Source: Bifidobacterium primatium
GTDB lineage: Bacteria > Actinomycetota > Actinomycetes > Actinomycetales > Bifidobacteriaceae
Direction of reading: 5' to 3'
Length of the DNA stretch: 64,000 bases
NCBI RefSeq assembly: GCF_002802875.1
Contig: NZ_PEBI01000003.1
Coordinates: 288,306 to 352,305, forward strand
Below are positions 1-64,000 of this stretch, in pieces (the first letter of the stretch is position 1; the number at the start of each line of letters is the position of its first letter). The position numbers were made by a program, and so were the translations under genes. The notes under the pieces are model-generated. The model ran no database searches. It saw nothing but the letters and a program-made list of their open reading frames with translations, and was not told the DNA's origin.

Positions 1-360
1 GCCTCGGTCATCCTCACGGCATGCGCCTACACCGTGCTCTACACGGGACTCATGTTCGCCATGACCCCGGTGAACACCTGGGGCATCAACGCGCTCGACA
101 ACGAAAACATCGGACACGCGCAAAGCGTGACCAACACCGTCGGACAGATCGCCTCCTCGATGGGCACAGCCCTCATCGTATCCATCTCCGCGCTGTCCAC
201 CACCCTCGCGCCCACCGCCACCGGACACGCGCAATCCATACTCGGCTCGACGCTGGCATTCGCCGCCATCGCGGTCATCCTCGCGGCCGCCCTCATCACG
301 GCGCTTCTGGCGACTCGAACGCACCGAGGCACGACGAAACGGACTCTCGTCGGACAGTGA
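1..360 (+). CDS. MFS drug/solute exporter, C-terminal fragment (5' end outside window)
   Basis: The open frame runs in from base 1, so only the last 119 residues are visible. They show three hydrophobic segments separated by short loops, with a loop containing GHAQSVTNTVGQIASSMG. This is the arrangement seen between late helices of 14-TM DHA2-family (EmrB/QacA) proton-driven exporters, where GxAxSxxNxxRQxGGSxG-like motifs recur. The protein ends in a short basic cytoplasmic tail (RTHRGTTKRTLVGQ). The family is inner-membrane and exports drugs or small solutes; substrate cannot be told from the fragment. The next gene begins 52 bp downstream on the same strand, so co-transcription is possible. 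Confidence 0.75.
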   Translation, partial: ASVILTACAYTVLYTGLMFAMTPVNTWGINALDNENIGHAQSVTNTVGQIASSMGTALIVSISALSTTLAPTATGHAQSILGSTLAFAAIAVILAAALITALLATRTHRGTTKRTLVGQ

Positions 361-411
361 CCGAAACGACAACGCATCAACAGACAACACGGAACCAAAA
401 CGAAACGAGAC

Positions 412-1431
412 ATGATGAACACCACGAACAACTCGCTGACCCACAACATCCGCACCTTCCACCACGGCACCGAACCGCTGGTGGATCCCATCCAAGACAC
501 ATTCATACGCACCGACAAAGCCGGCAACTCATGGTTCTGGGTCGGTCATTTCGAGACGGGCGGCCACACCCTTGACTTCATGTACCACGTCAGCGTCCTG
601 CAGCTCTCCAAATACCTGCCGGTGCGCATGATCAACAGCGTGCTGTCCATCACCGATGAGACCGGACGCATCTACCGTCACGAAGACCGCTTTTACAAGG
701 TCAGGCGAGGACAGGTCGCAGGCCAGGGACTGCACATCCACACCGACAAGGACGTCATCGAAGGCGACCTCGACAACATGCGCATCGCATCGGCCATGCC
801 GGACGGATCCATCTACCTCGACCTGCACGGCACCGGATACCCACTCTACAGTCTCGGCACCGGCTACTTCCAGATCGCCGGAGTGGCCAACTACCAATAC
901 TCGTTCCCGCACATGGCCGCCAAAGGCGTCATCACTCTCGACGGCCAGCGCCACGAGGTGGAGGGGATGGTATGGATGGACCGTCAGTTCGCCGGCATGC
1001 CCAAAGGCAGAAGCCTCAAGGACGGCTACAACTGCAAATGGCTGTGGATGAACCTCTGCTTCGACAACGATCCCGACGTGATCAGCCTATGGGGTGTAAC
1101 CGAACTGGCCACCGGCAGCGAACATTGCTGGGCCAGCGTCCTGCACGAGGACGGCACCCAATCTTCCGCCGGCGTGGATCCGATGGTCGACGACTCCTTC
1201 AACGTGTGGGAAAGTCCTGTGACCGGCATGAAATACCCGACCGGATGGACTATCTCCATCCCCGAATGGGAAGCGAAACTCACCGTCACATCCATCATGG
1301 ACGAACAGGAAATCGCTTCGCCGAACCCCTCAGGACGCAAATACGAAGGCGCAAGCCAAGTGGCCGGCACCTACCGAGGACACTCGGTGACGGGCCACTG
1401 CTGCCTCGAACTCGTCGGAGGATGGAACTGA
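412..1431 (+). CDS. AttH/CrtC-like lipocalin-fold protein (carotenoid-hydratase-like)
   Basis: A 339-residue soluble protein without a signal peptide. The layout resembles the AttH/CrtC family (two lipocalin-like beta barrels): an N-terminal half with repeated beta-strand signatures, then the central motif GMVWMDRQFAG, which matches the conserved G-x-x-WMDxxFG core of these proteins (about residues 184-195), followed by WLWMNLCFDND. Members include secreted hydrolase-like proteins and the carotenoid 1,2-hydratase CrtC, but no carotenoid genes are seen here, so the substrate is unknown. Two adjacent ATGs (412, 415) are both possible starts; the ribosome-binding site is weak. It follows the MFS fragment closely and precedes a strong terminator at 1568-1619, suggesting a two-gene unit. 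Confidence 0.7.
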   Translation: MMNTTNNSLTHNIRTFHHGTEPLVDPIQDTFIRTDKAGNSWFWVGHFETGGHTLDFMYHVSVLQLSKYLPVRMINSVLSITDETGRIYRHEDRFYKVRRGQVAGQGLHIHTDKDVIEGDLDNMRIASAMPDGSIYLDLHGTGYPLYSLGTGYFQIAGVANYQYSFPHMAAKGVITLDGQRHEVEGMVWMDRQFAGMPKGRSLKDGYNCKWLWMNLCFDNDPDVISLWGVTELATGSEHCWASVLHEDGTQSSAGVDPMVDDSFNVWESPVTGMKYPTGWTISIPEWEAKLTVTSIMDEQEIASPNPSGRKYEGASQVAGTYRGHSVTGHCCLELVGGWN

Positions 1432-1567
1432 CAACACCGGCCCATTTTCCGAAAAACACCGGCATCGGGCTGATTCCGCCAACCCGCCGAAGAAAGCCAC
1501 AACCCGACGAACCGGTGAACAAGGAATTTGGAATGGGCACTGAATAGCCTTTCGGGGGCTCTCGCAC

Positions 1568-1619
1568 AAGTTAAGCCCGTCTCGCGCACAACACGAGACG
1601 GGCTTAACTTCTTGTTTTT
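1568..1619 (+). terminator. Rho-independent terminator after the AttH-like gene
   Basis: Perfect 17-bp inverted repeat (arms 1568-1584 and 1594-1610, 9-nt loop) followed by a T-rich run ending at 1619 on the + strand. It overlaps the tail of the decayed minus-strand gene by two bases. Confidence 0.85.
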
Positions 1620-1890
1620 ATTTAGCTTCGCCGGCTTTGCTGAGCTTGCCGCTGAACGCCTGGTTCACGATTGTGTAGACGGCTTGTGCGACGCCGATGA
1701 CGCCGGTGAGAACGATGCCCCAGCCGTAGCCGTAGAGGCCGTTGGTGGCGGCGATGGCGATAACACCAAGCAGGATGCTCAGCCGAGAGAAGTCAGCCCC
1801 ACGTAGTCAGTGGGGATGTACTTCTTAAACTCCTACACGAGTGCAAGCGCTACGAGGGCAACGATGCCGACGGCGAGGGTGGAGCCGCAA
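1618..1890 (-). pseudogene. Decayed small membrane protein, holin-like (prophage scar)
   Basis: Read on the minus strand, this stretch encodes two linked pieces of one small membrane protein in different frames. The upstream piece has a hydrophobic helix (VGIVALVALALV), then an in-frame TAG, then EFKKYIPTDYVGLTSLG. A frameshift leads into a second piece with LLGVIAIAATNGLYGYGW and GIVLTGVIGVAQAVYTIVNQ, ending in SGKLSKAGEAK and TAA at 1618. The size, helix content and charged tail resemble holins or other small membrane proteins of bifidobacterial prophages. With at least one nonsense and one frameshift mutation it is not functional. Its place beside the tRNA-Pro site suggests an older, lost prophage. 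The holin assignment is inference. Confidence 0.55.
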
Positions 1891-1959
1891 AAATGTCCAC
1901 TCTAACGACAATGAATCAGGTCCTGCGGCCATCGGATAAAATCCGATAAACCACCCCAT

Positions 1960-2009
1960 TCCCGATAAAACAACAAAGCCCTACTCCCCCAAAGCGGGAG
2001 TAGGGCTTT
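1960..2009 (-). terminator. Original tRNA-Pro terminator, displaced by integration
   Basis: Perfect 14-bp inverted repeat (1975-1988 / 1996-2009) directly abutting the att copy. On the minus strand it is followed by a T-rich tract (GTTGTTTTATC). Before integration this would have lain just downstream of tRNA-Pro; the element now supplies a replacement at 14953-14995. Confidence 0.8.
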
Positions 2010-2047
2010 CGGTCGGGCCAGCGGGATTTGAACCCACGACATCCTGC
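2008..2047. repeat. att site, distal copy (displaced tRNA-Pro 3' half)
   Basis: Forty bases identical to 14998-15037, covering tRNA-Pro from the anticodon loop to the 3' end. The sequence diverges immediately after 2047, so no 5' half follows and no tRNA can form here. The 188 bp between this repeat and the first element gene (2236) contain a perfect dyad at 2101-2116 (CGTTGA-TATT-TCAACG) and the putative integrase arm site at 2174-2198; I see no gene there. Confidence 0.92.
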
Positions 2048-2173
2048 TGTATCCGACGTTGTTGGCACTGGTTTGCACTACCATGCGCTACGCTCCTTTT
2101 CGTTGATATTTCAACGATTATAGAGCATTCTATGTACACGCTGATGTGCGCTGATTAGCGCTGGTTGCGGTAG

Positions 2174-2198
2174 CCATGTACCCGATTTGTACCCGATT
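2174..2198. repeat. Putative integrase/Xis arm-type site, left end
   Basis: A 25-bp block made of two GTACCCGATT-type units in tandem, 11 bp apart. It recurs in the same orientation at 14924-14948 with two mismatches. Paired short repeats just inside both ends of a tyrosine-integrase element are typical of arm-type binding sites. Function is inferred. Confidence 0.6.
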
Positions 2199-2235
2199 CA
2201 AAGACCTAATTCGAAGCTGTCATCCATGTCTTTCG

Positions 2236-3264
2236 TCAAAGGTCGAATCGGGAAATGATGCTACTAAAACAAGCATTCAACTTCTTCATGGAGTCAGAGG
2301 GAACGTAAAATTCTTCGGATTCATAGCAAAGGCACCTTGCAAGAAGGTACAAAGTCACCTGCATACGTTCATCATCCCGACAAGGATGCTGCTTGGACAA
2401 GTCACATATTATATCGAATATGTGCATGAATGTACCATATATTCTTACGTCTCCATTCAATACATTGTTCGCCAGGCTTTCAACCTGTAAAGCTAATTCT
2501 TTACGGCCTCGTAGCAGTCCATATTTTTTCGCCCACTGGAAGACCGACGCCATATCACCATACGTTTTGCGGGAAATGGTGCTTTCCGGATTACCCATAA
2601 GCCGTGCTTGGGCTTTCAATATGCAAAGCACTTCCTTTTGTCGGTGCCGCAAAGCAGTCACGCGCTCCGCATAAAAAAGGTCTACGGATAATCGAAGCCT
2701 TGCCGTTATTTCTTGCTGCTTTTTGTCCTCGGATTCTTCCCCTTGCGTATCATCTTGCCTGTGTTGCTCGGAAAATAACAAGTATCTGCGGAACACATCC
2801 TCCTCACACCTCTGTCTCCAAAGCTCATATTCCTGATGCAGGGCATAGGATTGTGATTCCAGTTCTTGTAAATTTTGAAACCCGTCTCTCATGATCCGCA
2901 AGCCATCATTCATCCTCTTTGCGGCTTCATTTCCATGAACGTCTTCGACCGGACCGTCGATGAATTGATGCACTTGAATATTGGTCCATCCGAGGGTGGA
3001 GAACGGCTCTATCTTCGATAGCTTGTAAGGATTCGCATAGTCCACCAGTAGAGCGCTGAGGGGAATCCCCATCCCCCTTGCGATTAGGCACAATTCCGTC
3101 AAAGAGGCGTCCTTCCTCCGTTTATCGCCAGCTTCGAGATTTTTAATAGTGCCTATTTTGAGGGCCTTATCTTCTGGTATTTCGTTATCCGCGAAGTACG
3201 CGATTTGTTCTGCTGTCAAATTGATTCTCTTGCGGAGCTCCGCGATTCTCTGTCCAATACTCAC
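2236..3264 (-). CDS. XRE-family regulator with long C-terminal domain (342 aa)
   Basis: The N-terminal ~80 residues form an XRE/Cro-type helix-turn-helix (IGQRIAELRKRINLTAEQIA, then IGTIKNLEAG). The remaining ~260 residues are charged and helical, with a glutamate/glutamine-rich probable coiled coil around residues 130-190, and match no family I can name. It starts with GTG at 3264. The coding sequence is visibly richer in A+T than its neighbours, which suggests a different origin from the high-GC helicase gene beside it. It is divergent from the ATPase/Prim-Pol genes with only 174 bp between, so it probably controls the replication genes, itself, or both. A dyad overlaps its start codon. Confidence 0.75.
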   Translation of the reverse strand: MSIGQRIAELRKRINLTAEQIAYFADNEIPEDKALKIGTIKNLEAGDKRRKDASLTELCLIARGMGIPLSALLVDYANPYKLSKIEPFSTLGWTNIQVHQFIDGPVEDVHGNEAAKRMNDGLRIMRDGFQNLQELESQSYALHQEYELWRQRCEEDVFRRYLLFSEQHRQDDTQGEESEDKKQQEITARLRLSVDLFYAERVTALRHRQKEVLCILKAQARLMGNPESTISRKTYGDMASVFQWAKKYGLLRGRKELALQVESLANNVLNGDVRIYGTFMHIFDIICDLSKQHPCRDDERMQVTLYLLARCLCYESEEFYVPSDSMKKLNACFSSIISRFDL

Positions 3265-3273
3265 GGTGTGAGT
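3259..3273. promoter_or_regulatory. Dyad over the XRE start codon, possible autoregulatory operator
   Basis: Perfect 6-3-6 inverted repeat, ACTCAC-GGT-GTGAGT, covering the GTG start of the 342-residue XRE regulator. Binding there would block its own expression. Inference from position only. Confidence 0.4.
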
Positions 3274-3438
3274 GAATCATAATCTGAATTATTTTTTCAT
3301 TACGACACGCCTATATTTTCAACGATTACTTCCAGAATATGACGAAAAAAGATGTAATTCTGTGCAAAAACGGGCCGTAGGACGCATATAAGGGGCGTCG
3401 GATAAAGCATCCGACAGTGCTATCCCGAAAGGAGAATC

Positions 3439-4980
3439 ATGAACGATAACATCGAAAACAACGGCATCCCCGACGCCTTCCGGTCCAAGGTCGAAAAGAA
3501 CCACAGGCAGAAGGCAGCGAAGGCCGGGACGGAATCCGACGACAAGCCGAAGCCCGCCTCGGCGGGAGACCTGATCCAGCTCGCCCACTCCGGGTGCGAC
3601 ATCCGTCGCCGGGACGATGGCAGGGCGTACGCGGTCGCGAAGGGTCTGGGCGTGTTCCTCGACTCCGACACGTTCAGGGGCTTCCTGAGCAACCTCGCCC
3701 GACGCTGCGGGTTCGCGCCCGCCCACAAGTCGACCATGGAGGACGCAATCCTCTGCCTGCAGGACGACGCCAAGGACACCGAGCCCATCCCCGTGCACCT
3801 GCGCGTCGCCAGGACCGAAACCGGAGTCTGGATCGACAACATCGGCCAAGATGGCCGGCTGGTCCACATCGCGAACGGCCGCTGGTCCTTGGTGGACAGA
3901 GGAGCCGACGCCGGAGCGCCGGTGTTCGAGAGGCCGGACGAGATGCGGCCGTTGCCCGTGCCGTCGGAAGATCACGGCGACCGCCTCGACGCGTTCTGGG
4001 AGGTGATCAACTGCGCCGAGCGGGACCGCGGTCTGTTGGCCGGGTGGATGGTCTACGTGCTGACCCACGAGTCCAACCCGTTCCCGCTCCTGTTGCTGGA
4101 CGCCGAACAGGGCAGCGGCAAGTCCTCCTCCATGAACGCCATCCTCGAGCTGGTCGACCCCAGCGGTATCGAGGCCGGGAAGCTCCAGAAGGACGAGCGG
4201 GATACCGCCATCGTGTGCGAACACCTGTGGTGCCTGCGCTACGACAACATCAGCTCGATGGACACCAACAAGCAGGACATGTTCTGCCGGATCAGCACGG
4301 GCGGGGGCTACGCCACGCGCTCCTTGTACAGGAACCGCGACCTCGCGACCTTCCGATTCATGCGCCCCGTGGTGATGAACTCCATCTCCCTGCCGGCCCT
4401 CCGCCCCGATCTCGCGCAGCGCACGGTCAGGCTGGAGCTGCCCCGAATCCCGGCCGAGAACCGGCAGACCGACGCAGCGTTCAAGGCGAGGAAGGAGCAG
4501 CTGAAGCCGATGCTGTTCGGGTGCCTGCTGTCCCTGTGCGCCAAGGTCGAGCAGATGCTCGAAACGGAACCGAACCTCGCGAACCCGCCCCGCATGGCGG
4601 ACTATGCGGCGACCCTCCACGCCATCGACCAGATCACGGGCTGGAACAGCCTCGACTCCTACCGCGCCCAGCAGCGGCAGCTGTCCGACGAGTCGATCTC
4701 CGAGGAGCCGATTGCGCTGGCGCTCGAGAAGATCGCAGAACAGTTCCGCCTCCCATGGGAGGGCACCTCCAAGGAGCTGCTCGAGAAGTTCCCGGAGACG
4801 TTGGGCTACGACCTGCCGACGTGGAAGAGCATGCCCCAGTCCGCCGGCGATGTCACGCGCAGCCTCAAGCGTTGCGCACAGTCCATGCGGGCCAAGGGGT
4901 GGACCATCGACCGGAGGACCGGAACCGGGCCCACGTCCGGGACGGCCATCTGGCACATCAAGGCTCCCGCGGAGCTGTAG
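3439..4980 (+). CDS. Primase-associated P-loop ATPase/helicase-like protein
   Basis: A 513-residue protein with a Walker A motif DAEQGSGKSS (GSGKS at residues 225-229) and a downstream acidic strand LRYDNIS near 266, as in plasmid and phage replicative ATPases that partner a Prim-Pol. The first ~45 residues are charged and low complexity. The C-terminal ~100 residues look like a DNA-binding tail. A strong AGGAGA lies 6-7 nt before the ATG. It is followed after 86 bp by the Prim-Pol gene on the same strand, so the two likely act as a priming/unwinding unit during element replication. No primase motif is present in this protein itself. Helicase activity is inferred from the ATPase fold and neighbour. 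Confidence 0.7.
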   Translation: MNDNIENNGIPDAFRSKVEKNHRQKAAKAGTESDDKPKPASAGDLIQLAHSGCDIRRRDDGRAYAVAKGLGVFLDSDTFRGFLSNLARRCGFAPAHKSTMEDAILCLQDDAKDTEPIPVHLRVARTETGVWIDNIGQDGRLVHIANGRWSLVDRGADAGAPVFERPDEMRPLPVPSEDHGDRLDAFWEVINCAERDRGLLAGWMVYVLTHESNPFPLLLLDAEQGSGKSSSMNAILELVDPSGIEAGKLQKDERDTAIVCEHLWCLRYDNISSMDTNKQDMFCRISTGGGYATRSLYRNRDLATFRFMRPVVMNSISLPALRPDLAQRTVRLELPRIPAENRQTDAAFKARKEQLKPMLFGCLLSLCAKVEQMLETEPNLANPPRMADYAATLHAIDQITGWNSLDSYRAQQRQLSDESISEEPIALALEKIAEQFRLPWEGTSKELLEKFPETLGYDLPTWKSMPQSAGDVTRSLKRCAQSMRAKGWTIDRRTGTGPTSGTAIWHIKAPAEL

Positions 4981-5066
4981 GAGACATCGGTCGGGGGCGG
5001 GCGTAGGGAAATCTCTGCGCCCGCCCTTGGCGGACCCTGATAGAACAAAATGCATATGCAAAGCAG

Positions 5067-5891
5067 GTGCGATACAAAATGGCATGGTATGAAGACAAAA
5101 GCCAGTTCCGCTTTAGCGCCGTGAGCACCCTGACCGGGCTGCATGACTATCGTGTTATCCCTCTGGCCAACGGAGACCGTATCTGTCCTACGCGCCAGTA
5201 TGGCGGCGCCCTTTGGAAGAATGAGCGCAACGACCCCGGCAGGCATCCAGAGCTGTTGCAGCGTATGCTGTTCGGGCTGTATATGGGAAGTACCGACCTT
5301 ATCTGCTTGGATATCGACCGGCATGAGAACAAAGGCGATGGATTCCTGACCCTGAAAAAGTGGGAAAGCCTGGGTGCCTCTCTGCCCATGACCTTGGCGA
5401 CGAACTCAAGGCATGGCAGCGGCGTGCACGTGTTTTATCGCGGCAGCGGCAGACTCAATGCCTTGAACAGGGATATCCAGAATCTGAATCTTGGAGACAA
5501 GAATCTCACCGGATTGGATGTCATCATCCGGGGATTGGTCACGTTCTGCACCCAGGACCGCCCGCCGCTCATGGAGACACGCGCCAATGGGGAGCCTTTG
5601 GCCGTCTGTCCGGAATGGCTGGAATGGCTCATCCACAAACGTCTTACACCGCCGGCAATGCCCGTCAGCGTCCCCGTTCAACGCCACCGTAAGGGATGCC
5701 CCGCAAAATGCGTCGAGCCCATCGAGAAAGGTATCCGGAACACGGAGCTCTACCGTTGGGGCTTCGGCATCTCCCATTCATATGACAACTGGGACGAGCA
5801 CGTCCGGCATCGGGGCCTCGCCAGTGGACTGCCGAGAGGAGAGATCGAGAATATCATCAAAAGCATTAGGCGGGGACGTACGGGCGCCTAA
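5067..5891 (+). CDS. Bifunctional primase/polymerase (Prim-Pol)-like protein
   Basis: A 274-residue protein with the N-terminal Prim-Pol (archaeo-eukaryotic primase-like, PF09250-type) signature. It shows the metal-binding DxD in CLDIDRHENKG (D82, D84), the nucleotide-binding SRHGSGVHVFYR (H121) and the later LDVIIRG. The C-terminal third, with a basic stretch and LPRGEIENIIKSIRRGR, resembles the PriCT helical extension. The frame opens with GTG at 5067; an ATG at 5079 is an equally good start. Such enzymes synthesise primers for plasmid or AICE replication; pSAM2 encodes one too. Here the helicase-like ATPase is a separate upstream gene rather than fused. It is convergent with the Rep gene. 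Confidence 0.72.
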   Translation: MRYKMAWYEDKSQFRFSAVSTLTGLHDYRVIPLANGDRICPTRQYGGALWKNERNDPGRHPELLQRMLFGLYMGSTDLICLDIDRHENKGDGFLTLKKWESLGASLPMTLATNSRHGSGVHVFYRGSGRLNALNRDIQNLNLGDKNLTGLDVIIRGLVTFCTQDRPPLMETRANGEPLAVCPEWLEWLIHKRLTPPAMPVSVPVQRHRKGCPAKCVEPIEKGIRNTELYRWGFGISHSYDNWDEHVRHRGLASGLPRGEIENIIKSIRRGRTGA

Positions 5892-5904
5892 GCTATCAAC
5901 GCAA

Positions 5905-6018
5905 GGGGAGATTGGGGAGATTGGGGAGTCCAGAGACGTTCTTTCTCTCTCTTCCCTCTTCCCTTCTCTCCTTCTTACACAAAAGAAAAAACTCGCCCCA
6001 AAGCCCCCAAAGCCCCCA
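5905..6018. other. Intergenic G-run/C-run block between convergent Prim-Pol and rep
   Basis: Three GGGGA-type 9-bp units (5905-5931) face three C-runs spaced by AAAG (5996-6018). A 38-bp almost pure pyrimidine tract lies between them. The G and C runs could pair as a long imperfect stem. On the minus strand the block ends in a T6 tract (about 5985-5990), so it may terminate the rep operon. A structured origin is an alternative. Confidence 0.4.
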
Positions 6019-6035
6019 TCAAGACCCTAACGGCA

Positions 6036-7187
6036 TCATCCTTTCACTGACTGAATGACGCTTTCGGCGAGGGGCACCTCTCCCGTCTCGACCAGTCCCA
6101 TTACCGTGGCCAGGACCGTGGGCATGGCCCTGAGTTGTTTCGCCTGCCGTCGCGTGAGGTCGATGAGGTTCAGGCCCAGCATGTGACGGTTGATGATCTG
6201 TTCATCGTCCTGTTCTGCCCCGATGCCTGCCTCCTTCCGTAGGTGCCGGCTCCATGTGATGGAACGGCGACGGTATACGGCATCGGAATATTCAAGCCAT
6301 AAGTGGCGCGCTCGTGCCTCCCCCAGACCGTTGATGGTGTCGTCGTCGAGCAGCTCGAAGGGGGCTATCGATCGCCCGCGCCCGCGTTTCGCATCCCCTC
6401 GGGCCATCTCCTGCTCGATGCCGTGCGACGGTCTGCCGTCCGGGTCCTTCCCCAGGTATTTCGCCGCCTTATCGGGAGTGTCGGTGATGCCTCGCAGATC
6501 CACTCCCCACCGCGGGGACGGTCTCCGCGCACCGGTACGCTCGCACGAAACCGCCCACGATTCGTAAAGCCCGCGTCGCAGTCCGTCCATGGCTGCGTCG
6601 TCGAGCGGCCGGTCATGGCACAGGAGCACGTGAAGGTGGGCGTGCCATCCCGATGACGGCCCCCATGTGATTTCCATGGCACGGACGTAGTGGCTGATTC
6701 CGTAGGCCTGTTTGATGCGCCGCCAGCGTTGGCTGCCGGCCAGCGCCGACCATGCTCCCGCTATGAGGTCTAGATTGTCCGTCAAAGCGTCCGTTTTTCT
6801 ATGTCGGGTGGTGAGGGTCGCCATTGACAGACCGTGGGCCGCATCCTGCAGCCAGTAGTCGACGGCCTGCGTCAGGTCCTGTCGGCGGGCGGAGCGGATG
6901 ATCGGCGTGCAGATGGGGCAGGCCCATGGGCTTGCGCAGTGCTCGAGACCTGCCATGTAGGCGGCGCCGTCCTGGATGCGGATTCCCGCTCTGCCCACCG
7001 GCCATCCGCATCTCGCGAGGCGTGGTGGGCAGATGAAACGAGGCACCGGGTCCGCCGTCCTCTCCCGTAGGACGCGTTGGATGAGCCATCTCGAACTCTG
7101 GTTGCGCCGCTGCCACTGTCTGGTTCTCCACTGCCTCCGGTTGTCCGCCTGTACTCGTGGATTGACCATTGGCTGCTGTTGTGTCAT
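6036..7187 (-). CDS. HUH-family replication initiator, RepSA/Rep_1-like
   Basis: Rolling-circle initiator. Numbering from the ATG at 7187 (383 aa): a cysteine cluster HCASPWACPIC (C84, C90, C93; probable zinc site), the metal-binding HUH strand GWHAHLHVLL (H182/H184/H186) and the KYLGK motif with the likely nicking Tyr244. The order is typical of actinobacterial Rep proteins of AICEs and pIJ101-type plasmids. The open frame continues to 7310, but that start would overlap the ftsK-like gene by 115 bp. The ATG at 7187 lies 9 bp after that gene's stop and fits an operon. It is the last gene of a four-gene minus-strand operon (SCO3933 family, membrane protein, FtsK, Rep). Confidence 0.82.
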   Translation of the reverse strand: MTQQQPMVNPRVQADNRRQWRTRQWQRRNQSSRWLIQRVLRERTADPVPRFICPPRLARCGWPVGRAGIRIQDGAAYMAGLEHCASPWACPICTPIIRSARRQDLTQAVDYWLQDAAHGLSMATLTTRHRKTDALTDNLDLIAGAWSALAGSQRWRRIKQAYGISHYVRAMEITWGPSSGWHAHLHVLLCHDRPLDDAAMDGLRRGLYESWAVSCERTGARRPSPRWGVDLRGITDTPDKAAKYLGKDPDGRPSHGIEQEMARGDAKRGRGRSIAPFELLDDDTINGLGEARARHLWLEYSDAVYRRRSITWSRHLRKEAGIGAEQDDEQIINRHMLGLNLIDLTRRQAKQLRAMPTVLATVMGLVETGEVPLAESVIQSVKG

Positions 7188-7195
7188 ATCTGCGG

Positions 7196-7993
7196 CTATG
7201 TCCGGTACTGTTCCAGTTGCGTATCGTCGATGAAGGGGACCCTGAAGCGCGTGGCCATGCGCGTATCCCATATCCATCCCGTGCCCGGCCTGTCCAGGGG
7301 GATGAGCCATGGGGCGCAGCCCGCCTGCAGGGCATCCTCGCCCATGAGCAAGCGTGATTCCTCTATGGAATTGAGACGTAGGGCGATACGGGAGGGGAAG
7401 CGGTCACGTAGTTTGAAGCTTTCCTTTCTGGGGTCCTGACTGGATGCGATGACCATCAGCCCTGCGCTGCGCCCTAGTCGGAGCAACGAATCCAAGGGGG
7501 CGAGCAGCTTGCGTGTCGCGGCTTCGGAGTCTCCCCGCAGCTCCGCGGCCTCATCGAGGATTACCAACAGAAGAGGTGTTTCCTGGCCGATGCCGACTTT
7601 CCTCCGGTGCTGTTCGATAAGCATACGGTTCCGTTTGGCAAGCTCATTTCGTAGATCCGAAAACATGTCCGACGCCGCGGTCTTTTCGGTGGCAAGACGT
7701 CCGATAAGCCGCCCATAGGCGGACATCTCCACACCGTCCTTGAGGTCCACCCCGTAGGTGAGTACTTTTCCTTCGGCGATCGCGTCGGCCATGTTGACGA
7801 GCAGATTGGTGATGATCTGGCTTTTGCCGGAACCGGTCAAGCCGCAGATGTAGGTGTGCGTCATGGGCAGGGACACCCAGCGCCGGCGTTCGGTGTCATG
7901 GAAGCCCAGCGGAAGCGCACCGGCCGGCCGCTTCCGCTGTTCGCCACGCTTGAATAGGCGTGGCAGGCGTGGCGTCATCGTGTGAGGATCCAT
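7196..7993 (-). CDS. FtsK/SpoIIIE-type DNA translocase of the element (TraSA-like)
   Basis: A 265-residue soluble P-loop ATPase with Walker A GLTGSGKSQ (51-59), Walker B LLLVILDEAAEL (from 141) and the FtsK-type SQDPRKES/LRDRFPSRIALRL region that follows. FtsK-like proteins of AICEs pump double-stranded plasmid DNA into the recipient. Unlike TraSA or TraB it has no N-terminal membrane helices, and no clear C-terminal winged-helix domain follows the motor. An ATG at 7978 overlaps the stop of the upstream membrane gene in an ATGA arrangement and may be the true start; the ATG at 7993 overlaps by 19 bp. Tight coupling suggests the upstream protein is its membrane anchor. Confidence 0.85.
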   Translation of the reverse strand: MDPHTMTPRLPRLFKRGEQRKRPAGALPLGFHDTERRRWVSLPMTHTYICGLTGSGKSQIITNLLVNMADAIAEGKVLTYGVDLKDGVEMSAYGRLIGRLATEKTAASDMFSDLRNELAKRNRMLIEQHRRKVGIGQETPLLLVILDEAAELRGDSEAATRKLLAPLDSLLRLGRSAGLMVIASSQDPRKESFKLRDRFPSRIALRLNSIEESRLLMGEDALQAGCAPWLIPLDRPGTGWIWDTRMATRFRVPFIDDTQLEQYRT

Positions 7994-8349
7994 GTACGGC
8001 GTCGGTGTTTTACCGGCAGGGATTCAGCCCCGCCCATAGACAGCGCGTCCCGTAGTTCGGTGGCCTTCTGATTGGCCTTCTCCATGTCTTTGATGGCGGG
8101 GACATCGCGCACGGGCACGGTTATGCGAATGCTGCGGGCCCGTCCCATGGTCCATGGTATGAATTGGGGGAGCCCCCACGGCCCATACCAGATGCGTGGT
8201 TTCTTGTCCTCGGCCATTCCCAGCAGGGATTCGACGGTCCTGCTGACGTCCTGCGTGACATAAGCCGCGTAACAGACCACCGATAGGCAGACGAGTCCCA
8301 CAAGGGCAATGAGGATGATGGGCCAATAGGCGGTGAGAAAATCAAGCAT
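7975..8349 (-). CDS. Small membrane protein coupled to the FtsK translocase
   Basis: A 124-residue protein with one clear membrane helix near the N-terminus (about residues 5-30, with PIILIALVGLVCLSVVCYAAY), then a basic cytoplasmic domain with GPWGLPQFIPWTMG and a C-terminal KHRRRTWILTR. A perfect AGGAGG precedes the ATG at 8349. Its stop overlaps the start of the FtsK-like ATPase. It resembles in size and position the small mobile-element transfer proteins beside FtsK genes in Streptomyces AICEs. It may anchor or regulate the motor, which lacks its own membrane helices. No named family recognised; function is inferred. Confidence 0.7.
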   Translation of the reverse strand: MLDFLTAYWPIILIALVGLVCLSVVCYAAYVTQDVSRTVESLLGMAEDKKPRIWYGPWGLPQFIPWTMGRARSIRITVPVRDVPAIKDMEKANQKATELRDALSMGGAESLPVKHRRRTWILTR

Positions 8350-8411
8350 GTATGCCTCCTGATACCGGGGTTGATGGCACCCGCGAACGTTGCCTGCGGG
8401 TGCCACCATCG

Positions 8412-8774
8412 TTATTCCTGATTGAACTCGTCGTCATCCGCGGGGACGGGGATGCTCGCAGGGACGGGGGTGCCGGAGGGTCTGATGGCGTCCGCCCGCA
8501 TGGTGATTCCGGCGCGTCCGTCAATCGACCACTGGGATGCCGTGAGGTTCTCGATGCTGACTGGCGTCATCTGGGCGATGGCGAGGGGTGTCATGCTGGG
8601 CACGTTGACGTCGATGACCTCAGGCTTGCCATTTTCGGGCTGGATGAGAATATGCGTGGTCTGCTCGGGCACGCCGTCACGCAGACGCTGCTTGCCTTCC
8701 TGATCGAGTCGCGGTTCGACTGAGACGAACAATGTCGGACCGAGGGCCGGCACGGAAATGGGCATATGCTTCAT
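8412..8774 (-). CDS. SCO3933-family protein, AICE hallmark (probable ssDNA-binding/regulatory)
   Basis: A 120-residue protein. The core GVPEQTTHILIQ...VIDVNVPS...LTASQWSIDGRAGITMRADAIR follows the consensus of the SCO3933 family, small beta-rich proteins encoded beside FtsK and Rep genes in Streptomyces AICEs. The strand pattern suggests an OB-like fold. The C-terminus is acidic (PADDDEFNQE), as in single-strand-binding proteins, but that similarity is inference. A good AAGGAGTG lies before the ATG at 8774. It is the first gene of the minus-strand transfer/replication operon. Confidence 0.72.
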   Translation of the reverse strand: MKHMPISVPALGPTLFVSVEPRLDQEGKQRLRDGVPEQTTHILIQPENGKPEVIDVNVPSMTPLAIAQMTPVSIENLTASQWSIDGRAGITMRADAIRPSGTPVPASIPVPADDDEFNQE

Positions 8775-8846
8775 GGATCACTCCTTGTCTGTCGCTGTAT
8801 CAGGGCTGAGAATGTCCCCTCATGCAGGGGCTATGCGAGCAGCGAA

Positions 8847-8874
8847 GCCTTGGTAATAATCGCGGTTAACTCCG
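8847..8874. repeat. 28-bp direct repeat, copy 1 (contains the DUF4192 stop codon)
   Basis: Identical to 9753-9780. The TAA stop of the DUF4192 gene lies inside it. Its core TAATCGCGGTTA is an imperfect palindrome. The pair flanks a 0.9-kb module holding the DUF4192 gene and the hairpin-rich region. Confidence 0.8.
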
Positions 8875-9384
8875 TGTGGAATGCAGTCCATGGTGGATGG
8901 CAGTCAGTATCGTGGTCGCCAATGTGATATCGGCATCGATGTTGAGGGCCATGATGGCTGCGGTCTCGGCTTCATCCGTCAAGCCCTGCATCCACTGCAG
9001 GTAGGCGATGACGGCGAGGCATTGCGCCCGTGCCGGAAGCGCTTGCTGCGCCGCATCCATGATGATGGCGGTCATGTCATCGGCACGGCCGTGCATGATG
9101 GCGCGTATCTGCCGAGTGGTGGCGTTGTAGGCTGTGGTCACGATATCGGTCACGATGCGCGCTGTCTTGGCATCGGCCGGTGCTTGGATGATTGCCATGA
9201 ACTGCCGTTGGCTCAGTGTGGGGTCCATCGCCTTGCACAGGATGGCGTCCCTATGGCAGACCGACATGATGGATTCCCCTATCAGGGTGGTAAGACGCAG
9301 ACACTGTTGCGGGGTCAGACCGGTCTCCGTCCGGTCCAGAAGCTCCCATAGCTCCCGGTCATGCTGCATGTTGTGTTGTGTCAT
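8866..9384 (-). CDS. DUF4192-like protein
   Basis: A 172-residue soluble helical protein. VCHRDAIL, the block ARAQCLAVIAYLQWMQG and the ending MALNIDADITLATTILTAI follow the DUF4192 pattern common in actinobacteria (an alpha-helical, TPR-like C-terminus with a 'wisgDgaRA..a...al..dP...LA' signature). Biochemical role is unknown. The start is ATG 9384, preceded by AAAGGACGG; the frame stays open to 9723 but that part runs through the hairpin region and is not coding. It is a lone minus-strand gene within the 28-bp repeats, upstream of the transfer operon. Family assignment is moderately sure. Confidence 0.6.
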   Translation of the reverse strand: MTQHNMQHDRELWELLDRTETGLTPQQCLRLTTLIGESIMSVCHRDAILCKAMDPTLSQRQFMAIIQAPADAKTARIVTDIVTTAYNATTRQIRAIMHGRADDMTAIIMDAAQQALPARAQCLAVIAYLQWMQGLTDEAETAAIMALNIDADITLATTILTAIHHGLHSTRS

Positions 9385-9420
9385 TGTCCGTCCTTTCGCC
9401 TGTTGCTTTTTTGTTTTTGC

Positions 9421-9541
9421 CGTTTCCGGCTGGCTCCAGGACTGTGGTGGCGTCGCGGACGTCCAGCCGGAACACTCCGTGCCGTGTGTGGGCCGGTTGG
9501 ACGTCCGCGACGCCACCGCTATCGTGGTGATGCCGGAAACG
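9421..9541. repeat. Large stem-loop, candidate replication or transfer origin
   Basis: Nested inverted repeat: 25-bp inner arms 9446-9470 and 9493-9517 (one mismatch, 22-nt loop), enclosed by perfect 10-bp outer arms 9421-9430 and 9532-9541. It is far larger than a terminator and is not followed by a T-run. It lies upstream of DUF4192 and the rep/transfer operon. HUH-Rep double-strand origins and AICE clt sites are repeat-rich, so this is the best origin candidate in the element. Confidence 0.7.
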
Positions 9542-9554
9542 CCAAAACAGGGCC

Positions 9555-9751
9555 ATCCCGGCCAAGGCCGGGATCCGGGAAAGACATCATCGCCGCCGGC
9601 TTGCCACGCCGGCGTCCCTATACGGGTGCGCGCCTGCGCGTTCCTTATTCCCCCGACCACGCGTCGCCAGACTCCGTCGTCTGATGCGGCGGATTCTTCC
9701 ATGGGCCGCGCTTGCGCGGCCAAGCCCCGACGGGCCGTAGGCCCGGCGGGG
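9555..9751. repeat. Series of four GC-rich hairpins beside the large stem-loop
   Basis: Perfect or near-perfect hairpins at 9555-9574 (ATCCCGGCC/GGCCGGGAT), about 9594-9612 (GCCGGC arms), 9704-9721 (GGCCGCG/CGCGGCC) and 9725-9751 (CCCCG-A-CGGGCC arms). No gene is supported in this interval. With 9421-9541 they form a 330-bp structured region. Confidence 0.65.
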
Positions 9752-9752
9752 C

Positions 9753-9780
9753 GCCTTGGTAATAATCGCGGTTAACTCCG
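9753..9780. repeat. 28-bp direct repeat, copy 2
   Basis: Identical to 8847-8874. It ends 38 bp before the terminator of the surface-protein gene. Recombination with copy 1 would delete DUF4192 and the hairpin region. Confidence 0.8.
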
Positions 9781-9817
9781 CATCGATATTTACCTTCGGG
9801 AATAGGCCATGGAAAAC

Positions 9818-9856
9818 AAGAACCCCATCCCTCCGATCATGGAGAAGATGGGGCTC
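9818..9856 (-). terminator. Terminator of the surface-protein gene
   Basis: Inverted repeat 9820-9829 / 9847-9856 with an inner CTCC/GGAG stem. On the minus strand it is followed by CTTGTTTTCC. It lies 28 bp after the stop of the 9885-12881 gene. Confidence 0.75.
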
Positions 9857-9884
9857 TAATGTGTCAGCGTCCTATGGCCGGCTG

Positions 9885-12881
9885 TCAGCCTTCGATGAGG
9901 CTTTGGGTGTCGGTCCAGCCGGCGGCGTGCTTGGCGTAGCGGCGGCGCATGAGGACGCTGCCGGCGCCGGCCACGGCCATGATGGCGGTCAGGCCGAGGA
10001 TGACGGTGGACTCCGTGCCCGTGTGGGCGAGGCCGTTCTCGGAGACGCCGGCGGTCTTCACGTCGCCGGTGGCGACGGCCGCAGCGCGAGCCTTGGCCTC
10101 CTTGGCGGCCTTGGCCTTGGCTTCGGCGGCGGCCTTGGCCTTGCGTGCGGCTTCGGCCTTGGCGGTCTGGGCCTTCTTGGCCTCGTCGGCCTTCTTCTTG
10201 GCCTCGGCTTCGGCCTTCTTGGCGGCGGCGAGCTCCTTGTCGCTGGCGGTCTTGTCGGCCTTGGCGGCGTCGTACGCCTTCTTCGCCTTGGCGTAGTTCT
10301 CGTCGGCGGTCTTCTTGGCGGCGTTGGCCTCGGCGAGGGCCTTGTCGGCGGCCTCGGCCTTGGCCTTGGCGTCGGCCAGCTCCTGCTCCACGTTGGCGTA
10401 GGAGTCGATGACGGCCTGCGCGGCCTTGCCGCGGGCCTCGGCGTCGGACAGGGCCTTGTTCGCGGCCGTCAGGTCCGCGGTCCTCGCGTCGTACGTGGCC
10501 TTGGCGGCGTCGACCTTCGCCTGCGCGTCCTTCACGGCGGCGCTGCTGGCGGCGTGCGTGACCTTGGCCGTCTCCAGCGTCTTCTCCGCGGCCTTGAGGG
10601 CCGTGTCGGCGTCGGCAACGGCCTTGTCGGCCTTGGCGATGCGGTCCTGTGCGGCCGTGATGGCCTGCTGGGCGGCGGCCTTGTCCTTGACCGCCTGTTC
10701 GGCCTTGGCGGCGGCCGCGTCCACGGCCTGCTGCGCCTTCGACTGGGCCTGCTGTGCGGCCGTCAGCGCGTCGGCGGCGTCCGAGGCGGTCTTCGCGGCC
10801 GTGTCGGACTCGGTCTTGGCGGTGGCGGTGGCGGCCTTGGCGGTCTCGTAGGCTTCGGTCTTGGCGGTCTGGTCGGCCTTCGCGTCCTTCAGCGCCTGCG
10901 CCTTGTCGCCCTGCGCGGCCACGGCCTCGTCGTAGCGCTTCTGCGCCTCCTCGACGGCCTTCGCGGCCGCGGCGGAGTCCTTGGCGGCCTGCTCGGCGGC
11001 CTGCTGCGCCTTGGCGGCCTGCTCGGTCGCGGCGACCAAAGCCTTGGCGGCGGCCTCGGAGTCCTTGGCGGCCGTGTCGGCGGCGCTCTGGGCCTTCTGG
11101 TAGTCCGCGCCCGCGTTCTTCAGGGCGTCGCGCCATGCGGTCAGGTCGGCGATGTAGTCGTCGACGGTCATGGTGCGGGAGCCCTCGGACTGCCCGTAGA
11201 AGTCGCTGGTGCCGAAGCCCATCTGGGAGACGTAGCCGCCGAAGACGTTGCCCTCCGCGCCCGCGCCCACGACGGCAGCGCCGGCCACGTCGTTGTACGT
11301 GTTGATGAGGTTCTGGTAGTGGCCGGTCCGGTTGAAGTCCGTCACGCCCTTGTCGTACTGCTCCTTCTCGGCGAACCACCAGCCGCCGAACGGGCCGTCC
11401 GTGTTGTCGGTGTCGTTGAGGTTCGGATCGTAGCCCATCGCCAGGTTTTCGGTGCCGACGATGCCGGAGTGGTTGCCGATCATGGAGCCGCGCAGGGCGC
11501 TCAGGGCGGAGGTCGCCATGATCATGTCGTTGACCTTGAGGGCGGGCAGACCCTGGGTGGCGCGCAGCTCGTTGGCGCGCTTGATGAGCTTCAGCGCGGC
11601 GATGACGTTGTCGATGTTCGTCGGCGAATCCGGATTGTCATAGCCCAGCTTGGCGAGGTCCTTGACAGCCTGGTTGCGGTTGGGGTTTGTGGCGAAGGTG
11701 GGGTCGGTAAGCGCCTTGTACGCAGCGACAGCCCCCTTGTCGAGGTAGTATCCGGCCACCCCCTGGCTGAGCTTCTCGTCGGCCGAGTCGGCCTTCGCCT
11801 TCGCGGCCTTGGCGGCGTCGGCCTTCGCCTGCGCGTCGGCCTGCTTGGCCTGCGCGTCGGAGGCCTTGTCGCTCTTCGCCTTGTCCGCGTCGGCCTTCGC
11901 CTTGTCGGCGGCGCTCTGGGCGGCCTCGGCCTTCGCCTGCGCGTCCTTGGCGGCCTGCAGCTGCTCGGCGAGCTTCGCCAGCCCGTCGTCGCCCGACTCC
12001 AGGTCCTTGACCTTCTGGTCGGCCGCGTCCTTCGCGGTCTTGGCGTCGGCCTCGGCCTTCTGGGCCTTGTCGAACGCCTCGAGCTTCGCCTTCGCATCCG
12101 CATCGGCGTTCTGCTTGGCCGTGGTCTTCGAGGCCACGTCCTTGTCGGCGGCCGTCTTGTCCTTCGCGGCCTGCTCGCCCTCGCTCTTCGCGTCCGCGGC
12201 CTTCTGGTCGGCGGCCTTGTCGGCGGCCTGCGCGTCGGACAGCGCCTTGTTCGCGTTCGACTGCTCGGCCACGGCGTTCTGCTTGGCCGTGGTCTTGGCG
12301 TCCACGTCGGCCTGTGCGGCCTTCTCGGCGGCCGCGTCCTTCGCCTCCGTCTGCGCCTTGGCGTCACGGTCGGCGGTCGCGGTGTCGAGCTGGCCCTTGG
12401 CGGCCGACTGCGCCTGCTGGGCCTGCGTCACCTGCTGGCTGGCTGCGGCCGCGTCCTTGGCGGCCTGCTGGGCCTGCGCCGTCGCCTCGGCGCGCTTGGT
12501 GCCGGCCTCGTCGGCGCGCTGCTGCGCGGTCGCGTAGCCGTTGTGTGCTGCGGTCGCGTTCGACTGGGCCTGCTGCTGGTTGGCCGTGGCCTGCGATTGG
12601 GCCTGTGCGGCGGCGTTCAAACCGGCCTGCGCCTTCTCGAGGTTCGCCTGCGCGGCATCCGCCTTCGCCTGCGCCTCCTTGCTGGAGGTCGGAGCCGCCT
12701 TCACCGCGGCGTTCGCCTCCGACGCGGCCTGGACGCTGGCCTGCGCCTGCGCGACCGAAGCGGCCGCCTCCTCGTCCTTCAACTGCGGTTGCGCCGTCTC
12801 CGCCGCGTTCGCCGCAGCCGGACCCGCCAGCGACGCCACCGCCGCGACCGTGGCGACCGTGGCCTTCAATGCCTTGCTCAT
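9885..12881 (-). CDS. Wall-anchored alanine-rich coiled-coil/CAP surface protein, SEC10/PgrA type
   Basis: A 998-residue protein starting at ATG 12881, with GAAGGAGA before it. It has a signal peptide (SKALKATVATVAAVASLAG, ending ANA), then ~330 residues of Ala/Lys/Asp/Gln heptad coiled coil. A globular region at roughly 390-600 carries CAP/SCP-like motifs (IKRANELRATQGLPALKV, GTENLAMGY, YNDVAGAAVVG, YVSQMGFGTSDFYG). A second ~330-residue coiled coil follows, then the sortase signal LAHTG (951-955), a hydrophobic helix and RRR. This architecture is that of SEC10/PgrA surface-exclusion proteins of enterococcal conjugative plasmids. It is probably a cell-wall cargo protein of the element, affecting mating or adhesion. 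The tail after the anchor is unusually long. Confidence 0.82.
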   Translation of the reverse strand: MSKALKATVATVAAVASLAGPAAANAAETAQPQLKDEEAAASVAQAQASVQAASEANAAVKAAPTSSKEAQAKADAAQANLEKAQAGLNAAAQAQSQATANQQQAQSNATAAHNGYATAQQRADEAGTKRAEATAQAQQAAKDAAAASQQVTQAQQAQSAAKGQLDTATADRDAKAQTEAKDAAAEKAAQADVDAKTTAKQNAVAEQSNANKALSDAQAADKAADQKAADAKSEGEQAAKDKTAADKDVASKTTAKQNADADAKAKLEAFDKAQKAEADAKTAKDAADQKVKDLESGDDGLAKLAEQLQAAKDAQAKAEAAQSAADKAKADADKAKSDKASDAQAKQADAQAKADAAKAAKAKADSADEKLSQGVAGYYLDKGAVAAYKALTDPTFATNPNRNQAVKDLAKLGYDNPDSPTNIDNVIAALKLIKRANELRATQGLPALKVNDMIMATSALSALRGSMIGNHSGIVGTENLAMGYDPNLNDTDNTDGPFGGWWFAEKEQYDKGVTDFNRTGHYQNLINTYNDVAGAAVVGAGAEGNVFGGYVSQMGFGTSDFYGQSEGSRTMTVDDYIADLTAWRDALKNAGADYQKAQSAADTAAKDSEAAAKALVAATEQAAKAQQAAEQAAKDSAAAAKAVEEAQKRYDEAVAAQGDKAQALKDAKADQTAKTEAYETAKAATATAKTESDTAAKTASDAADALTAAQQAQSKAQQAVDAAAAKAEQAVKDKAAAQQAITAAQDRIAKADKAVADADTALKAAEKTLETAKVTHAASSAAVKDAQAKVDAAKATYDARTADLTAANKALSDAEARGKAAQAVIDSYANVEQELADAKAKAEAADKALAEANAAKKTADENYAKAKKAYDAAKADKTASDKELAAAKKAEAEAKKKADEAKKAQTAKAEAARKAKAAAEAKAKAAKEAKARAAAVATGDVKTAGVSENGLAHTGTESTVILGLTAIMAVAGAGSVLMRRRYAKHAAGWTDTQSLIEG

Positions 12882-12952
12882 GTGTTTCTCCTTCGGTTCC
12901 TCCATGGAAACGGGACACCCCCACACCCCGACAACCGACATGCGGAAGCGCT

Positions 12953-13056
12953 ATACATGCGTTTGTATGCCACATATATATGGCATCCACCATATGACGG
13001 AGCATGAACAACCCCCGACCCCCACCACTGCATTTAGCCATATAAGAGAGGCTATA
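12953..13056. promoter_or_regulatory. Cluster of dyads between the surface-protein and XRE genes
   Basis: The divergent region has three inverted repeats: about 12953-12968 (ATACA/TGTAT), 12967-12986 (ATGCCA-8 nt-TGGCAT) and 13037-13056 (TAGCC/GGCTA). They are embedded in TATATA-like promoter sequence. They are likely operators for the adjacent 96-residue XRE protein. Confidence 0.5.
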
Positions 13057-13078
13057 TACATGTTGCATAGGTTTCAGC

Positions 13079-13369
13079 ATGGATGTCATGCCCAAGACCA
13101 GCCCCGCAGACGACGAATGGCGCGAATACGTAAAACGACTGGGGGTCAACCTCCAGCGGGCGCGCCAGCAAAGACGCCTGTCGCAGGAACGCGTCGCCTA
13201 CGACGCCGGCCTGTCGCGGTATACGTACCAAAAATTCGAGAAGGGCGAGTCCATGCCAGGTACTCCGGCGAATCCCAGTCTCCACAACGTCATGGCCATA
13301 GCCCAAGTTCTTGGCGTCGATTTGACCGACCTGCTTCCGGAGCCATGGCCCGACCTACGGGCCAAATAA
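13079..13369 (+). CDS. XRE-family helix-turn-helix regulator (96 aa)
   Basis: A compact Cro/C1-type regulator, almost entirely the HTH domain: LGVNLQRARQQRRLSQERVA, then YDAGLSRYTYQKFEKGES and a final helix VMAIAQVLGVDLTDLLPE. The start is ATG 13079 or 13088; neither has a good ribosome-binding site. It is divergent from the surface-protein gene across a dyad-rich 197-bp region and is convergent with the integrase, which ends 14 bp away. It most likely represses the surface-protein promoter or its own, or acts as the element's master switch. Targets are inferred from position. Confidence 0.78.
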   Translation: MDVMPKTSPADDEWREYVKRLGVNLQRARQQRRLSQERVAYDAGLSRYTYQKFEKGESMPGTPANPSLHNVMAIAQVLGVDLTDLLPEPWPDLRAK

Positions 13370-13383
13370 TCAGACTATTGGAC

Positions 13384-14652
13384 CTATAGCAGCACGTCGT
13401 CATTTATCGCCCCGGCAATCTCGCTTGCACGATTCGGCCATAAGTCGGCATAGGTATCCAACGTCTCGGCGGCCGAGGCATGGCCCATAACGTTCTGCAA
13501 CGTTTTCACATCACACCCATTCCGTATGGCGATGGACGCATACGAGTGCCTTAGGGAATGAATGGACAGCCCACGAACGCCGTCCAGCCCGGCTGCTTGC
13601 AGAGCATGTCTCCATATACGACTGCGCCAGTTATTTACGATATGACGTCCTCCGCGTGGTGCCCGAAACAGATAGTCGTCGTCCCCTTGTCTCTCGGTAA
13701 GGGCCATGAGCATTGGCTTCAGCTTCGTCGGGAAAGGCACCGTACGGGATCTGCCATTCTTCGGAGTGGTCTCAATGGCATGCCCTTCCGCATCCACTGA
13801 CTGGGTGCGGGTTATGGATATGGTCGCCGCATCGAAATCGACGTCACCGCAGCGTAGGGCCACAGCCTCCCCTATGCGCACGCCTGTGTATGCGAGCAGA
13901 TAGACCATTGACCTGTCAGGTACGTTCATCTCGGATGCAATGGCGTGAATCTCCTCAGGGGTGAGATACACGCGCGGTACGGAAACCGTCTGCTTCGGGA
14001 TTTTCACGTCGTTCACGGGGTTGGACTGCATCCACCCTGCTTTGACCGCGTAATCCAGACATCCCTTGAAAACCACCTTGACGATCGATCGGATGGATTT
14101 GGGGGCAAGCGGTCTGGGTTCTCCGATTTTCCCGTTTCTGGGAGCGGTTCCCTTGACCAGTTGCGCCACCCATGCCTGTATGGAGGTCGATGTGATTCGC
14201 CCCAAGGGAACTCGCCCCCATCGGGGGAGCACCCATATGCGCAGTTCGCGCAGGTAACGCCCCTCCGTCGCACCCTTAACCGTTCCGGTCAGACCGGAAG
14301 ACCACGAATCCGCAATCTGCTTGAATGTACGTTCCAGATTGTCGGGGTTGATGTACCGGCCGGATCGAATATCGTCCTCAACGGATGCCTTGAACTCTTC
14401 GGCCAAGCGGTATTCGGAGAAATTCCTCTTCTTCCTTTTCCCGTCGGCGTTCCAATAGACGGTCCATCTCGCCCCCTTGCCGAATTCCACGGTCCGGAAT
14501 TCCTCCGGTACCTTCGCCCGCTCGGGGTGCGTCATGTTCTGCGCCAAGGACCGCTTCATTTGAGGAGAGGGCTCGACACGCGTCTTCGACCCATCCCCCA
14601 ACGTTATTTGTGCCGAGGTAAGCCACCGGTCGTTTATCCATGCTCGTGCCAT
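13384..14652 (-). CDS. int: Tyrosine site-specific integrase
   Basis: A 422-residue phage-type integrase with an N-terminal AP2-like/SAM-like arm- and core-binding region and a C-terminal catalytic domain. The catalytic residues are present: Arg259 in TGVRIGEA, His365 and Arg368 in HSLRH, His391 in VMGHAS and the nucleophile Tyr401 in TLDTYADL. The start is the ATG at 14652, preceded by AGAGG; the frame stays open to 14895, but the extension overlaps the divergent xis gene and is not coding. It catalyses insertion at the 3' half of tRNA-Pro(TGG), 345 bp from attR, and excision with Xis. Confidence 0.93.
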   Translation of the reverse strand: MARAWINDRWLTSAQITLGDGSKTRVEPSPQMKRSLAQNMTHPERAKVPEEFRTVEFGKGARWTVYWNADGKRKKRNFSEYRLAEEFKASVEDDIRSGRYINPDNLERTFKQIADSWSSGLTGTVKGATEGRYLRELRIWVLPRWGRVPLGRITSTSIQAWVAQLVKGTAPRNGKIGEPRPLAPKSIRSIVKVVFKGCLDYAVKAGWMQSNPVNDVKIPKQTVSVPRVYLTPEEIHAIASEMNVPDRSMVYLLAYTGVRIGEAVALRCGDVDFDAATISITRTQSVDAEGHAIETTPKNGRSRTVPFPTKLKPMLMALTERQGDDDYLFRAPRGGRHIVNNWRSRIWRHALQAAGLDGVRGLSIHSLRHSYASIAIRNGCDVKTLQNVMGHASAAETLDTYADLWPNRASEIAGAINDDVLL

Positions 14653-14706
14653 ACCGACCTCTATGCGTCCAGAGACGACCGGTTGCCCCGCATAGCCAGA
14701 GGCATG

Positions 14707-14907
14707 ATGACCAAAGATGATAGCGAGGAGAATCTGCTCACCCCGGCGCAGGTGGCGAAGATTCTCGGCATACCGGTAAGCACGTTGTCGCGATGGCGAA
14801 GCGAAAGAAGGGAACTGCCGTATGTCAAAATCGGCCGGGTCGTAAGATACCGCCCATGCGACCTGGCGGAATGGCTGGAGACCAAAATCGTCCACCCACG
14901 CCCGTAG
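14707..14907 (+). CDS. xis: Excisionase (Xis), MerR/AlpA-type HTH
   Basis: A 66-residue DNA-binding protein with the excisionase pattern LLTPAQVAKILGIPVSTLSR (winged HTH), then PYVKIGRVVRYRPCDLAEWL. It is in its usual place beside int, but divergent, with 54 bp between starts. Two adjacent ATGs (14704, 14707) are possible; AGAGG at 14698-14702 is better spaced for 14707. It is the outermost gene, 90 bp from attR, and would bias Int toward excision. Confidence 0.85.
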   Translation: MTKDDSEENLLTPAQVAKILGIPVSTLSRWRSERRELPYVKIGRVVRYRPCDLAEWLETKIVHPRP

Positions 14908-14923
14908 GAAGGACCTCCATCAT

Positions 14924-14948
14924 CCATGTACCCGATAGGTACCCGATT
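14924..14948. repeat. Putative integrase/Xis arm-type site, right end
   Basis: Same orientation and same tandem GTACCCGATT architecture as 2174-2198, with two mismatches, 50 bp inside attR. Confidence 0.6.
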
Positions 14949-14952
14949 GTGA

Positions 14953-14995
14953 AAACAGCGGAATTCCAACACCATAGAAACGTTGAAATTCCGCC
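14953..14995 (-). terminator. Element-supplied terminator for tRNA-Pro
   Basis: A 13-bp inverted repeat (14958-14970 / 14982-14994, one G-U pair) followed on the minus strand by CTGTTTTC. It sits directly after the tRNA 3' end and replaces the host terminator now at 1960-2009. Confidence 0.75.
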
Positions 14996-14997
14996 AC

Positions 14998-15037
14998 TTC
15001 GGTCGGGCCAGCGGGATTTGAACCCACGACATCCTGC
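14998..15037. repeat. att site, tRNA-proximal copy
   Basis: The 40-bp direct repeat within the intact tRNA-Pro, identical to 2008-2047. It restores the tRNA 3' half after integration. The 216 bp from the tRNA 5' end to the next gene (15293) contain no gene that I can support. Confidence 0.92.
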
Positions 15038-15076
15038 TCCCAAAGCAGGCGCGCTACCAAACTGCGCTATGGCCCG
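15003..15076 (-). tRNA. tRNA-Pro(TGG)
   Basis: 74-nt cloverleaf on the minus strand: acceptor CGGGCCA/TGGCCCG, anticodon arm CTGCT-TTGGGAG-CAG giving anticodon TGG, and T-loop TTCAAAT. CCA is not encoded. It is the integration target of the adjacent element. Confidence 0.96.
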
Positions 15077-15292
15077 TCGCATTCATCATCGTCAGATGAC
15101 CAATCTGAACACGAGTTATCAGTATAACCCATGAATGGAATGAATATGGCATATCCGCAGAATATTTTGTGTCTTTATCCTGGCATCTATAGTGCAATCT
15201 ACAGTGGATGTGTATTGCGAACGCATATCATACATCTTCGGACGGGTGCAACGCATCGCGTATAACAGGCAACGGCACGGGTGGAGGAAGTA

Positions 15293-16465
15293 TTGGGAAG
15301 GCATCAGCAGGCCGAGACGCTCGGTCTCATCGCGTCACTGGTGTGCGCCGTCGCCTCCGGCGTTGTGGCCGATTTGTATCTTGGTTTTGCTTCGGCGATT
15401 TGGCTGGTCTCCGGTCGTCTGTTCGCGGTGTGCTCCGGCATGGTCGCCGCATGTGGTGTCGTATCGTTCATTGTGGGGTATTCCCGGCGTTCGCATTCGT
15501 GGAGTCTGAAGCGTGGATGGTTCGTTCCCGTCCGACGGGCGTTTGAGACGCTGTCGCTTTCCGTGGTCTATGGCTCCACAATCTTCCTGAGCATGTATGC
15601 GCTGTTCGGCGTCATCAACAGCACGATGGGCCTGCGGTCGTTCAGTTCGTACGTTCCCGCCGTGGTCGCCCTGTTCTCCGCCGTGACCGGCTATCTGGTG
15701 TTCGTGCAGGCGGATTCGCTCAATTCGAAGACCATCGCCTCGCTGCTGCCGCTGTTCGTGGTGTCGGGTGTCTCCACGGCCGGTCTGACCTCCGACGATC
15801 CGAACTGGTGGAAGAACAATTTCTCCCAGCTTGGCGACCGAACCACCTTTGCTGCCCGCATGTTCAACTCCACACTGGTGTTGGCCGGTGTCTGCGTGGT
15901 CATTCTGAGTTATTTCGCCGTGTCCGAGCTCATCGCCACGCAACGCATGCGAATGCTGTGGCACGCCACCGCCGAGAAATCGTCCGATGACGGGGAACCC
16001 TCCGGTGAGGGCAAGCCCGACGAAGTGGACATCCCCCGTTTCTGGGCGAGAATCATCTGCCTGTCGGTGCTGCTGACGTTGGCGGGCATGTGCTTCGCCG
16101 GCGTGGGGCTGTTTCGCTACACGCCACATCCCATACTGCATAACGTATTCGCTCGTGGCCTGAGTCTGCCGATGAGCCTGCTCATGATATTTCTTCCCTG
16201 GCTGGCGCCGCAGTTGTCGAAGGCGATGTATGTGGTGTCCGATCTGATCATCGTCGCGATTGCGGTGGCGGGGGTGCGCTGGCTGCAGGGCGGCACCACG
16301 CTGACGAATGTGGAGGCGTTGGCCTGCATTCTGTTCATGGGATGGTTCATCGTGTTCTCACGTCAGATCGCCGCAATCGAGGCGGATCGCGTGCATGCGC
16401 AGCTTATGACGAGCCGTCCGGTGAGCGTGGTCCCGCGTGATTCCCGCATCTCGCCGAGGAACTGA
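15293..16465 (+). CDS. DUF998-type polytopic membrane protein
   Basis: About 390 residues with roughly eight to nine membrane helices and a charged cytoplasmic loop near residues 230-250 (EKSSDDGEPSGEGKPDEVD). The loop motif DPNWWKNNFSQLG between helices is the NFSxLG signature of DUF998/frpC-type membrane proteins of actinobacteria and archaea, whose function is unknown. A GGAGG at 15283 lies 5 nt before TTG 15293, making this the likely start; GTG 15281 would place the same GGAGG inside the gene. It is monocistronic, with tRNA-Pro upstream and a convergent LysR gene downstream. Confidence 0.65.
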   Translation: MGRHQQAETLGLIASLVCAVASGVVADLYLGFASAIWLVSGRLFAVCSGMVAACGVVSFIVGYSRRSHSWSLKRGWFVPVRRAFETLSLSVVYGSTIFLSMYALFGVINSTMGLRSFSSYVPAVVALFSAVTGYLVFVQADSLNSKTIASLLPLFVVSGVSTAGLTSDDPNWWKNNFSQLGDRTTFAARMFNSTLVLAGVCVVILSYFAVSELIATQRMRMLWHATAEKSSDDGEPSGEGKPDEVDIPRFWARIICLSVLLTLAGMCFAGVGLFRYTPHPILHNVFARGLSLPMSLLMIFLPWLAPQLSKAMYVVSDLIIVAIAVAGVRWLQGGTTLTNVEALACILFMGWFIVFSRQIAAIEADRVHAQLMTSRPVSVVPRDSRISPRN

Positions 16466-16500
16466 ACGCCCGGACACCGGCCGTCTCGCGAAGCGAATCA

Positions 16501-17448
16501 TCACGCGGCCAACGGTTTCACCGGTCCGTCGTAGAGGATCTCGTCACGGGTCACCGCCGTCGACAGCAGCATGGAGACCGCAAGGTCGGCGATGTATCCG
16601 GCCATCGGGGAAAGCTCCCATCCTTTGCGCGTGACGAGGGCGAATGTGTCGTAGATGGGTTTCTCGAATGCCGTGGTATGGATCGACGTGGGGAAATCCT
16701 TGTCCATGGTCACGGCGCGAGGCAGGATGGTGTCCCCCAGTCCATGCGCCACGAGGTCGACGGCCGCGCCGACGGTTTCGATTTCGATGATGGGCTCCAG
16801 GGTCACGCCCCTCATCTGCGCCTGTTGGGCAAGCTGACGTCGGGACGGGTCATGCCATCCATGATGGGCGTCATACAGGATCAGCGGCTCCTTGGGGATG
16901 TCCTCCACACGCATGGGCTTCGCGCAGCGCTCCGGCTTGGAACTGGCCCATACGATCTGCTGACGCATGAGCGGCACGATCTCCAAGCCGTCGGAGGGAA
17001 CGGGAAGGCAGAGCAGACCGCCTTCGAGCTCGCCGTCGCGCACGGCGTCGGCCACTTCGAACGAGTTCTGCCCGACAAGCCGCAGATGAACGTTGGGGTG
17101 GGCCCGGCAGAAGACCGCGGCCAGACCGGAAAGCCCGTAATATCCGGCGTTGCGCAGAATGCCGAAGGAGACCGTGCCGCCTTCTCCGGTAAGCAGGGCG
17201 TTCATGGCGGTCTCGGCTCCGAGCATGCCGTCGAGCAGACGTTTCGCCCAAGGCAGCAATGTTCGCCCGGCGGTGGTCGGCACCAGTCTTCTGCCGCCGC
17301 GAACGAACAACGGCAGCCCGTATGTCGATTCGATCTTGCGTACAAGCTCCGAAACGGTCGGCTGGGTCATACCGAGATAGTCGGCGGCCGCAGTGAACGA
17401 TTCCAATGTGGCCGCATAGTAGAACGCCTGCAGCTGTGTTACGGTCAT
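16501..17448 (-). CDS. LysR-family transcriptional regulator
   Basis: A 315-residue LTTR. The winged HTH lies at residues 1-60 (TVTQLQAFYYAATLESFTAA, TQPTVSELVRKIE) and a periplasmic-binding-protein-like effector domain follows (FGILRNAGYYGLSG and beyond). The ATG at 17448 has AAAGG upstream; a longer frame to 17547 crosses the regulatory region and is not used. It is divergent from aspA with 262 bp between and a clear dyad, so it very likely controls aspA. The effector is unknown; aspartate, fumarate or nitrogen status would fit. Confidence 0.88.
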   Translation of the reverse strand: MTVTQLQAFYYAATLESFTAAADYLGMTQPTVSELVRKIESTYGLPLFVRGGRRLVPTTAGRTLLPWAKRLLDGMLGAETAMNALLTGEGGTVSFGILRNAGYYGLSGLAAVFCRAHPNVHLRLVGQNSFEVADAVRDGELEGGLLCLPVPSDGLEIVPLMRQQIVWASSKPERCAKPMRVEDIPKEPLILYDAHHGWHDPSRRQLAQQAQMRGVTLEPIIEIETVGAAVDLVAHGLGDTILPRAVTMDKDFPTSIHTTAFEKPIYDTFALVTRKGWELSPMAGYIADLAVSMLLSTAVTRDEILYDGPVKPLAA

Positions 17449-17544
17449 GTTACCTTTTTGACCGCTCTGGGCCGGCGATCGATGGAGATCGACGTCATGG
17501 TTTTGCCGTGATTGCAACGTTTTCATGAGTGTCATTCTATATCG

Positions 17545-17561
17545 CATAGGTTTTCCCTATG
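17545..17561. promoter_or_regulatory. LysR-type operator between the regulator and aspA
   Basis: Perfect inverted repeat CATAGG-TTTTC-CCTATG, 97 bp before the regulator start and 150 bp before aspA. It fits the short-dyad T-N11-A style of LTTR sites. Confidence 0.5.
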
Positions 17562-17710
17562 TTAATTCAAGGAAGTGGTGCCCTTGTACGATACGAATGC
17601 GCTGCGTATGGTCATGAACTGTTGTTGCAGCCACCCAACGGCGGCAATGAAACATCGACAGCACAGACCGATTCGGGTCTGACACGACCGGACCATGAGG
17701 GAGAAACACC

Positions 17711-19153
17711 ATGACCGCTGCGATTCTGACACCAGTACACACCACCGCGACCACCGCCGACGCCACGCGGACCGAGCATGACTGCATCGGCGAGCTGCAG
17801 GTGCCGGCGAGCGCGTACTGGGGAATCCACACACAGCGTGCCATCGAGAACTTCCCCGTCTCCGGCGTGCCGGTCAGCCGTCACCCGGAGCTCATCCAGG
17901 CGTATGCGCTCGTCAAGCAGGCGTGCGCCCGCGCCAACGTGCAGCTCGGCGGCATCACGAAGACGCAGGGCCGTCTCATCGACGCCGCCTGCCGAGACAT
18001 CTACGACGGAGGATTCAACGACCAGTTCCCCGTCGATGTGCTGCAGGGCGGCGCCGGCACCAGCACTAACATGAACATGAACGAGGTGATTGCCAACCGC
18101 GCACTCGAGATCGGCGGTTACGAGAAGGGAGACTATGCGGTCATCCATCCGAATGACACGGTGAACAAGTCTCAGTCCACGAACGACACCTACCCTGCGG
18201 CGGTCCGCCTGTCGCTCGTTTTCGCGCTGCGTACGCTGATCCGCAGCTGTGACGCCCTGGCCATGTCGTTCCTCGCGCTCTCCCACCGCACCGAGAACAT
18301 CGTAAAGCTCGGCCGCACCCAGCTGCAGGACGCCGTCCCCATGACGTTCGGCCAGGAGTTCGGCGCCTTCCACACCGTGCTGGCCGCCGATGCGAAGAAG
18401 CTCAACGCCGAAATCGCCAGACTGTCCGTAGTGAATCTGGGAGGCACCGCCATCGGCACGGGCATCTGCGCGGACGCGAGGTTCCGCGGCCTCGTGACCA
18501 AGGAGCTGCGCAACGTCTCCGGCGTATCGGTTACCGCCGCCGAGGATGCGATCGCCGCGACCAGCGACATGGCCGACTTCGTGGATACGTCGTCGCAGAT
18601 CAAACGTCTGGCCGTGCATCTCGGCAAGATCGCGAACGACATTCGCCTGCTGACCAGCGGCCCGCAAGCCGGTCTGGTGGAGATTCACATTCCGGCACGT
18701 CAGGCGGGGTCCTCCATCATGCCGGGCAAGATCAACCCGGTAATTCCCGAATGCGTGAACCAGAGCGTATTCACCGTCATGGGCATGGACACCACGGTCA
18801 GCTGCGCCGCCGAGGCGGGCCAGTTGCAGCTCAACGCCTTCGAACCGGTCATCGCCCATTCGCTGCTCGATGGCATCGCAATTCTCGCCCACGCCATGGA
18901 TACCCTGCGCACCAACTGCGTGGAAGGCATCACCGTCAACGAGCAGATCGGCCTGGCGCGCGCCACGAACAGCGCGTCGCTGGCCACGTCGCTCAACGGA
19001 TACGTCGGCTACGAGGAGGCCGTGCGTCTGGCGAAGAAGGCCCTTGCCGAAGGTCGCAGCGTGCATGACGTCGCCATCGACGAAGGCATGGTGCGCAAGG
19101 AGATTCTCGATGACGTGCTTGACCCGTTGAAGCTCACCCGTCTGAACAAGTGA
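17711..19153 (+). CDS. aspA: Aspartate ammonia-lyase
   Basis: Fumarase/aspartase superfamily enzyme, 480 aa, that reversibly splits L-aspartate into fumarate and ammonia in the cytosol. It shows GTSTNMNMNEVI, the active-site loop signature GSSIMPGKINP (about 333-343) and NQSVFT. The ending (TRLNK) and the NMNMNEVIANRA segment are closer to aspartase than to class II fumarase. The family is a homotetramer of about 470-480 residues. GGGAGAAACACC precedes the ATG. Divergent from a LysR gene. In bifidobacteria, which lack a full TCA cycle, the enzyme would serve nitrogen or aspartate metabolism. Confidence 0.9.
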   Translation: MTAAILTPVHTTATTADATRTEHDCIGELQVPASAYWGIHTQRAIENFPVSGVPVSRHPELIQAYALVKQACARANVQLGGITKTQGRLIDAACRDIYDGGFNDQFPVDVLQGGAGTSTNMNMNEVIANRALEIGGYEKGDYAVIHPNDTVNKSQSTNDTYPAAVRLSLVFALRTLIRSCDALAMSFLALSHRTENIVKLGRTQLQDAVPMTFGQEFGAFHTVLAADAKKLNAEIARLSVVNLGGTAIGTGICADARFRGLVTKELRNVSGVSVTAAEDAIAATSDMADFVDTSSQIKRLAVHLGKIANDIRLLTSGPQAGLVEIHIPARQAGSSIMPGKINPVIPECVNQSVFTVMGMDTTVSCAAEAGQLQLNAFEPVIAHSLLDGIAILAHAMDTLRTNCVEGITVNEQIGLARATNSASLATSLNGYVGYEEAVRLAKKALAEGRSVHDVAIDEGMVRKEILDDVLDPLKLTRLNK

Positions 19154-19171
19154 ATTTGATTGAATGATGAT

Positions 19172-19212
19172 GCGAGGCCCTTCTCCCGAAAATTCCGGGA
19201 GAAGGGCCTCGT
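19172..19212 (+). terminator. Hairpin after aspA, probably bidirectional
   Basis: Perfect 15-bp inverted repeat (19174-19188 / 19196-19210) 20 bp after aspA and 33 bp from the end of the convergent Nif3-like gene. No strong T-run on either side. Confidence 0.6.
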
Positions 19213-19244
19213 CCATCCCGAAAGCGGGATGATTCGAAATCCGG

Positions 19245-20141
19245 TTATGCCAAGTGCAAAGACCATGGGTCGGTGTTGATCTGCGACAGGGTTATCGGCA
19301 TGACAACACCGTATGCCTGTTCGATGGCGTCCCGCACATCGCCCACAAGATAATGGAACAGGGAACGCTCGATGGCGGAATGCGGCGTATTGATCAATGC
19401 GGGCCGAGGCGTTTCGTCACCGGAACCGATCCGATATCCACGTTCGCGCAGACGGGCCTCGTATCGTGCCTGCTGCCAGGCGTCGGTGGCCGGGTGATGG
19501 CGCAGGTCGCTGGTGATGTATACGTCGGCGCCACTGGCACGAACCTCATCGAACAGTGAATCCCCCGAGCCGGGCAGAGTGGCCACGAGTCGCACCGGGG
19601 CGTCCAGTTCTCCGGCCACCTGCACGCCCATGTTCGTCTTCGGCAGAAGCTCCACAACGCAACGGGCCAGATCACGAAGGGTCATGGTCTCGGGCAGTGT
19701 TCCCACACGACCGAGACCAACGGGAAACTCGCTGCGTTCATCATGAACGGGCACGAGCGGCCGCTGGTCGACCAACCCCAGTCGGTCGGCGAATGCGTGG
19801 GCGGTGCCGCGATGGGCCGAATCGGCATTCGTGTGCCCCACCCACAGGGCGCAATGGTTTTCGATGAGCCGGTTGACGATATCGCCGCGGAACCCAAGGC
19901 CCGAGACCTCATGTACCGACCGGAAGAACAGCGGATGGTGGGTGATGAGCATGCCGGCGCCGGAAGCGATCGCCTCATCCACGGTCTCGGGTGTCGGGTC
20001 GACCGCGCAGTGGATTCTGCGCACCGGCCATGAGGGATCTCCCACGATCAGCCCCGGAGCGTCCCAATCTTCCGCATAACGCAGCGGATACAGTGTCTCC
20101 AGAACGTCCACGACCTGCTTCACATCGATGGAATCAACCAT
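19245..20141 (-). CDS. Nif3-like dinuclear metal-centre protein
   Basis: A 298-residue NIF3/YqfO-family protein. It has the metal-ligand motifs MLITHHPLFF and VGHTNADSAHRG and, near the C-terminus, PHSAIERSL with further histidines. Family members form hexameric toroids with a di-metal site. They are often annotated as GTP cyclohydrolase I type 2, which is doubtful. AAGGA precedes the ATG. It lies 48 bp downstream of polA on the same strand, a common actinobacterial pairing. Biochemical role unknown. Confidence 0.85.
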   Translation of the reverse strand: MVDSIDVKQVVDVLETLYPLRYAEDWDAPGLIVGDPSWPVRRIHCAVDPTPETVDEAIASGAGMLITHHPLFFRSVHEVSGLGFRGDIVNRLIENHCALWVGHTNADSAHRGTAHAFADRLGLVDQRPLVPVHDERSEFPVGLGRVGTLPETMTLRDLARCVVELLPKTNMGVQVAGELDAPVRLVATLPGSGDSLFDEVRASGADVYITSDLRHHPATDAWQQARYEARLRERGYRIGSGDETPRPALINTPHSAIERSLFHYLVGDVRDAIEQAYGVVMPITLSQINTDPWSLHLA

Positions 20142-20189
20142 GGGAATCCTTCCTTAGGGCCGGTGCGACCGGCTATGGGTTTGCGGGAA

Positions 20190-23009
20190 TCAGTGTGCGG
20201 CAAGCTGCCAGTCGTCGCCGATACCAGTGGACACGTCCAGCGGCACGTCCAAATCCACCGCGTGTTCCATGGCGTCGCGAATCAGCGCCGTGACCTGCTC
20301 GCTTTCGCCGGGAGCCACCTCCAGCACGAGTTCGTCATGAATCTGCAGGATGATGCGACTGCGCATGTTGTGTTCACGCAGTTCGGCATCCGCCTTGATC
20401 ATGGCGAGCTTCATGATGTCGGCCGCCGACCCCTGGATGGGAGCGTTGAGGGCTCCGCGTTCAGCCGCGTCGCGGACCCGTCGGTTCGTGGACCGCAGTC
20501 CGGGGAAATACCGGCGGCGTCCGAACATCGTCTCCGTGTACCCCTTGTCCTTGGCCTCGGCCACGAGTCCCTCGAGATAGTCATGGACCTTGCCGAACGT
20601 GGCGAAGTACTTCTCCTTGAGCACGTCGGCCTCGGCCGGGGAGATCTTCAGCTGCTGGGCCAGTCCATACGTGCTCAGGCCATATGCGAGGCCATAGCTC
20701 ATCGCCTTGACGTGGGAACGCTGGTCGCCGGTGATCTCATCCATCGGAACCTCGTAGACGAGCGAGGCCACGTACCGGTGGAAGTCGGCTCCCGAACGGA
20801 ACGCCTCGATCAGCGACTCGTCGCCGGAGCAATGCGCCATGATGCGCAGCTCCACCTGCGAGTAATCGCAGCTCAGCAGGGAGACGAATCCTTCGCCGGG
20901 CACGAACGCGCTGCGGATTTCACGACCGGCCGCGTTGCGGTTGGGAATGTTCTGCAGATTCGGGGCGGCGGAGCTCAGACGTCCCGTGGCGGCGACGGTC
21001 TGCTCGAACGTGGTGTGGATGCGACCATCATCGTGATTGACCTCGTCAAGCAGGCTCTGCACGATCTGCTTGAGCTTGTTGGTCTCACGATGCCTCAGCA
21101 GCGCTACAAGGAATGTGGTCGCCCGTTCGTTGCCGACATTGCGCACGACCATTTCCTGGAGTGCGGCGGCGTCGGTGGTGTATCCACCGGTCTTGGTCTT
21201 GCGTGTCCCACGAAGCTGCATGTCGTCGAACAGTACGGCTTGCAGCTGCTTGGGGCTTTGCAGATTGATGCGCCTGCCGGCGGCCTGCCACGCCTGTTCC
21301 TGGGCGTCACGCGCCTCCGTGGCGAACCGGTCACGCATGCCGATGAGCCTGCCTTCGTCCACAGCCGCGCCGACGGATTCCATGCCGGCCAGTACCCGTG
21401 ATACGGGAAGCTCAATCCTGCGCATGATGTCGTCCTGCTTGCGGTCGAGCGTCATCGGCCGCAGATGTCGGACCAGCGCGGCCACGCACGCCGCATGATG
21501 CGCCGGGATCTTCGCGGCCGTAGCATCGCCGTCATCGGAGTCATCATCCAGATCGAGCGACAGCTCGCCCTGGGACGAGGTCTCCTCCTCTTCGACATGC
21601 AGGTCGAGGAAATGCTCGGCGGCGGCATCCAACGAATCGGGATGGAAATCCGATTCCACGAGGTATCCGGCCAGCTGCGTATCGAACCATGGCAGCGGCA
21701 CCTCGATGCCGGCCGCCGAAAGAAGATGGGACTGCTCCTTGTACCCGTGCATGGCAAGTCCGTCGGCATGCGCGGATGCCAAGGCAACGACGACGTCCGA
21801 GACCAGGGACGGCCAATCGCCTTCCAGTACGACGACATGGTTGTCGGGGGCCAGAAGAGTCAAGGATTTCAGCGTGCTCACACCGTATCGGGTGGTGCCT
21901 TCCGCATGCAGCACCCAGAACGCGTCCGCATCCTGCCGATTCGCACCGGTCTCAATGTGTTCGCCGATCCACGAGCGCACGGAGGATTCCACATCGGCCG
22001 AACCGTCGAGAATGTCAACAAGCGGATCCTCGAAATCGTCCTCGACCGCATCGTCCATCGCGGCTTTCAGGCTCTCGTCCTCGAATCCGTCGGGAAACGC
22101 CTTGAGTACACGGCTTTTCGTACGCGGACCGAATTCGAGCTTCGTGAACAGGTTGTCCAATGCCGTGATGTTCGGCGGCGAAAGCACCAGTTCGCCGATG
22201 TCGACTCCAAGGTCGAGATCACGCACTAGGGCGTTGACCCGTCGGTTCAGTTTGACCTGCTCGATGTTTTCCCGAAGGGCCTCGCCCTTCTTGCCCTTGA
22301 TTTCCTCGGCATGTTCGATGATGCCGTCCAGCGAGCCGTACAGGTTCAGCCATTTGGCCGCGAAGCCGTCGCCCACGCCGGGGACGCCGGGAATGTTGTC
22401 CGCGGTCTCGCCGCGCAACGCCGCCAGATCGGGATACTGCTGCGGCGTGACCTTGTACTTGTCCACGACCGACTGTGGCGTCATATGACGCAGGTCCTTG
22501 AAATGATGGCCGGGGTACAGCACCGTGATCGAATCGTCGATGAGCTGGAATGCATCCCTGTCGCCGGAAAGCACGAGCGTGCGGAAGCCGGACCTCTCCC
22601 CCATGGAGGCCAGTGTGCCGATGACATCGTCGCCTTCGAATCCCGGCTTTTCGATGTAGGTGACGCCCAATGCGCGGAGCATGTCCTGAATGACCGGTAT
22701 CTGCGGAAGCAGGTCCTCCGGCGCCGCGTCACGTGTGCCCTTGTACTGGGGCAGCAAATCGTTGCGGAATGTGCCGCCCTTGACGTCGAAGGCCACGGCG
22801 ACATGCGTGGGCTTGTTGTCGAGGATGACACGCGTCAGCATGTTGGCGAAGCCCCATACCGCATTGGTGGCGAAGCCGGAGGATGTGGTGAAGTTTTCGG
22901 CGGGGAGGGCGAAATACGCCCGGAAGGCCAGGGAATGGCCGTCCACGACGAGCAGTGTCTTTTCTGCCGTCGCCTCCCCCGCTATCGTGTTTTGCGAAGA
23001 CAGAACCAT
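20190..23009 (-). CDS. polA: DNA polymerase I
   Basis: A 939-residue Pol I for Okazaki-fragment maturation and repair. The N-terminal 5'-3' exonuclease domain (about 1-300) has the FEGDDVIGTLA and HH2 (DNIPGVPGVGDGFAAKWL) motifs. A central 3'-5' exonuclease-like region lacks the usual DxE acids, so proofreading is probably absent. The polymerase domain has motif A (SCDYSQVELR, about 712), motif B (KAMSYGLAYG, about 770) and motif C (IHDELVLEV, about 890). Motif B carries Tyr where E. coli has Phe, as in mycobacterial Pol I, a change that eases ddNTP use. It ends 48 bp before the Nif3-like gene and starts 11 bp after pdtaR. Confidence 0.97.
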   Translation of the reverse strand: MVLSSQNTIAGEATAEKTLLVVDGHSLAFRAYFALPAENFTTSSGFATNAVWGFANMLTRVILDNKPTHVAVAFDVKGGTFRNDLLPQYKGTRDAAPEDLLPQIPVIQDMLRALGVTYIEKPGFEGDDVIGTLASMGERSGFRTLVLSGDRDAFQLIDDSITVLYPGHHFKDLRHMTPQSVVDKYKVTPQQYPDLAALRGETADNIPGVPGVGDGFAAKWLNLYGSLDGIIEHAEEIKGKKGEALRENIEQVKLNRRVNALVRDLDLGVDIGELVLSPPNITALDNLFTKLEFGPRTKSRVLKAFPDGFEDESLKAAMDDAVEDDFEDPLVDILDGSADVESSVRSWIGEHIETGANRQDADAFWVLHAEGTTRYGVSTLKSLTLLAPDNHVVVLEGDWPSLVSDVVVALASAHADGLAMHGYKEQSHLLSAAGIEVPLPWFDTQLAGYLVESDFHPDSLDAAAEHFLDLHVEEEETSSQGELSLDLDDDSDDGDATAAKIPAHHAACVAALVRHLRPMTLDRKQDDIMRRIELPVSRVLAGMESVGAAVDEGRLIGMRDRFATEARDAQEQAWQAAGRRINLQSPKQLQAVLFDDMQLRGTRKTKTGGYTTDAAALQEMVVRNVGNERATTFLVALLRHRETNKLKQIVQSLLDEVNHDDGRIHTTFEQTVAATGRLSSAAPNLQNIPNRNAAGREIRSAFVPGEGFVSLLSCDYSQVELRIMAHCSGDESLIEAFRSGADFHRYVASLVYEVPMDEITGDQRSHVKAMSYGLAYGLSTYGLAQQLKISPAEADVLKEKYFATFGKVHDYLEGLVAEAKDKGYTETMFGRRRYFPGLRSTNRRVRDAAERGALNAPIQGSAADIMKLAMIKADAELREHNMRSRIILQIHDELVLEVAPGESEQVTALIRDAMEHAVDLDVPLDVSTGIGDDWQLAAH

Positions 23010-23019
23010 GAACCTGCTC

Positions 23020-23631
23020 TCAGCCCTGCACCTGCTCGATGACGGCGTCCGCGACCTCCTGCATGGTGAGTCGACGGTCCATCGAGGTCTTCTGAATCCA
23101 GCGGAACGCCTCGGACTCGGTCAGACCCATGTTCTCCATCAGCAGGCCCTTGGCACGGTCGACCCGCTTGCGGGCTTCGAAACGCGCCTTCATGTCGGAG
23201 ACCTCGTCACGCAGCGCGTTCATCTGGTCGAAACGGCTGATGGCAACCTCAAGGGCGGGGAACAGCTTTTCGGGAACGAACGGCTTGACCACATAGGCCA
23301 TGGCACCGGCGTCGGCTGCCTTCTCCACAAGATTCTGCTGGGAGAACGCCGTCAGCATCACGACCGGGGCGAGATTCTCCTCGGCGATCTCCTTCGCTGC
23401 GGTGATGCCGTCCTTTCCGGGCATCTTGACGTCCATGACGACCACGTCGGGCACGAGCTCCTTGACGAGGTCCACGGCCTCCTGACCGCTGGCCGCCTCA
23501 CCGACCACGTCGTATCCGGCGCCACGCAACGACTCCACGATATCCAGACGAATAAGGGCCTCGTCCTCTGCCACGACTACGGTGCGACCCTTGGAATCGT
23601 CGACCATTCCATCAACGTCAATGTCTGCCAT
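23020..23631 (-). CDS. pdtaR: ANTAR-domain response regulator
   Basis: A 203-residue protein starting at ATG 23631 (AAAGGG upstream). The receiver domain occupies residues 1-125 with acidic pocket AEDEALIR and phospho-acceptor VVMDVKMPG (Asp66). A C-terminal ANTAR domain follows (DRAKGLLMENMGLTESEAFR) that binds RNA hairpins and prevents transcription termination. It matches PdtaR of mycobacteria in size and order. Its kinase partner is probably PdtaS at 53010-54491, not adjacent. It precedes polA by 11 bp, so a pdtaR-polA-nif3 operon is likely. Confidence 0.9.
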   Translation of the reverse strand: MADIDVDGMVDDSKGRTVVVAEDEALIRLDIVESLRGAGYDVVGEAASGQEAVDLVKELVPDVVVMDVKMPGKDGITAAKEIAEENLAPVVMLTAFSQQNLVEKAADAGAMAYVVKPFVPEKLFPALEVAISRFDQMNALRDEVSDMKARFEARKRVDRAKGLLMENMGLTESEAFRWIQKTSMDRRLTMQEVADAVIEQVQG

Positions 23632-23859
23632 TTCCGACCCTTTCAACTGCTTGAATGCGGGTGACACTTCACTCCATTGTAAGAAGACACGGCAGAGAGG
23701 CATTTCTGTTCGACCCGTCATGGACGGACAGAGGGGACGCCTCCGATATGTCTCCAATTACGGAATTCTAGTTGCCTTTTCCTGTTGCAAGTGTATCAGA
23801 ATAGCATCCGCCGGCGATTGCACGGAATTCGCGTGTTTCACCACGTCATGGAATACGGA

Positions 23860-23892
23860 ACAGGGCCGGAAACATTGGATTTCCGGCCCTGT
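23860..23892 (-). terminator. Hairpin downstream of tRNA-Leu(CAA)
   Basis: Perfect 12-bp arms ACAGGGCCGGAA/TTCCGGCCCTGT with a 9-nt loop, starting 10 bp after the tRNA 3' end; a short T-containing tail follows on the minus strand. Confidence 0.65.
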
Positions 23893-23901
23893 CGATACCT
23901 G

Positions 23902-23975
23902 TGCCCCGGGTGGGACTCGAACCCACACTGTACAGATTTTGAGGCTGTCTCCTCTACCAATTGGGATACCGGGGC
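23902..23975 (-). tRNA. tRNA-Leu(CAA), short class I form
   Basis: 74-nt cloverleaf on the minus strand: acceptor GCCCCGG/CCGGGGC, anticodon loop CTCAAAA giving CAA, T-arm GTGGG-TTCGAGT-CCCAC. The variable loop is only about 5 nt (ACAGT), whereas bacterial tRNA-Leu normally has a long variable arm. The D-stem has three good pairs and the anticodon stem has one mismatch. The Leu identity follows from the anticodon only. Confidence 0.8.
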
Positions 23976-24018
23976 GGCACCAGATGTACATTACACCATG
24001 TTCATGGTTCTGACAAAC

Positions 24019-24068
24019 ACAAGAGACCTGCCTGCGTGTCCTTGAGACACGGCAAGCAGGCCTCTTGT
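24019..24068 (-). terminator. Pyruvate kinase terminator
   Basis: Long stem: 17-bp outer arms with two wobble pairs (24019-24035 / 24052-24068) and an inner GTGTC/GACAC stem, followed on the minus strand by GTTTGTC. It lies about 48 bp after pyk. Confidence 0.75.
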
Positions 24069-24115
24069 CGTCACCGTTCATACGGCGACGATGACATCAA
24101 ATCCGATGCACGGAA

Positions 24116-25558
24116 TCAGGCCTTGTGGCCGACGGTGTGCACGTAGATGGAGTCGGTGCTGCCCGGCTTGTGATCGCCCTGGGAGCAGCTGAGCACGACG
24201 ATGTGGTCGCCGTCCTCGACCTTGCCGGCGGCCTTCAGGGTGGCGTCGGTGAGGGCCATGACTTCCTTGCGGGTCATGTCGTGGTAGTCCTTGTCGAGCA
24301 GGAACGCCTCGGTGCCCCAGCTCAGAGCCAGCCAGTGGTAGGTGTGCTCGTTGGCGGTCAGGGCGTAAATCGGGGCGGCCGGACGCTCGCGGGAGACGCG
24401 GTGCACGGTGTCACCGGTCTGCGTGAAGGCGACGATGGCCTTCGCGTTGAGCTTGTCGGCGAGATCCACGGCGGCGGAGGAAACGGCGCCGGACTTGGAC
24501 ATGTCGAGGTTCTTGAGCTCCGGGATACGGTCGAAGCCGTGCTCGGTGGCGTAGCCGGAGATGCGGGACATGGTGGCCACGGTCTCGGTCGGGTACTGGC
24601 CGACGGCGGTCTCGTTGGAGGTCATGGTGGCGTCGGCGCCGTCAAGCACGGCGTTGGCGCAGTCGGAAGCCTCGGCGCGGGACGGAACCGGGGAGTGGAC
24701 CATGGAGCCCAGGACCTCGGTGGCCACGATGACGGGCTTGGCGTACTGACGGGCCAGCTCGATGATGCGCTTGGTGGCCAGCGGAACCTCTTCCAGCGGG
24801 CACTCGACGGCCATGTCGCCACGGGCGGCCATGATGCCGTCGAAGGCCTTGACGATGTCCTCGAGGTTCTCGAGGGCCTGCGGCTTCTCGATCTTGGCGA
24901 CGATCGGGATGCGACGGCCTTCCTCGTCCATGATCTCGTGGGCGCGGTCGATGTCGGAAGCGAAACGCACGAAGGACATGGCGATGATGTCGGCGCCGGT
25001 GCGGATGGCCCAACGCAGGTCGGCCTCGTCCTTCTCGGTCAGGGCGGGCAGGCTCACGGCCACGCCCGGCAGGTTGATGCCCTTGTGAGAGGAGACCGGT
25101 CCGGCCACGACGACCTTGGTGTGGACGTTGTTGCCTTCGACCTTGGTGACCTCGAGGCGGACCTTGCCGTCGTCGATCAGGATCGGATCACCGGGGTGGC
25201 AGTCGCCCGGCAGGCCCTTGAACGTGGTGGAGGTGATGTGCTCGTCGCCTTCGATGTCGTCGGTGGTGATGACGAACTCCTGGCCTTCCTTGAGGATGAC
25301 CTTGTCTTCGCCTTCAGCGTTCTTCTTGAACCAGCCGCAACGAATCTTCGGGCCCTGCAGATCAACCAGGGCGGCGACATTGCGACCAACGGTCTTGCCG
25401 GCCTCACGGAGGTTGTTGTAGACCCTCAGATGATCCTCGGGCGTGCCATGGGAGCGGTTCAGTCGAGCGACGTCCATGCCCGCTTCGACGAGCTTGGTGA
25501 TGTTCTCGAGAGACTCGGTGGCGGGTCCGATGGTATCTACGATCTTGGCTTTACGCAT
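24116..25558 (-). CDS. pyk: Pyruvate kinase
   Basis: A 480-residue enzyme converting phosphoenolpyruvate and ADP to pyruvate and ATP. The N-terminus RKAKIVDTIGPAT is the family start. The active-site region IVAKIEKPQALENL carries the catalytic Lys, and AARGDMAVECPLEEVP the magnesium site. The C-terminal alpha/beta regulatory domain ends with a cysteine-containing segment IVVLSCSQGDHKPGSTDS. In bifidobacteria it is the last ATP-forming step below the fructose-6-phosphate shunt. The start ATG 25558 is the only one compatible with the family N-terminus. Monocistronic with its own terminator. Confidence 0.96.
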   Translation of the reverse strand: MRKAKIVDTIGPATESLENITKLVEAGMDVARLNRSHGTPEDHLRVYNNLREAGKTVGRNVAALVDLQGPKIRCGWFKKNAEGEDKVILKEGQEFVITTDDIEGDEHITSTTFKGLPGDCHPGDPILIDDGKVRLEVTKVEGNNVHTKVVVAGPVSSHKGINLPGVAVSLPALTEKDEADLRWAIRTGADIIAMSFVRFASDIDRAHEIMDEEGRRIPIVAKIEKPQALENLEDIVKAFDGIMAARGDMAVECPLEEVPLATKRIIELARQYAKPVIVATEVLGSMVHSPVPSRAEASDCANAVLDGADATMTSNETAVGQYPTETVATMSRISGYATEHGFDRIPELKNLDMSKSGAVSSAAVDLADKLNAKAIVAFTQTGDTVHRVSRERPAAPIYALTANEHTYHWLALSWGTEAFLLDKDYHDMTRKEVMALTDATLKAAGKVEDGDHIVVLSCSQGDHKPGSTDSIYVHTVGHKA

Positions 25559-25748
25559 ATTGCCTGCCTATTCCTTCTAGACGGACGGGGATCAGGGAAC
25601 GTCCCCGCTGTTGCCATGGATTAGCTTACTAGCTGTTCAAGACCTGATTGATAACCGCGACGGCGTGTTGCATGAACACCTGATGACGCGCAATGGACGC
25701 CAAGACGCGGACGGTCGGTCAGGATTGGACACGATAACAATAGCAAAA

Positions 25749-25779
25749 CGCCCCGCCCGCGGGTACCACGGACGGGGCG
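25749..25779 (-). terminator. Terminator after terC
   Basis: CGCCCCG/CGGGGCG arms followed on the minus strand by TTTTGCTATTGTT, 68 bp after the terC stop. The rest of 25559-25846 shows no gene. Confidence 0.7.
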
Positions 25780-25846
25780 ATGAGCTTGTCTATCGCGAAT
25801 GGGACCGGACGTCGTCGGATGCTCCGTTCTCGGCCGGAACCGCGGT

Positions 25847-26836
25847 TCAGTCCTTTTCGGCTTGGGCGTCGATCTTGCGCATCTTGAGCACACTGGCAAG
25901 GGCCGCGGTGCCGATGGACACGACGATGACGGCAAGCGAGAGCCAGGTGGGCACCTCGGGCACGGCGTGGATGGGCTGGCCGCCGTTGATGAACGGTAGC
26001 GTGTTGGCGTGCAGGGCCTCCATGATGAGCTTCACGCCGATGAAGCCGAGCACCACGGACAGACCCACCGGCAGGTAGACGAGCTTGTCGAGCAGCGCGC
26101 CCAGCAGGAAGTACAGCTGCTGCAGGCCCAGGAGTGCGAACACGTTCGAGGTGAACACGATGAACGGGTCCTTGGTCAGACCGAAGATCGCGGGAATGGA
26201 GTCGAAGGCGAACATGACGTCGGTGGTGCCGATGGCGAGGAACACGATGAGCATCGGGGTCCAGTACTTCACACCGTTCTTCGTGGTGCGCAGACGCTCG
26301 CCATCATATTCGTCGGAGATGCGGATGACCTTGCGCAGCGTCGAGATCAGGGCGTTCTCATGGTATTCCTCGTCGTCGTCCTTGCCGAAGGCGAGTTTGA
26401 ACGCCGTGACGAGCAGGAAGGCACCGAACAGGAAGAACACCCAGGTGAACCGTGTGATGATCGCGGCGCCGAGCAGGATGAAGATGCCTCGCAGCACCAG
26501 CGCAATGGTGATGCCGATGGACAGTACGAACTTCTGCAACTGCTTGGGCACGGCGAAATTGGCCATGATGATGACGAACACGAACAGGTTGTCGATGCTC
26601 AGAGAATACTCGGTGAGCCAGCCGGAATAGAACTCGATGGCGGGTTTGGATCCGGCGACACCCCATACGATGCCGCCGAAGATCAATGCCATGACGACGA
26701 AGAACGCGATATGCTGCACGCATTCCCTGGTGGACGGCACATGCGGCCGCCGTCCGATGACGAACAGATCGATGATAAAGAACACGGCGAGCACGACAAA
26801 CGTGCTCACCATAAACCACAGTGGAGTCTCAGCCAT
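25847..26836 (-). CDS. TerC-family integral membrane protein
   Basis: A 329-residue protein with about nine membrane helices. The TerC signatures SLSIDNLFVFVIIM and TTDVMFAFDSIPAIFGLT carry the paired acidic residues thought to coordinate a metal ion. A cytoplasmic acidic loop (GKDDDEEYHENA) lies near the middle. TerC/Alx proteins are linked to manganese efflux and metal loading of exported proteins; tellurite resistance is the historical name only. A promoter places transcription within a few bases of the ATG, so the mRNA is probably leaderless. Neighbours give no further clue. Confidence 0.92.
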   Translation of the reverse strand: MAETPLWFMVSTFVVLAVFFIIDLFVIGRRPHVPSTRECVQHIAFFVVMALIFGGIVWGVAGSKPAIEFYSGWLTEYSLSIDNLFVFVIIMANFAVPKQLQKFVLSIGITIALVLRGIFILLGAAIITRFTWVFFLFGAFLLVTAFKLAFGKDDDEEYHENALISTLRKVIRISDEYDGERLRTTKNGVKYWTPMLIVFLAIGTTDVMFAFDSIPAIFGLTKDPFIVFTSNVFALLGLQQLYFLLGALLDKLVYLPVGLSVVLGFIGVKLIMEALHANTLPFINGGQPIHAVPEVPTWLSLAVIVVSIGTAALASVLKMRKIDAQAEKD

Positions 26837-26844
26837 GTGACATC

Positions 26845-26872
26845 ACTATACGGAAGGTTTGTGACGGCACAA
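26845..26872 (-). promoter_or_regulatory. terC promoter, probably giving a leaderless mRNA
   Basis: Minus-strand -35 TTGTGC and -10 TATAGT with a 16-bp spacer. Only 8 bases separate the -10 box from the ATG, and there is no Shine-Dalgarno sequence. Confidence 0.55.
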
Positions 26873-26953
26873 GAGCCGGTATGGAAACTCTGACGTTTTT
26901 TTACAAAGGAATCGGCCTTCGGACGAAAAGCCCATACCACATGGTTCAAGGTG

Positions 26954-27265
26954 TCATTCGCCGGATTTCCCGGAGTCCGGACGGTCCTGCGCGGTTCCCC
27001 TCCCACCCTTGAACGGGTCAAGCAGCGTCGAGGCATCGGATACGCCGAGCATGCTGCGGCCGCCGGTACGTTCCGGATGGAGATTCAGATACAGCGTGGA
27101 AAGACCGGCGGGAACCATGACGACAAGCAGTATCAGCGACAGCCACCAGCTGTATCTGACGCCCACGAACACCAGCATCGCCACGGCGAGGACCGTCACC
27201 ACCGCATATGAGGCGATGCGTCCCGAACGCGAATCGTGGCCTGACTGATTGCCCTTGGTCATCAT
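26954..27265 (-). CDS. Small two-helix membrane protein
   Basis: A 103-residue protein with two adjacent membrane helices (SYAVVTVLAVAMLVFVGVRY and LSLILLVVMVPAGLSTLYL) and a hydrophilic, Gly/Asp/Arg-rich C-terminal half. AAAGGAG precedes a double ATG (27265/27262). It lies downstream of uvrB on the same strand, after a hairpin. No family recognised. Hypothetical but well supported as a gene by its ribosome-binding site and codon pattern. Confidence 0.75.
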   Translation of the reverse strand: MMTKGNQSGHDSRSGRIASYAVVTVLAVAMLVFVGVRYSWWLSLILLVVMVPAGLSTLYLNLHPERTGGRSMLGVSDASTLLDPFKGGRGTAQDRPDSGKSGE

Positions 27266-27299
27266 GACGCTCCTTTGCTCGGTTGCCGTTCACGCCGTA

Positions 27300-27327
27300 G
27301 TATGGTGCGGGCGCGTCCGCACCATAC
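27300..27327. terminator. Hairpin between uvrB and the small membrane gene
   Basis: Perfect 11-bp arms GTATGGTGCGG/CCGCACCATAC with a 6-nt loop. It lacks a T-run, so it may only attenuate read-through or stabilise the mRNA. Confidence 0.4.
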
Positions 27328-27369
27328 GCGTATCCCGCAATCGATACTACCCCCTCAGTCCTTCACCGG

Positions 27370-29481
27370 CTATTTCTGCGCTTCGGTCATCTGCCGCAGT
27401 TCCTTCTTCAGGTCGCGGATCTCGTCGCGCAGACGGGCCGCCAGTTCGAACTGCAGCTGTTCCGCCGCGGTGTGCATCTGTTCGCTGAGCTGCCGGATGA
27501 GGTCGGCGAGGTCCTGCGCGGGAAGCCCGGCCTCGAGAATCTCCCTGTGCCGTCTGTCGGCTTCGTCCGCATTGAACGTCGGTACGCCGAGATGGGAGTT
27601 TCCGGCCTTGTTCGCGTTACGGTACCCTCCTTCGAGCAGGGTCTGGGTGTCGACATCCTCCTTGGCGAGCATGTCGTTGACGTCGCTGATCTTTTTGATC
27701 AGCGGCTTCGGGTCGATGCCATGCTCCCTGTTGTATTCGATCTGCCTCGTGCGACGACGGTTGGTCTCGTTGATTGCCTTGGTCATGGCATCGGTACGAT
27801 GGTCGGCGTACATGATGACCGTGCCGGACACGTTGCGGGCGGCGCGGCCGATGGTCTGGATGAGCGAACTGTATGACCGCAGGAACCCCTCCTTGTCGGC
27901 GTCGAGGATCGCCACCAACGAGACCTCCGGCAGGTCGAGGCCCTCGCGCAGCAGGTTGATGCCGACGATCACGTCGATCTTGCCCTCCCTCAGTTCGCGC
28001 AGGAGCTCCACTCGGCGCAGCGTGTCGACGTCCGAATGCAGATATTCCACCTTGATGTCGCGTTCCAGCAGATAGTCGGTGAGGTCCTCGGCCATCTTCT
28101 TGGTCAGTGTGGTGACCAGCACGCGTTCGTTCCTGGCCACCCGGTCCTTGATCTCGCCAAGCAGATCATCGACCTGCCCTTCGACGGGCCGCACGTCGAT
28201 CTTCGGGTCGACCAGACCCGTCGGCCTGATGATCTGCTCCACCACGCCATCGGAGAGTCCGAGCTCATAGTCGCCCGGCGTGGCGGAGAGGTATACGGTC
28301 TGACCGATGCGTTCGAGGAACTCGTCCCATTTGAGCGGCCGGTTGTCCATGGCGCTGGGCAGACGGAAACCGTGCTCGACCAGCGTGCGCTTGCGGGAGG
28401 CGTCGCCCTCGTACATGGCGCCTATCTGGGGGATGGTCACATGGGATTCGTCGATGACCAGCAGGAAATCGTCGGGGAAGAAATCCAGCAGGGTGTGCGG
28501 CGGCGTGCCGGGGGCACGGCCGTCGAAATGCCGCGAGTAGTTCTCCACGCCTTGGCAGACGCCGATCTGCGTGAGCATCTCCAGATCATAGGTGGTGCGT
28601 TGGGTGAGTCGCTGCGCCTCGAGATCCTTGCCCTGCTTCTTCAGCTGTGCCACACGCTCGTCGAGTTCCTCGCGGATGGTCTTGAGCGCGCGTTCCATAC
28701 GCTCCGGGCCGGCCACATAGTGTGATGCGGGGAAGATGTGCACCTGAGGCTCGTGTGCTATCTCGTCGCCGGTGAGCGGATGCAGCGTCGAGATGCGGTC
28801 GATCTCGTCGCCGAAGAATTCGATGCGGATGGCCAGTTCCTCGTAGACGGGGATAATCTCGACGGTGTCGCCGCGGACGCGGAACGTGCCTCGGGTGAAG
28901 GCGATGTCGTTACGCTTGTACTGCATGTCGACGAACCGGCGCAGCAGGTCGTCGCGATCGATTTGTTGCCCCTCCTTGAGAAACAGCATGCGACCTGCGT
29001 ATTCCTCCGGGGTTCCCAGACCGTAGATGCAGCTGACCGTGGCCACCACCACGCAGTCTCGCCGTGTCAGCAGATTGGCGGTGGCGGCGTGGCGCAGGCG
29101 CTCCACGTCGTCGTTGATGTTCGAGTCCTTCTCGATGTAGGTGTCGGTCTGCGGGATGTATGCCTCGGGCTGGTAGTAGTCGTAGTAGCTCACGAAGTAG
29201 CTGACGGCGTTGTCGGGCATGAGCTCGCGGAACTCCGCGCACAGCTGCGCGGCAAGCGTCTTGTTCGGCTCCAGGATCAGCGTCGGCCGTTGAAGACGCT
29301 CGATGAGCCAGGCCGTCGTCGCGGTCTTTCCGGTGCCGGTGGCGCCCATGAGCACCACATCGTTCTCACCGTTCTCGATGCGTCTGGCGAGCTCCTCGAT
29401 GGCCTGGGGCTGGTCGCCGCTTGGCTTATAGGGGGATTTGACCACGAAGGGTTTGTCGATGCGTTCGATGTTGTATCCCAT
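27370..29481 (-). CDS. uvrB: Excinuclease ABC subunit B
   Basis: A 703-residue nucleotide-excision-repair helicase-like subunit. It has Walker A GATGTGKT (about 44-51), the beta-hairpin region [13 protein letters not shown] that clamps damaged DNA, DEAD-like [13 protein letters not shown], and the motif V/VI helicase blocks [14 protein letters not shown] and QTIGRAARN. The C-terminal UVR domain ([17 protein letters not shown]) binds UvrC. Length is normal. It follows coaE by 52 bp on the same strand, an association frequent in actinobacteria. Confidence 0.97.
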
Positions 29482-29533
29482 TGCCCCACCTTGCCCCGTT
29501 CCGCGCGGATTCCACGGACGGTCGTTTGCGAAT

Positions 29534-30160
29534 CTAATACGACGGATGCGTCAGTATGCGATACAGCCTATCAACATCCTCGAACATCTGTTCGATGGGC
29601 TTTGTGGAATCGATGACATAGTCGCTGATGTCGAAACGCTGCTGTTGCGTCGCCTGGTTCCGGATGCGGGCCTTGGCGGCGGCGCGAGTCATGCCGCGGT
29701 TCCTGACCATGCGTCGGATTCGCGTCTCCTCGGGGGCCTCCACGGTGATGATGGCGTCGAAATAGTCCCACCGCGACGTCTCTACCAGCAAGGGGATGTC
29801 ATGAATGACCAGACGCCGCGTGCCGTCCTTGGGCTCGGGATGCGAGTCGATCCACTGGTACTCCAGCCTGCCGGCCTCGCGGAACACGATGGGATGGACG
29901 ATGCGGTTCAATTCGTGCAGACGTTCGGGATTCCCGAACACATGGTCGGCCATCCATTGTCTGTTGAGTTCGCCGTCCCTTCCACGGGCGTGGCGCCCGA
30001 AGCATGCGATGATCTGCGCGAGCCCTTCGCTGCCCTTCTCCACGGCGGCGCGGGCAAGCCTGTCATAATCGATGACGTAGGCGCCCAGCTCGACGAATCG
30101 TGATGCGACCGTGCTTTTCCCCGCGGCTATGCCGCCGGTCAGTCCGACACGTGTGAACAT
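29534..30160 (-). CDS. coaE: Dephospho-CoA kinase
   Basis: A 208-residue enzyme performing the last step of CoA synthesis, ATP-dependent 3'-phosphorylation of dephospho-CoA. It has the P-loop [13 protein letters not shown] (about 5-17), DYDRLAR (substrate-binding acid), and the lid-region [27 protein letters not shown] precedes the ATG. It is between rpsA (upstream) and uvrB (downstream), the usual actinobacterial order. Confidence 0.94.
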
Positions 30161-30248
30161 GCATGCTCCCTTCCGGATGCCGGACGACAGAGCATCGTCG
30201 CCTTGCCGAACCGCTCCGTTCCTCCCGGCCTACATCTGCCAGTCTACA

Positions 30249-30289
30249 GAGAAACCCGGTTGCCATGGGTAATGACAACCGGGTTTCTC
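30249..30289 (-). terminator. rpsA terminator
   Basis: Perfect 14-bp arms GAGAAACCCGGTTG/CAACCGGGTTTCTC, 29 bp after the rpsA stop; T-rich end within the lower arm. Confidence 0.8.
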
Positions 30290-30317
30290 ATTCAGTCAGT
30301 CAACGCTGAAGGCTGGC

Positions 30318-31799
30318 TCACTTCTTCTCGTTGAGCAGCTGCTCGCGCAGGGCGGCAAGCTGATCGGAATCGGCGAGAGTGCCTTCGGACGTGCTCTCGG
30401 AAGAGTAGTTGGAGGTCTCCTCCACCTTCTCTTCCTTCGGCTCGCCCTGGCCATCGGCGGCGGCGGAGGCTTCGGCGTTCTCGAGCTCCTTGGCCACGAA
30501 CTCCTTGTGCTGCTCCCACAGATCGTGGGCGGCGGCGTACTGGGCTTCCCACTCCTCGCGCTGCTTCTCGTAGCCGGCGATCCATTCGTTGGTCTCCGGG
30601 TCGAAGCCTTCGGGGTACTTGTAGTTGCCCTGCTCGTCGTACTCGGCCGGCATGCCGTACAGAGCCGGATCGAAGTCCTCGGAGGAGATGTCAACGGAGT
30701 CGTTGGCCTGCTTGAGGGACAGGGAGATGCGACGACGATCGAGATCGACGTCGATCACCTTGACGAACACCTCTTCGCCCGGCTTGACGACGGTCTCCGG
30801 GTTCTCCACGTGGCGGTTGGCCAGCTCGGAGATGTGCACCAGACCCTCGATGCCGTCGTCCACGGAGATGAACACACCGAACTGGACGATCTTGGTGACC
30901 TTGCCCTTGACGATCTGGCCGGGAACGTGGGTGCGGGCGAAGCGCTGCCACGGATCCTCCTGGGTCGCCTTGAGGGACAGGGAGATGCGCTCGCGGTCGA
31001 GATCGACGTCGAGCACCTCGACGGTGACCTTGTCGCCGACCTTGACGACCTCGGACGGGTGGTCGATGTGCTTCCAGGAAAGCTCGGAGACGTGGATCAG
31101 GCCGTCAACACCACCGAGATCGACGAAGGCGCCGAAGTTGACGATGGAGCTGATGACGCCCTCGCGAATCTGGCCCTTCTTGAGCTGCGAGAGGAAGGTC
31201 TCGCGGACTTCGGACTGGGTCTCCTCGAGGTACTGACGACGGGACAGGACCACGTTGTTGCGGTTCTTGTCGAGCTCCAGGATCTTGGCCTGGATCTTCT
31301 GGCCGATGTACGGGGCCAGGTCGCGCACGCGGCGCATCTCGACGAGGGAGGCGGGCAGGAAGCCACGCAGGCCGATGTCGACGATAAGACCGCCCTTGAC
31401 GGCTTCGATGACGGTGCCTTCGACAACGCCATCGGCTTCCTTGATCTTCTCAACATCGCCCCAGGCGCGCTCGTACTGGGCGCGCTTCTTGGACAGAATC
31501 AGACGGCCTTCCTTGTCTTCCTTGGTGATGACAAGGGCCTCGACGGTGTCGCCGACCTCGACGACATCGTCAGGATCGACGTCCTTCTTGATGGAAAGCT
31601 CGCGGGAGGGAATCACACCCTCGGTCTTGTAGCCGATATCCAGGAGCACCTCGTCGCGATCGATCTTAACGACGGTACCTTCGACCAGATCACCATCATC
31701 GAAGTTCTTGATGGTGGAATCGACTGCCTTGATGAAGTCCTCTTCGGTGCCGATGTCGTTGATGGCAACCTTGGTGGCTTCAGTGTTGTTCTCTGCCAT
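30318..31799 (-). CDS. rpsA: 30S ribosomal protein S1
   Basis: A 493-residue protein with four S1/OB repeats, for example GDLVEGTVVKIDRDEVLLDIG, GLIVDIGLRGFLPASLVEMR, IREGVISSIVNFGAFVDLGG and GQIVKGKVTKIVQFGVFISV. Four repeats are normal for actinobacteria, against six in E. coli. The C-terminus is acidic/serine-rich and disordered (EEKVEETSNYSSESTSEG). It binds mRNA leaders on the small subunit. The start is ATG 31799; the frame to 31877 runs into the leader. The ribosome-binding site is weak, as is common for S1 genes that are autoregulated. Confidence 0.95.
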   Translation of the reverse strand: MAENNTEATKVAINDIGTEEDFIKAVDSTIKNFDDGDLVEGTVVKIDRDEVLLDIGYKTEGVIPSRELSIKKDVDPDDVVEVGDTVEALVITKEDKEGRLILSKKRAQYERAWGDVEKIKEADGVVEGTVIEAVKGGLIVDIGLRGFLPASLVEMRRVRDLAPYIGQKIQAKILELDKNRNNVVLSRRQYLEETQSEVRETFLSQLKKGQIREGVISSIVNFGAFVDLGGVDGLIHVSELSWKHIDHPSEVVKVGDKVTVEVLDVDLDRERISLSLKATQEDPWQRFARTHVPGQIVKGKVTKIVQFGVFISVDDGIEGLVHISELANRHVENPETVVKPGEEVFVKVIDVDLDRRRISLSLKQANDSVDISSEDFDPALYGMPAEYDEQGNYKYPEGFDPETNEWIAGYEKQREEWEAQYAAAHDLWEQHKEFVAKELENAEASAAADGQGEPKEEKVEETSNYSSESTSEGTLADSDQLAALREQLLNEKK

Positions 31800-31925
31800 G
31801 TAGGTATATGGTTTCTCAATAGATGGATGGATAATTACTCGATATTCAGTTATGCACGCATACTCCCGTACACGCAAGTTTTAAGAGTACCGCCAGGCAT
31901 GGTCAAAAAGGCTATAAGGAATTCG

Positions 31926-32130
31926 GGCGTGTCGCGATACGACACGCCCTCATACAACTCGCATCACCTCGGCTCCGTCGTGTCGCCTCGGCGTCGCCTA
32001 CGGACAGTCCACCGGACTGTCCGCTTGACGGCTCCGTGGACGAGTCGCGATACGACACGCCCTCATACGACCCGCATCACCTCGGCTCCATGGTGTCGCC
32101 TCAGCGCCACCTACGGACAGCCCACCGGAC
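31926..32130. repeat. Two-copy 113-bp-period tandem repeat with palindromes
   Basis: About 87 bp at 31931-32017 recur at 32044-32130 with roughly 90% identity. Copy 1 begins in a perfect 10-bp inverted repeat (GGGCGTGTCG-CGATA-CGACACGCCC, 31926-31950) and contains a second (GGACAGTCC/GGACTGTCC, about 32000-32020). It fills most of the space between folD's end and rpsA's start; I see no gene there. It may terminate folD or be a chromosomal interspersed repeat. Confidence 0.7.
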
Positions 32131-32150
32131 GGGGCAGCACGGGGACGGGA

Positions 32151-33029
32151 TCAACGCAGCGAACGCTCGGCGATTTCAACGACATTGCGCAGCAACATGG
32201 CGCGGGTCATCGGTCCGACTCCGCCGGGGTTCGGCGTATAGGCGCCGCATACCTCGCGGGCGGCGGGATCGACGTCGCCGAGAATCCTCGACCTGCCGGT
32301 CTCGGGGTCGGTGACGCGGCTCACCCCGACGTCGACGAGCACGGCGTCCGGTCTGACGTCCTCGGGCTTGACGAAGTGCGCGCTGCCCATGGCGGCCACG
32401 ATGACGTCGGCCTGCCGCATCAGCTCATGCACGTTCCGGGTACCGGTGTGGCACTGCGTGACCGTGGCGTTGATCTCCTTGCGGCCGATCAGCAGGCCGA
32501 TGGTGCGGCCGATGGTGATGCCGCGGCCGAGCACGACCACATGCTTGCCGTTCAGATCGATGCCGTTCATGGACAGCAGCTCCACGACGCCGCGTGGGGT
32601 GCAGGGAAGCGGGGTGGACAGCTCGCCGCGGGGATGGAGGACCAGCTCGCCGAGGTTGTACGGATGCATGCCGTCCGCATCCTTGGCGGGATCGATGAGG
32701 TCGATGATCCTGTTCTCGTCGATTCCTCGCGGCAGGGGCAGCTGCACGATGAATCCGGTGCACGCGGGATTCTCGTTGAGCCTGCGGACCGCCTCGGCGA
32801 TCTCCTCGTAGCCGGCGTCCTCGGGAAGCTCCTCGGCGATGGATGCGATGCCGACCTCGGCGCAGTCACGATGCTTGCCGGCGACGTACTTCACCGAGCC
32901 GGCGTCATGACCGACGAGCAGTGTTCCCAGCCCCGGGACCACGCCCTGCTCCTTGAGCCTCGCCACGCGCTCGGCCAGATCGGCTTTGATAGCCGCGGCG
33001 GCCTGCTTGCCATCCAAACGTTGTGCCAT
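32151..33029 (-). CDS. folD: Methylenetetrahydrofolate dehydrogenase/cyclohydrolase
   Basis: A 292-residue bifunctional folate enzyme, interconverting 5,10-methylene-, methenyl- and 10-formyl-THF with NADP. It shows [16 protein letters not shown] (family YxxxK catalytic lysine), [24 protein letters not shown] and the NADP-loop [15 protein letters not shown]; the usual S in GRS is replaced by GI. It ends in [12 protein letters not shown]. The start is ATG 33029 with GAAGGACAT before it; the frame stays open to 33695 antisense to the next gene. Supplies one-carbon units for purines and fMet. Confidence 0.95.
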
Positions 33030-33109
33030 ATCCGTAAATGTCCTTCCGTGTCGCCGGATTCGATACTCCGCATCATAGGCTATCGTGAAAACAGCCCGAT
33101 GAACGATAT

Positions 33110-33123
33110 TATGCGAACGCATA
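33110..33123. promoter_or_regulatory. Dyad upstream of the metal-binding lipoprotein
   Basis: TATGCG-AA-CGCATA, with partial symmetry beyond, 70 bp before the lipoprotein start. Possible metalloregulator site; unproven. Confidence 0.3.
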
Positions 33124-33192
33124 TTCGGGGATGCGACGAGGATGTCCCCGAACGGTTTCCCGGGCCGGCAGCAGAAGGCGGTGTTGATTGTT

Positions 33193-34191
33193 ATGACGTT
33201 GTTCACCATGTGGAATGCCGCGGCGCGCATGAGGGGCGCGGCGGCGGCAGTGGTATGCGCGGCCGTTCTCGCGGCGACGGGGTGCGGCTCGGGAACCCAG
33301 TCGACGGAGGAAGGCTCCGGTTCGACCGCGCAGTTCGATCCGATCGCCGTGGTCGCGTCAATCAACCAGTGGGGCATGCTCGCCAAGGAGGTGGGCGGTG
33401 ACCAGGTACGCGTCACCTCCATCCTCGGCTCCACCAATGTGGACGCCCATGACTTCGAACCGAAGACCAGCGACATCGCGACCGTGTCGAAGGCAAAGGT
33501 GTTGGTGGCGAACGGCGCCGGATACGACGAGTGGGCGACGAAGGCCGTCAGCGGCGACACCACGGTCGTGACGGCCGCCACGACCGTGGGAGCCTCGGAT
33601 GGAGACAATCCCCATCTGTGGTTCTCGAAGGACGCCCGCAAGGCCATGGCCAAGGAACTGAGCGAGGCCTTCTCGAAGATCAAGCCCGACAGCAAGGATT
33701 ATTTCGCCAAGCGGCTTGCCGCATGGCAGGAGGACGAGGACGAGCTCGAGACCTCCATGGATAAGTTCTCCGAAAAGCACCCCGAAGCGACCTACGCCTC
33801 GACCGAATCCGTGGCCTACTATCTGATGAGCGACCTGAACGTCAGGGACGTCACGCCCGAACAGTACGCCCAGACGATGCTCAACGGCGGGGAACCCGCA
33901 CCCGCCGATGTGCAGGACCTGCAGACGCTGTTGGAGAAGCACAAGGCCGGCATGCTCATCAACAATCCCCAGGAGGCGTCCGACACCACCAATCTCATCA
34001 CCGGCACCGCCCATAAGTCCGACGTCCCCGTGGTGAACGTCACCGAGCAGGTTCCCGAACGCTACGACAGTCTGGTCGATTGGATGGATTCGCTGGTCAC
34101 GGAGTTCGACAAGGCCCTGGCTTCCGACGCCACGTCGCCGGAAGCCACACCGAGCCCGTCATCCTCGGCATCGGACGCCGGCTCCAAGTAG
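33193..34191 (+). CDS. Metal ABC transporter substrate-binding lipoprotein (ZnuA/cluster 9-like)
   Basis: Lipoprotein with a basic/hydrophobic signal and lipobox LAATGC. The cluster A-I fold is seen from [18 protein letters not shown]-like N-terminal strands and the metal ligands VDAHDFEP and NPHLWFS. The third His of typical ZnuA is not obvious ([13 protein letters not shown]), and no His-rich loop is present, so manganese versus zinc is undecided. The C-terminus is a Ser/Pro/Ala tail. The start ATG 33193 gives a normal signal peptide; ATG 33142 gives an overlong one. It is upstream of the ATPase and permease genes but separated by a strong hairpin. Confidence 0.85.
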
Positions 34192-34224
34192 TTCCGGACG
34201 CACAGCAGACGGTCAGGCAGAGTC

Positions 34225-34268
34225 ATGGCGCCTGTGCCCGCGGCCATATCCGCGGGCACAGGCGCCAT
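34225..34268. terminator. Perfect 19-bp-arm hairpin after the lipoprotein gene
   Basis: Arms 34225-34243 and 34250-34268, 6-nt loop. There is no T-run. It may raise binding-protein mRNA level relative to the downstream ABC genes. Confidence 0.65.
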
Positions 34269-34310
34269 GCATTTACACACGCAACACGACGAAGTGGACG
34301 AAATCCATGA

Positions 34311-34339
34311 ATATTGATTACTATTCTCATTAGCAATAT
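34311..34339. promoter_or_regulatory. Candidate Zur/Fur-family box before the ABC genes
   Basis: AT-rich dyad ATATTG...CAATAT. On the minus strand it contains AATGAGAATAGTAATCA, close to the actinobacterial ATGAxAATxxTTTTCA-type Zur pattern. It is 35 bp before the ATPase start. Inference by similarity. Confidence 0.45.
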
Positions 34340-34373
34340 CCCGTATTCCAAACCTGAACAGAGATGATGCATC

Positions 34374-35297
34374 ATGACCTCCCCCACTGCCCACGACGAC
34401 GCCGTCGTGCTTCACGATGCCGCCGTACGACGCGGCGGAAGACTCATCTGGTCACATGGAAACTTCGCGATTCCGCGCGGAACCGTAACCGCGGTGGTCG
34501 GCACCAACGGAGCCGGAAAGACCACGCTGCTGGACGCCGAGCTCGGCCTGATCCCCACATCCCAAGGCGACATCACGGTACTGGGGCGGCCGGCGGGCCA
34601 AAGCAACCAACGCATCGGCTACGTACCACAGACCTACACTTCGGGGCTTGATTCGACGATCACCGCACGGCAGTCGGTAATACTGGGGCTGACGGGCACG
34701 AAGTTCGGCATCCACTTCGTCTCCGCGGAGGAGAAACGGCGTGCACAGGAGGTCCTGGAATTCGTCGGGCTCGCCGACAAGGCCGACTACCGGCTCAACG
34801 AGCTTTCCGGCGGCCTGCGCCAGCGCGCCGCCATCGCGCAGGCGCTGGCATGCAGCCCCGAACTGCTGCTGCTTGACGAGCCTCTGGCCAATCTCGACAT
34901 CGCCAGCCAGCGTTCGGTCGTGGAACTGCTCGCCCGTCTGAACCATGAATGGGGCATGACCATCGAGGTCGTGGCCCACGACCTGAACATGCTGCTGCCC
35001 ATCCTCACCGGAGCCATCTACCTGCTCGACGGGCATCCGCACTACTCCCCCATCCGTTCGGTGCTGGACTCCGATCTGCTCACGCATCTCTACGGCACAC
35101 GCGTGGAGGTCGTCACCACGCCCCAGGGCGACATGTTCGTGACCCCGAACCGCAAGCTCGAGCCGGAGGAGCGCCTCCAGGACACCCATGACGTACGCGA
35201 GGCCGCCCACTTCCACGAGCACGGGGATCCGAAGGACGGAGGAACCCATGCCGATGCACATATCGCAGGCACCAAGGCCAAGGAGATGAATCGATGA
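34374..35297 (+). CDS. Metal ABC transporter ATPase (ZnuC-like)
   Basis: A 307-residue ATP-binding subunit: Walker A VGTNGAGKTT (about 42-51), Q-loop YVPQTYTS, signature LSGGLRQR (about 145), Walker B LLLLDEP and the His switch VVAHDLN. The C-terminal extension is unusual, with HFHEHGDPKDGGTHADAH giving several histidines that could bind metal. It overlaps the permease gene by 4 bp (ATGA), so the two are co-translated. A metalloregulator-like box lies upstream. Confidence 0.9.
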   Translation: MTSPTAHDDAVVLHDAAVRRGGRLIWSHGNFAIPRGTVTAVVGTNGAGKTTLLDAELGLIPTSQGDITVLGRPAGQSNQRIGYVPQTYTSGLDSTITARQSVILGLTGTKFGIHFVSAEEKRRAQEVLEFVGLADKADYRLNELSGGLRQRAAIAQALACSPELLLLDEPLANLDIASQRSVVELLARLNHEWGMTIEVVAHDLNMLLPILTGAIYLLDGHPHYSPIRSVLDSDLLTHLYGTRVEVVTTPQGDMFVTPNRKLEPEERLQDTHDVREAAHFHEHGDPKDGGTHADAHIAGTKAKEMNR

Positions 35298-36121
35298 CCA
35301 TACAGTTCGCCTTCGACCCCGAATGGATGAGCGTCCTCACGGCACCGTTCATGGTCAATGCCATCGAAGCGGGACTGCTGATCGCCGTCGCCGCGGGAAT
35401 CATGGGGTATTTCACCATCACGCGGCATTCGACGTTCGCCGCCCACGCGCTGGCGCACATAGGGCTCCCCGGCGCGACCGGCGCCGTATTGCTCGGACTG
35501 CCCGTCTCGCTTGGCCTGGGCGCATTCGCGCTGGGCGGGGCGCTGGTCATCGGCGCATTGGGCAAAAAGGTCTCCGAGCGCGAAATCGCCACGGGCACCG
35601 TGCTGGCGTTCGCCACGGGTCTGGGACTGTTCTTCGCGAGGCTTTCCTCCAGCGCCTCGCAGCAGATGCAGTCCATTCTTTTCGGGTCCATCCTGACCAT
35701 CACCGACAATCAGATCGTCGGCTTCGCCATCTTCGACGCGTTGCTGCTGGTGGTGGTGTCGCTTGTGTACCGGCCGCTCCTGTTCAGTTCGCTGGACGAG
35801 CAGGTCGCACGGGCCAAGGGCGTGCCCATCGGTGCGATGAACGTGCTGTTCATGGCCATCATGGCCGGGGTCATCACCGTGGCTGTGCCGGCGGTGGGTA
35901 CATTGCTGATCTTCGCCCTGGTCGTCACACCTGCGGCGACGGCGTCGATCGTCACCCGATCCCCATTCGCGGCCATCATCGTGTCGTGCGTGCTGTGCCT
36001 GGCGAGCATCTGGGGCGGACTGGTGCTTTCGGCGATGTTCCCCACCCCGCCCAGCTTCGTCATCGTCACGCTCAGCACGGCGATGTGGGCGATCGCGAAG
36101 ATCGTCTTCCGCAATCGCTGA
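35294..36121 (+). CDS. Metal ABC transporter permease (ZnuB-like)
   Basis: A 275-residue ABC-3-family permease with about eight helices. Family marks are the N-terminal MVNAIEAGLLIAVAAGIMGYF, HALAHIGLPGATGA and ALLVVVVSLVY, and the long C-terminal helices PAVGTLLIFALVVTPAATA. It is coupled to the ATPase by a 4-bp overlap and is convergent with ispF 20 bp downstream. It would import Zn or Mn from the lipoprotein encoded at 33193-34191. Confidence 0.9.
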   Translation: MTIQFAFDPEWMSVLTAPFMVNAIEAGLLIAVAAGIMGYFTITRHSTFAAHALAHIGLPGATGAVLLGLPVSLGLGAFALGGALVIGALGKKVSEREIATGTVLAFATGLGLFFARLSSSASQQMQSILFGSILTITDNQIVGFAIFDALLLVVVSLVYRPLLFSSLDEQVARAKGVPIGAMNVLFMAIMAGVITVAVPAVGTLLIFALVVTPAATASIVTRSPFAAIIVSCVLCLASIWGGLVLSAMFPTPPSFVIVTLSTAMWAIAKIVFRNR

Positions 36122-36140
36122 CCGTGATGGCAGGCCGTTC

Positions 36141-36650
36141 TCAGCCGCGGACGGCCAATGCCGTGGCGATGGCTGCGACGCCTTCGCCACGACCGGTGAA
36201 CCCTATGCCGTCCGTGGTCGTCGCCGTGATGCTCACCGGCGCCCCCAAGGCGCCGGACATGGCATGCTGGGCCTCGTCGCGACGACGCCCGATGCGGGGG
36301 GCATTGCCGACTATGGATACACCGACGTTCACGATGGTCCAGCCATGCTCCCGCACATGATCGCCTACGGCGCTCAACATGGCGTCGCCATGCATGCCGG
36401 AGCCGAGGCTGCGGGGGCCCACGCCGAACAGCGTGCCGATGTCACCGAGACCGCAGGCCGAGAGCACGGCGTCGATGACGGCATGCGCGGCGACGTCGCC
36501 ATCGGAATCGCCGAGCACCCCTTCGCATCCCCGCCGCTCGTCCTCCTGCCAGCGCAGGCATGCGAGCCACAGCTCGCGCCCCGTGCCGGAGGGGGCGAAA
36601 CGATGCGCATCGAAACCCTGTCCGATGCGCATATTCGTCACGTCCGCCAT
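36141..36650 (-). CDS. ispF: 2-C-methyl-D-erythritol 2,4-cyclodiphosphate synthase
   Basis: A 169-residue enzyme of the MEP isoprenoid pathway, a trimer with a zinc site. It has the metal ligand motif GFDAHRFAP, a C-terminal GEGVAA-type end, LGDSDGDVAAHAVIDAVLSA (zinc His) and TTTDGIGFTGRGEG. The start is 3 bp after carD's stop; the carD-ispF order is conserved in actinobacteria. ispD is not in the window. Slightly longer than usual because of an arginine/glutamate-rich insertion (CLRWQEDERRGCEG). Confidence 0.95.
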   Translation of the reverse strand: MADVTNMRIGQGFDAHRFAPSGTGRELWLACLRWQEDERRGCEGVLGDSDGDVAAHAVIDAVLSACGLGDIGTLFGVGPRSLGSGMHGDAMLSAVGDHVREHGWTIVNVGVSIVGNAPRIGRRRDEAQHAMSGALGAPVSITATTTDGIGFTGRGEGVAAIATALAVRG

Positions 36651-36653
36651 CGG

Positions 36654-37277
36654 CTACTTGGCCGACTTCCTCGTGCTCTTCTTCTTGCCCTTCGCGGCCT
36701 TGGCCTCCGCCTCGATGCGGTTCAGCGTCTCGCTGGCCGGTTCCTTGGGGCTCTTCGTATGATGCTTGTCGTCGCCGGGCTCGGGATCGCGGTAGCCGAG
36801 GTTGACGTCGAGCAGACGCTGGGTCTCCTCCTCGCTCAGCTTCTCGCTCAGCGAGATCTCGGAGGTGAGGATGTTGCGGGCCTTGGTGAGCATGCGCTTC
36901 TCACCGGCGGACAGGCCGTGTTCGTCGTCGTCGCGCTGGGCGAGGTCGCGCACGACCTCGGCGATCTTGTTCACGTCACCGGTGGCGATCTTCTCCACGT
37001 TCAGTTTGTAGCGGCGGGACCAGTTGGTCTTCTCCTCGACGATGGGCGTGCGCAGGATCTCGAACACCTTGGAGACGGCCTTGGCGTCCACGACGTCGCG
37101 CACACCGACCTTCTTGACGTTCTCCGCCGGAATCTGAATCACCAGACCGTCGGACGACAGCACGGAAAGCTTGAGATACGTGCGCTTGACGCCGTTCATC
37201 TCCCGCTCGGTAATCTCTTCGATCTTCGCTGCGCCATGGCGCGGATAGACAACGGTATCGCCAACCTGGTAAGTCAT
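36654..37277 (-). CDS. carD: CarD-family RNA-polymerase-binding transcription regulator
   Basis: A 207-residue protein with the N-terminal Tudor-like RNAP-interaction domain YQVGDTVVYPRHGAAKIEEI, then a helical DNA-binding domain. An added lysine-rich tail (KAAKGKKKSTRKSAK) is longer than in mycobacteria. CarD binds the polymerase beta lobe and stabilises open complexes at rRNA and other promoters. It is first gene of the carD-ispF pair. Its upstream region (37278-37474) is shared divergently with glgB. Confidence 0.96.
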   Translation of the reverse strand: MTYQVGDTVVYPRHGAAKIEEITEREMNGVKRTYLKLSVLSSDGLVIQIPAENVKKVGVRDVVDAKAVSKVFEILRTPIVEEKTNWSRRYKLNVEKIATGDVNKIAEVVRDLAQRDDDEHGLSAGEKRMLTKARNILTSEISLSEKLSEEETQRLLDVNLGYRDPEPGDDKHHTKSPKEPASETLNRIEAEAKAAKGKKKSTRKSAK

Positions 37278-37474
37278 GTATCAAGCCCCTCTATAGATTA
37301 AAGAAGACATCTTATGATTGCACGGAGGTTGGACTTATAGTCATGAGCGAGCGAAATTTCAGTATATACGCCCAAGGGGGCGAAATCCAAAAGAGAACGC
37401 TCACATGTTGAACGTTCAAAAAATCAACACGTCGTTAAGCGTTTTTCACGAAATCATTTCGTACACTCGTTTGT

Positions 37475-39730
37475 ATGAGCAACACAAACAATGCCATCCC
37501 GCAGCCGGTCAGCGTCGACCATGCGATTCTGGATGATGTCAGCAACGGCGTATACTACGACCCGCACACCGTGCTGGGAGCCCATCTCAACGACGAGGCA
37601 GGCGGCGAGGGCTACGCCACCGTTCGTGTCCTGCGCCCCTTCGCCAAGCACGTCGTCATCGTGACCGAGGATGGGGAGTACACCGCCGAACATGAGTGGA
37701 ACGGCGTCTTCACCGCCGTCATCCCCGCAATCGCCTCCACGGACGGCGAAGGCTATGCAACCCCCGACTACCGCATTCGCGTATCCTACGAAGGCGGCGA
37801 CACCGCACTGGTGGACGACCCCTACCGCTACATGCCCACCGTCGGCGAAATGGACATGTACCTCTTCGGCGAAGGCCGTCATGAGCGCCTCTGGGAGGTG
37901 CTCGGCGCGCATGTGCGCACCTACGACGACGTCATGGGAGACCCGGACGGCTCCTCCCCCGACACGGTCACCGGAACCTCGTTCGCGGTATGGGCCCCGA
38001 ACGCGCACGCCGTACGCGTCGTCGGCGACTTCAACTCCTGGTCCGGCCGCCAGCATGCCATGAGGGAGCTGGGCTCCTCCGGCATCTGGGAGATCTTCAT
38101 CCCCGACGTCGGCGCCGGCGAGCTGTACAAGTACGAGATCCTCAACGCCAACCATGAATGGAAGCAGAAGGCCGACCCGATGGAGAACCTCCACCAGGTT
38201 CCCCCGCTGACGGCATCGGTCGTCGTGGACTCCAAGCACGAGTGGCACGACGAGGAATGGATGGAGCACCGCCGCAACACCGATCCGCACTCCGGCCCCG
38301 TCAGCATCTACGAAGTCCACGCCGGCAGCTGGAAGATCGGCATGGACTACAGCAGGCTCGCCGACGAGCTGGTGCCCTACGTGAAGAAAATGGGCTTCAC
38401 CCATGTGGAGTTCATGCCGCTCGCCGAGCATCCGTTCACCGGCTCCTGGGGCTATCAGGTCACCGGCTACTACGCGCCGCAGTCCCGTCTCGGCAACCCC
38501 GACGACCTCAAGAAGCTCATCGACGCCTTCCATCAGGCCGGCATCGGCGTGATCATGGACTGGGTCCCCGCCCACTTCCCCAAGGACGATTTCGCGCTGG
38601 CGCGCTTCGACGGCACGCCGTTGTACGAGGACCCGGACCCGCTGCGCGGCGAGCACCCCGACTGGGGCACCTACGTGTTCAACTTCGGACGCAACGAGGT
38701 GCGCAACTTCCTCGTGGCCAATGCCTGCTACTGGCTTGACGAGTTCCATGTGGACGGTCTGCGCGTGGACGCCGTCTCCTCGATGCTCTATCTCGACTAC
38801 AGCCGCGAGAACGGCCAGTGGCGTCCGAACAAGTACGGCGGGCGCGAGAACCTCGAGGCCATCGACTTCCTCAAGGAGGCCACCGCCACCGCATACGGCC
38901 GCAACCCCGGCATCATGATGATCGCCGAGGAGTCCACCGCATGGCCGGGCGTGACCGCGCCGACGAGCGAGGGTGGACTCGGATTCGGTCTCAAGTGGAA
39001 CATGGGATGGATGCACGACACCCTCGAGTACCTGCATGAGACGCCCGTCAACCGCAAGTGGCATCACGGCGAGATCACCTTCTCGATGATGTACGCCTAC
39101 TCCGAGCACTATGTGCTGCCCATCAGCCACGACGAGGTCGTATACGGCAAGGGCGCGCTGTTCGGCAAGATGCCCGGCGACGACTGGCAGAAGTACGCCG
39201 GCGTGAGGGCCCTGTTCGCCTACCAGTGGGCGCATCCGGGCAAGAACCTCACGTTCATGGGCAACGAGATCGCACAGTACGGCGAATGGGACTACAAGAG
39301 CTCGGTGGACTGGAACGCGCTGAACTGGCCCGACCATCAGGGCGTACAGAAGCTTGTACGCGACCTGAACGAGCTGTACCGCAAGAGCCCCGAATTCTGG
39401 AGTCAGGACTTCGATCCCGCGGGATTCCAGTGGCTCACCAGCGACGACGCCGACCACAACGTCCTGAGCTTCATGCGTCTGGACACCAAGGGCAATCCGA
39501 TTGTGGTCGTGGTCAACTTCTCCGGCTGCGCCTGGCAGGACTATCAGGTCCCGCTGCCCAGCGGCGGCGAATGGGAGGAGATCCTCAACACCGACGCCGA
39601 GGAATACGGCGGCTCGGGGATCAGCAACACCGACATCGTCGCCGAGAAGGGCGAGTACCACTCGCGTCCGTATTCGGTGAAGATCACCGTCCCCGCACTC
39701 GGCGCCCTGTTCCTCAAGCCCAAGGCATAG
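37475..39730 (+). CDS. glgB: 1,4-alpha-glucan branching enzyme
   Basis: A 751-residue GH13 enzyme that makes alpha-1,6 branches in glycogen. An N-terminal CBM48 ([19 protein letters not shown]) precedes the barrel. Conserved regions are [20 protein letters not shown] (nucleophile Asp about 431), [10 protein letters not shown] (acid/base Glu about 484) and LPISHDEV. Length suits family members with an extra N-terminal module. Divergent from carD; a terminator follows at 39765. Confidence 0.96.
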
Positions 39731-39764
39731 AATCGCCGATGACGGGAGCATCGCTCATCTGATA

Positions 39765-39797
39765 ACGTAAGGCCAGGTTGAAATCCTGGCCTTACGT
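39765..39797 (+). terminator. glgB terminator
   Basis: 13-bp arms ACGTAAGGCCAGG/CCTGGCCTTACGT with a 7-nt loop, 34 bp after the glgB stop. Confidence 0.7.
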
Positions 39798-39853
39798 ATG
39801 ATATACGCTAAGACACATCTGATTGGATATATATCAAGGGATCAAAGGGATTA

Positions 39854-40579
39854 ATGGCGATGAACAGCATTGATACACACACCCAGCAGCGCACGATTCT
39901 CGTTGTCGAGGACGAACCCACGCTGGCCACGGCCATCGCCCAGCGTCTGACCGCGGAAGGCTGGAACGCCCGTGTGGCTGGTGACGGCGCGAGCGCGGTG
40001 CAGGCGGCGTCCCAGCTGAAGCCCGATCTGGTCATCATGGACATCATGCTGCCGGTGATGGACGGCCTCGAGGCCACCAAACGCATCGTGGCCAGCCGCC
40101 CGGTCCCCGTGCTGATTCTCACGGCCCGCGACGACGAGGCCGACAAGGTCATCGGTCTCGGAGCCGGTGCCGACGACTACATGACGAAGCCGTTCTCGAT
40201 GCGCGAGCTGATCGCCCGCTGCAAGGCGCTGCTGCGCCGTGTCGAGCGGGCGAAGGTCATCGCGAAGAACTCCGAAAACGAGAAGCTGCTCGACTTCGGC
40301 ACCCTGGTCATCGATCCTGCCCAGCGCATCGTGACCTTCGAGGGCGAGCCCGTACACCTCACCCCGACCGAATTCGATCTGCTCGCCACGCTGGCGCGCC
40401 GTCCCAAGTCGGTGCTCACCCGTGAGAAGCTGCTCGAGGAGGTATGGGACTGGGTAGATGCCTCCGGAACCCGAACCGTCGACTCCCATGTGAAGGCGCT
40501 GCGCCATAAGCTCGGGCCGGAACTCATCCGCACCGTGCATGGCGTCGGATACGCCTTCGAACCGCCGGAAGCCAAGTGA
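39854..40579 (+). CDS. OmpR/PhoB-family response regulator
   Basis: A 241-residue protein. The receiver domain carries the acidic pair LVVEDEPT, phospho-acceptor IMDIMLPVMDG (about Asp62) and Lys in TKPFSMREL. The winged-helix effector domain follows (HLTPTEFDLLATLARRPKSV, TVDSHVKALRHKLG, VHGVGYAFEP). AAAGGG is spaced 5 nt from ATG 39854. Its GTGA overlap with the kinase downstream shows they form one two-component system. Signal and targets are unknown. Confidence 0.93.
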   Translation: MAMNSIDTHTQQRTILVVEDEPTLATAIAQRLTAEGWNARVAGDGASAVQAASQLKPDLVIMDIMLPVMDGLEATKRIVASRPVPVLILTARDDEADKVIGLGAGADDYMTKPFSMRELIARCKALLRRVERAKVIAKNSENEKLLDFGTLVIDPAQRIVTFEGEPVHLTPTEFDLLATLARRPKSVLTREKLLEEVWDWVDASGTRTVDSHVKALRHKLGPELIRTVHGVGYAFEPPEAK

Positions 40580-41652
40580 CCATGGCCGAACGCAAGGGGC
40601 AGGCCGCCCGTCAGAAGCGACGCGCGCTGCGGGACCGGCCCATAGGCATGCTGTCCTCCCTGAAGGTGGAGCTCAGCGTACTGATCGTCATAGCAACGGC
40701 CATAGCGTTCGTGCTGGCCTGGCATTTCCTCAAATGGGGGTGGAGCGGGTGGATTGCCATGCCGCTCACCCTTGTCGTCGCCCTGGGCATCACATACTTC
40801 TTCGCGCATGGTCTCACCGCGCCGCTGCGTCAGATGAGGGATGCCGCCGAGGCCATGGCCGAAGGCGACTATTCCGTGCGCGTGGAAGGCGTCACCAATT
40901 CCCGCGACGAGGTCGGACAGCTCGCCAGGTCCTTCAATGAAATGGCCGCCGAGCTGCAGCACGCCGATCAGATGCGCAGGGACATGGTCGCCAATGTGAG
41001 CCATGAGCTGCGCACTCCCGTGTCGGCGCTTCAGGCGCTGGTGGAGAACATGGCCGATGGCGTGGTGGAACCGACCCCCGCGAACCTCGAGGGTATTCTC
41101 AATCAGACGCACAGGCTTTCCGACCTCATCGCCTTCCTGCTCGATATGTCGCGCGTCGAAGCCGGCGCGGCCAGTCTTGAAGTCGAACGCTTCGACTTCG
41201 GCGGATTCCTCGACGAGACCATCAAACCTCTGGAGATTGCGGACGGCGGCCACAACCACACCATTCATCTTGAGGTCCCCGACCATCTCATGATGGAGGG
41301 CGACCAGGACCGTCTCAGCCAGCTGTTCACCAATATCATCGCCAATGCGTTGAAGCACTCCCCTGACGGCACGTCCGTACTGATCGAAGTGCATGAGGAC
41401 ACCAGTCTCGGCACCATCATCACCAACGTCGTGAACTACGGGTCGCAGATTCCCGAAGAGGCCCGCAATGATATCTTCCGTCGCTACGTCAAGGGGGCGG
41501 GCCGTCCGGGCACCGGGTCGGGTGGAACCGGACTCGGCCTGTCCATCGCCCGCTGGGCGGCGGGCCTTCATGGGGGCACCGTCAAGGTGGTGCCCGACAA
41601 GCGCGGCGCCAACTTCGAAATCGCACTGCCCAAGAATCACGTCGCGCAATAG
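40576..41652 (+). CDS. Membrane sensor histidine kinase
   Basis: A 358-residue kinase with two membrane helices (LSVLIVIATAIAFVLAW and WIAMPLTLVVALGITYFFA) and almost no extracytoplasmic domain between them. A HAMP domain follows, then HisKA with NVSHELRTPVSALQAL (His about 143), and a HATPase domain with N-box IANALKHSPDG and G-boxes GTGSGGTGLGLSIAR. The short loop suggests sensing within or at the membrane. It starts by GTG 40576 overlapping the regulator stop, or ATG 40582. Its 3' end overlaps the convergent comF gene by 16 bp. Confidence 0.92.
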   Translation: MTMAERKGQAARQKRRALRDRPIGMLSSLKVELSVLIVIATAIAFVLAWHFLKWGWSGWIAMPLTLVVALGITYFFAHGLTAPLRQMRDAAEAMAEGDYSVRVEGVTNSRDEVGQLARSFNEMAAELQHADQMRRDMVANVSHELRTPVSALQALVENMADGVVEPTPANLEGILNQTHRLSDLIAFLLDMSRVEAGAASLEVERFDFGGFLDETIKPLEIADGGHNHTIHLEVPDHLMMEGDQDRLSQLFTNIIANALKHSPDGTSVLIEVHEDTSLGTIITNVVNYGSQIPEEARNDIFRRYVKGAGRPGTGSGGTGLGLSIARWAAGLHGGTVKVVPDKRGANFEIALPKNHVAQ

Positions 41653-42341
41653 GCGACTGCAGCAAGGACCATGGCGGCGACCACCGTCGCGTCATGGTCC
41701 CGCAGCGTCTGCGAGCACTGGCGTATGGTGGCGCCCGTGGTCATGATATCGTCCACCAGCAGAATCTGGCCACCACGCAGCGCCTCCGGATTCCGCACGC
41801 GGATATGCCCTGACAGTCGTGCCGCACGTTGTCCCACCCGCGACCCCTGTACGGATTTCGTCCGTACGCCGGTAATCGATAGCGCCGGCATGACAACGGC
41901 GTCAAGACCGCATGAGGTCAGATGCGCGCATACCGCCTCGGCCAACGGAACGGTATGGCGGCGTCCCCTGCGACGCAGCGATTTCGGCGATGAGGGAACC
42001 GGTACGACCATGACACTTCGGTCGACATCCATCAGCCGTTCCACGGCGCCGTTCCGTGCGCGTTCCCGCATCATGGCGGCCAGGTCCGGGGTGATCTCCT
42101 CGTCTCCGTGGTCCTTCCATCGCAGGATGGCCCGGCGGACGCCTTCCCTGTACCATCCGCATGCCAGGACACGTCCACCGGAGCACATGGTGGCGGGTAC
42201 CGTTCGTACGACGCGTCGACGGAATCCCGCGGTGCACCCCGCACAGAGACGCTCATCCGGCATATCGCAGCCGGCACAGCCACGTGGCAGCATGATGTCA
42301 CGTATCAGCCGCAGCAGTGTTCCTGATTCGTTGTCGTCCAT
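41637..42341 (-). CDS. ComF-family phosphoribosyltransferase-like protein
   Basis: A 234-residue ComFC homologue. The N-terminal zinc-finger Cys pairs (CAGCDMPDERLCAGC and a further Cys) are typical. Then VPVPSSPKSLRRRGRRHT, the core RTKSVQGSRVGQRAARLSG and the PRPP-loop ILLVDDIMTTGAT. In competent bacteria ComF proteins aid DNA uptake; in actinobacteria the role is unproven. It is convergent with the sensor kinase, sharing its last 16 bp, and lies before the HAD gene on the same strand. Confidence 0.88.
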   Translation of the reverse strand: MDDNESGTLLRLIRDIMLPRGCAGCDMPDERLCAGCTAGFRRRVVRTVPATMCSGGRVLACGWYREGVRRAILRWKDHGDEEITPDLAAMMRERARNGAVERLMDVDRSVMVVPVPSSPKSLRRRGRRHTVPLAEAVCAHLTSCGLDAVVMPALSITGVRTKSVQGSRVGQRAARLSGHIRVRNPEALRGGQILLVDDIMTTGATIRQCSQTLRDHDATVVAAMVLAAVAYCAT

Positions 42342-42436
42342 GTTCGAACCATACCCGATGCGAATGCGGATGGTCCAGCCGTGGAGACGATGTTGACGAA
42401 CGTGCCCCGACGGCCACCGGAGACATGGCGTCGCAA

Positions 42437-43252
42437 TCAGCGGTGGGAAAAGACGTTCAGCAGATTCCGAATGACACGCAGGGTGTCGTCGGGGCCGGAA
42501 ACATGAATCGCGTACGCCCCGGCGACCGCCGTGGGATAATCGTTGCCATCGGGATCCATGCGGTCCCCCACGAACGCGATGCGGGGGATGTCCACGCCGA
42601 GAATGCCGGAAAGCTCACGGATGGCATATGACTTGTCGATGCCGCGGGCGACCACGTCCACGCTGGTCGACCCGCCCGACCGGACGGTGAGCTGCGGCAG
42701 ATCGGCCGCGACCGCGGCGGCGAGGCGATTCTTCTTCCTACGGTCGGGGTCCCATGCCTCCTTCGCCTCCACCGGCGCGAGCTGGCCGAGCGCGGAGAAC
42801 GTTATCTGACTGCCGCGGTCCTCGAGTCGGTCTCCCCATATGCGGTCGTCCGGCAGCCACAGCCCCTGTTCCTTGGCATGTCTGGTCAGTGATTCGATGG
42901 CGGCATCCCGGTCCCTTTCGCTGAGGTCGTGGGCATATCGGCATTCCCAGTCGTCACCGTTCCACGCATAGTACCGAGTTCCGCTGGTGGGCATGAAATG
43001 CAGGTTCCTCCGATCTGCCATGTCGCCGATTCTGGCGATGATCTGTCGGGAGAACAACTCGTATTTGCCTCCGGAGACCACTGCGCAGGGAATATGATGC
43101 GTCAGCTCGGAGAATGCCTCGGCCATCTGCGGCGTCATCGGGGTCTTCGACTTCGCCAGCGTGGTGTCGAGATCGAATCCGATGGCCCCGATGTGCGATT
43201 CCAGCCATGCATAGTCCACTTCATCCCAGCGATGAATGGTCACGGCACCCAT
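42437..43252 (-). CDS. HAD-IIB family hydrolase (phosphomannomutase-like fold)
   Basis: A 271-residue protein from ATG 43252, with TAGGAG upstream. Motif I is FDLDTTLAKSKTPMT, with the nucleophile/acid Asp pair. Motif III/IV is VGDRMDPDGNDYPTA, and DKSYAIRELSG supplies the lysine. The cap domain has the C2B insertion of Cof/PMM-type enzymes. It resembles actinobacterial HAD-IIB phosphatases near the wall-synthesis cluster. Substrate, perhaps a sugar phosphate, is unknown. Confidence 0.85.
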   Translation of the reverse strand: MGAVTIHRWDEVDYAWLESHIGAIGFDLDTTLAKSKTPMTPQMAEAFSELTHHIPCAVVSGGKYELFSRQIIARIGDMADRRNLHFMPTSGTRYYAWNGDDWECRYAHDLSERDRDAAIESLTRHAKEQGLWLPDDRIWGDRLEDRGSQITFSALGQLAPVEAKEAWDPDRRKKNRLAAAVAADLPQLTVRSGGSTSVDVVARGIDKSYAIRELSGILGVDIPRIAFVGDRMDPDGNDYPTAVAGAYAIHVSGPDDTLRVIRNLLNVFSHR

Positions 43253-43396
43253 ACAGACTCCTATCCCTGACGAAGAAAACCCACGCGCCATCCGGCAGAC
43301 GGCATACCTAGCATTATCGCATAGACGGCCGCCACAACCCGCGAGAGACGGCGGAACACCGGGCAAAACGTCCGTTCGGCGATTAGGCTGTATGCC

Positions 43397-43870
43397 ATGA
43401 CCGAAGAGAAAACGACATCCGCAGGCATGCTGCGCACCGGAGGCACCCCGCTGCCCTGGGAACGCAAAGTCTACCGCAACCGGCATGGCCGGGGCAACCG
43501 GCAGGCGACGTTTGGCATCCGTATGCCCCGATACCGCACCAAGGCCGGCATGTTCGACAGCATGGTCGTGGCGCAGCTCAAGAGGCTGAACGCGGCCTGG
43601 CCGCAGCTGTTGGACGGCGTGCAATGCGCCGTGGAGGACGTGCCGCCCTCGGCACCCGTCTCATGGGAGACCAGACGTGCGTTCCTTTCCCAGAGCTTCC
43701 CCGCCAACCACGGCATTCCCGCCCGTATTGTGCTGTACCGCCGTCCCATCGAACAGCGTGCCGTGGGCAGGGTGGATCTGCAGCTCATCATCCGTGACGA
43801 GCTGGTCTCCTGCCTCGCCGACCTCAGCGGGAAGCATCCGGAGGACATCGATCCGGATTGGGGCTTCTAG
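43397..43870 (+). CDS. PF06262 metallopeptidase-like protein lacking HExxH
   Basis: A 157-residue protein of the actinobacterial zincin-like family encoded near whiB2 and the phosphomannomutase genes (Rv3259 relatives). PARIVLYRRPIEQRA and the end KHPEDIDP are family marks. Where metallopeptidases have HExxH, this one has IIRDELVSCL, so it cannot bind zinc in the standard way. It is probably a non-catalytic relative. It is divergent from the HAD gene. Confidence 0.7.
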   Translation: MTEEKTTSAGMLRTGGTPLPWERKVYRNRHGRGNRQATFGIRMPRYRTKAGMFDSMVVAQLKRLNAAWPQLLDGVQCAVEDVPPSAPVSWETRRAFLSQSFPANHGIPARIVLYRRPIEQRAVGRVDLQLIIRDELVSCLADLSGKHPEDIDPDWGF

Positions 43871-43894
43871 GCTTGCTCCAAACGTCCTTATTGG

Positions 43895-43927
43895 GAAGGG
43901 CCATCCCATTTGCGGGAATGGCCCTTC
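43895..43927. terminator. Hairpin between the convergent PF06262 and DUF5719 genes
   Basis: Arms GAAGGGCCAT/ATGGCCCTTC with an inner CCC/GGG stem, TTCTTC on the + side; likely serves both genes. Confidence 0.7.
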
Positions 43928-43935
43928 TTCGATAT

Positions 43936-45483
43936 CTACTGCACGACGTTCAATGATCTGTTCACACGTACCGAGGCCTGCGTCGGCATGAGGCTGGTCG
44001 AGCCGATGTAGGCAATGCCTTTCGCCTTGGCCTTGGAGACCGCGTCGTTGCGGACGACGGCGCCCCATGCGACGGCCTTGCCGGTATCGCTCATCGTCAG
44101 GGCGACCGCGTTTCTGGCTACGTCCTTCGGAGCCAGCACCACGGCCTGACGGCCGTTCAGCGTGATCTCCTTGACACCGGCCTGGTCTCCCTGCTGCGAA
44201 TATGCGGTCAACGTGACCGTCGTCTTGGTGTCGGTCGTGTTGACGACATCGATAAGCGCCTCGATGCCTTCGGGAAGCGCGATGGCGCTGACCTCCTGGA
44301 CGTCGGCGGCCTGGACCAGAGAGAAATCGGACTGATCGGAGCCATTCTCGACGCACATGGCCGTCGCGTTCATCTTGACGTCGGCGGTGACGCTCACGGC
44401 CACGGCATCAGATGGGGCCTTGCCCAGCGACAGCACCGCGACCCTGTTGGCTTCAAGCCTGACCGTCTTGGCCTTGACGGTCCTCGACTTCGTCACCCAT
44501 GACAACGTGGCATTCCCGGCCTTCTCGGAGAACATCTCGACGGTGACGTCGCTGCCGGATGCCACAGCGGGCAGCATCAGCGATTCGGAGGGAGTCCCGA
44601 CCGGCGTGGCGAAGTCGGAGCCGCGGGAGACCAGTCCCTCGGCGTGCACGGCACGCACCACGGCGGCGACCGCCGTGGTGGTGCTGTTCAATGTGACGTA
44701 CAGTCCCTGCTGCGACGGCGCCGCAGCCGACAGATTGACAACGGTCTCGCCATTGGCCGCCACGGTCACCTTGCTGTCGGTGGCAAGGGGAATCGAATCG
44801 CCGTTCCTGGTGCCTTGGGCTTCGATGGCGACCGTCGTGGACTTGTCCGAGGGATTGGACAGCACGAGCTGTTGGGTCCAACCGGTCTGTGTACCCGGAA
44901 GCAGCAGCGACTGGGTCAGTTGCGGGGTGACGCACCGCGTGGACGAGACGCCCTGCAGATCGCCCTTGGTGGCCCATGACGCCACGGCGGAGGCCGCGCC
45001 CGAACCCTTGTCCGTCTCGAGAAGCCGGGTCGTGTGCAACGACGACTTCTTATCGGCGCCGGATTGGTGGATGAAGGCCTTGGCCGAATCCGACATGTCG
45101 ATGGAGGCGGTCTTCTGCTTGTTGTCGCCGCTGATATCGGTGACGGAGGAATCATAGAGGGAGCCGAATGCCGCGAATCTCGTCTTGCCGGTGATGTCGC
45201 CTTCGGAGGACCGGTATTCGGCGTCTCCATACGAACCGGTGTCCGCCAGCTGCATGCGTGCCGGGCACACCGTCTGCAGCGTGGTCTGGCCTACGGCTAC
45301 GGTATGCGACGACGAACCGCCGTCGCCATGGTCGATGGCCCCACGCACGGGAACGAACACCGTGGCGACGCCGAACAGACCGAGCAACGCCACCAACGTG
45401 ACGGTGGAGACCGTGGCTTTGGCGACTGTGCCCCATATGGACCGTCGGGGGCGTGCTCCCCCGTGCCTCGATGTCTTGCTCAT
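43936..45483 (-). CDS. DUF5719-type secreted/anchored envelope protein
   Basis: A 515-residue protein with a single N-terminal membrane helix (VSTVTLVALLGLFGVATVF) and a long extracellular beta-rich region of repeated strand patterns (TVTLTAYSQQ, VVNLSAAAPS and so on). Two cysteines, in TVCPARM and TRCVTP, could form a disulfide. It matches DUF5719, found in actinobacteria next to a polytopic glycosyltransferase and whiB2. The ATG at 45483 overlaps the glycosyltransferase stop (ATGA), so the two are translationally coupled. Probably a periplasmic partner of the glycosyltransferase; function unknown. Confidence 0.8.
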   Translation of the reverse strand: MSKTSRHGGARPRRSIWGTVAKATVSTVTLVALLGLFGVATVFVPVRGAIDHGDGGSSSHTVAVGQTTLQTVCPARMQLADTGSYGDAEYRSSEGDITGKTRFAAFGSLYDSSVTDISGDNKQKTASIDMSDSAKAFIHQSGADKKSSLHTTRLLETDKGSGAASAVASWATKGDLQGVSSTRCVTPQLTQSLLLPGTQTGWTQQLVLSNPSDKSTTVAIEAQGTRNGDSIPLATDSKVTVAANGETVVNLSAAAPSQQGLYVTLNSTTTAVAAVVRAVHAEGLVSRGSDFATPVGTPSESLMLPAVASGSDVTVEMFSEKAGNATLSWVTKSRTVKAKTVRLEANRVAVLSLGKAPSDAVAVSVTADVKMNATAMCVENGSDQSDFSLVQAADVQEVSAIALPEGIEALIDVVNTTDTKTTVTLTAYSQQGDQAGVKEITLNGRQAVVLAPKDVARNAVALTMSDTGKAVAWGAVVRNDAVSKAKAKGIAYIGSTSLMPTQASVRVNRSLNVVQ

Positions 45484-48400
45484 GCCTTCACCCCATTTCG
45501 ACGGATGCGGGGGAACGCGACGACGATATACAGTATCGTGACGATTCCCATGCACCATAGCCATGCCCATCTCCAGGGACTGTGCAGCGCCTGGGCCTCA
45601 CCGGATTCATCGATGCCCTGCGTGGTCGTGTCGTCGACGGTGAGACGAATATACGTGCCTGATTCATTGCTGACGACGGATTGCGTGCCGTCGCTCGCCA
45701 GAATGTTGGAGACCAGCGAACGGCTTGCCGAATCGGGCGCGTACGGAATGTATATGCCTCCGAATCCCAGATCGACGATCTTCGCAATGGCGTCGTCGTC
45801 GTTATGCTGCAGCAGTGTCGCGGACGATGCGGCGATGGTCTGGGACGTCCGGTCCCATCCCGTGGAAACGTGCGCGGCGGATACCGACGGCGAGTAGTCG
45901 ATGAGATCGCCCCGTGCGGTCCGCATGGACGAGAACGACACCTCCGTGGAGGAATCGGCGCGCAACGCCAGAATCCTATGCCCATCGCCCGAAGCGAGAT
46001 AGTCCTGGGCGATCAGTGGAAGTTCATAGCGCTGCGGAACGAGACGCTCCCCCTTGTAGGCCCTGACGCCGCCGATGGCGCCCCACAATGCCACGCATGC
46101 CGCGAGCAGCAGCACCAGCAGCGCACGCGCGACGATGACGAGATTGCGTCGCGCATAGTGTCCGCGATCCTTCGAACCGATGGCGCGACTGTGGTCGACC
46201 TCGCGCGAGACCAGCGGAGAGAACGGCTTCGCCGCACGACCGGCCACCATGCACACGCATGCGAGCATACCGACCATGACGAAGGCCAGACCGGGCAGCG
46301 TGGTTCCCGCGACCGCGCCGGTCTGTGCGGGGGCAACGGCCATGCGTGCGGCAAGCAGCGTCTCGAAGGCGCCGGCCACTACGATGACCCACATCATACG
46401 GGAGACACGCAACGCGAAGGGAAGCAGCAACGCACACGCCGCGATGACACACAGCGCCACAAGGCTGAGCATCGTAAGCAGGGCGCCCATGTTCGCCGTG
46501 GACGGCAAAGCGCGCAGATCAATGCCCGGTCCGAATCCAAAGGCGTGCAGCGTCAGCGAGAACAGATTCGACGCCGAGACCGTCGATGCATCGCCGGATG
46601 CCGGGTTCATATCGGCAAAGAGCTGACGGTACGAACCGTCCCCAAGGTTCAGCACGACGTTGAGCAGCGTGGGGGCAAGCGCAAACGCTCCGGGAACCGG
46701 AATAAGCAGCAGCATGATCCTGTGGGAGCGTACGAGCACCATGAAGGCCGCGAACACCACGAGCAGCGGCAGCACCAGCTGCGGTTCGGCCGCGACGACC
46801 ATCATCATGCACAGCGAGGCCAATGCGGCCGACTGCACCGAAGCCGTGGCGGAGACCACATCCTCGGTGTGGTACATACCCACCGCTCGGAACGCAAACG
46901 CCATGGCCGCAGGCAGGAAGACCATCACGGTGAGCATGGGGAGATTGCCTTGCGAATACAGCCCCAGGACCCCTCCGAACACGCACCACAGCAGTCCCAT
47001 GACAACGCGAATCGGGTTCGAACGGGTGAAGATGCCGGCGAGCGCCCAGAACGACAACGCCGACAACGGGGCGGCGGCGAACACCATCAGTCCGATGGCC
47101 ACGGTGACGTGCCCGAGGGTAACGGCCGAGGAGGCCAGCAGCACAAGAAGGAACGGGGACGGAGGCGCCGCCACGCCGAGGCCGTCGGCGTAGGTGTAGG
47201 CCGACGTGGCCGACTCGAACAGCTGGCGCCATGACGCCGCGGAGGCGACCAGCGTCGAGGAGTGGAAGCTTCCGCCGGTGACCAGGGCCTTCCATGCATC
47301 AAGGTTCACCAGCAGGCCGGCGACGAAGGCCAGCACGGCCATGACGGCGGCCCATGCCAGACGACGACGGCGCTGCCTGCGCAGATGGGCCACGGCAAGG
47401 GGGCTGAGCAGGGGCACGTTCTTCGAGTCGGCGAACGCGGCGCTTCGTTCACGCCATTGCGCCACCTGGTCGCGACGGGCCACCAGCACGGTCAGCTGTC
47501 GCAGCGTGGCGGTCGATTGCCGGGCCACTTTCCTGCGGGAGCCCATCAGTCGGGGCATCGCCAGCAGCAGGCGCCACGGCGCCCCCAGTTCGCACGCCGC
47601 CTCATACGGACGCTTGCCCACGAGTTGCCTGATGAACAGCACGATCGAGACCAGCAACCGCCATACCCACATGGGGGCCCACAACGCAAGGCGAATGTCG
47701 GTGAACCGGTAGCGTTCCCGCGCGTCGATGAGGTCAGCGGAGACCCTGGCGCTTTCGTGACGGGTCGGTTCGCCGTCATGGGTGCGCAGTCCCTCGAATC
47801 GCGCGCGGCGGTGCGCGATAGCGCTCTTGGGCACCACAAGCACGCGGCCGCCGGACAGACAGACACGGCGGCAGAAATCGGCCGATTCCGCGAACTCCCC
47901 CATAGCCTGGTCGGTGCCGTCAAGGGTACGCCACACCGGCAGCGACACCAGCGCGCCCGCAAGATCGACCATGTAGACATCCTGTCGGGCGTCATACTGC
48001 TCCTGATCGGGCTCGCCGTCCACGACCAGCGAGGCCACGCCATGGTTGGTCGTGGCGTAGCAGCCCACGTCATGCAGGGTTTCTTCCTCATCCCATCCGA
48101 CTTGCTTGCAGCCGAGCACGGCGGCGGTCGGCGCATTGCGCCATGCCTCGAGCATGGTTTCGAGGCATGAGGCGTCACGAGGCCGCGAATCATCGTGCAA
48201 CAGCCACAACGACCGCACCGTCGTGGGCAGGTACGCGTTGTCGAGCGCCTTGCGAACCGCCTGGCCGAACGACGAGGCGCCGGCCGCACCGACAAGACGC
48301 ACCTCCACGTTCTGCATCGAGGAATCCGCGCTTACCGTCGTCTTGGTCGCCGATTGCCCCTCGTCCGTGCAGTCGGCGATGACGATCACGGAAGGAAGCA

Positions 48401-48584
48401 CCGTCTGGTTCAATACGGATCGCAGGGTCCGTGAAAGGAAACGCCGGTCATCCTCCACGGTGATTATGGCGGCCACGGCCGGTTCCACGGATTGTTCGGC
48501 GGACACCCGGCATTCGGCGAGGACACCGCCCACTACATCTTGCACGCTTCGCGCCTCATCAATAACAGGATTCATCTTTTCCAC
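45480..48584 (-). CDS. Polytopic family 2 glycosyltransferase
   Basis: A 1034-residue protein with a cytoplasmic GT-A domain at about 37-300 (AAIITVEDDRRFLSRTLRSV, the DxD-like HDDSRP, and a catalytic region around MGEFAESADFCRRV). About a dozen membrane helices follow and a large extracytoplasmic C-terminal domain ends in one more helix. This layout is that of actinobacterial wall-polysaccharide transferases. It lies between whiB2 and the coupled DUF5719 gene. The start is GTG 48584 or ATG 48575. Acceptor and sugar are unknown. Confidence 0.85.
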   Translation of the reverse strand: MEKMNPVIDEARSVQDVVGGVLAECRVSAEQSVEPAVAAIITVEDDRRFLSRTLRSVLNQTVLPSVIVIADCTDEGQSATKTTVSADSSMQNVEVRLVGAAGASSFGQAVRKALDNAYLPTTVRSLWLLHDDSRPRDASCLETMLEAWRNAPTAAVLGCKQVGWDEEETLHDVGCYATTNHGVASLVVDGEPDQEQYDARQDVYMVDLAGALVSLPVWRTLDGTDQAMGEFAESADFCRRVCLSGGRVLVVPKSAIAHRRARFEGLRTHDGEPTRHESARVSADLIDARERYRFTDIRLALWAPMWVWRLLVSIVLFIRQLVGKRPYEAACELGAPWRLLLAMPRLMGSRRKVARQSTATLRQLTVLVARRDQVAQWRERSAAFADSKNVPLLSPLAVAHLRRQRRRRLAWAAVMAVLAFVAGLLVNLDAWKALVTGGSFHSSTLVASAASWRQLFESATSAYTYADGLGVAAPPSPFLLVLLASSAVTLGHVTVAIGLMVFAAAPLSALSFWALAGIFTRSNPIRVVMGLLWCVFGGVLGLYSQGNLPMLTVMVFLPAAMAFAFRAVGMYHTEDVVSATASVQSAALASLCMMMVVAAEPQLVLPLLVVFAAFMVLVRSHRIMLLLIPVPGAFALAPTLLNVVLNLGDGSYRQLFADMNPASGDASTVSASNLFSLTLHAFGFGPGIDLRALPSTANMGALLTMLSLVALCVIAACALLLPFALRVSRMMWVIVVAGAFETLLAARMAVAPAQTGAVAGTTLPGLAFVMVGMLACVCMVAGRAAKPFSPLVSREVDHSRAIGSKDRGHYARRNLVIVARALLVLLLAACVALWGAIGGVRAYKGERLVPQRYELPLIAQDYLASGDGHRILALRADSSTEVSFSSMRTARGDLIDYSPSVSAAHVSTGWDRTSQTIAASSATLLQHNDDDAIAKIVDLGFGGIYIPYAPDSASRSLVSNILASDGTQSVVSNESGTYIRLTVDDTTTQGIDESGEAQALHSPWRWAWLWCMGIVTILYIVVAFPRIRRNGVKA

Positions 48585-48617
48585 TGTAGAACACCGGACG
48601 TCGCTTCGTCGGATATG

Positions 48618-48944
48618 CTAGGCCCGTTCTTTACCATGTTCTTTCTTATACCGCCGGCGCTCGCGTTCGCTCATGCCACCCCAGATGCCGAAACGCTCAT
48701 CGTGGTCGATCGCCCATTTGAGGCACTGCTCTCGCACCTCGCATTCGGCGCACACCTTCTTCGCGTCGCGGGTGGATCCGCCCTTCTCCGGGAAGAACGC
48801 CTCGGGATCGGTCTGCGCGCATAGCGCCTTGTGCTGCCATGACACATCCTCGTCGGGATTGAACAGCCCCCAGAGTTCCAGAAGGGCGTTGCCGTCGGCA
48901 CCTCGTTCGTGCTGATTCTGGGAATCGTCGAACACCCCCCACAT
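48618..48944 (-). CDS. whiB2: WhiB-family Fe-S transcription factor (WhiB2-like)
   Basis: A 108-residue protein with four Cys: ALCAQTDPEAFFPEKG, then VCAECEVREQC for the 4Fe-4S cluster. The turn motif GIWGGMSERERRR follows, with a basic DNA-contacting tail (RRYKKEHGKERA). It binds sigma factor region 4. Orthologues control septation and cell division. Excellent GGGAGG upstream of ATG 48944. Position beside the polytopic GT2 gene is the conserved whiB2 locus. Confidence 0.9.
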   Translation of the reverse strand: MWGVFDDSQNQHERGADGNALLELWGLFNPDEDVSWQHKALCAQTDPEAFFPEKGGSTRDAKKVCAECEVREQCLKWAIDHDERFGIWGGMSERERRRYKKEHGKERA

Positions 48945-49219
48945 GTCGAAACCTCCCGCAACGCCTGCTCATTTTCACGGACCCGAAACCAAGTCCGTGC
49001 TAAATTACACACTTGTCATTCACGTTTTGTCAAGTCTCTTGAGTGTCATTACCGCATTTTGAAATGTTCAGTGATAATGTTCGCCCTTCCGCTCTTTTCA
49101 TGGCCTCCCCCTCATTCTGTGCCGTTCCTGAGAAGGATTGACGATATTCTTCATCTCCTGCAACGTTTTGCGCAATAGTCATTGCAGCACCATCGCCGTC
49201 ACCCGAGGAGGAATCAAAT

Positions 49220-50551
49220 ATGGGACAGGGGCCTCTTGACAACCAGTCAGGGAGCAATCCTCCGAGCTTCATCCCCTCGGGAGCCCCACGCCGACGCGCC
49301 ACGACCGCAGCGCCCGCACAGACGCCGCGGTCCTTCAGACCCCAGGAGATTCCCGCCCGCCCTCGCCCGACCGTACGACATCGAGACGAGAACCCTCACG
49401 GGAATACGTCCGGACGCGCATCATCGGCCCCGCCAAGCTTCACCCCCTCGACGGGCGGAGATGCAGCCCGCCACACCGAAGCCCCGCGCACATACAAGGC
49501 GGCGAACCGGCCGGCAATACCCTCACCGGCCCGTCGCCGCCATCTGCCCGGCCACACCGCGAAGACGGGCCGTGCAGGCGGGACGATGCGCACGGCGGCC
49601 ATGCGACGCCCCGACGCGAAACGAATCGCGTTGTGCGTCGTCGGCGCGCTGCTGGCGCTCGCTCTCGTCCTTGTGTTCGGCACAGTCGGTTGGATCAACG
49701 GCCAGCTGAACCACAGGTCCATGCTCACCGACATGCGCAACACTCCGGCCTCCACCTGGCTGATTCTCGGCAGCGACGAAAGGGACGGCACGGCCGGCAC
49801 CGGATCCTCGAAGGACGTCAGCGGCTCCCGCACCGACTCCATTCTCGTGCTGACCAAGCCAAGGTCGGGCAACAGCTCGCTGATCTCCATCCCCCGTGAT
49901 TCCCTGGTCAACGTCAACAACCAGGACATGAAGATCAACGCGGTCTCCACCCTCGCGGGATATCCGTCCTTGGTCTCGGAAGTGGAGAGCATCACCGGCA
50001 TGAAGATCGACCATGTGGTGCAGATCGGCTTCGGTGGCGTGGAGAAGGTCGTCGACGCCGTCGGCGGCGTGGAGCTGTGCTACGACAGCACCGTGAACGA
50101 CGCCCGATCGGGACTCAACTGGAAGGCGGGATGCCACACGGCCGACGGGGCCACGGCCCTGGCGTTCTCCCGCATGCGCTATTCCGATCCGACCGGTGAC
50201 ATCGGACGAGCCAAGCGGCAGCGCGAGGTCATCGCCGCCGTGGCGAAGAAGGCCTCATCGCCTTCGGTGCTCGCGAATCCCGTCAAGGTCAAGAAGCTCG
50301 CCAAGGCCGGATTGTCCTCCCTGACGGTGGACGAGAAGACCAACGCCTTCTCCCTGGCCTCCATGGCCCTGGCCTTCAAGGCGGCCACCGGGTCCAATGG
50401 CATCACCGGCACGCTGTACTATCAGAATCCCAACTACTACCCGTCCTCGGGCATCGGCTCGACGATTCTTCTGGACGGCACCAGAAACACCCAGCTCTTC
50501 GACCAGCTGGAGGCGGGCACCCACGACCCCGGCACCGTGGGCGGTATGTAG
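49220..50551 (+). CDS. LytR-CpsA-Psr (LCP) family cell-wall ligase
   Basis: A 443-residue type II membrane protein. A proline/arginine-rich cytoplasmic tail of about 135 residues leads into one helix (ALCVVGALLALALVLVFG) and the extracellular LCP domain. The LCP domain has LILGSDERDG, RTDSILVL, SLISIPRDSLV, KINAVSTLAG and RAKRQREVI. LCP enzymes transfer lipid-linked polymers to peptidoglycan. GAGGAGG precedes the ATG. It is divergent from whiB2, next to the GT2/DUF5719 pair, so all may build one wall glycopolymer. Confidence 0.93.
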   Translation: MGQGPLDNQSGSNPPSFIPSGAPRRRATTAAPAQTPRSFRPQEIPARPRPTVRHRDENPHGNTSGRASSAPPSFTPSTGGDAARHTEAPRTYKAANRPAIPSPARRRHLPGHTAKTGRAGGTMRTAAMRRPDAKRIALCVVGALLALALVLVFGTVGWINGQLNHRSMLTDMRNTPASTWLILGSDERDGTAGTGSSKDVSGSRTDSILVLTKPRSGNSSLISIPRDSLVNVNNQDMKINAVSTLAGYPSLVSEVESITGMKIDHVVQIGFGGVEKVVDAVGGVELCYDSTVNDARSGLNWKAGCHTADGATALAFSRMRYSDPTGDIGRAKRQREVIAAVAKKASSPSVLANPVKVKKLAKAGLSSLTVDEKTNAFSLASMALAFKAATGSNGITGTLYYQNPNYYPSSGIGSTILLDGTRNTQLFDQLEAGTHDPGTVGGM

Positions 50552-50633
50552 GGGCATTGCGGAAACCGTTCACGTTCGTCCACATTCCTCTCTTGGCTTG
50601 CCCTGACATCACGTCGGACGTCACCATGGAGAC

Positions 50634-52505
50634 ATGGGTTTTTCAACAAAGCGCGACACGCGCAATGAATCGGCATTACTGGCCATTTCCATGGTCGCTC
50701 CCGTTTTGGGGCAATTCGCGCTGCTTGTGATGATGATCGCGGAGCGACGCTGGATGTTCCTGTGTCTCGTCATACCCGGACTGATCGGCTGTCTGGCGTC
50801 CGCCATCGCGGCGATGGCCGCACACCGCCGCCGGACCGTGTCGGAGGCCTCGTCCGACACAGGACAGCCTCCCCCGGACGGCCGGGACGCCATGCGGCCC
50901 GATGCCGCCCGATGCGCGACGCTGCGCCCTCGTCTTGAATCGCTGCTGGGCCTCGAACCGTCCCGCCCCGACCACCTCTGGCGCCGCATCGCACGTAACT
51001 GGCATGAGGCCTCGGAAGCACAACGAATCCGCAAGCAGACCGTGCTCGACGGCATGCATGCCGTCGCCGTCGGGGAATCTGACAAAGGCCGGACGACGAC
51101 CCTGAACCTGCCGAAGGCCGGGCCACATGCCCTGGTGGCGGGAACCACGGGGTCCGGCAAATCCGTTCTATTGGAATCCTGGTGCCTGTCGCTGGCATGC
51201 CGGTTCCCACCATCGATGCTGAACTTCGTCTTTCTGGACTTCAAGGGCGGTGCGGCGTTTCGTGTGCTCCACCGTCTTCCCCACACGGTCGGATTCGTAT
51301 CCGATCTGAATCTCGACCATGCGGTCCGCGCCCTGCGAGCCATCGAGACGGAACTGCGCAGACGGGAACGAGTGGTGGCGGAGCATCACGTCGCAGGCAC
51401 CGATGAGCTGGATGATCCCCCGCCACGGCTCGTGGTCGTCATCGATGAGTTCCATGCGTTGAGGCAACAGCTGCCGGACTATATGACGCAGCTTGTGGCG
51501 CTGGCCTCGCTGGGGCGCTCTCTGGGCATGCATCTCATTGCATGCACGCAGAATCCCATGGGACAGATCGGCGGAGACATGAAGGCGAACATCGGATTGA
51601 ACATCTGTCTGCGCGTACGGGACCCCCTGCAGTCGACGGAGCTGCTCGGCGTCCGGGACGCGGCGTTCATCAGTCCACAGCATCCCGGGCTGGCCTACCT
51701 GTTCGATGGCGAACGGCGCATGGCGTTCCGTTGCGCGATGCCCGTATCTGCGACCGCACTCACCCATGGATGCGACCATGCCCGCCGGTTCCTGAATGAG
51801 ATCGAGGCAACGCCACTGTTTTCGCCGCCGCTGCCGAACATGGTGGAGTGGCCGGGCCTCGACACGGTTTCGAAACGGCCGTTGGACGCCGTCTCGCTGG
51901 GATTGCTTGACCTCGGAGTGAGACTCGAAGCGCTGGAATTGCCATTGGACTCCGGCAACATCGCCATCGTCGGCCCTGAAAGACGCGGCAAGACCTCCGT
52001 GCTCGGTCTGATCCGCCGACAGCTCGCCGCCCGTCCGGGCCTGGAGATCGTCGATGTCACCGTCAGCGGCACGGGATACGAACGCACAACAACCATGGGG
52101 TCGGCGCCGTGGCACGAGGGCCGACGATCTTCCGCGACCCGCGCCGAAGACGCTCCTCCCCCGCCGCCGCGATCGACGAGGATATGGCTGGTGGACGATG
52201 CCGACGCCCTGCTCGATCCCCTGTACACGGATGCGTTGCACGACGAGTTCATGCGGACGCTGGCGGATCCGCACACCCCCGTGGTGTTCGCCCTCAGCTC
52301 ACCACGGCATCTGCGGTTCCCCGACCATTGCACGATACGCGTGCTGTTCCCCACCGGGGACAGGACCTCCGACATGATGGCCGGCATACCGTCGCAGGCC
52401 CTGTCGTCGTGCACCGACGACGACTGGCGCACACCGGGCAGGGCCATGCTGCTGATACACGGCCAGGCACGTCTCATCCAGTGTTTTCGCCTTGCCGAGG
52501 AATGA
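50634..52505 (+). CDS. Orphan EccC/EssC-like FtsK/SpoIIIE ATPase
   Basis: A 623-residue protein with two N-terminal membrane helices (residues about 14-65). Its first ATPase domain has Walker A VAGTTGSGKSV (about 165-175), LDFKGGAAF and Walker B VVVIDEFHAL. A second, degenerate ATPase domain has VGPERRGKTSV and WLVDDADALL. Domain order and the LDFKGG signature match type VII secretion motors EccC/EssC, but there are fewer ATPase domains. No WXG100, EccB, EccD or mycosin gene is seen nearby. It lies between LCP and whiB1. The role, secretion or DNA transport, is open. Confidence 0.75.
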   Translation: MGFSTKRDTRNESALLAISMVAPVLGQFALLVMMIAERRWMFLCLVIPGLIGCLASAIAAMAAHRRRTVSEASSDTGQPPPDGRDAMRPDAARCATLRPRLESLLGLEPSRPDHLWRRIARNWHEASEAQRIRKQTVLDGMHAVAVGESDKGRTTTLNLPKAGPHALVAGTTGSGKSVLLESWCLSLACRFPPSMLNFVFLDFKGGAAFRVLHRLPHTVGFVSDLNLDHAVRALRAIETELRRRERVVAEHHVAGTDELDDPPPRLVVVIDEFHALRQQLPDYMTQLVALASLGRSLGMHLIACTQNPMGQIGGDMKANIGLNICLRVRDPLQSTELLGVRDAAFISPQHPGLAYLFDGERRMAFRCAMPVSATALTHGCDHARRFLNEIEATPLFSPPLPNMVEWPGLDTVSKRPLDAVSLGLLDLGVRLEALELPLDSGNIAIVGPERRGKTSVLGLIRRQLAARPGLEIVDVTVSGTGYERTTTMGSAPWHEGRRSSATRAEDAPPPPPRSTRIWLVDDADALLDPLYTDALHDEFMRTLADPHTPVVFALSSPRHLRFPDHCTIRVLFPTGDRTSDMMAGIPSQALSSCTDDDWRTPGRAMLLIHGQARLIQCFRLAEE

Positions 52506-52607
52506 CATCTCCACATGTTTTGGGTATTTCACTCTTGAAAAATGACCGCATTCGTGGTTTGCTCGTATATAAGAGTTTTGTATTTCAATCGGGATCGAGG
52601 GACACAG

Positions 52608-52886
52608 ATGAGCAGTGCATATGATTGGCGCGCCAAGGCGGCCTGTCGAGACAAGGATCCGGAGTTGTTTTTCCCGGTGGGCAATACCGGCGCCGCCTAT
52701 CAGCAGATCGAGGAGGCCAAGGCCGTGTGCCGCACCTGCAAGGTCATCGACGCCTGCCTGAAGTGCGCGATGGACACGAATCAGGACTATGGCGTATGGG
52801 GCGGCCTCAGTGAGGATGAGCGCCGTGCGCTGAAGCGTCGTGCCATGCGTGCCCGCCGTTCGGCGGCGTTGCAGATGCAGGCGTAG
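52608..52886 (+). CDS. whiB1: WhiB-family Fe-S transcription factor (WhiB1-like)
   Basis: A 92-residue protein from ATG 52608, preceded by GAGGGA. Four Cys lie in AACRDKDPELFFPVG and VCRTCKVIDACLKC. GVWGGLSEDERR is the WhiB turn. A basic Ala/Arg-rich tail ends it. Linked to pdtaS as in mycobacteria, where whiB1 (Rv3219) neighbours pdtaS (Rv3220c). It would respond to nitric oxide or redox state. Confidence 0.9.
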   Translation: MSSAYDWRAKAACRDKDPELFFPVGNTGAAYQQIEEAKAVCRTCKVIDACLKCAMDTNQDYGVWGGLSEDERRALKRRAMRARRSAALQMQA

Positions 52887-52932
52887 CAGTCTGTCTCTCC
52901 CCGCATCCGCTATCGTTCATATACGACGGAAA

Positions 52933-52973
52933 AGGGCTCTTCCGAAGGTTTCCTCTTCGGAAGAGCCCTTTTT
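52933..52973. terminator. Bidirectional terminator between whiB1 and pdtaS
   Basis: Perfect 15-bp arms AGGGCTCTTCCGAAG/CTTCGGAAGAGCCCT followed by T5 on the + strand; the mirror side has TTTTCC. Confidence 0.85.
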
Positions 52974-53009
52974 GCTATCGCTCATTGCGACGGCACCGAA
53001 CGAGCCCGT

Positions 53010-54491
53010 TCACTGGGCCGCACGCAGCTTCATGTCGAGCACGACGCGGGTGCCTCCGTCACGTCGCGGTTCCCAACGGACCGAGCCACCGAAGTCGTTC
53101 GTCACGAAGGTGTTGATGATCTGCGTTCCCAGTCCGGAACCGCTGGAGCGCGCCATGCCCTGGTCGGACTCCGAGGTGTATCCGATGCCGTCATCCTCCA
53201 CGACGACGTTGAGGTTGTTGCCTCCACGACCGACGGAAATCCATACATTGCCCTCGGTGCGCCCCTGGAAGCCGTGCTCCACGGCGTTGGTGACGAGCTC
53301 GGTCAGCACCAGCGACAACGGCGTCGCATCCTGCGCCGGCATCATGCCGAACTTGCCGAGATACGAGATGTGGATGTGCTGGTCCTTGCTCGTGGCGAGG
53401 TCGACGCTCATGCGCAGCAGATCGGAGATGACCTTGTCGAAGTCGACGATCTCGTCGGCGGTCTGGCTGAGTCCCTCATGCACGACGGCGATGGTCTCCA
53501 CACGGCGCATGGCCTCCTCCAGCTCCGACTTCACCTCGGGGGACTTCGTGCGGCGCGCCTGCAGGCGCAGAAGGGCCGAAACGGCCTGCAGGTTGTTCTT
53601 CACACGATGGTGAATCTCGGCGATGGCGACGTCCTTGGTCTCCAGCTCCTTCTCGCGACGACGCAGCTCGGTGACGTCACGGCACAGCACCACGGCGCCG
53701 GTACGTCCGCGGTCGTCGAAGAACGGCAGCGACCGCATCGAGACCGTGGACCGGTTCGCGTTGATCTCGGAATCGACGGCCGCCTTGCCGGAAAGCACCA
53801 GCGGCAGGGTCTCGGAAAGCAGGTCGTTCTCATGAATCAGCGAGGTGCCGATCTCGGAGAGATAGCGTCCCTCCATGACCTCGAGCGAACCGAGACGACG
53901 GAAGCAGCTGATGGCGTTCGGCGAGGCGTATTCCACGATGCCGTCGACGGACAGCACGATGAAACCATCGGACACGCGGGCGTTGTGCCGCTGGTTGAGG
54001 ATGGTGTCGTGATACGGGAACGTGCCTGCGGGAATCATCTCGAACAGACGCTTGCCGGCGGCGATGCTCTCCGATTCGAAACGACCGTTGAGCATACGCG
54101 TGGCCATGTTCGTCTCGCGGACCACCACGCCGAGCACCTTGCCGTTATGGCGGACCGGCGCGTACACGTCGCATACGGTGGTATTGCCCACTGCGCGATA
54201 GTGGTCGAGGCGCGAGATCTTCTGCTCGCTCATGGTCTTGGATATGGCGCGGGCGTCCTCCCCCTCGATGACCTTGCCGACCATGTCCTCGAATCGGATG
54301 GACATCACCGTGGAGGGACGGCATTGGCCCGCCACCACAAACTGTCCGGAGGGGGATGGCAGCACCAGCAGCAGGTCGGCGAAGCTCAGGTCGGCGATGA
54401 CCTGCCAATCCGCCATGAGATGATGCAGCCATTCACGGTCCGATTCGTCGAAATCCGGATTATTCGCTACAAGATGAGAAAAATCAACCAT
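53010..54491 (-). CDS. pdtaS: Cytosolic sensor histidine kinase PdtaS-like
   Basis: A 493-residue soluble kinase. An N-terminal GAF-type domain (about 1-150) is followed by a PAS domain (about 170-280, GFIVLSVDGIVEYASPNA). The HisKA_2 phosphorylation region is IAEIHHRVKNNLQAVSALL (His about 294), and the HWE/PdtaS-type HATPase domain has ELVTNAVEHGFQG and DDGIGYTSESDQG. There are no membrane helices. The cognate partner is the ANTAR regulator encoded at 23020-23631. The whiB1-pdtaS synteny is mycobacterial too. Signals known in relatives include c-di-GMP, copper and NO. Confidence 0.9.
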   Translation of the reverse strand: MVDFSHLVANNPDFDESDREWLHHLMADWQVIADLSFADLLLVLPSPSGQFVVAGQCRPSTVMSIRFEDMVGKVIEGEDARAISKTMSEQKISRLDHYRAVGNTTVCDVYAPVRHNGKVLGVVVRETNMATRMLNGRFESESIAAGKRLFEMIPAGTFPYHDTILNQRHNARVSDGFIVLSVDGIVEYASPNAISCFRRLGSLEVMEGRYLSEIGTSLIHENDLLSETLPLVLSGKAAVDSEINANRSTVSMRSLPFFDDRGRTGAVVLCRDVTELRRREKELETKDVAIAEIHHRVKNNLQAVSALLRLQARRTKSPEVKSELEEAMRRVETIAVVHEGLSQTADEIVDFDKVISDLLRMSVDLATSKDQHIHISYLGKFGMMPAQDATPLSLVLTELVTNAVEHGFQGRTEGNVWISVGRGGNNLNVVVEDDGIGYTSESDQGMARSSGSGLGTQIINTFVTNDFGGSVRWEPRRDGGTRVVLDMKLRAAQ

Positions 54492-54574
54492 GGCTTTATG
54501 CTAACGGTTGACGAGGAAAACGACGACGGGCAACACGGAATCTGACACACGTTCACCGTATATTGACACGAAAG

Positions 54575-54604
54575 CTACGGCAGCGTAAGTTACGGTAACG
54601 TAGG
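54575..54604. promoter_or_regulatory. Tandem TACG-N4-CGTA palindromes before the hemolysin-III gene
   Basis: Two 12-bp palindromes, TACGGCAGCGTA (54576-54587) and TACGGTAACGTA (54591-54602), centred 15 bp apart, 38 bp before the start codon. This resembles TetR-type double operators of fatty-acid regulators in actinobacteria. Confidence 0.55.
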
Positions 54605-54640
54605 ATTGATGCCGGACCCATCAGACGAGGTGAGCTATCC

Positions 54641-55531
54641 ATGACGCAGCTGCAGACCCACGATTCCGGCGAAGGCGCGGACGGCACGGAACAGACCCGC
54701 GAGCAGCGGCTCGAACAGACCCGTCAGGCCGTGCGGGCCGCGTTCCTCAAGGACCGGCAGGCCAAGGCCGACGAGGTGCGCGCCCATGCGAAGGCGAAGG
54801 CCGAACGCGTGCTCGCCAAAGGCGAGCTCAAGGCCCGTCGCATCGAGAACAAGGCGCTCGGCATCCGTCGAGTCCGTCTCGACGTCCATGGACGTCCCAA
54901 GCCCCTGATGCGCGGATGGATCCACGCGTTCGCCACCCCCCTCGCCCTGGCGGCCGGCATCGTGCTCATCTGCCTGTCGAGCACGGCCCCGCTGAAATGG
55001 GCCTGCGCCGTGTTCATGACGTGCTCGCTGATCCTCTTCGGCAACTCGGCCTGCTACCATCTGGGAGACTGGTCCCCCAGGGTGACCGACGTGCTGCGCC
55101 GCATCGACCACGTCAACATATTCCTGCTGATCGCCGGCACCTACACCCCGGTCTCGTTCGCACTGGAACCGTTCTGGATGGATATCATCCTCATCGGCAT
55201 ATGGTCCTGCACCCTGGTGGCGCTGCTGATCCATGTGGTGTGGATCTCGGCCCCGCGATGGCTGTACACCATCGTGTACATCATCTTCGGCGTCTCCGGC
55301 GCGGCATATCTCGGACTGTTCTGGCAGTCCCCGACCGCCGGACCGGTCGTGGTGTGGCTCATCGTGGCCGGAGGCATCTGCTATATCGCCGGCGCGATTG
55401 TCTACGGTCTGCGCAGACCCGACCCGTGGCCGAAGGTGTTCGGATTCCATGAGATCTTCCACTGCGGCACCGTCGCCGGCTACGCCTGTCATATGGTCGC
55501 CATCTACTTCGTCATCGTCGCATTGATGTAG
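54641..55531 (+). CDS. Hemolysin-III/PAQR-family membrane protein (TrhA-like)
   Basis: A 296-residue protein. The first ~90 residues are a lysine/arginine/alanine-rich helical extension not present in short family members. Seven membrane helices follow with the conserved PAQR metal residues: SACYHLGDW, RIDHVNIF and HEIFHCG near the end. Family members hydrolyse or sense membrane lipids and keep membrane fluidity; lytic activity is doubtful. Tandem TACG-N4-CGTA operators lie in its promoter, which hints at lipid-linked control. Monocistronic, with terminator at 55543. Confidence 0.9.
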   Translation: MTQLQTHDSGEGADGTEQTREQRLEQTRQAVRAAFLKDRQAKADEVRAHAKAKAERVLAKGELKARRIENKALGIRRVRLDVHGRPKPLMRGWIHAFATPLALAAGIVLICLSSTAPLKWACAVFMTCSLILFGNSACYHLGDWSPRVTDVLRRIDHVNIFLLIAGTYTPVSFALEPFWMDIILIGIWSCTLVALLIHVVWISAPRWLYTIVYIIFGVSGAAYLGLFWQSPTAGPVVVWLIVAGGICYIAGAIVYGLRRPDPWPKVFGFHEIFHCGTVAGYACHMVAIYFVIVALM

Positions 55532-55542
55532 TGGCAGAATGC

Positions 55543-55582
55543 AAGGATGGCGGCGGGAGATGAATCTCCCGCCGCCATCCTT
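55543..55582. terminator. Terminator between the hemolysin-III gene and greA
   Basis: Perfect 18-bp arms AAGGATGGCGGCGGGAGA/TCTCCCGCCGCCATCCTT with a 4-nt TGAA loop, between convergent genes. Confidence 0.8.
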
Positions 55583-55619
55583 CATATTGCGCGGACGTGC
55601 CGCACAGTATCGACGAGCG

Positions 55620-56102
55620 TCATGCCTGCAGCGGCTTGGACTCCTTGATGGTGACCTTGATGTCACGACCATTGGGGGCCTTGTAGCTCACGGTATCACC
55701 CTGCTTGGCGCCCATGATGGCCGCGCCGATCGGCGACTCGGGGCTGATGATCTCGTACTTCGTGGCCACGGCGAGGTCACGGGAACCGAGCACATACTGC
55801 ATCTCGTTGCCCATGACGTCGAGCGTCACCAGCGAACCGTTGCCGACATTGCCAGCCTCGGGGGCCTCGAGAATCTTGGCGGAACGCAGCTTGACCGTAA
55901 GCTCGTCGATGCGTCCCTGGTTCTTGCGCTGGGCCTCGCGTGCGGCCTGGTAGCCGCCGTTCTCGCTCAGATCGCCCTCGGCCCTGGCCGCAGCGACCTT
56001 GGCGATGATGTCATCGCGGTATTCGCCCTCGCGCCATGCCAGCTCCTCCTTCAGCTTGTCGTATGCCTCCTGGGTGAGCAGCAGCACCTTATCTTCTGCC
56101 AT
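55620..56102 (-). CDS. greA: Transcription elongation factor GreA
   Basis: A 160-residue protein from ATG 56102 (GAGGAG upstream). The N-terminal coiled coil has KVLLLTQEAYDKLKEEL and the acidic tip RAEGDLSENGGYQAAREAQ, which enters the polymerase secondary channel to trigger transcript cleavage. The C-terminal FKBP-like domain ends YKAPNGRDIKVTI. Located 23 bp after the FKBP gene, a normal actinobacterial pair. Confidence 0.96.
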   Translation of the reverse strand: MAEDKVLLLTQEAYDKLKEELAWREGEYRDDIIAKVAAARAEGDLSENGGYQAAREAQRKNQGRIDELTVKLRSAKILEAPEAGNVGNGSLVTLDVMGNEMQYVLGSRDLAVATKYEIISPESPIGAAIMGAKQGDTVSYKAPNGRDIKVTIKESKPLQA

Positions 56103-56125
56103 AGTGAACTCCTCGTGGATTACCG

Positions 56126-56536
56126 TCAGCGGGTGGAAATGATGTCGATGACGAACACCAGGGTGTCGTCGCCGCCGATCCCCGCCTGCGGGACGCCACG
56201 GGAGCCGTAGCCGTACTCCGGCGGGATGGACACGACGAGTCGGGAGCCGACGTTGTGGCCCGGAACAGTCTGGTCCCAGCCCCTGATGACCTGGCCCACG
56301 CCGATGCCGAAACTGGCCGGACTGTGGCGCTCGAAGCTGGAGTCGAACGGGGCCTGCTTGCCCCACACGACGCCGTGGTAGTTCACGGTGACGGTGTCGC
56401 CCTTGCGGACCACGGGGCCGTCGCCCTCCACGATCTCCACGCTCTTGAGGCCGGCGGGTGCGGACGGCGTCGGGAACTCGATCTGCGGCGCGGCGCCGAA
56501 CTCGGCATTGACCTGGGGCATCGTCGATTCGCTCAT
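56126..56536 (-). CDS. FKBP-type peptidyl-prolyl isomerase
   Basis: A 136-residue cytosolic isomerase. Active-site strands GDTVTVNYHGVVWGKQAPFD, FGIGVGQVIRGWDQ and RLVVSIPPEYGYG are typical of small FKBPs. AAGGAG is spaced 5 nt from ATG 56536; two upstream ATGs (56539, 56551) are less well placed. No signal peptide. Co-transcribed with greA. Confidence 0.94.
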   Translation of the reverse strand: MSESTMPQVNAEFGAAPQIEFPTPSAPAGLKSVEIVEGDGPVVRKGDTVTVNYHGVVWGKQAPFDSSFERHSPASFGIGVGQVIRGWDQTVPGHNVGSRLVVSIPPEYGYGSRGVPQAGIGGDDTLVFVIDIISTR

Positions 56537-56679
56537 CATTGCTCCTTGCATGATATTCGTTGGTATGTGTATCGGATTCGGGCGTTCCTTCGCCCAAAAG
56601 CTCGCATATAACCGTTAAACGTATACGGTATCGCAGACACTTGCAAGCATGTGATCACCGTTCGGCCTTGCCATGGAGC

Positions 56680-57276
56680 CTAGCCGAGAGTCGAGTAGAA
56701 GCCCCAAAGGAAGAACGCGCCCAGCGCTGACAGCGCCAGCACGACGACGCCCATGGCCACGCACGCCGGAACGCGCCGCGACAGCCTCGGTGCGAATATC
56801 GCCGCCAGCAGAAAACCCACCAGGCCGATGATGGCGCAGTTGAAGACGATGGCCCACACGTTGCCTCCGGAGATGGAGGGCAGACCGGCGGGTTCCAGAA
56901 CGGAATTGATGAACGTCGGGTAGATGAGCCCGCCCCAGATGCCGAACGAGGCCATGCCCACGATGCCGTAGCTCACCGGGGCGAACCTCGCGGGGAAGTT
57001 ATGGGCGATGTTGTCGGCGAGCCAGAGGAACGCAAATCCGAGGACGGCCATGAACACGACCGCCAGCAGACAGGCCACGGCGGCCCACGGGACAAGGGCG
57101 AAGGCCCCCGAGACCATGCTGATGATGACCGGCGCGCAGATGATCTCGCACACGCACATCACCGAGGCGACGACGACGGCCTGGGCGAGCATCAGAGGCA
57201 CGGGGCCCTCTGCGGCATCCGCCGCCGGCACCGGGGAGGACGTTGAAGTCCGGAGAGAATGGTTCTTGTCAGTCAT
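56680..57276 (-). CDS. Four- to five-helix membrane protein of unknown function
   Basis: A 198-residue protein with a hydrophilic 30-residue start, then four or five membrane helices (AQAVVVASVMCVCEIICAPV, WAAVACLLAVVFMAVLGFAF, GIVGMASFGIWGGLIYPTFI, WAIVFNCAIIGLVGFLLAAI, VAMGVVVLALSALGAFFLWG). No family recognised. Monocistronic between the FKBP gene and tRNA-Leu. Codon use matches the chromosome. Confidence 0.75.
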   Translation of the reverse strand: MTDKNHSLRTSTSSPVPAADAAEGPVPLMLAQAVVVASVMCVCEIICAPVIISMVSGAFALVPWAAVACLLAVVFMAVLGFAFLWLADNIAHNFPARFAPVSYGIVGMASFGIWGGLIYPTFINSVLEPAGLPSISGGNVWAIVFNCAIIGLVGFLLAAIFAPRLSRRVPACVAMGVVVLALSALGAFFLWGFYSTLG

Positions 57277-57372
57277 GCGCTATATCCTGCCATGGATTTC
57301 GAACGGACAGGTTACCGCAGTCCATATTGCGACGCGAGATGCAAGCCACAGCGATCGGGCTATCGGATGAGG

Positions 57373-57452
57373 TGCCCCCGGTGGGACTCGAACCCACAAG
57401 CCGAAGCGGCCGATTTTAAGTCGGATGCGTATACCAATTCCGCCACGGGGGC
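57373..57452 (-). tRNA. tRNA-Leu(TAA)
   Basis: 80-nt minus-strand tRNA: acceptor GCCCCCG/CGGGGGC, anticodon loop CTTAAAA giving TAA, a long variable arm with CCG-CTT-CGG, T-loop TTCGAGT. A standard class II tRNA-Leu, in contrast to the one at 23902. Confidence 0.95.
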
Positions 57453-57497
57453 ATGCCGGCGAAAGCCGACTTGGCCATTATGCCACGAAACACCGAG

Positions 57498-57523
57498 AAA
57501 CGGGGCTCATTCGAGCCCCGTAT
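57498..57523 (-). terminator. Terminator of the divIC-DUF501-ppx operon
   Basis: 8-bp arms ACGGGGCT/AGCCCCGT, followed on the minus strand by TTCTCGGTGTTT, 14 bp after the ppx stop. Confidence 0.65.
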
Positions 57524-57534
57524 GTCAGAAGCGG

Positions 57535-58542
57535 TCAGGAGTTCAGCAGACGGCGCCCCAGATTCAGCACGATGCCGTCGAGCAGGCCGTGCTCGCTGGT
57601 CACATATGAGTTCAACTCGCGTCCGGAATCCTCATGCACGGCGTCGCGCACGCGTGCGAGCACGCGGTTCCATACCAGGGCTCCCCCGCCGATCACGTCG
57701 ATGCGGCCGGGATGGATCACCTGATATTCCGCCCGTTCGGCGCGGGTCATCCGCAGCACCCTGTCGCAGGTGGTACGGGCGTCGTCCACGGTCACGATGG
57801 CGCCGTCGACGGCGTCGCGATCGTATTCCCTCAGCCCCATGGCGATGCCGCTCATGGTGGTGACCGTGCCGGAGACACCGATCAGGGTGCCGGTTCTGCC
57901 TGCGGGAACCGTGGCGAACGCCTCGTCGATATGGGCGTCGATGTCGGCGATGGCCTCATCGATCTGCTGCCGTGTCGGCGGATCGGACACCAGATGGCGT
58001 TCGCTCATACGCACCGATCCGATGTTCATGGAGAACGCCGCGACGGGATGGTCCGCCGGCGCCTCGACGCCGTCGCCGCCGATGACCATTTCCGTGGAGC
58101 CTCCGCCCAGGTCGACGACCATATACGGTGCCGGAGGCATGTGCGGACCATCCTGCGACTCGAGCACCGAAGTGGCGCCGAGGAAGCTCAGCGCCGCCTC
58201 CTCCGTGCCGGGAATGACGTCCGGTCGCACACCAAGACGCGATTGGACGGCGTCCTCGAACTCGTCGCGGTTCTCGGCGTCGCGGGTGGCGGATGTCGCG
58301 ACGAATCGCAGCGCATCCACCGGATGCTCCTTCAGCACGGCGGAAAACTCGTCGATGGCGGCGTACGTGCGTGCCAGCGCCTCGTCGTCGAACCGGTGCG
58401 TCTTGTCCACGTCCTGACCGAGACGCACCACGCGCATGATGCGAGGCACCTCCACGGTCATGCCGTTCTCGCTCACCGTGGCGATCATCAATCGGATGGA
58501 ATTGGTGCCGCAGTCGATGCCGCCTACCGTAACCGCCGTCAT
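57535..58542 (-). CDS. ppx: Exopolyphosphatase/pppGpp phosphohydrolase family protein
   Basis: A 335-residue ASKHA-fold protein from ATG 58542. Phosphate-binding loops are GGIDCGTNSIRLMIA (phosphate 1), VVDLGGGSTEMVIGGD and the later LIGVSGTVTTMSGIA. It hydrolyses polyphosphate or pppGpp; short Ppx-like proteins of this size are typical in actinobacteria. Its start overlaps the DUF501 stop (ATGA). Last gene of divIC-DUF501-ppx. Confidence 0.9.
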   Translation of the reverse strand: MTAVTVGGIDCGTNSIRLMIATVSENGMTVEVPRIMRVVRLGQDVDKTHRFDDEALARTYAAIDEFSAVLKEHPVDALRFVATSATRDAENRDEFEDAVQSRLGVRPDVIPGTEEAALSFLGATSVLESQDGPHMPPAPYMVVDLGGGSTEMVIGGDGVEAPADHPVAAFSMNIGSVRMSERHLVSDPPTRQQIDEAIADIDAHIDEAFATVPAGRTGTLIGVSGTVTTMSGIAMGLREYDRDAVDGAIVTVDDARTTCDRVLRMTRAERAEYQVIHPGRIDVIGGGALVWNRVLARVRDAVHEDSGRELNSYVTSEHGLLDGIVLNLGRRLLNS

Positions 58543-59135
58543 GCGCGATGCTCCTTCTCCGTTTCGTCGTCGACGATCACCGAGCATCGACAGACGTTCG
58601 TATCGAATTCGTCGGTGATGCGGTCCCGGACCGCATCACCAATCGGGTTGACTCCCCGGCCCATGACCAGTGAGTGGCCGAGCAACGCGTGAAGGCATTT
58701 GACGCGCACGGGCATGCCGCCCGCACTGATGCCTTCGATGTGCTCCTCGCTGTCGCCGAGGCGTTCGGCCAGTTCATGACGGAATGCGAGATAGAGCCTG
58801 TGGGCGCGCTCGTAGGCCAGACGCACGTCGTCGTCCTCCTGCACCTGCCGGGTGTATTCGGTCATGCCGCCGGCGGCCTCGATCTTCGAAACGGCCTTCA
58901 CCGCCTCGGGACTCGTGAGATAGCAGGTGGTGGGGAACGGAATTCGCCCGTCCACAAGCGGGCGGGTGATGACGGCGAGCGGATTGCCGCAGACGCAGCG
59001 TGCACCGACCGCGACCATGCCTCGCGGGAAACGTCCCAGCTGGCGCTGCACCACCGCGATGTCATGCGCACTGGGCTTCACGGCGAGTTTCTCGTCCAGA
59101 ACGTCCTGGATCAGTCGGGTATCGTCGTTGGTCAT
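58539..59135 (-). CDS. DUF501-domain protein
   Basis: A 198-residue cytosolic protein. Motifs RFPRGMVAVGARCVCGNPLAV, PTTCYLTSPEAV and the end GMPVRVKCLHALLGHSL match DUF501, which is always near enolase, DivIC and Ppx in actinobacteria. Several conserved Cys/His could bind a metal. It overlaps both neighbours by 4 bp. Function unknown. Confidence 0.9.
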   Translation of the reverse strand: MTNDDTRLIQDVLDEKLAVKPSAHDIAVVQRQLGRFPRGMVAVGARCVCGNPLAVITRPLVDGRIPFPTTCYLTSPEAVKAVSKIEAAGGMTEYTRQVQEDDDVRLAYERAHRLYLAFRHELAERLGDSEEHIEGISAGGMPVRVKCLHALLGHSLVMGRGVNPIGDAVRDRITDEFDTNVCRCSVIVDDETEKEHRA

Positions 59136-59650
59136 TTACCTTCCTTTGACTGTGTGGGCGTTGCATCGGCCTTTTCGAATGAGGAGAACATGTCCTTGTA
59201 CCAGGGCAGCTTCTGCTCGGTGTCGGAGGACGACTTGCTCGAGGCGTCGGAGTCCGTGGTCTTGCCGGTCACCGCCTCGGGATGCAGTATGCGGATGGAA
59301 CGCTCTCCGGGGAACACGAAGCCCAGCCGTTCCCTCGCCTGCGCGGTCACGTAGGCGTCATCGCCCCAGCGGTCGATGTCGTTGTCGAGCTGCTCCTTCT
59401 GCGCTATCAGCGACGCCTCCTCGTTTTTCAGCGAGTTGAGTTCGGCGAGGTTCAAGGCATAGGTGTGGAATGTGGACAGCAGCTGGATGGCGCCCAATAT
59501 CACGATGATGATGGTGATGAAGAACGTGATGGGAGCGGAGGACAGCAGCCCCGACGACGCCGACGATTTGCCTCCGTTCGCACGGGTCGCGCCTTTTTTC
59601 ACGGTCGACGGCCTCCCCTGACGTTTCGATCTGGCGTCCTTGTTGCTCAT
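59132..59650 (-). CDS. divIC: DivIC/FtsB-family septum formation initiator
   Basis: A 172-residue bitopic protein from ATG 59650. A basic cytoplasmic start (KDARSKRQGRPSTVKKG) precedes one helix (ITFFITIIIVILGAIQLLST), then the extracellular coiled coil (LNSLKNEEASLIAQKEQLDNDIDR) and the conserved VTAQARERLGFVFPGE. FtsB/DivIC bridges FtsQ and FtsL in the divisome. A serine-rich tail follows. Its start lies 9 bp after the enolase terminator; 4-bp overlap with DUF501. Confidence 0.9.
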   Translation of the reverse strand: MSNKDARSKRQGRPSTVKKGATRANGGKSSASSGLLSSAPITFFITIIIVILGAIQLLSTFHTYALNLAELNSLKNEEASLIAQKEQLDNDIDRWGDDAYVTAQARERLGFVFPGERSIRILHPEAVTGKTTDSDASSKSSSDTEQKLPWYKDMFSSFEKADATPTQSKEGK

Positions 59651-59659
59651 AGCTATGAA

Positions 59660-59701
59660 AATACCCGTCGCATTCGACTTGACCCGAATGCGACGGGTAT
59701 T
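59660..59701 (-). terminator. Enolase terminator
   Basis: Perfect 17-bp arms AATACCCGTCGCATTCG/CGAATGCGACGGGTATT, 8-nt loop, T-rich end on the minus strand, 40 bp after eno. Confidence 0.85.
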
Positions 59702-59740
59702 GTTCACCAGTTGTTCAAAGCGTGGATGTCACGCGATGAT

Positions 59741-61048
<1,308 letters not shown>

Positions 61049-61149
61049 TTAAGACAAATTATGTTGTGCTGACAGACTCTAAGAGTAATGCCTTTTATGG
61101 ACGTTGCCCAGATTTTCACCGAAGGTGTCGTCAAAGCGCCGGTTTTTCG

Positions 61150-62013
61150 TCAGATATGGCCGATTTGTCCATGTTCGCGCTCACATGCAAGGCGTCCGTA
61201 CTCCTGCATAAGCCGCCGGGTAATCGGCCCCGCAGGAATCGCGGTGCCGCCGATGACGGATACCGGACGCACTCCCATCAGCGCGTTGGTGGCGAACACC
61301 TCGTCCCACCGACCGAGTTCGAATGCGCCGCCGCCGAGCCCGTCCCCGTCCCGGGAGGCCATGACCGGCATGCGGCTCTCGACCACCGGCCGACGCTCGC
61401 ATACCCACTGCCGTACCGTGCCGGGCAGCAGCCCGCATTCCTCCGCCGGCGTGCGGATGACGCCGTCACGTACGAAGAACAGGTTGGCATTGGTGGTCTC
61501 GCAGATCTCGCCACGCGTGTTCACGAATACGGCTCCGTCGAATCCCGATGCCCTGGCGCGGCGAGTCTCGAGGATGTTGTCCCCCTGGTTGAGGGTTTTG
61601 TGGAAGGTCAGCGGCGAGCGCTCGTTGCGCCACGCCCGGCACCATCCGAGCTTCAGTGTTCGGTCGTCCGCCCACCGATCGTAGGGGTTGGCCCGTTGGG
61701 TCAGGACCAGCTCGTCGTCGGAGGTGATGACCTTCAGTGCGCAGGACGTCCAGAGCGAGGGGTTCTCCTCGCGCAGCCGACGCAGGTGCCGGTCGATGCG
61801 TTCCCTGAGGGATGCGTCATCGGGATCGGGCACGCCCACCGCATGGCAACCGCGGTGGAGGCGTTCGATATGGCGCTCGAGCATGATCGCGCGGCCATGC
61901 CTCACCGCGATGGTCTCGAATACGCCGAGCCCGAACTGGTATCCCTCGCCCGGACCGGCCGGACCGAAGCCAGGCGCGACGCAGTGCAGGTCGTCGGTGC
62001 TTTCGTCAGTCAT
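61150..62013 (-). CDS. pabC: Aminodeoxychorismate lyase-like class IV aminotransferase
   Basis: A 287-residue PLP enzyme of fold-type IV. The PLP lysine is in LTFHKTLNQ, the phosphate site in EICETTNANLFF, and GLLPGTVRQWV follows. It overlaps pabB by 8 bp, which supports 4-amino-4-deoxychorismate lyase making p-aminobenzoate for folate. A branched-chain or D-amino-acid aminotransferase is the alternative by fold alone. Confidence 0.85.
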   Translation of the reverse strand: MTDESTDDLHCVAPGFGPAGPGEGYQFGLGVFETIAVRHGRAIMLERHIERLHRGCHAVGVPDPDDASLRERIDRHLRRLREENPSLWTSCALKVITSDDELVLTQRANPYDRWADDRTLKLGWCRAWRNERSPLTFHKTLNQGDNILETRRARASGFDGAVFVNTRGEICETTNANLFFVRDGVIRTPAEECGLLPGTVRQWVCERRPVVESRMPVMASRDGDGLGGGAFELGRWDEVFATNALMGVRPVSVIGGTAIPAGPITRRLMQEYGRLACEREHGQIGHI

Positions 62014-63484
62014 GCCATTGGCCTTTCATGTCGCAGCCGAGGGCATCGAGGAGCGCCTCGGCCTTCTGCATAGCCTCGTCGTATTCGAAGTCGGGGTCGG
62101 AATCGATGGTGATGCCGCCTCCGGCGCCGATCAGGTATTCGTATTCGCCGCCCTGTCCGTTCATGCCGGCCGAACCGATATGGGTGGCCGAACGAATGAG
62201 GATGTTGAGGTCGGCGTCCCCGTCGAATCCGATGTATCCAAGGGAGCCGGTATAGGCGCCTCTGGCCGATCGCTCGTAGCGGTCGATGAGCTGCATGACG
62301 CGGCGTTTGGGCGCACCGGTGATGGAGCCGCCCGGCGACATGGCCTCGATGGCGTCCTCGACCGTCCGCCCTTCGGCGAGATCGGCTTCCACGGTGGAGA
62401 TGAGATGATGCACGTGGGCGAAGCTGTGAACGGCGGCGAACGCCGGCGTGACGACCGTCCCCGGCTTCGCCACCCGGCTCAGGTCATTGCGTTCAAGGTC
62501 GGTGACCATGAGCAGTTCGCTGTGGTCCTTGTCGGATCGTTCGAGTTCGATGCGGTTGACGAGGTCCCGGCCGGGGTCGTTCGAACGCGGACGCGTTCCC
62601 TTGATGGGTTCGGTGGAGATGTGACGTCTTCTGCATTGCAGGAACCGTTCGGGCGAGGAGCTGACGATCTGCCATCCGCCGCCGTTGACATAGCCGGCGT
62701 ACGGCGCCGGATTATTGATGGCAAGCCTTTGGAACAGCCGCATGGGCGCCAATGGGCCGGAAACGGAAAACCGCAGCGAGTAATTGGCCACATAGGCGTC
62801 GCCGTCGCGCATATGCGCGCGCAGGGACTCGATGCCCTGCACGTATGATGCACGGTCGTGATCGCAGGTCCAGGTCGCACCGGCGAGATCGTCATGAGAT
62901 CCGGCCGGCTCCGAAGCGGCGGATCGCCATAGGTCCTCGATGCGAGGCGCATCGTCGCGACGATGGTGGGATATCAGCGTCGTTCGGCGGGCGCGATGGT
63001 CCTCGACGAGGATGTCGTCGAAATCCCACCATGCGGCGTCGGGCATGGCCGTCGACCGGACGTGGCGGGATACGAGACCATGTCGCCTCAACCCGTCGTC
63101 ATAGGAGAGAAATCCCATGACACCATGGACGAACGGCGGGTATGCGTCTCGTCTTCCCGATGGCGTCGAAGTCGATGCGTCGTCGTCCGCCCCATCGCCC
63201 GTTGCTCCGCCATGGGCTTCCGCGGACCAGCGGCGAATGATGTCCATGACGTCGGAGTCATGATGAACCGTCCGTGCCCACGTACCGGATTCGTATCGCG
63301 ACTCCCTGACGTCGCCGCCGTACTGCAGCAGCTGCCGGCACGGATTGACGCCGAGTATGGAGTACCGGCCCCCTTCTTGCGAATCGAGGAGGACCATGGG
63401 GGCGTCGTCGGAACCGAGGACTGCGGCCATGTCGGCGAGCGCACGGTATGGCCGCAGTTCCTTCATGGTGGTCGCGTTCGTCAT
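62006..63484 (-). CDS. pabB: Aminodeoxychorismate synthase component I
   Basis: A 492-residue chorismate-binding enzyme. Motif PIKGTRPRS has the Lys that marks PabB; anthranilate synthase has Ala there. Other marks are ELLMVTDLERNDL, SPGGSITGAPKRR and GYIGFDGDADLNILIR. It makes aminodeoxychorismate with a glutaminase PabA not seen in the window. It overlaps mfd by 4 bp upstream and pabC by 8 bp downstream. Confidence 0.93.
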   Translation of the reverse strand: MTNATTMKELRPYRALADMAAVLGSDDAPMVLLDSQEGGRYSILGVNPCRQLLQYGGDVRESRYESGTWARTVHHDSDVMDIIRRWSAEAHGGATGDGADDDASTSTPSGRRDAYPPFVHGVMGFLSYDDGLRRHGLVSRHVRSTAMPDAAWWDFDDILVEDHRARRTTLISHHRRDDAPRIEDLWRSAASEPAGSHDDLAGATWTCDHDRASYVQGIESLRAHMRDGDAYVANYSLRFSVSGPLAPMRLFQRLAINNPAPYAGYVNGGGWQIVSSSPERFLQCRRRHISTEPIKGTRPRSNDPGRDLVNRIELERSDKDHSELLMVTDLERNDLSRVAKPGTVVTPAFAAVHSFAHVHHLISTVEADLAEGRTVEDAIEAMSPGGSITGAPKRRVMQLIDRYERSARGAYTGSLGYIGFDGDADLNILIRSATHIGSAGMNGQGGEYEYLIGAGGGITIDSDPDFEYDEAMQKAEALLDALGCDMKGQWHD

Positions 63485-64000
63485 GGCCGCTTTTCCGGCG
63501 TGTGCTTCCAGGCCAGGTCATCGAGCAGCTGGTCCGTCCAGTCGATCACCGCTTCGGAGTCCATGGGGCCGGATCCCAGCGATCCCTGGAAAGGCGCGGG
63601 GATCAGGTACGTATGGGTGACCGGCCGGTATTGGCTGCCCTTGTATATACGGCCGATGCGCATCGACACCGATTCGGGCGGGTCGATCCTGCCTACGCGC
63701 ACGTTGCGTCCCTGCGCCACGATCTCGCTGATGCCCAGTGATCGTGCCTTCGCACGCAGGCGGGCGACGTCGAACAGGATGTCGAGCTGCCTCGGCGGGT
63801 TGCCGTAGCGGTCGGCGAGCTCGTCGCGCAGTTCCCGAAGGTCCTGATCGTCGCGTGCGGCCGCCATCTTCCGATAGGCTTCGAGACGAAGCTTGTCGGA
63901 GTCGATGTAGGTTTCGGGGATGGATGCGTCCAGCGGCAGGTCGATGGTGACCGACACCGGTTCGGTGCGCTGCGGCTCCTTGTATTCGGCGACGGCCTCG
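63481..64000 (-). CDS. mfd: Transcription-repair coupling factor Mfd, C-terminal part (5' end outside window)
   Basis: The frame stays open to base 64000, so about 172 C-terminal residues are visible. EPVSVTIDLPLDASIPETYI and DLRELRDELADRYGNPP match the TRCF domain (D7) of Mfd, which frees stalled RNA polymerase and recruits UvrA. The helicase motor lies beyond the window. Its stop overlaps the start of pabB (ATGA). Confidence 0.9.
   Translation of the reverse strand, partial: EAVAEYKEPQRTEPVSVTIDLPLDASIPETYIDSDKLRLEAYRKMAAARDDQDLRELRDELADRYGNPPRQLDILFDVARLRAKARSLGISEIVAQGRNVRVGRIDPPESVSMRIGRIYKGSQYRPVTHTYLIPAPFQGSLGSGPMDSEAVIDWTDQLLDDLAWKHTPEKRP

Follow-up and report, generated by a model that had tools for sequence, protein, structure and literature searches.

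Does a bifidobacterial chromosome carry an actinomycete integrative and conjugative element (AICE), and could such an element move double-stranded DNA between cells? In the passages drawn on here, the survey of Ghinet et al. (2011) calls the Bifidobacteriales devoid of AICEs, save for one putative B. longum ICE (PMC3218068). Here, we analysed a window of 64 kb (the whole stretch of DNA under study), in which an earlier note had seen an AICE-like element in a tRNA-Pro gene of a Bifidobacterium-like chromosome. The host is indeed a member of the Bifidobacteriaceae, and genome grouping places it in the same genus as a genome taken as B. simiarum TRI 7 (G004). We suggest that the element is probably an intact AICE of a lineage belonging to bifidobacteria, in which a membrane anchor and a motor encoded by separate genes do the job of TraB.

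Integration site and gene content

The element is a 13-kb insert in tRNA-Pro(TGG) with an exact direct repeat at both ends (41/41 bp identical, spacing 12,990 bp). The repeat pair described in the earlier note was thus found, with a length of 41 bp instead of 40. The right copy forms the 3' part of the tRNA gene, which bears out the proposed insertion in tRNA-Pro; insertion at a tRNA 3' end with direct repeats is a feature of AICEs. The features are as follows (plus or minus denotes the strand).

2008-2048: att copy distal to the tRNA gene (41 bp), exact repeat of 14998-15038
2178-2197, plus: tandem GTACCCGAT-N2-GTACCCGAT, candidate integrase arm-type site
2236-3264, minus: 342-aa regulator-like protein (N-terminus weakly similar to phage regulators, phrog_5823, E 5e-4)
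3439-4980, plus: 513-aa AAA/helicase-like replication protein (Walker A by eye; relatives on Streptomyces plasmids and in a Microbacterium phage)
5067-5891, plus: Prim-Pol primase/polymerase domain protein (PF09250, 28.2 bits, cut-off 22.8)
6036-7187, minus: Rep_1-family HUH replication initiator (PF01446, 47.9 bits, cut-off 33.2; ORF could start at 7310)
7196-7978, minus: FtsK/SpoIIIE-type motor without membrane part (PF01580, 44.8 bits, cut-off 24; ORF could start at 7993)
7975-8349, minus: 124-aa membrane protein, proposed motor anchor (hydrophobic stretch by eye; position kept in relatives)
8412-8774, minus: SCO3933-like protein (NF051478, 33.5 bits, E 3.7e-8, below the cut-off of 80)
8847-8874: first copy of a partly palindromic 28-bp repeat, upstream of the transfer operon (exact copy at 9753-9780)
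8866-9384, minus: 172-aa protein (weak DUF4192 similarity, E 0.013, below cut-off)
9436-9527: large inverted repeat (arms of 40 nt, 83% complementary)
9753-9780: 28-bp repeat, copy 2, exact copy of 8847-8874
9885-12941, minus: 1018-aa wall-anchored coiled-coil protein with central CAP domain (PF00188) and LAHTG tail (start may be 12881)
13079-13369, plus: 96-aa Cro/CI-type HTH regulator (PF01381, 42.6 bits)
13384-14559, minus: tyrosine integrase, 391 aa (PF00589, 91.3 bits, cut-off 27.1; ORF open to 14895)
14707-14907, plus: Xis/AlpA-like excisionase, divergent from int (phrog_66, E 5.5e-11)
14928-14947, plus: second candidate arm-type site (same GTACCCGAT tandem)
14998-15038: second att copy, mostly in the 3' half of tRNA-Pro, exact repeat of 2008-2048
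15001-15076, minus: tRNA-Pro(TGG), integration site

Exact direct repeats of at least 26 bp occur as two pairs in the 64 kb, namely the att pair and the 28-bp pair (8847/9753) inside the element. A terminator-like hairpin (1961-2007) adjoins the distal att copy; in the closest relative (G005), the hairpin lies directly 3' of the tRNA gene. The tRNA-Pro site of this relative is unoccupied, its right flank is 92% identical, and no match to the motor or to Int was obtained in its genome at the thresholds used. The empty site that the earlier note had proposed to look for among relatives hence exists. Each GTACCCGAT tandem is unique in the window apart from its partner; the tandem also occurs twice beside the att copies of another element (L170), whose integrase is 59% identical, and a search of the 14 remaining loci, including the sister element L160, did not find it. 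Between the int gene and the att copy lie 439 bp, which contain xis and an arm site, and the closest homologues of Int are 64, 59, 56 and 53% identical in four other Bifidobacteriaceae genomes. The large inverted repeat has a predicted RNA fold of -67.9 kcal/mol over 105 nt. A role of the 28-bp repeat as conserved operator or clt site was rejected upon its absence from ten related loci.

By the published combination of Int, FtsK and Prim-Pol, RepSA or RepAM, as the survey words it, the element is an AICE (PMC3218068). Following the survey's description, the integrase gene lies by the att site and not between rep and tra, Tra carries the FtsK/SpoIIIE domain, and Prim-Pol supplies the replication module, with Rep_1 present too (PMC3218068). 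The survey also states that the class does not need a genuine T4SS (PMC3218068). None of the ten element proteins matched a relaxase or T4SS family over cut-off in Pfam or NCBIfam, the motor giving only weak P-loop cross-matches, which agrees with the claim that such genes are missing; the relaxase gene by which MOB mobilizable elements are recognised was thus not found in the element. Int, Prim-Pol, HUH Rep and FtsK, all named in the earlier note, are encoded by open genes and exceed their Pfam cut-offs (searches for FtsK and Prim-Pol had been suggested there), and Xis was recovered as well. The SCO3933-family gene was found to be present, albeit below the family cut-off. Together with the tRNA integration and the unoccupied site in the closest relative, this gene set upholds the AICE-like architecture. 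Degeneracy of FtsK and Rep was looked for and seen in neither, and a decayed element was rejected because the genes are open over the expected lengths and retain their catalytic motifs as read by eye.

The rep gene starts at 7187, just after the ftsK stop, and its translation contains HAHLHVL and YLGK. Relatives of the 513-aa protein are annotated as 'ATP-binding protein' on the Streptomyces plasmids and as helicase/primase in the phage; the protein itself has no Pfam match. The same holds for the 342-aa regulator-like protein, which weakly resembles a gene of the L027 element (E 1.7e-5). The earlier note did not mention the AAA/helicase-like gene (3439-4980), the membrane protein (7975-8349) or the surface protein (9885-12941).

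A motor and its probable membrane part in separate genes

In one-piece TraB, a single polypeptide comprises the membrane anchor, the motor and the domain for DNA recognition. The window element departs from this AICE feature: its motor of 260-265 aa stands alone, without a membrane part of its own and without a C-terminal extension, and another gene encodes the proposed anchor. Among homologues from other actinobacteria, 72 of 74 have at least 150 residues ahead of the motor motif. The motor gene overlaps the preceding membrane-protein gene via ATGA, and the membrane part of the split motor is likely this 124-aa protein, as suggested by gene order and by natural fusions: a small membrane gene occupies the same place in three plasmids and in other elements, and the motors of L059 and L096 are continuous with a membrane segment. 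Comparison by hhalign of anchor profiles with the N-terminal part of one-piece FtsK gave a probability of 2.4%, and homology was not found. The stop-start overlap is shared by the window element, plasmid p4M and the loci L026, L031 and L191; plasmid pBC has a gap of 2 bases at this junction, L027 has another form, and the motor start of pASV479 is uncertain. As plasmids and other species show the same split, we rejected the reading of the short motor as a frameshifted FtsK. The in-frame stop listed for the window motor is one TAG, the gene's own stop codon (match to 295501).

A search with a four-row FtsK alignment returned at least 104 relatives, the best 80 of which were taken as loci; single-protein scans (Rep against genome contigs, FtsK and Int against viral contigs) confirmed no relative. 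An SCO3933-like relative was found at 74 of 85 loci, in 73 of them upstream of FtsK on its strand; a profile search for solved structures related to this family gave none. In the motor tree, 17 bifidobacterial-type motors separate from 24 others with branch support 100/98. The window motor clusters with the bifidobacterial ones, among them motors from plasmids, and so the transfer module does not appear to have been imported from Streptomyces or Frankia. Whereas the survey, in the passages drawn on here, saw Bifidobacteriales without AICEs (PMC3218068), such a motor is present in 15 of 189 genomes of the family and is flanked by integrase sequence and tRNA-anchored repeats in 10 of the 15, with the integrase in pieces in two of these 10; at the other five motor loci, no tRNA-anchored repeat pair was seen. 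The integrase of L190, L192 and L197 is spread over two frames, and L199 and L201 carry a broken motor. The motor-bearing elements occupy several different tRNA genes, and the Rep proteins that accompany the module are of no fewer than three types (Rep_1, CRESS-like and Rep_OBD).

The order of anchor, motor and Rep is conserved on p4M, pBC and pASV479 and in B. simiarum. All three plasmids carry a small gene, a membrane gene, a 253-278-aa FtsK or AAA motor and Rep in this order, the first gene of p4M matching that of the element by position only. In contrast to the element, they are free plasmids with no annotated integrase; p4M and pBC have Rep proteins of types other than Rep_1, and the motor of pASV479 is very divergent (22%). 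The sister element L160, in tRNA-Pro(GGG) of B. simiarum, resembles the window element in Int (64%), Xis (73%), Rep (48%) and the SCO3933-like protein (46%); the end at the distal att is conserved as well, at 75% over a stretch of 109 bp that includes att. It differs in its size of 7.1 kb, a one-piece, divergent FtsK of 492 aa, the SCO3933-like gene on the other strand, a different secreted CAP-like protein and no Prim-Pol match. SCO3933-type modules and AICEs like pMR2 of Micromonospora rosaria share Int, Xis, Rep, FtsK and the SCO3933-like protein; however, FtsK of pMR2 is one protein of about 553 aa, and the Rep_1 with the Prim-Pol/helicase-like pair and the wall-anchored CAP cargo set the window element apart. 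The putative B. longum ICE with Rep2, as described in the survey (PMC3218068), is likewise an integrated bifidobacterial element with tra and int, but of another Rep family; likened by description only, it is perhaps kin of the tRNA-Met group in our set, whose Rep_OBD is PF01719.

Proposed transfer route and its alternatives

How might such an element move? Int and Xis, using the tandem GTACCCGAT arm sites, would recombine the two 41-bp repeats and so release the element from tRNA-Pro, and the excised circle would replicate by rolling circle through the HUH Rep, perhaps aided by the Prim-Pol/helicase-like pair. The operon of SCO3933-like gene, anchor, FtsK motor and Rep would then move the double-stranded circle into a neighbouring cell, anchor and motor jointly doing the work of one-piece TraB, while the CAP-domain wall protein may serve in surface exclusion or cell contact. 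These steps are deduced from gene content and order.

The same genes can be read differently. An integrated replicon might have lost transfer or never had it, with the FtsK-like motor and anchor helping to segregate the excised or plasmid form or to handle its dimers. The motor without membrane part and C-terminal extension would suit such a role, as would the presence of the module on plasmids of 4.5-4.8 kb typed 'non-mobilizable' and the broken state of some relatives. We nevertheless regard this as rather unlikely, as the window genes are open with their motifs kept and the module has been retained in elements at several tRNA genes and in combination with three or more Rep types, which suggests selection in mobile DNA. 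It is also improbable that the element is mobilizable, with relaxase and T4SS supplied in trans and the FtsK-like protein acting as coupling protein. Its motor profile does match structure 6o1w, titled 'DNA translocase coupling protein', along with weak TraJ and VirB4 matches below cut-off in NCBIfam; Rep is an HUH enzyme, and the genome has a TrwC relaxase gene (about 1464 aa) outside the element. However, searches of this genome, 97.6% complete, for PF03432 and PF02486 relaxases gave no match, VirB4 did not exceed its cut-off (one match of 17.8 bits), and one well-conserved neighbour of the motor, the SCO3933-like gene, is of AICE type.

That the element is a phage satellite or a provirus of filamentous-phage type appears highly improbable to us. 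The block of Int, Xis, Prim-Pol and helicase could be read in this way, and Rep matches phage records at 26-30% identity, mostly of the type of the filamentous Propionibacterium phage B5; it is closer, though, to plasmid proteins (up to 38%). Phage Zeta1847 has a relative of the 513-aa protein, and in phage ctl617 an integrase gene whose product is 44% identical adjoins a tRNA-Pro gene. We take the weak PHROG terminase matches of the motor (E 4.8e-5) and Xis (E 6.5e-5) for P-loop and HTH cross-matches. Against a phage stand the FtsK_SpoIIIE family, the SCO3933-like neighbour and the plasmid relatives, as well as the absence of any capsid or coat family from the Pfam, NCBIfam and PHROG matches of the proteins scanned (for the surface protein, Pfam and NCBIfam).

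If an intact AICE with split motor transfers, it would provide a route of gene flow free of relaxase and T4SS in gut commensals, some of which are used as probiotics. As the motor is naturally split from its anchor, the pair offers a small test system, outside mycelial bacteria, for what a TraB-type pump needs. Much more tentatively, bifidobacteria as a group may own an old form of double-stranded DNA conjugation, present in integrated elements and in plasmids down to 4.5 kb, in which TraB consists of two translationally coupled pieces (a small membrane anchor and the FtsK motor proper), with some of the elements guarding against re-entry by CAP-domain surface-exclusion proteins. Were the two-piece reading true, the 4.5-kb plasmids would be among the smallest self-transmissible ones.

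The surface protein

SEC10/PgrA are enterococcal surface-exclusion proteins. The window protein resembles them as a large wall-anchored coiled-coil protein on a transfer element with a TIGR04320-type region, but it scores only 27.4 bits against a cut-off of 70, outside the family, and an exclusion role is putative. Its CAP domain was detected with residues 396-605 alone (22.7 bits, cut-off 21.1), the whole protein giving no CAP match, and it ends in LAHTG and a hydrophobic tail (17.1 bits with the anchor model, short of its cut-off of 20). A PADLOC scan of seven proteins, in which defence cargo was considered, returned only HTH and P-loop ATPase matches. CAP-domain wall proteins are also encoded near two other motor loci. 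The sister element L160 probably carries a CAP protein too: phmmer and Pfam gave no match for it, whereas comparison with the window protein yielded E 0.001 as a direct pair and E 4.7e-5 by profile.

The insertion at tRNA-Pro

The 13 kb under study is an insertion, since in the closest relative available (genome G005, right flank 92% identical to that of the window) the tRNA-Pro gene continues directly into the counterpart of window positions 1961-2007, and since genome G002 keeps the window's left-flank DNA (1-1609, 90% identical) about 1.5 kb past its own tRNA-Pro gene. The earlier note had proposed a search for an empty site in a related strain, and G005 has such an unoccupied site: when the two window flanks were joined by script, they aligned with G005 across the junction, left-side homology stopping after about 47 bp, and the G005 genome yielded no match to the FtsK-type motor at E 1e-12 and none to the integrase at E 1e-20. 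The note's direct repeats bounding the element were also found, with a length of 41 bp instead of the 40 bp proposed. The features concerned are:

2008-2048 and 14998-15038: 41-bp direct repeat, no mismatch
15001-15076, minus strand: tRNA-Pro(TGG), whose 3' part makes up most of the right repeat copy
1961-2007: terminator-like hairpin beyond the left att copy
13384-14559: tyrosine integrase (PF00589, 91 bits)

Apart from this pair, the only exact direct repeat of at least 26 bp in the whole 64 kb is a 28-bp pair inside the element. The tRNA-Pro gene is a repeatedly used site, as other att-like copies lie past tRNA-Pro in G002 and G008, both of other species (loci L129 and L131), and as a tRNA-Pro gene adjoins the integrase of phage ctl617, which is 44% identical.

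By eye, the integrase retains R, HxxR, H and Y, the residue set of tyrosine recombinases, and a small Xis-like gene is divergent from it. The tandem GTACCCGAT-N2-GTACCCGAT occurs twice in the 64 kb, each time just inside an att copy, and again twice just inside the att copies of the L170 element (integrase 59% identical). It did not turn up in the other 14 loci tested, including L160, the sister element in tRNA-Pro(GGG) of B. simiarum (integrase 64% identical). We read the tandems as candidate arm-type sites. L170 itself (364-6294, genome G536) is a 5.9-kb relative at tRNA-Pro(TGG) with integrase, Xis and arm sites; it gave no motor or Rep match and is a stripped-down or decaying element. In the tRNA-Ser element L198, TCCGGTA tandem repeats (1788-1807 and 11450-11469) lie just inside both att copies, a possible parallel with a different motif.

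A proposed two-piece pump and the probable mode of transfer

The FtsK-type and SCO3933-like genes named in the earlier note are present in one minus-strand operon, in the order SCO3933-like gene, 124-aa membrane protein, FtsK-type motor and Rep_1 HUH initiator; the gene for the membrane protein, the proposed anchor of the motor, overlaps the motor gene as ATGA (7978-7975). In 72 of 74 loci from other actinobacteria, Walker A lies at least 150 residues into the FtsK ORF. The median offset over these loci is 241, and L055 and L071 are the two exceptions; the window motor has Walker A at residue 51 of a 265-aa ORF. ORFs were counted from the first possible start, so lengths may be overstated. Ten loci from the bifidobacterial set were compared, among them L026, whose contig is filed under a Coriobacteriaceae MAG. 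Short motors (offset 123 or less) were found in 8 of them; L059 (428 aa) and L096 (423 aa) instead have the motor fused to a membrane segment. The motors of L096 and L031 are nearly identical, yet one is fused and the other split. Three free plasmids share this gene order: p4M (4,488 bp), pBC (11,012 bp) and pASV479 (4,815 bp), the last with a motor just 22% identical. An iterated profile detected a SCO3933-like gene in 74 of 85 loci, p4M being among the misses, and in 73 of these 74 it lies upstream of FtsK on the same strand, while L160 has it on the opposite one.

A tree was built from 41 motors, 17 from the bifidobacterial set and 24 others (23 of the 74 loci and pMR2). A branch with 100/98 support separates all 17, those on plasmids too, from the rest; several of the 17, the window's among them, are long-branched. 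The tree was built without L192, L193, L196 and L200 (whose contigs equal in length those of L059, L050, L031 and L096), without L199 and L201, whose motors are broken, and without L160.

In line with the earlier note, no relaxase or type IV secretion gene was found in the element: none of its proteins that were scanned matched such a family over cut-off. Solved structures of FtsK, EccC and a coupling protein all match the motor profile, and the fold alone is therefore not decisive. Mobilization in trans, by a relaxase elsewhere in the genome, is a live alternative because a TrwC relaxase gene (1464 aa) lies on another contig (L204 182-8567; G000:C1:919181-927566), near an integrase gene and, by eye, a RepA-type ATPase gene and an HTH gene; this locus is probably a separate mobilizable element. 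However, the genome, 97.6% complete, yielded no secretion ATPase: PF03432 and PF02486 had no match in it, and the VirB4 profile gave just one of 17.8 bits. The reading with the best support is double-stranded transfer of the AICE type by a two-piece pump.

Judged by the operational criteria of Ghinet et al. 2011 (PMC3218068), the element is an AICE. According to the same survey, Bifidobacteriales 'appeared to be completely devoid of AICEs', to which it then adds one exception, a putative B. longum ICE that has Rep2. It was the only open-access work found on AICEs and Bifidobacterium, and among the open-access papers listed, judged by title and opening abstract, no other was found to treat these elements.

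Distribution in the family

The motor occurs at E 1e-25 or better in 15 of 189 Bifidobacteriaceae genomes, which belong to 2 of the 16 genera. Ten of these genomes have it surrounded by integrase sequence and by a direct repeat of 21-60 bp, of which one copy overlaps a tRNA gene (Pro, Ala (2), Ser, Gly, Met (5)); nine repeats are exact and that of L198 is identical at 25 of 28 bases. Among these ten, the integrase is in two frames in L192 and L197 and the motor is broken in L199. The other five loci (L189, L190, L191, L200, L201) showed no tRNA-anchored repeat pair, L190, L191 and L200 being located close to or at the end of a contig. The B. tsurumiense element L096/L200 is surrounded by two direct repeats, of 41 and 185 bp (31-270 and 9407-9646, spacing 9,376 bp for both); no tRNA was found at them, and they may reflect another kind of att or an artefact of assembly. 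L160 is the nearest relative as judged from Int, Xis and Rep; its one-piece, divergent FtsK was missed by the motor search.

Replication genes, cargo and repeats

Rep_1, CRESS-like Viral_Rep and Rep_OBD initiators accompany the module. A CRESS-virus-like Rep stands beside the same transfer module in L022, L026 and L027 (PF02407 match in L022 and L027; L026 assigned by similarity), and Rep_1 or Rep_OBD elsewhere, a case of swapped replication genes. On the plus strand, as a putative second replication block, the Prim-Pol gene expected from the earlier note was recovered (PF09250 over cut-off), as was a gene for a 513-aa ATPase-like protein. Streptomyces plasmids carry relatives of this gene named 'ATP-binding protein', and it is found at E 1e-6 or better in 10 of 396 genomes of the order, the window's own counted. 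Ghinet et al. 2011 (PMC3218068) give Prim-Pol with a partner gene as one AICE replication type.

The 1018-aa cargo protein begins with a signal-like segment and ends in an LAHTG wall-anchor-like tail; it also has coiled coils rich in Ala and, in its centre, a CAP domain (PF00188 at 22.7 bits when submitted alone, cut-off 21.1). Against TIGR04320 (SEC10/PgrA) it scored 27.4 bits, under the cut-off of 70. We hypothesise a role in surface exclusion. Such CAP proteins are not special to elements, because 58 of 189 family genomes have them. Three of the 15 genomes with the motor (the window, L198, and L201, where no att pair was found) nevertheless have one no more than 10 kb from it, against 0.16 expected from 21 such loci in these genomes (Poisson P ~6e-4), a post hoc test in which 2 of the 21 loci adjoin on one contig and cargo genes cluster anyway. 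L160 is a fourth, weaker case of a CAP-like protein with an element.

The 28-bp exact repeat (8847-8874 and 9753-9780), partly palindromic with a TAANCGCGNTTA core, lies upstream of the transfer operon and of a DUF4192-like gene and is possibly a shared operator or cis-acting transfer site; a search of ten related loci did not find it. Also upstream of the DUF4192-like gene, an inverted repeat (9436-9527), very stable as RNA (-67.9 kcal/mol), could be a replication origin or attenuator.

In the loci L031/L196, L050 and L096, methyltransferase-like genes (partly by eye) take the place of the CAP protein. Plasmid pBC (L021, NZ_CP018045.1) shares the transfer module; its other genes include cmx, predicted to serve chloramphenicol efflux, and one for a methyltransferase of EcoRI type, and it has relatives of the L196 methyltransferase and of the L031 DUF262-like gene.
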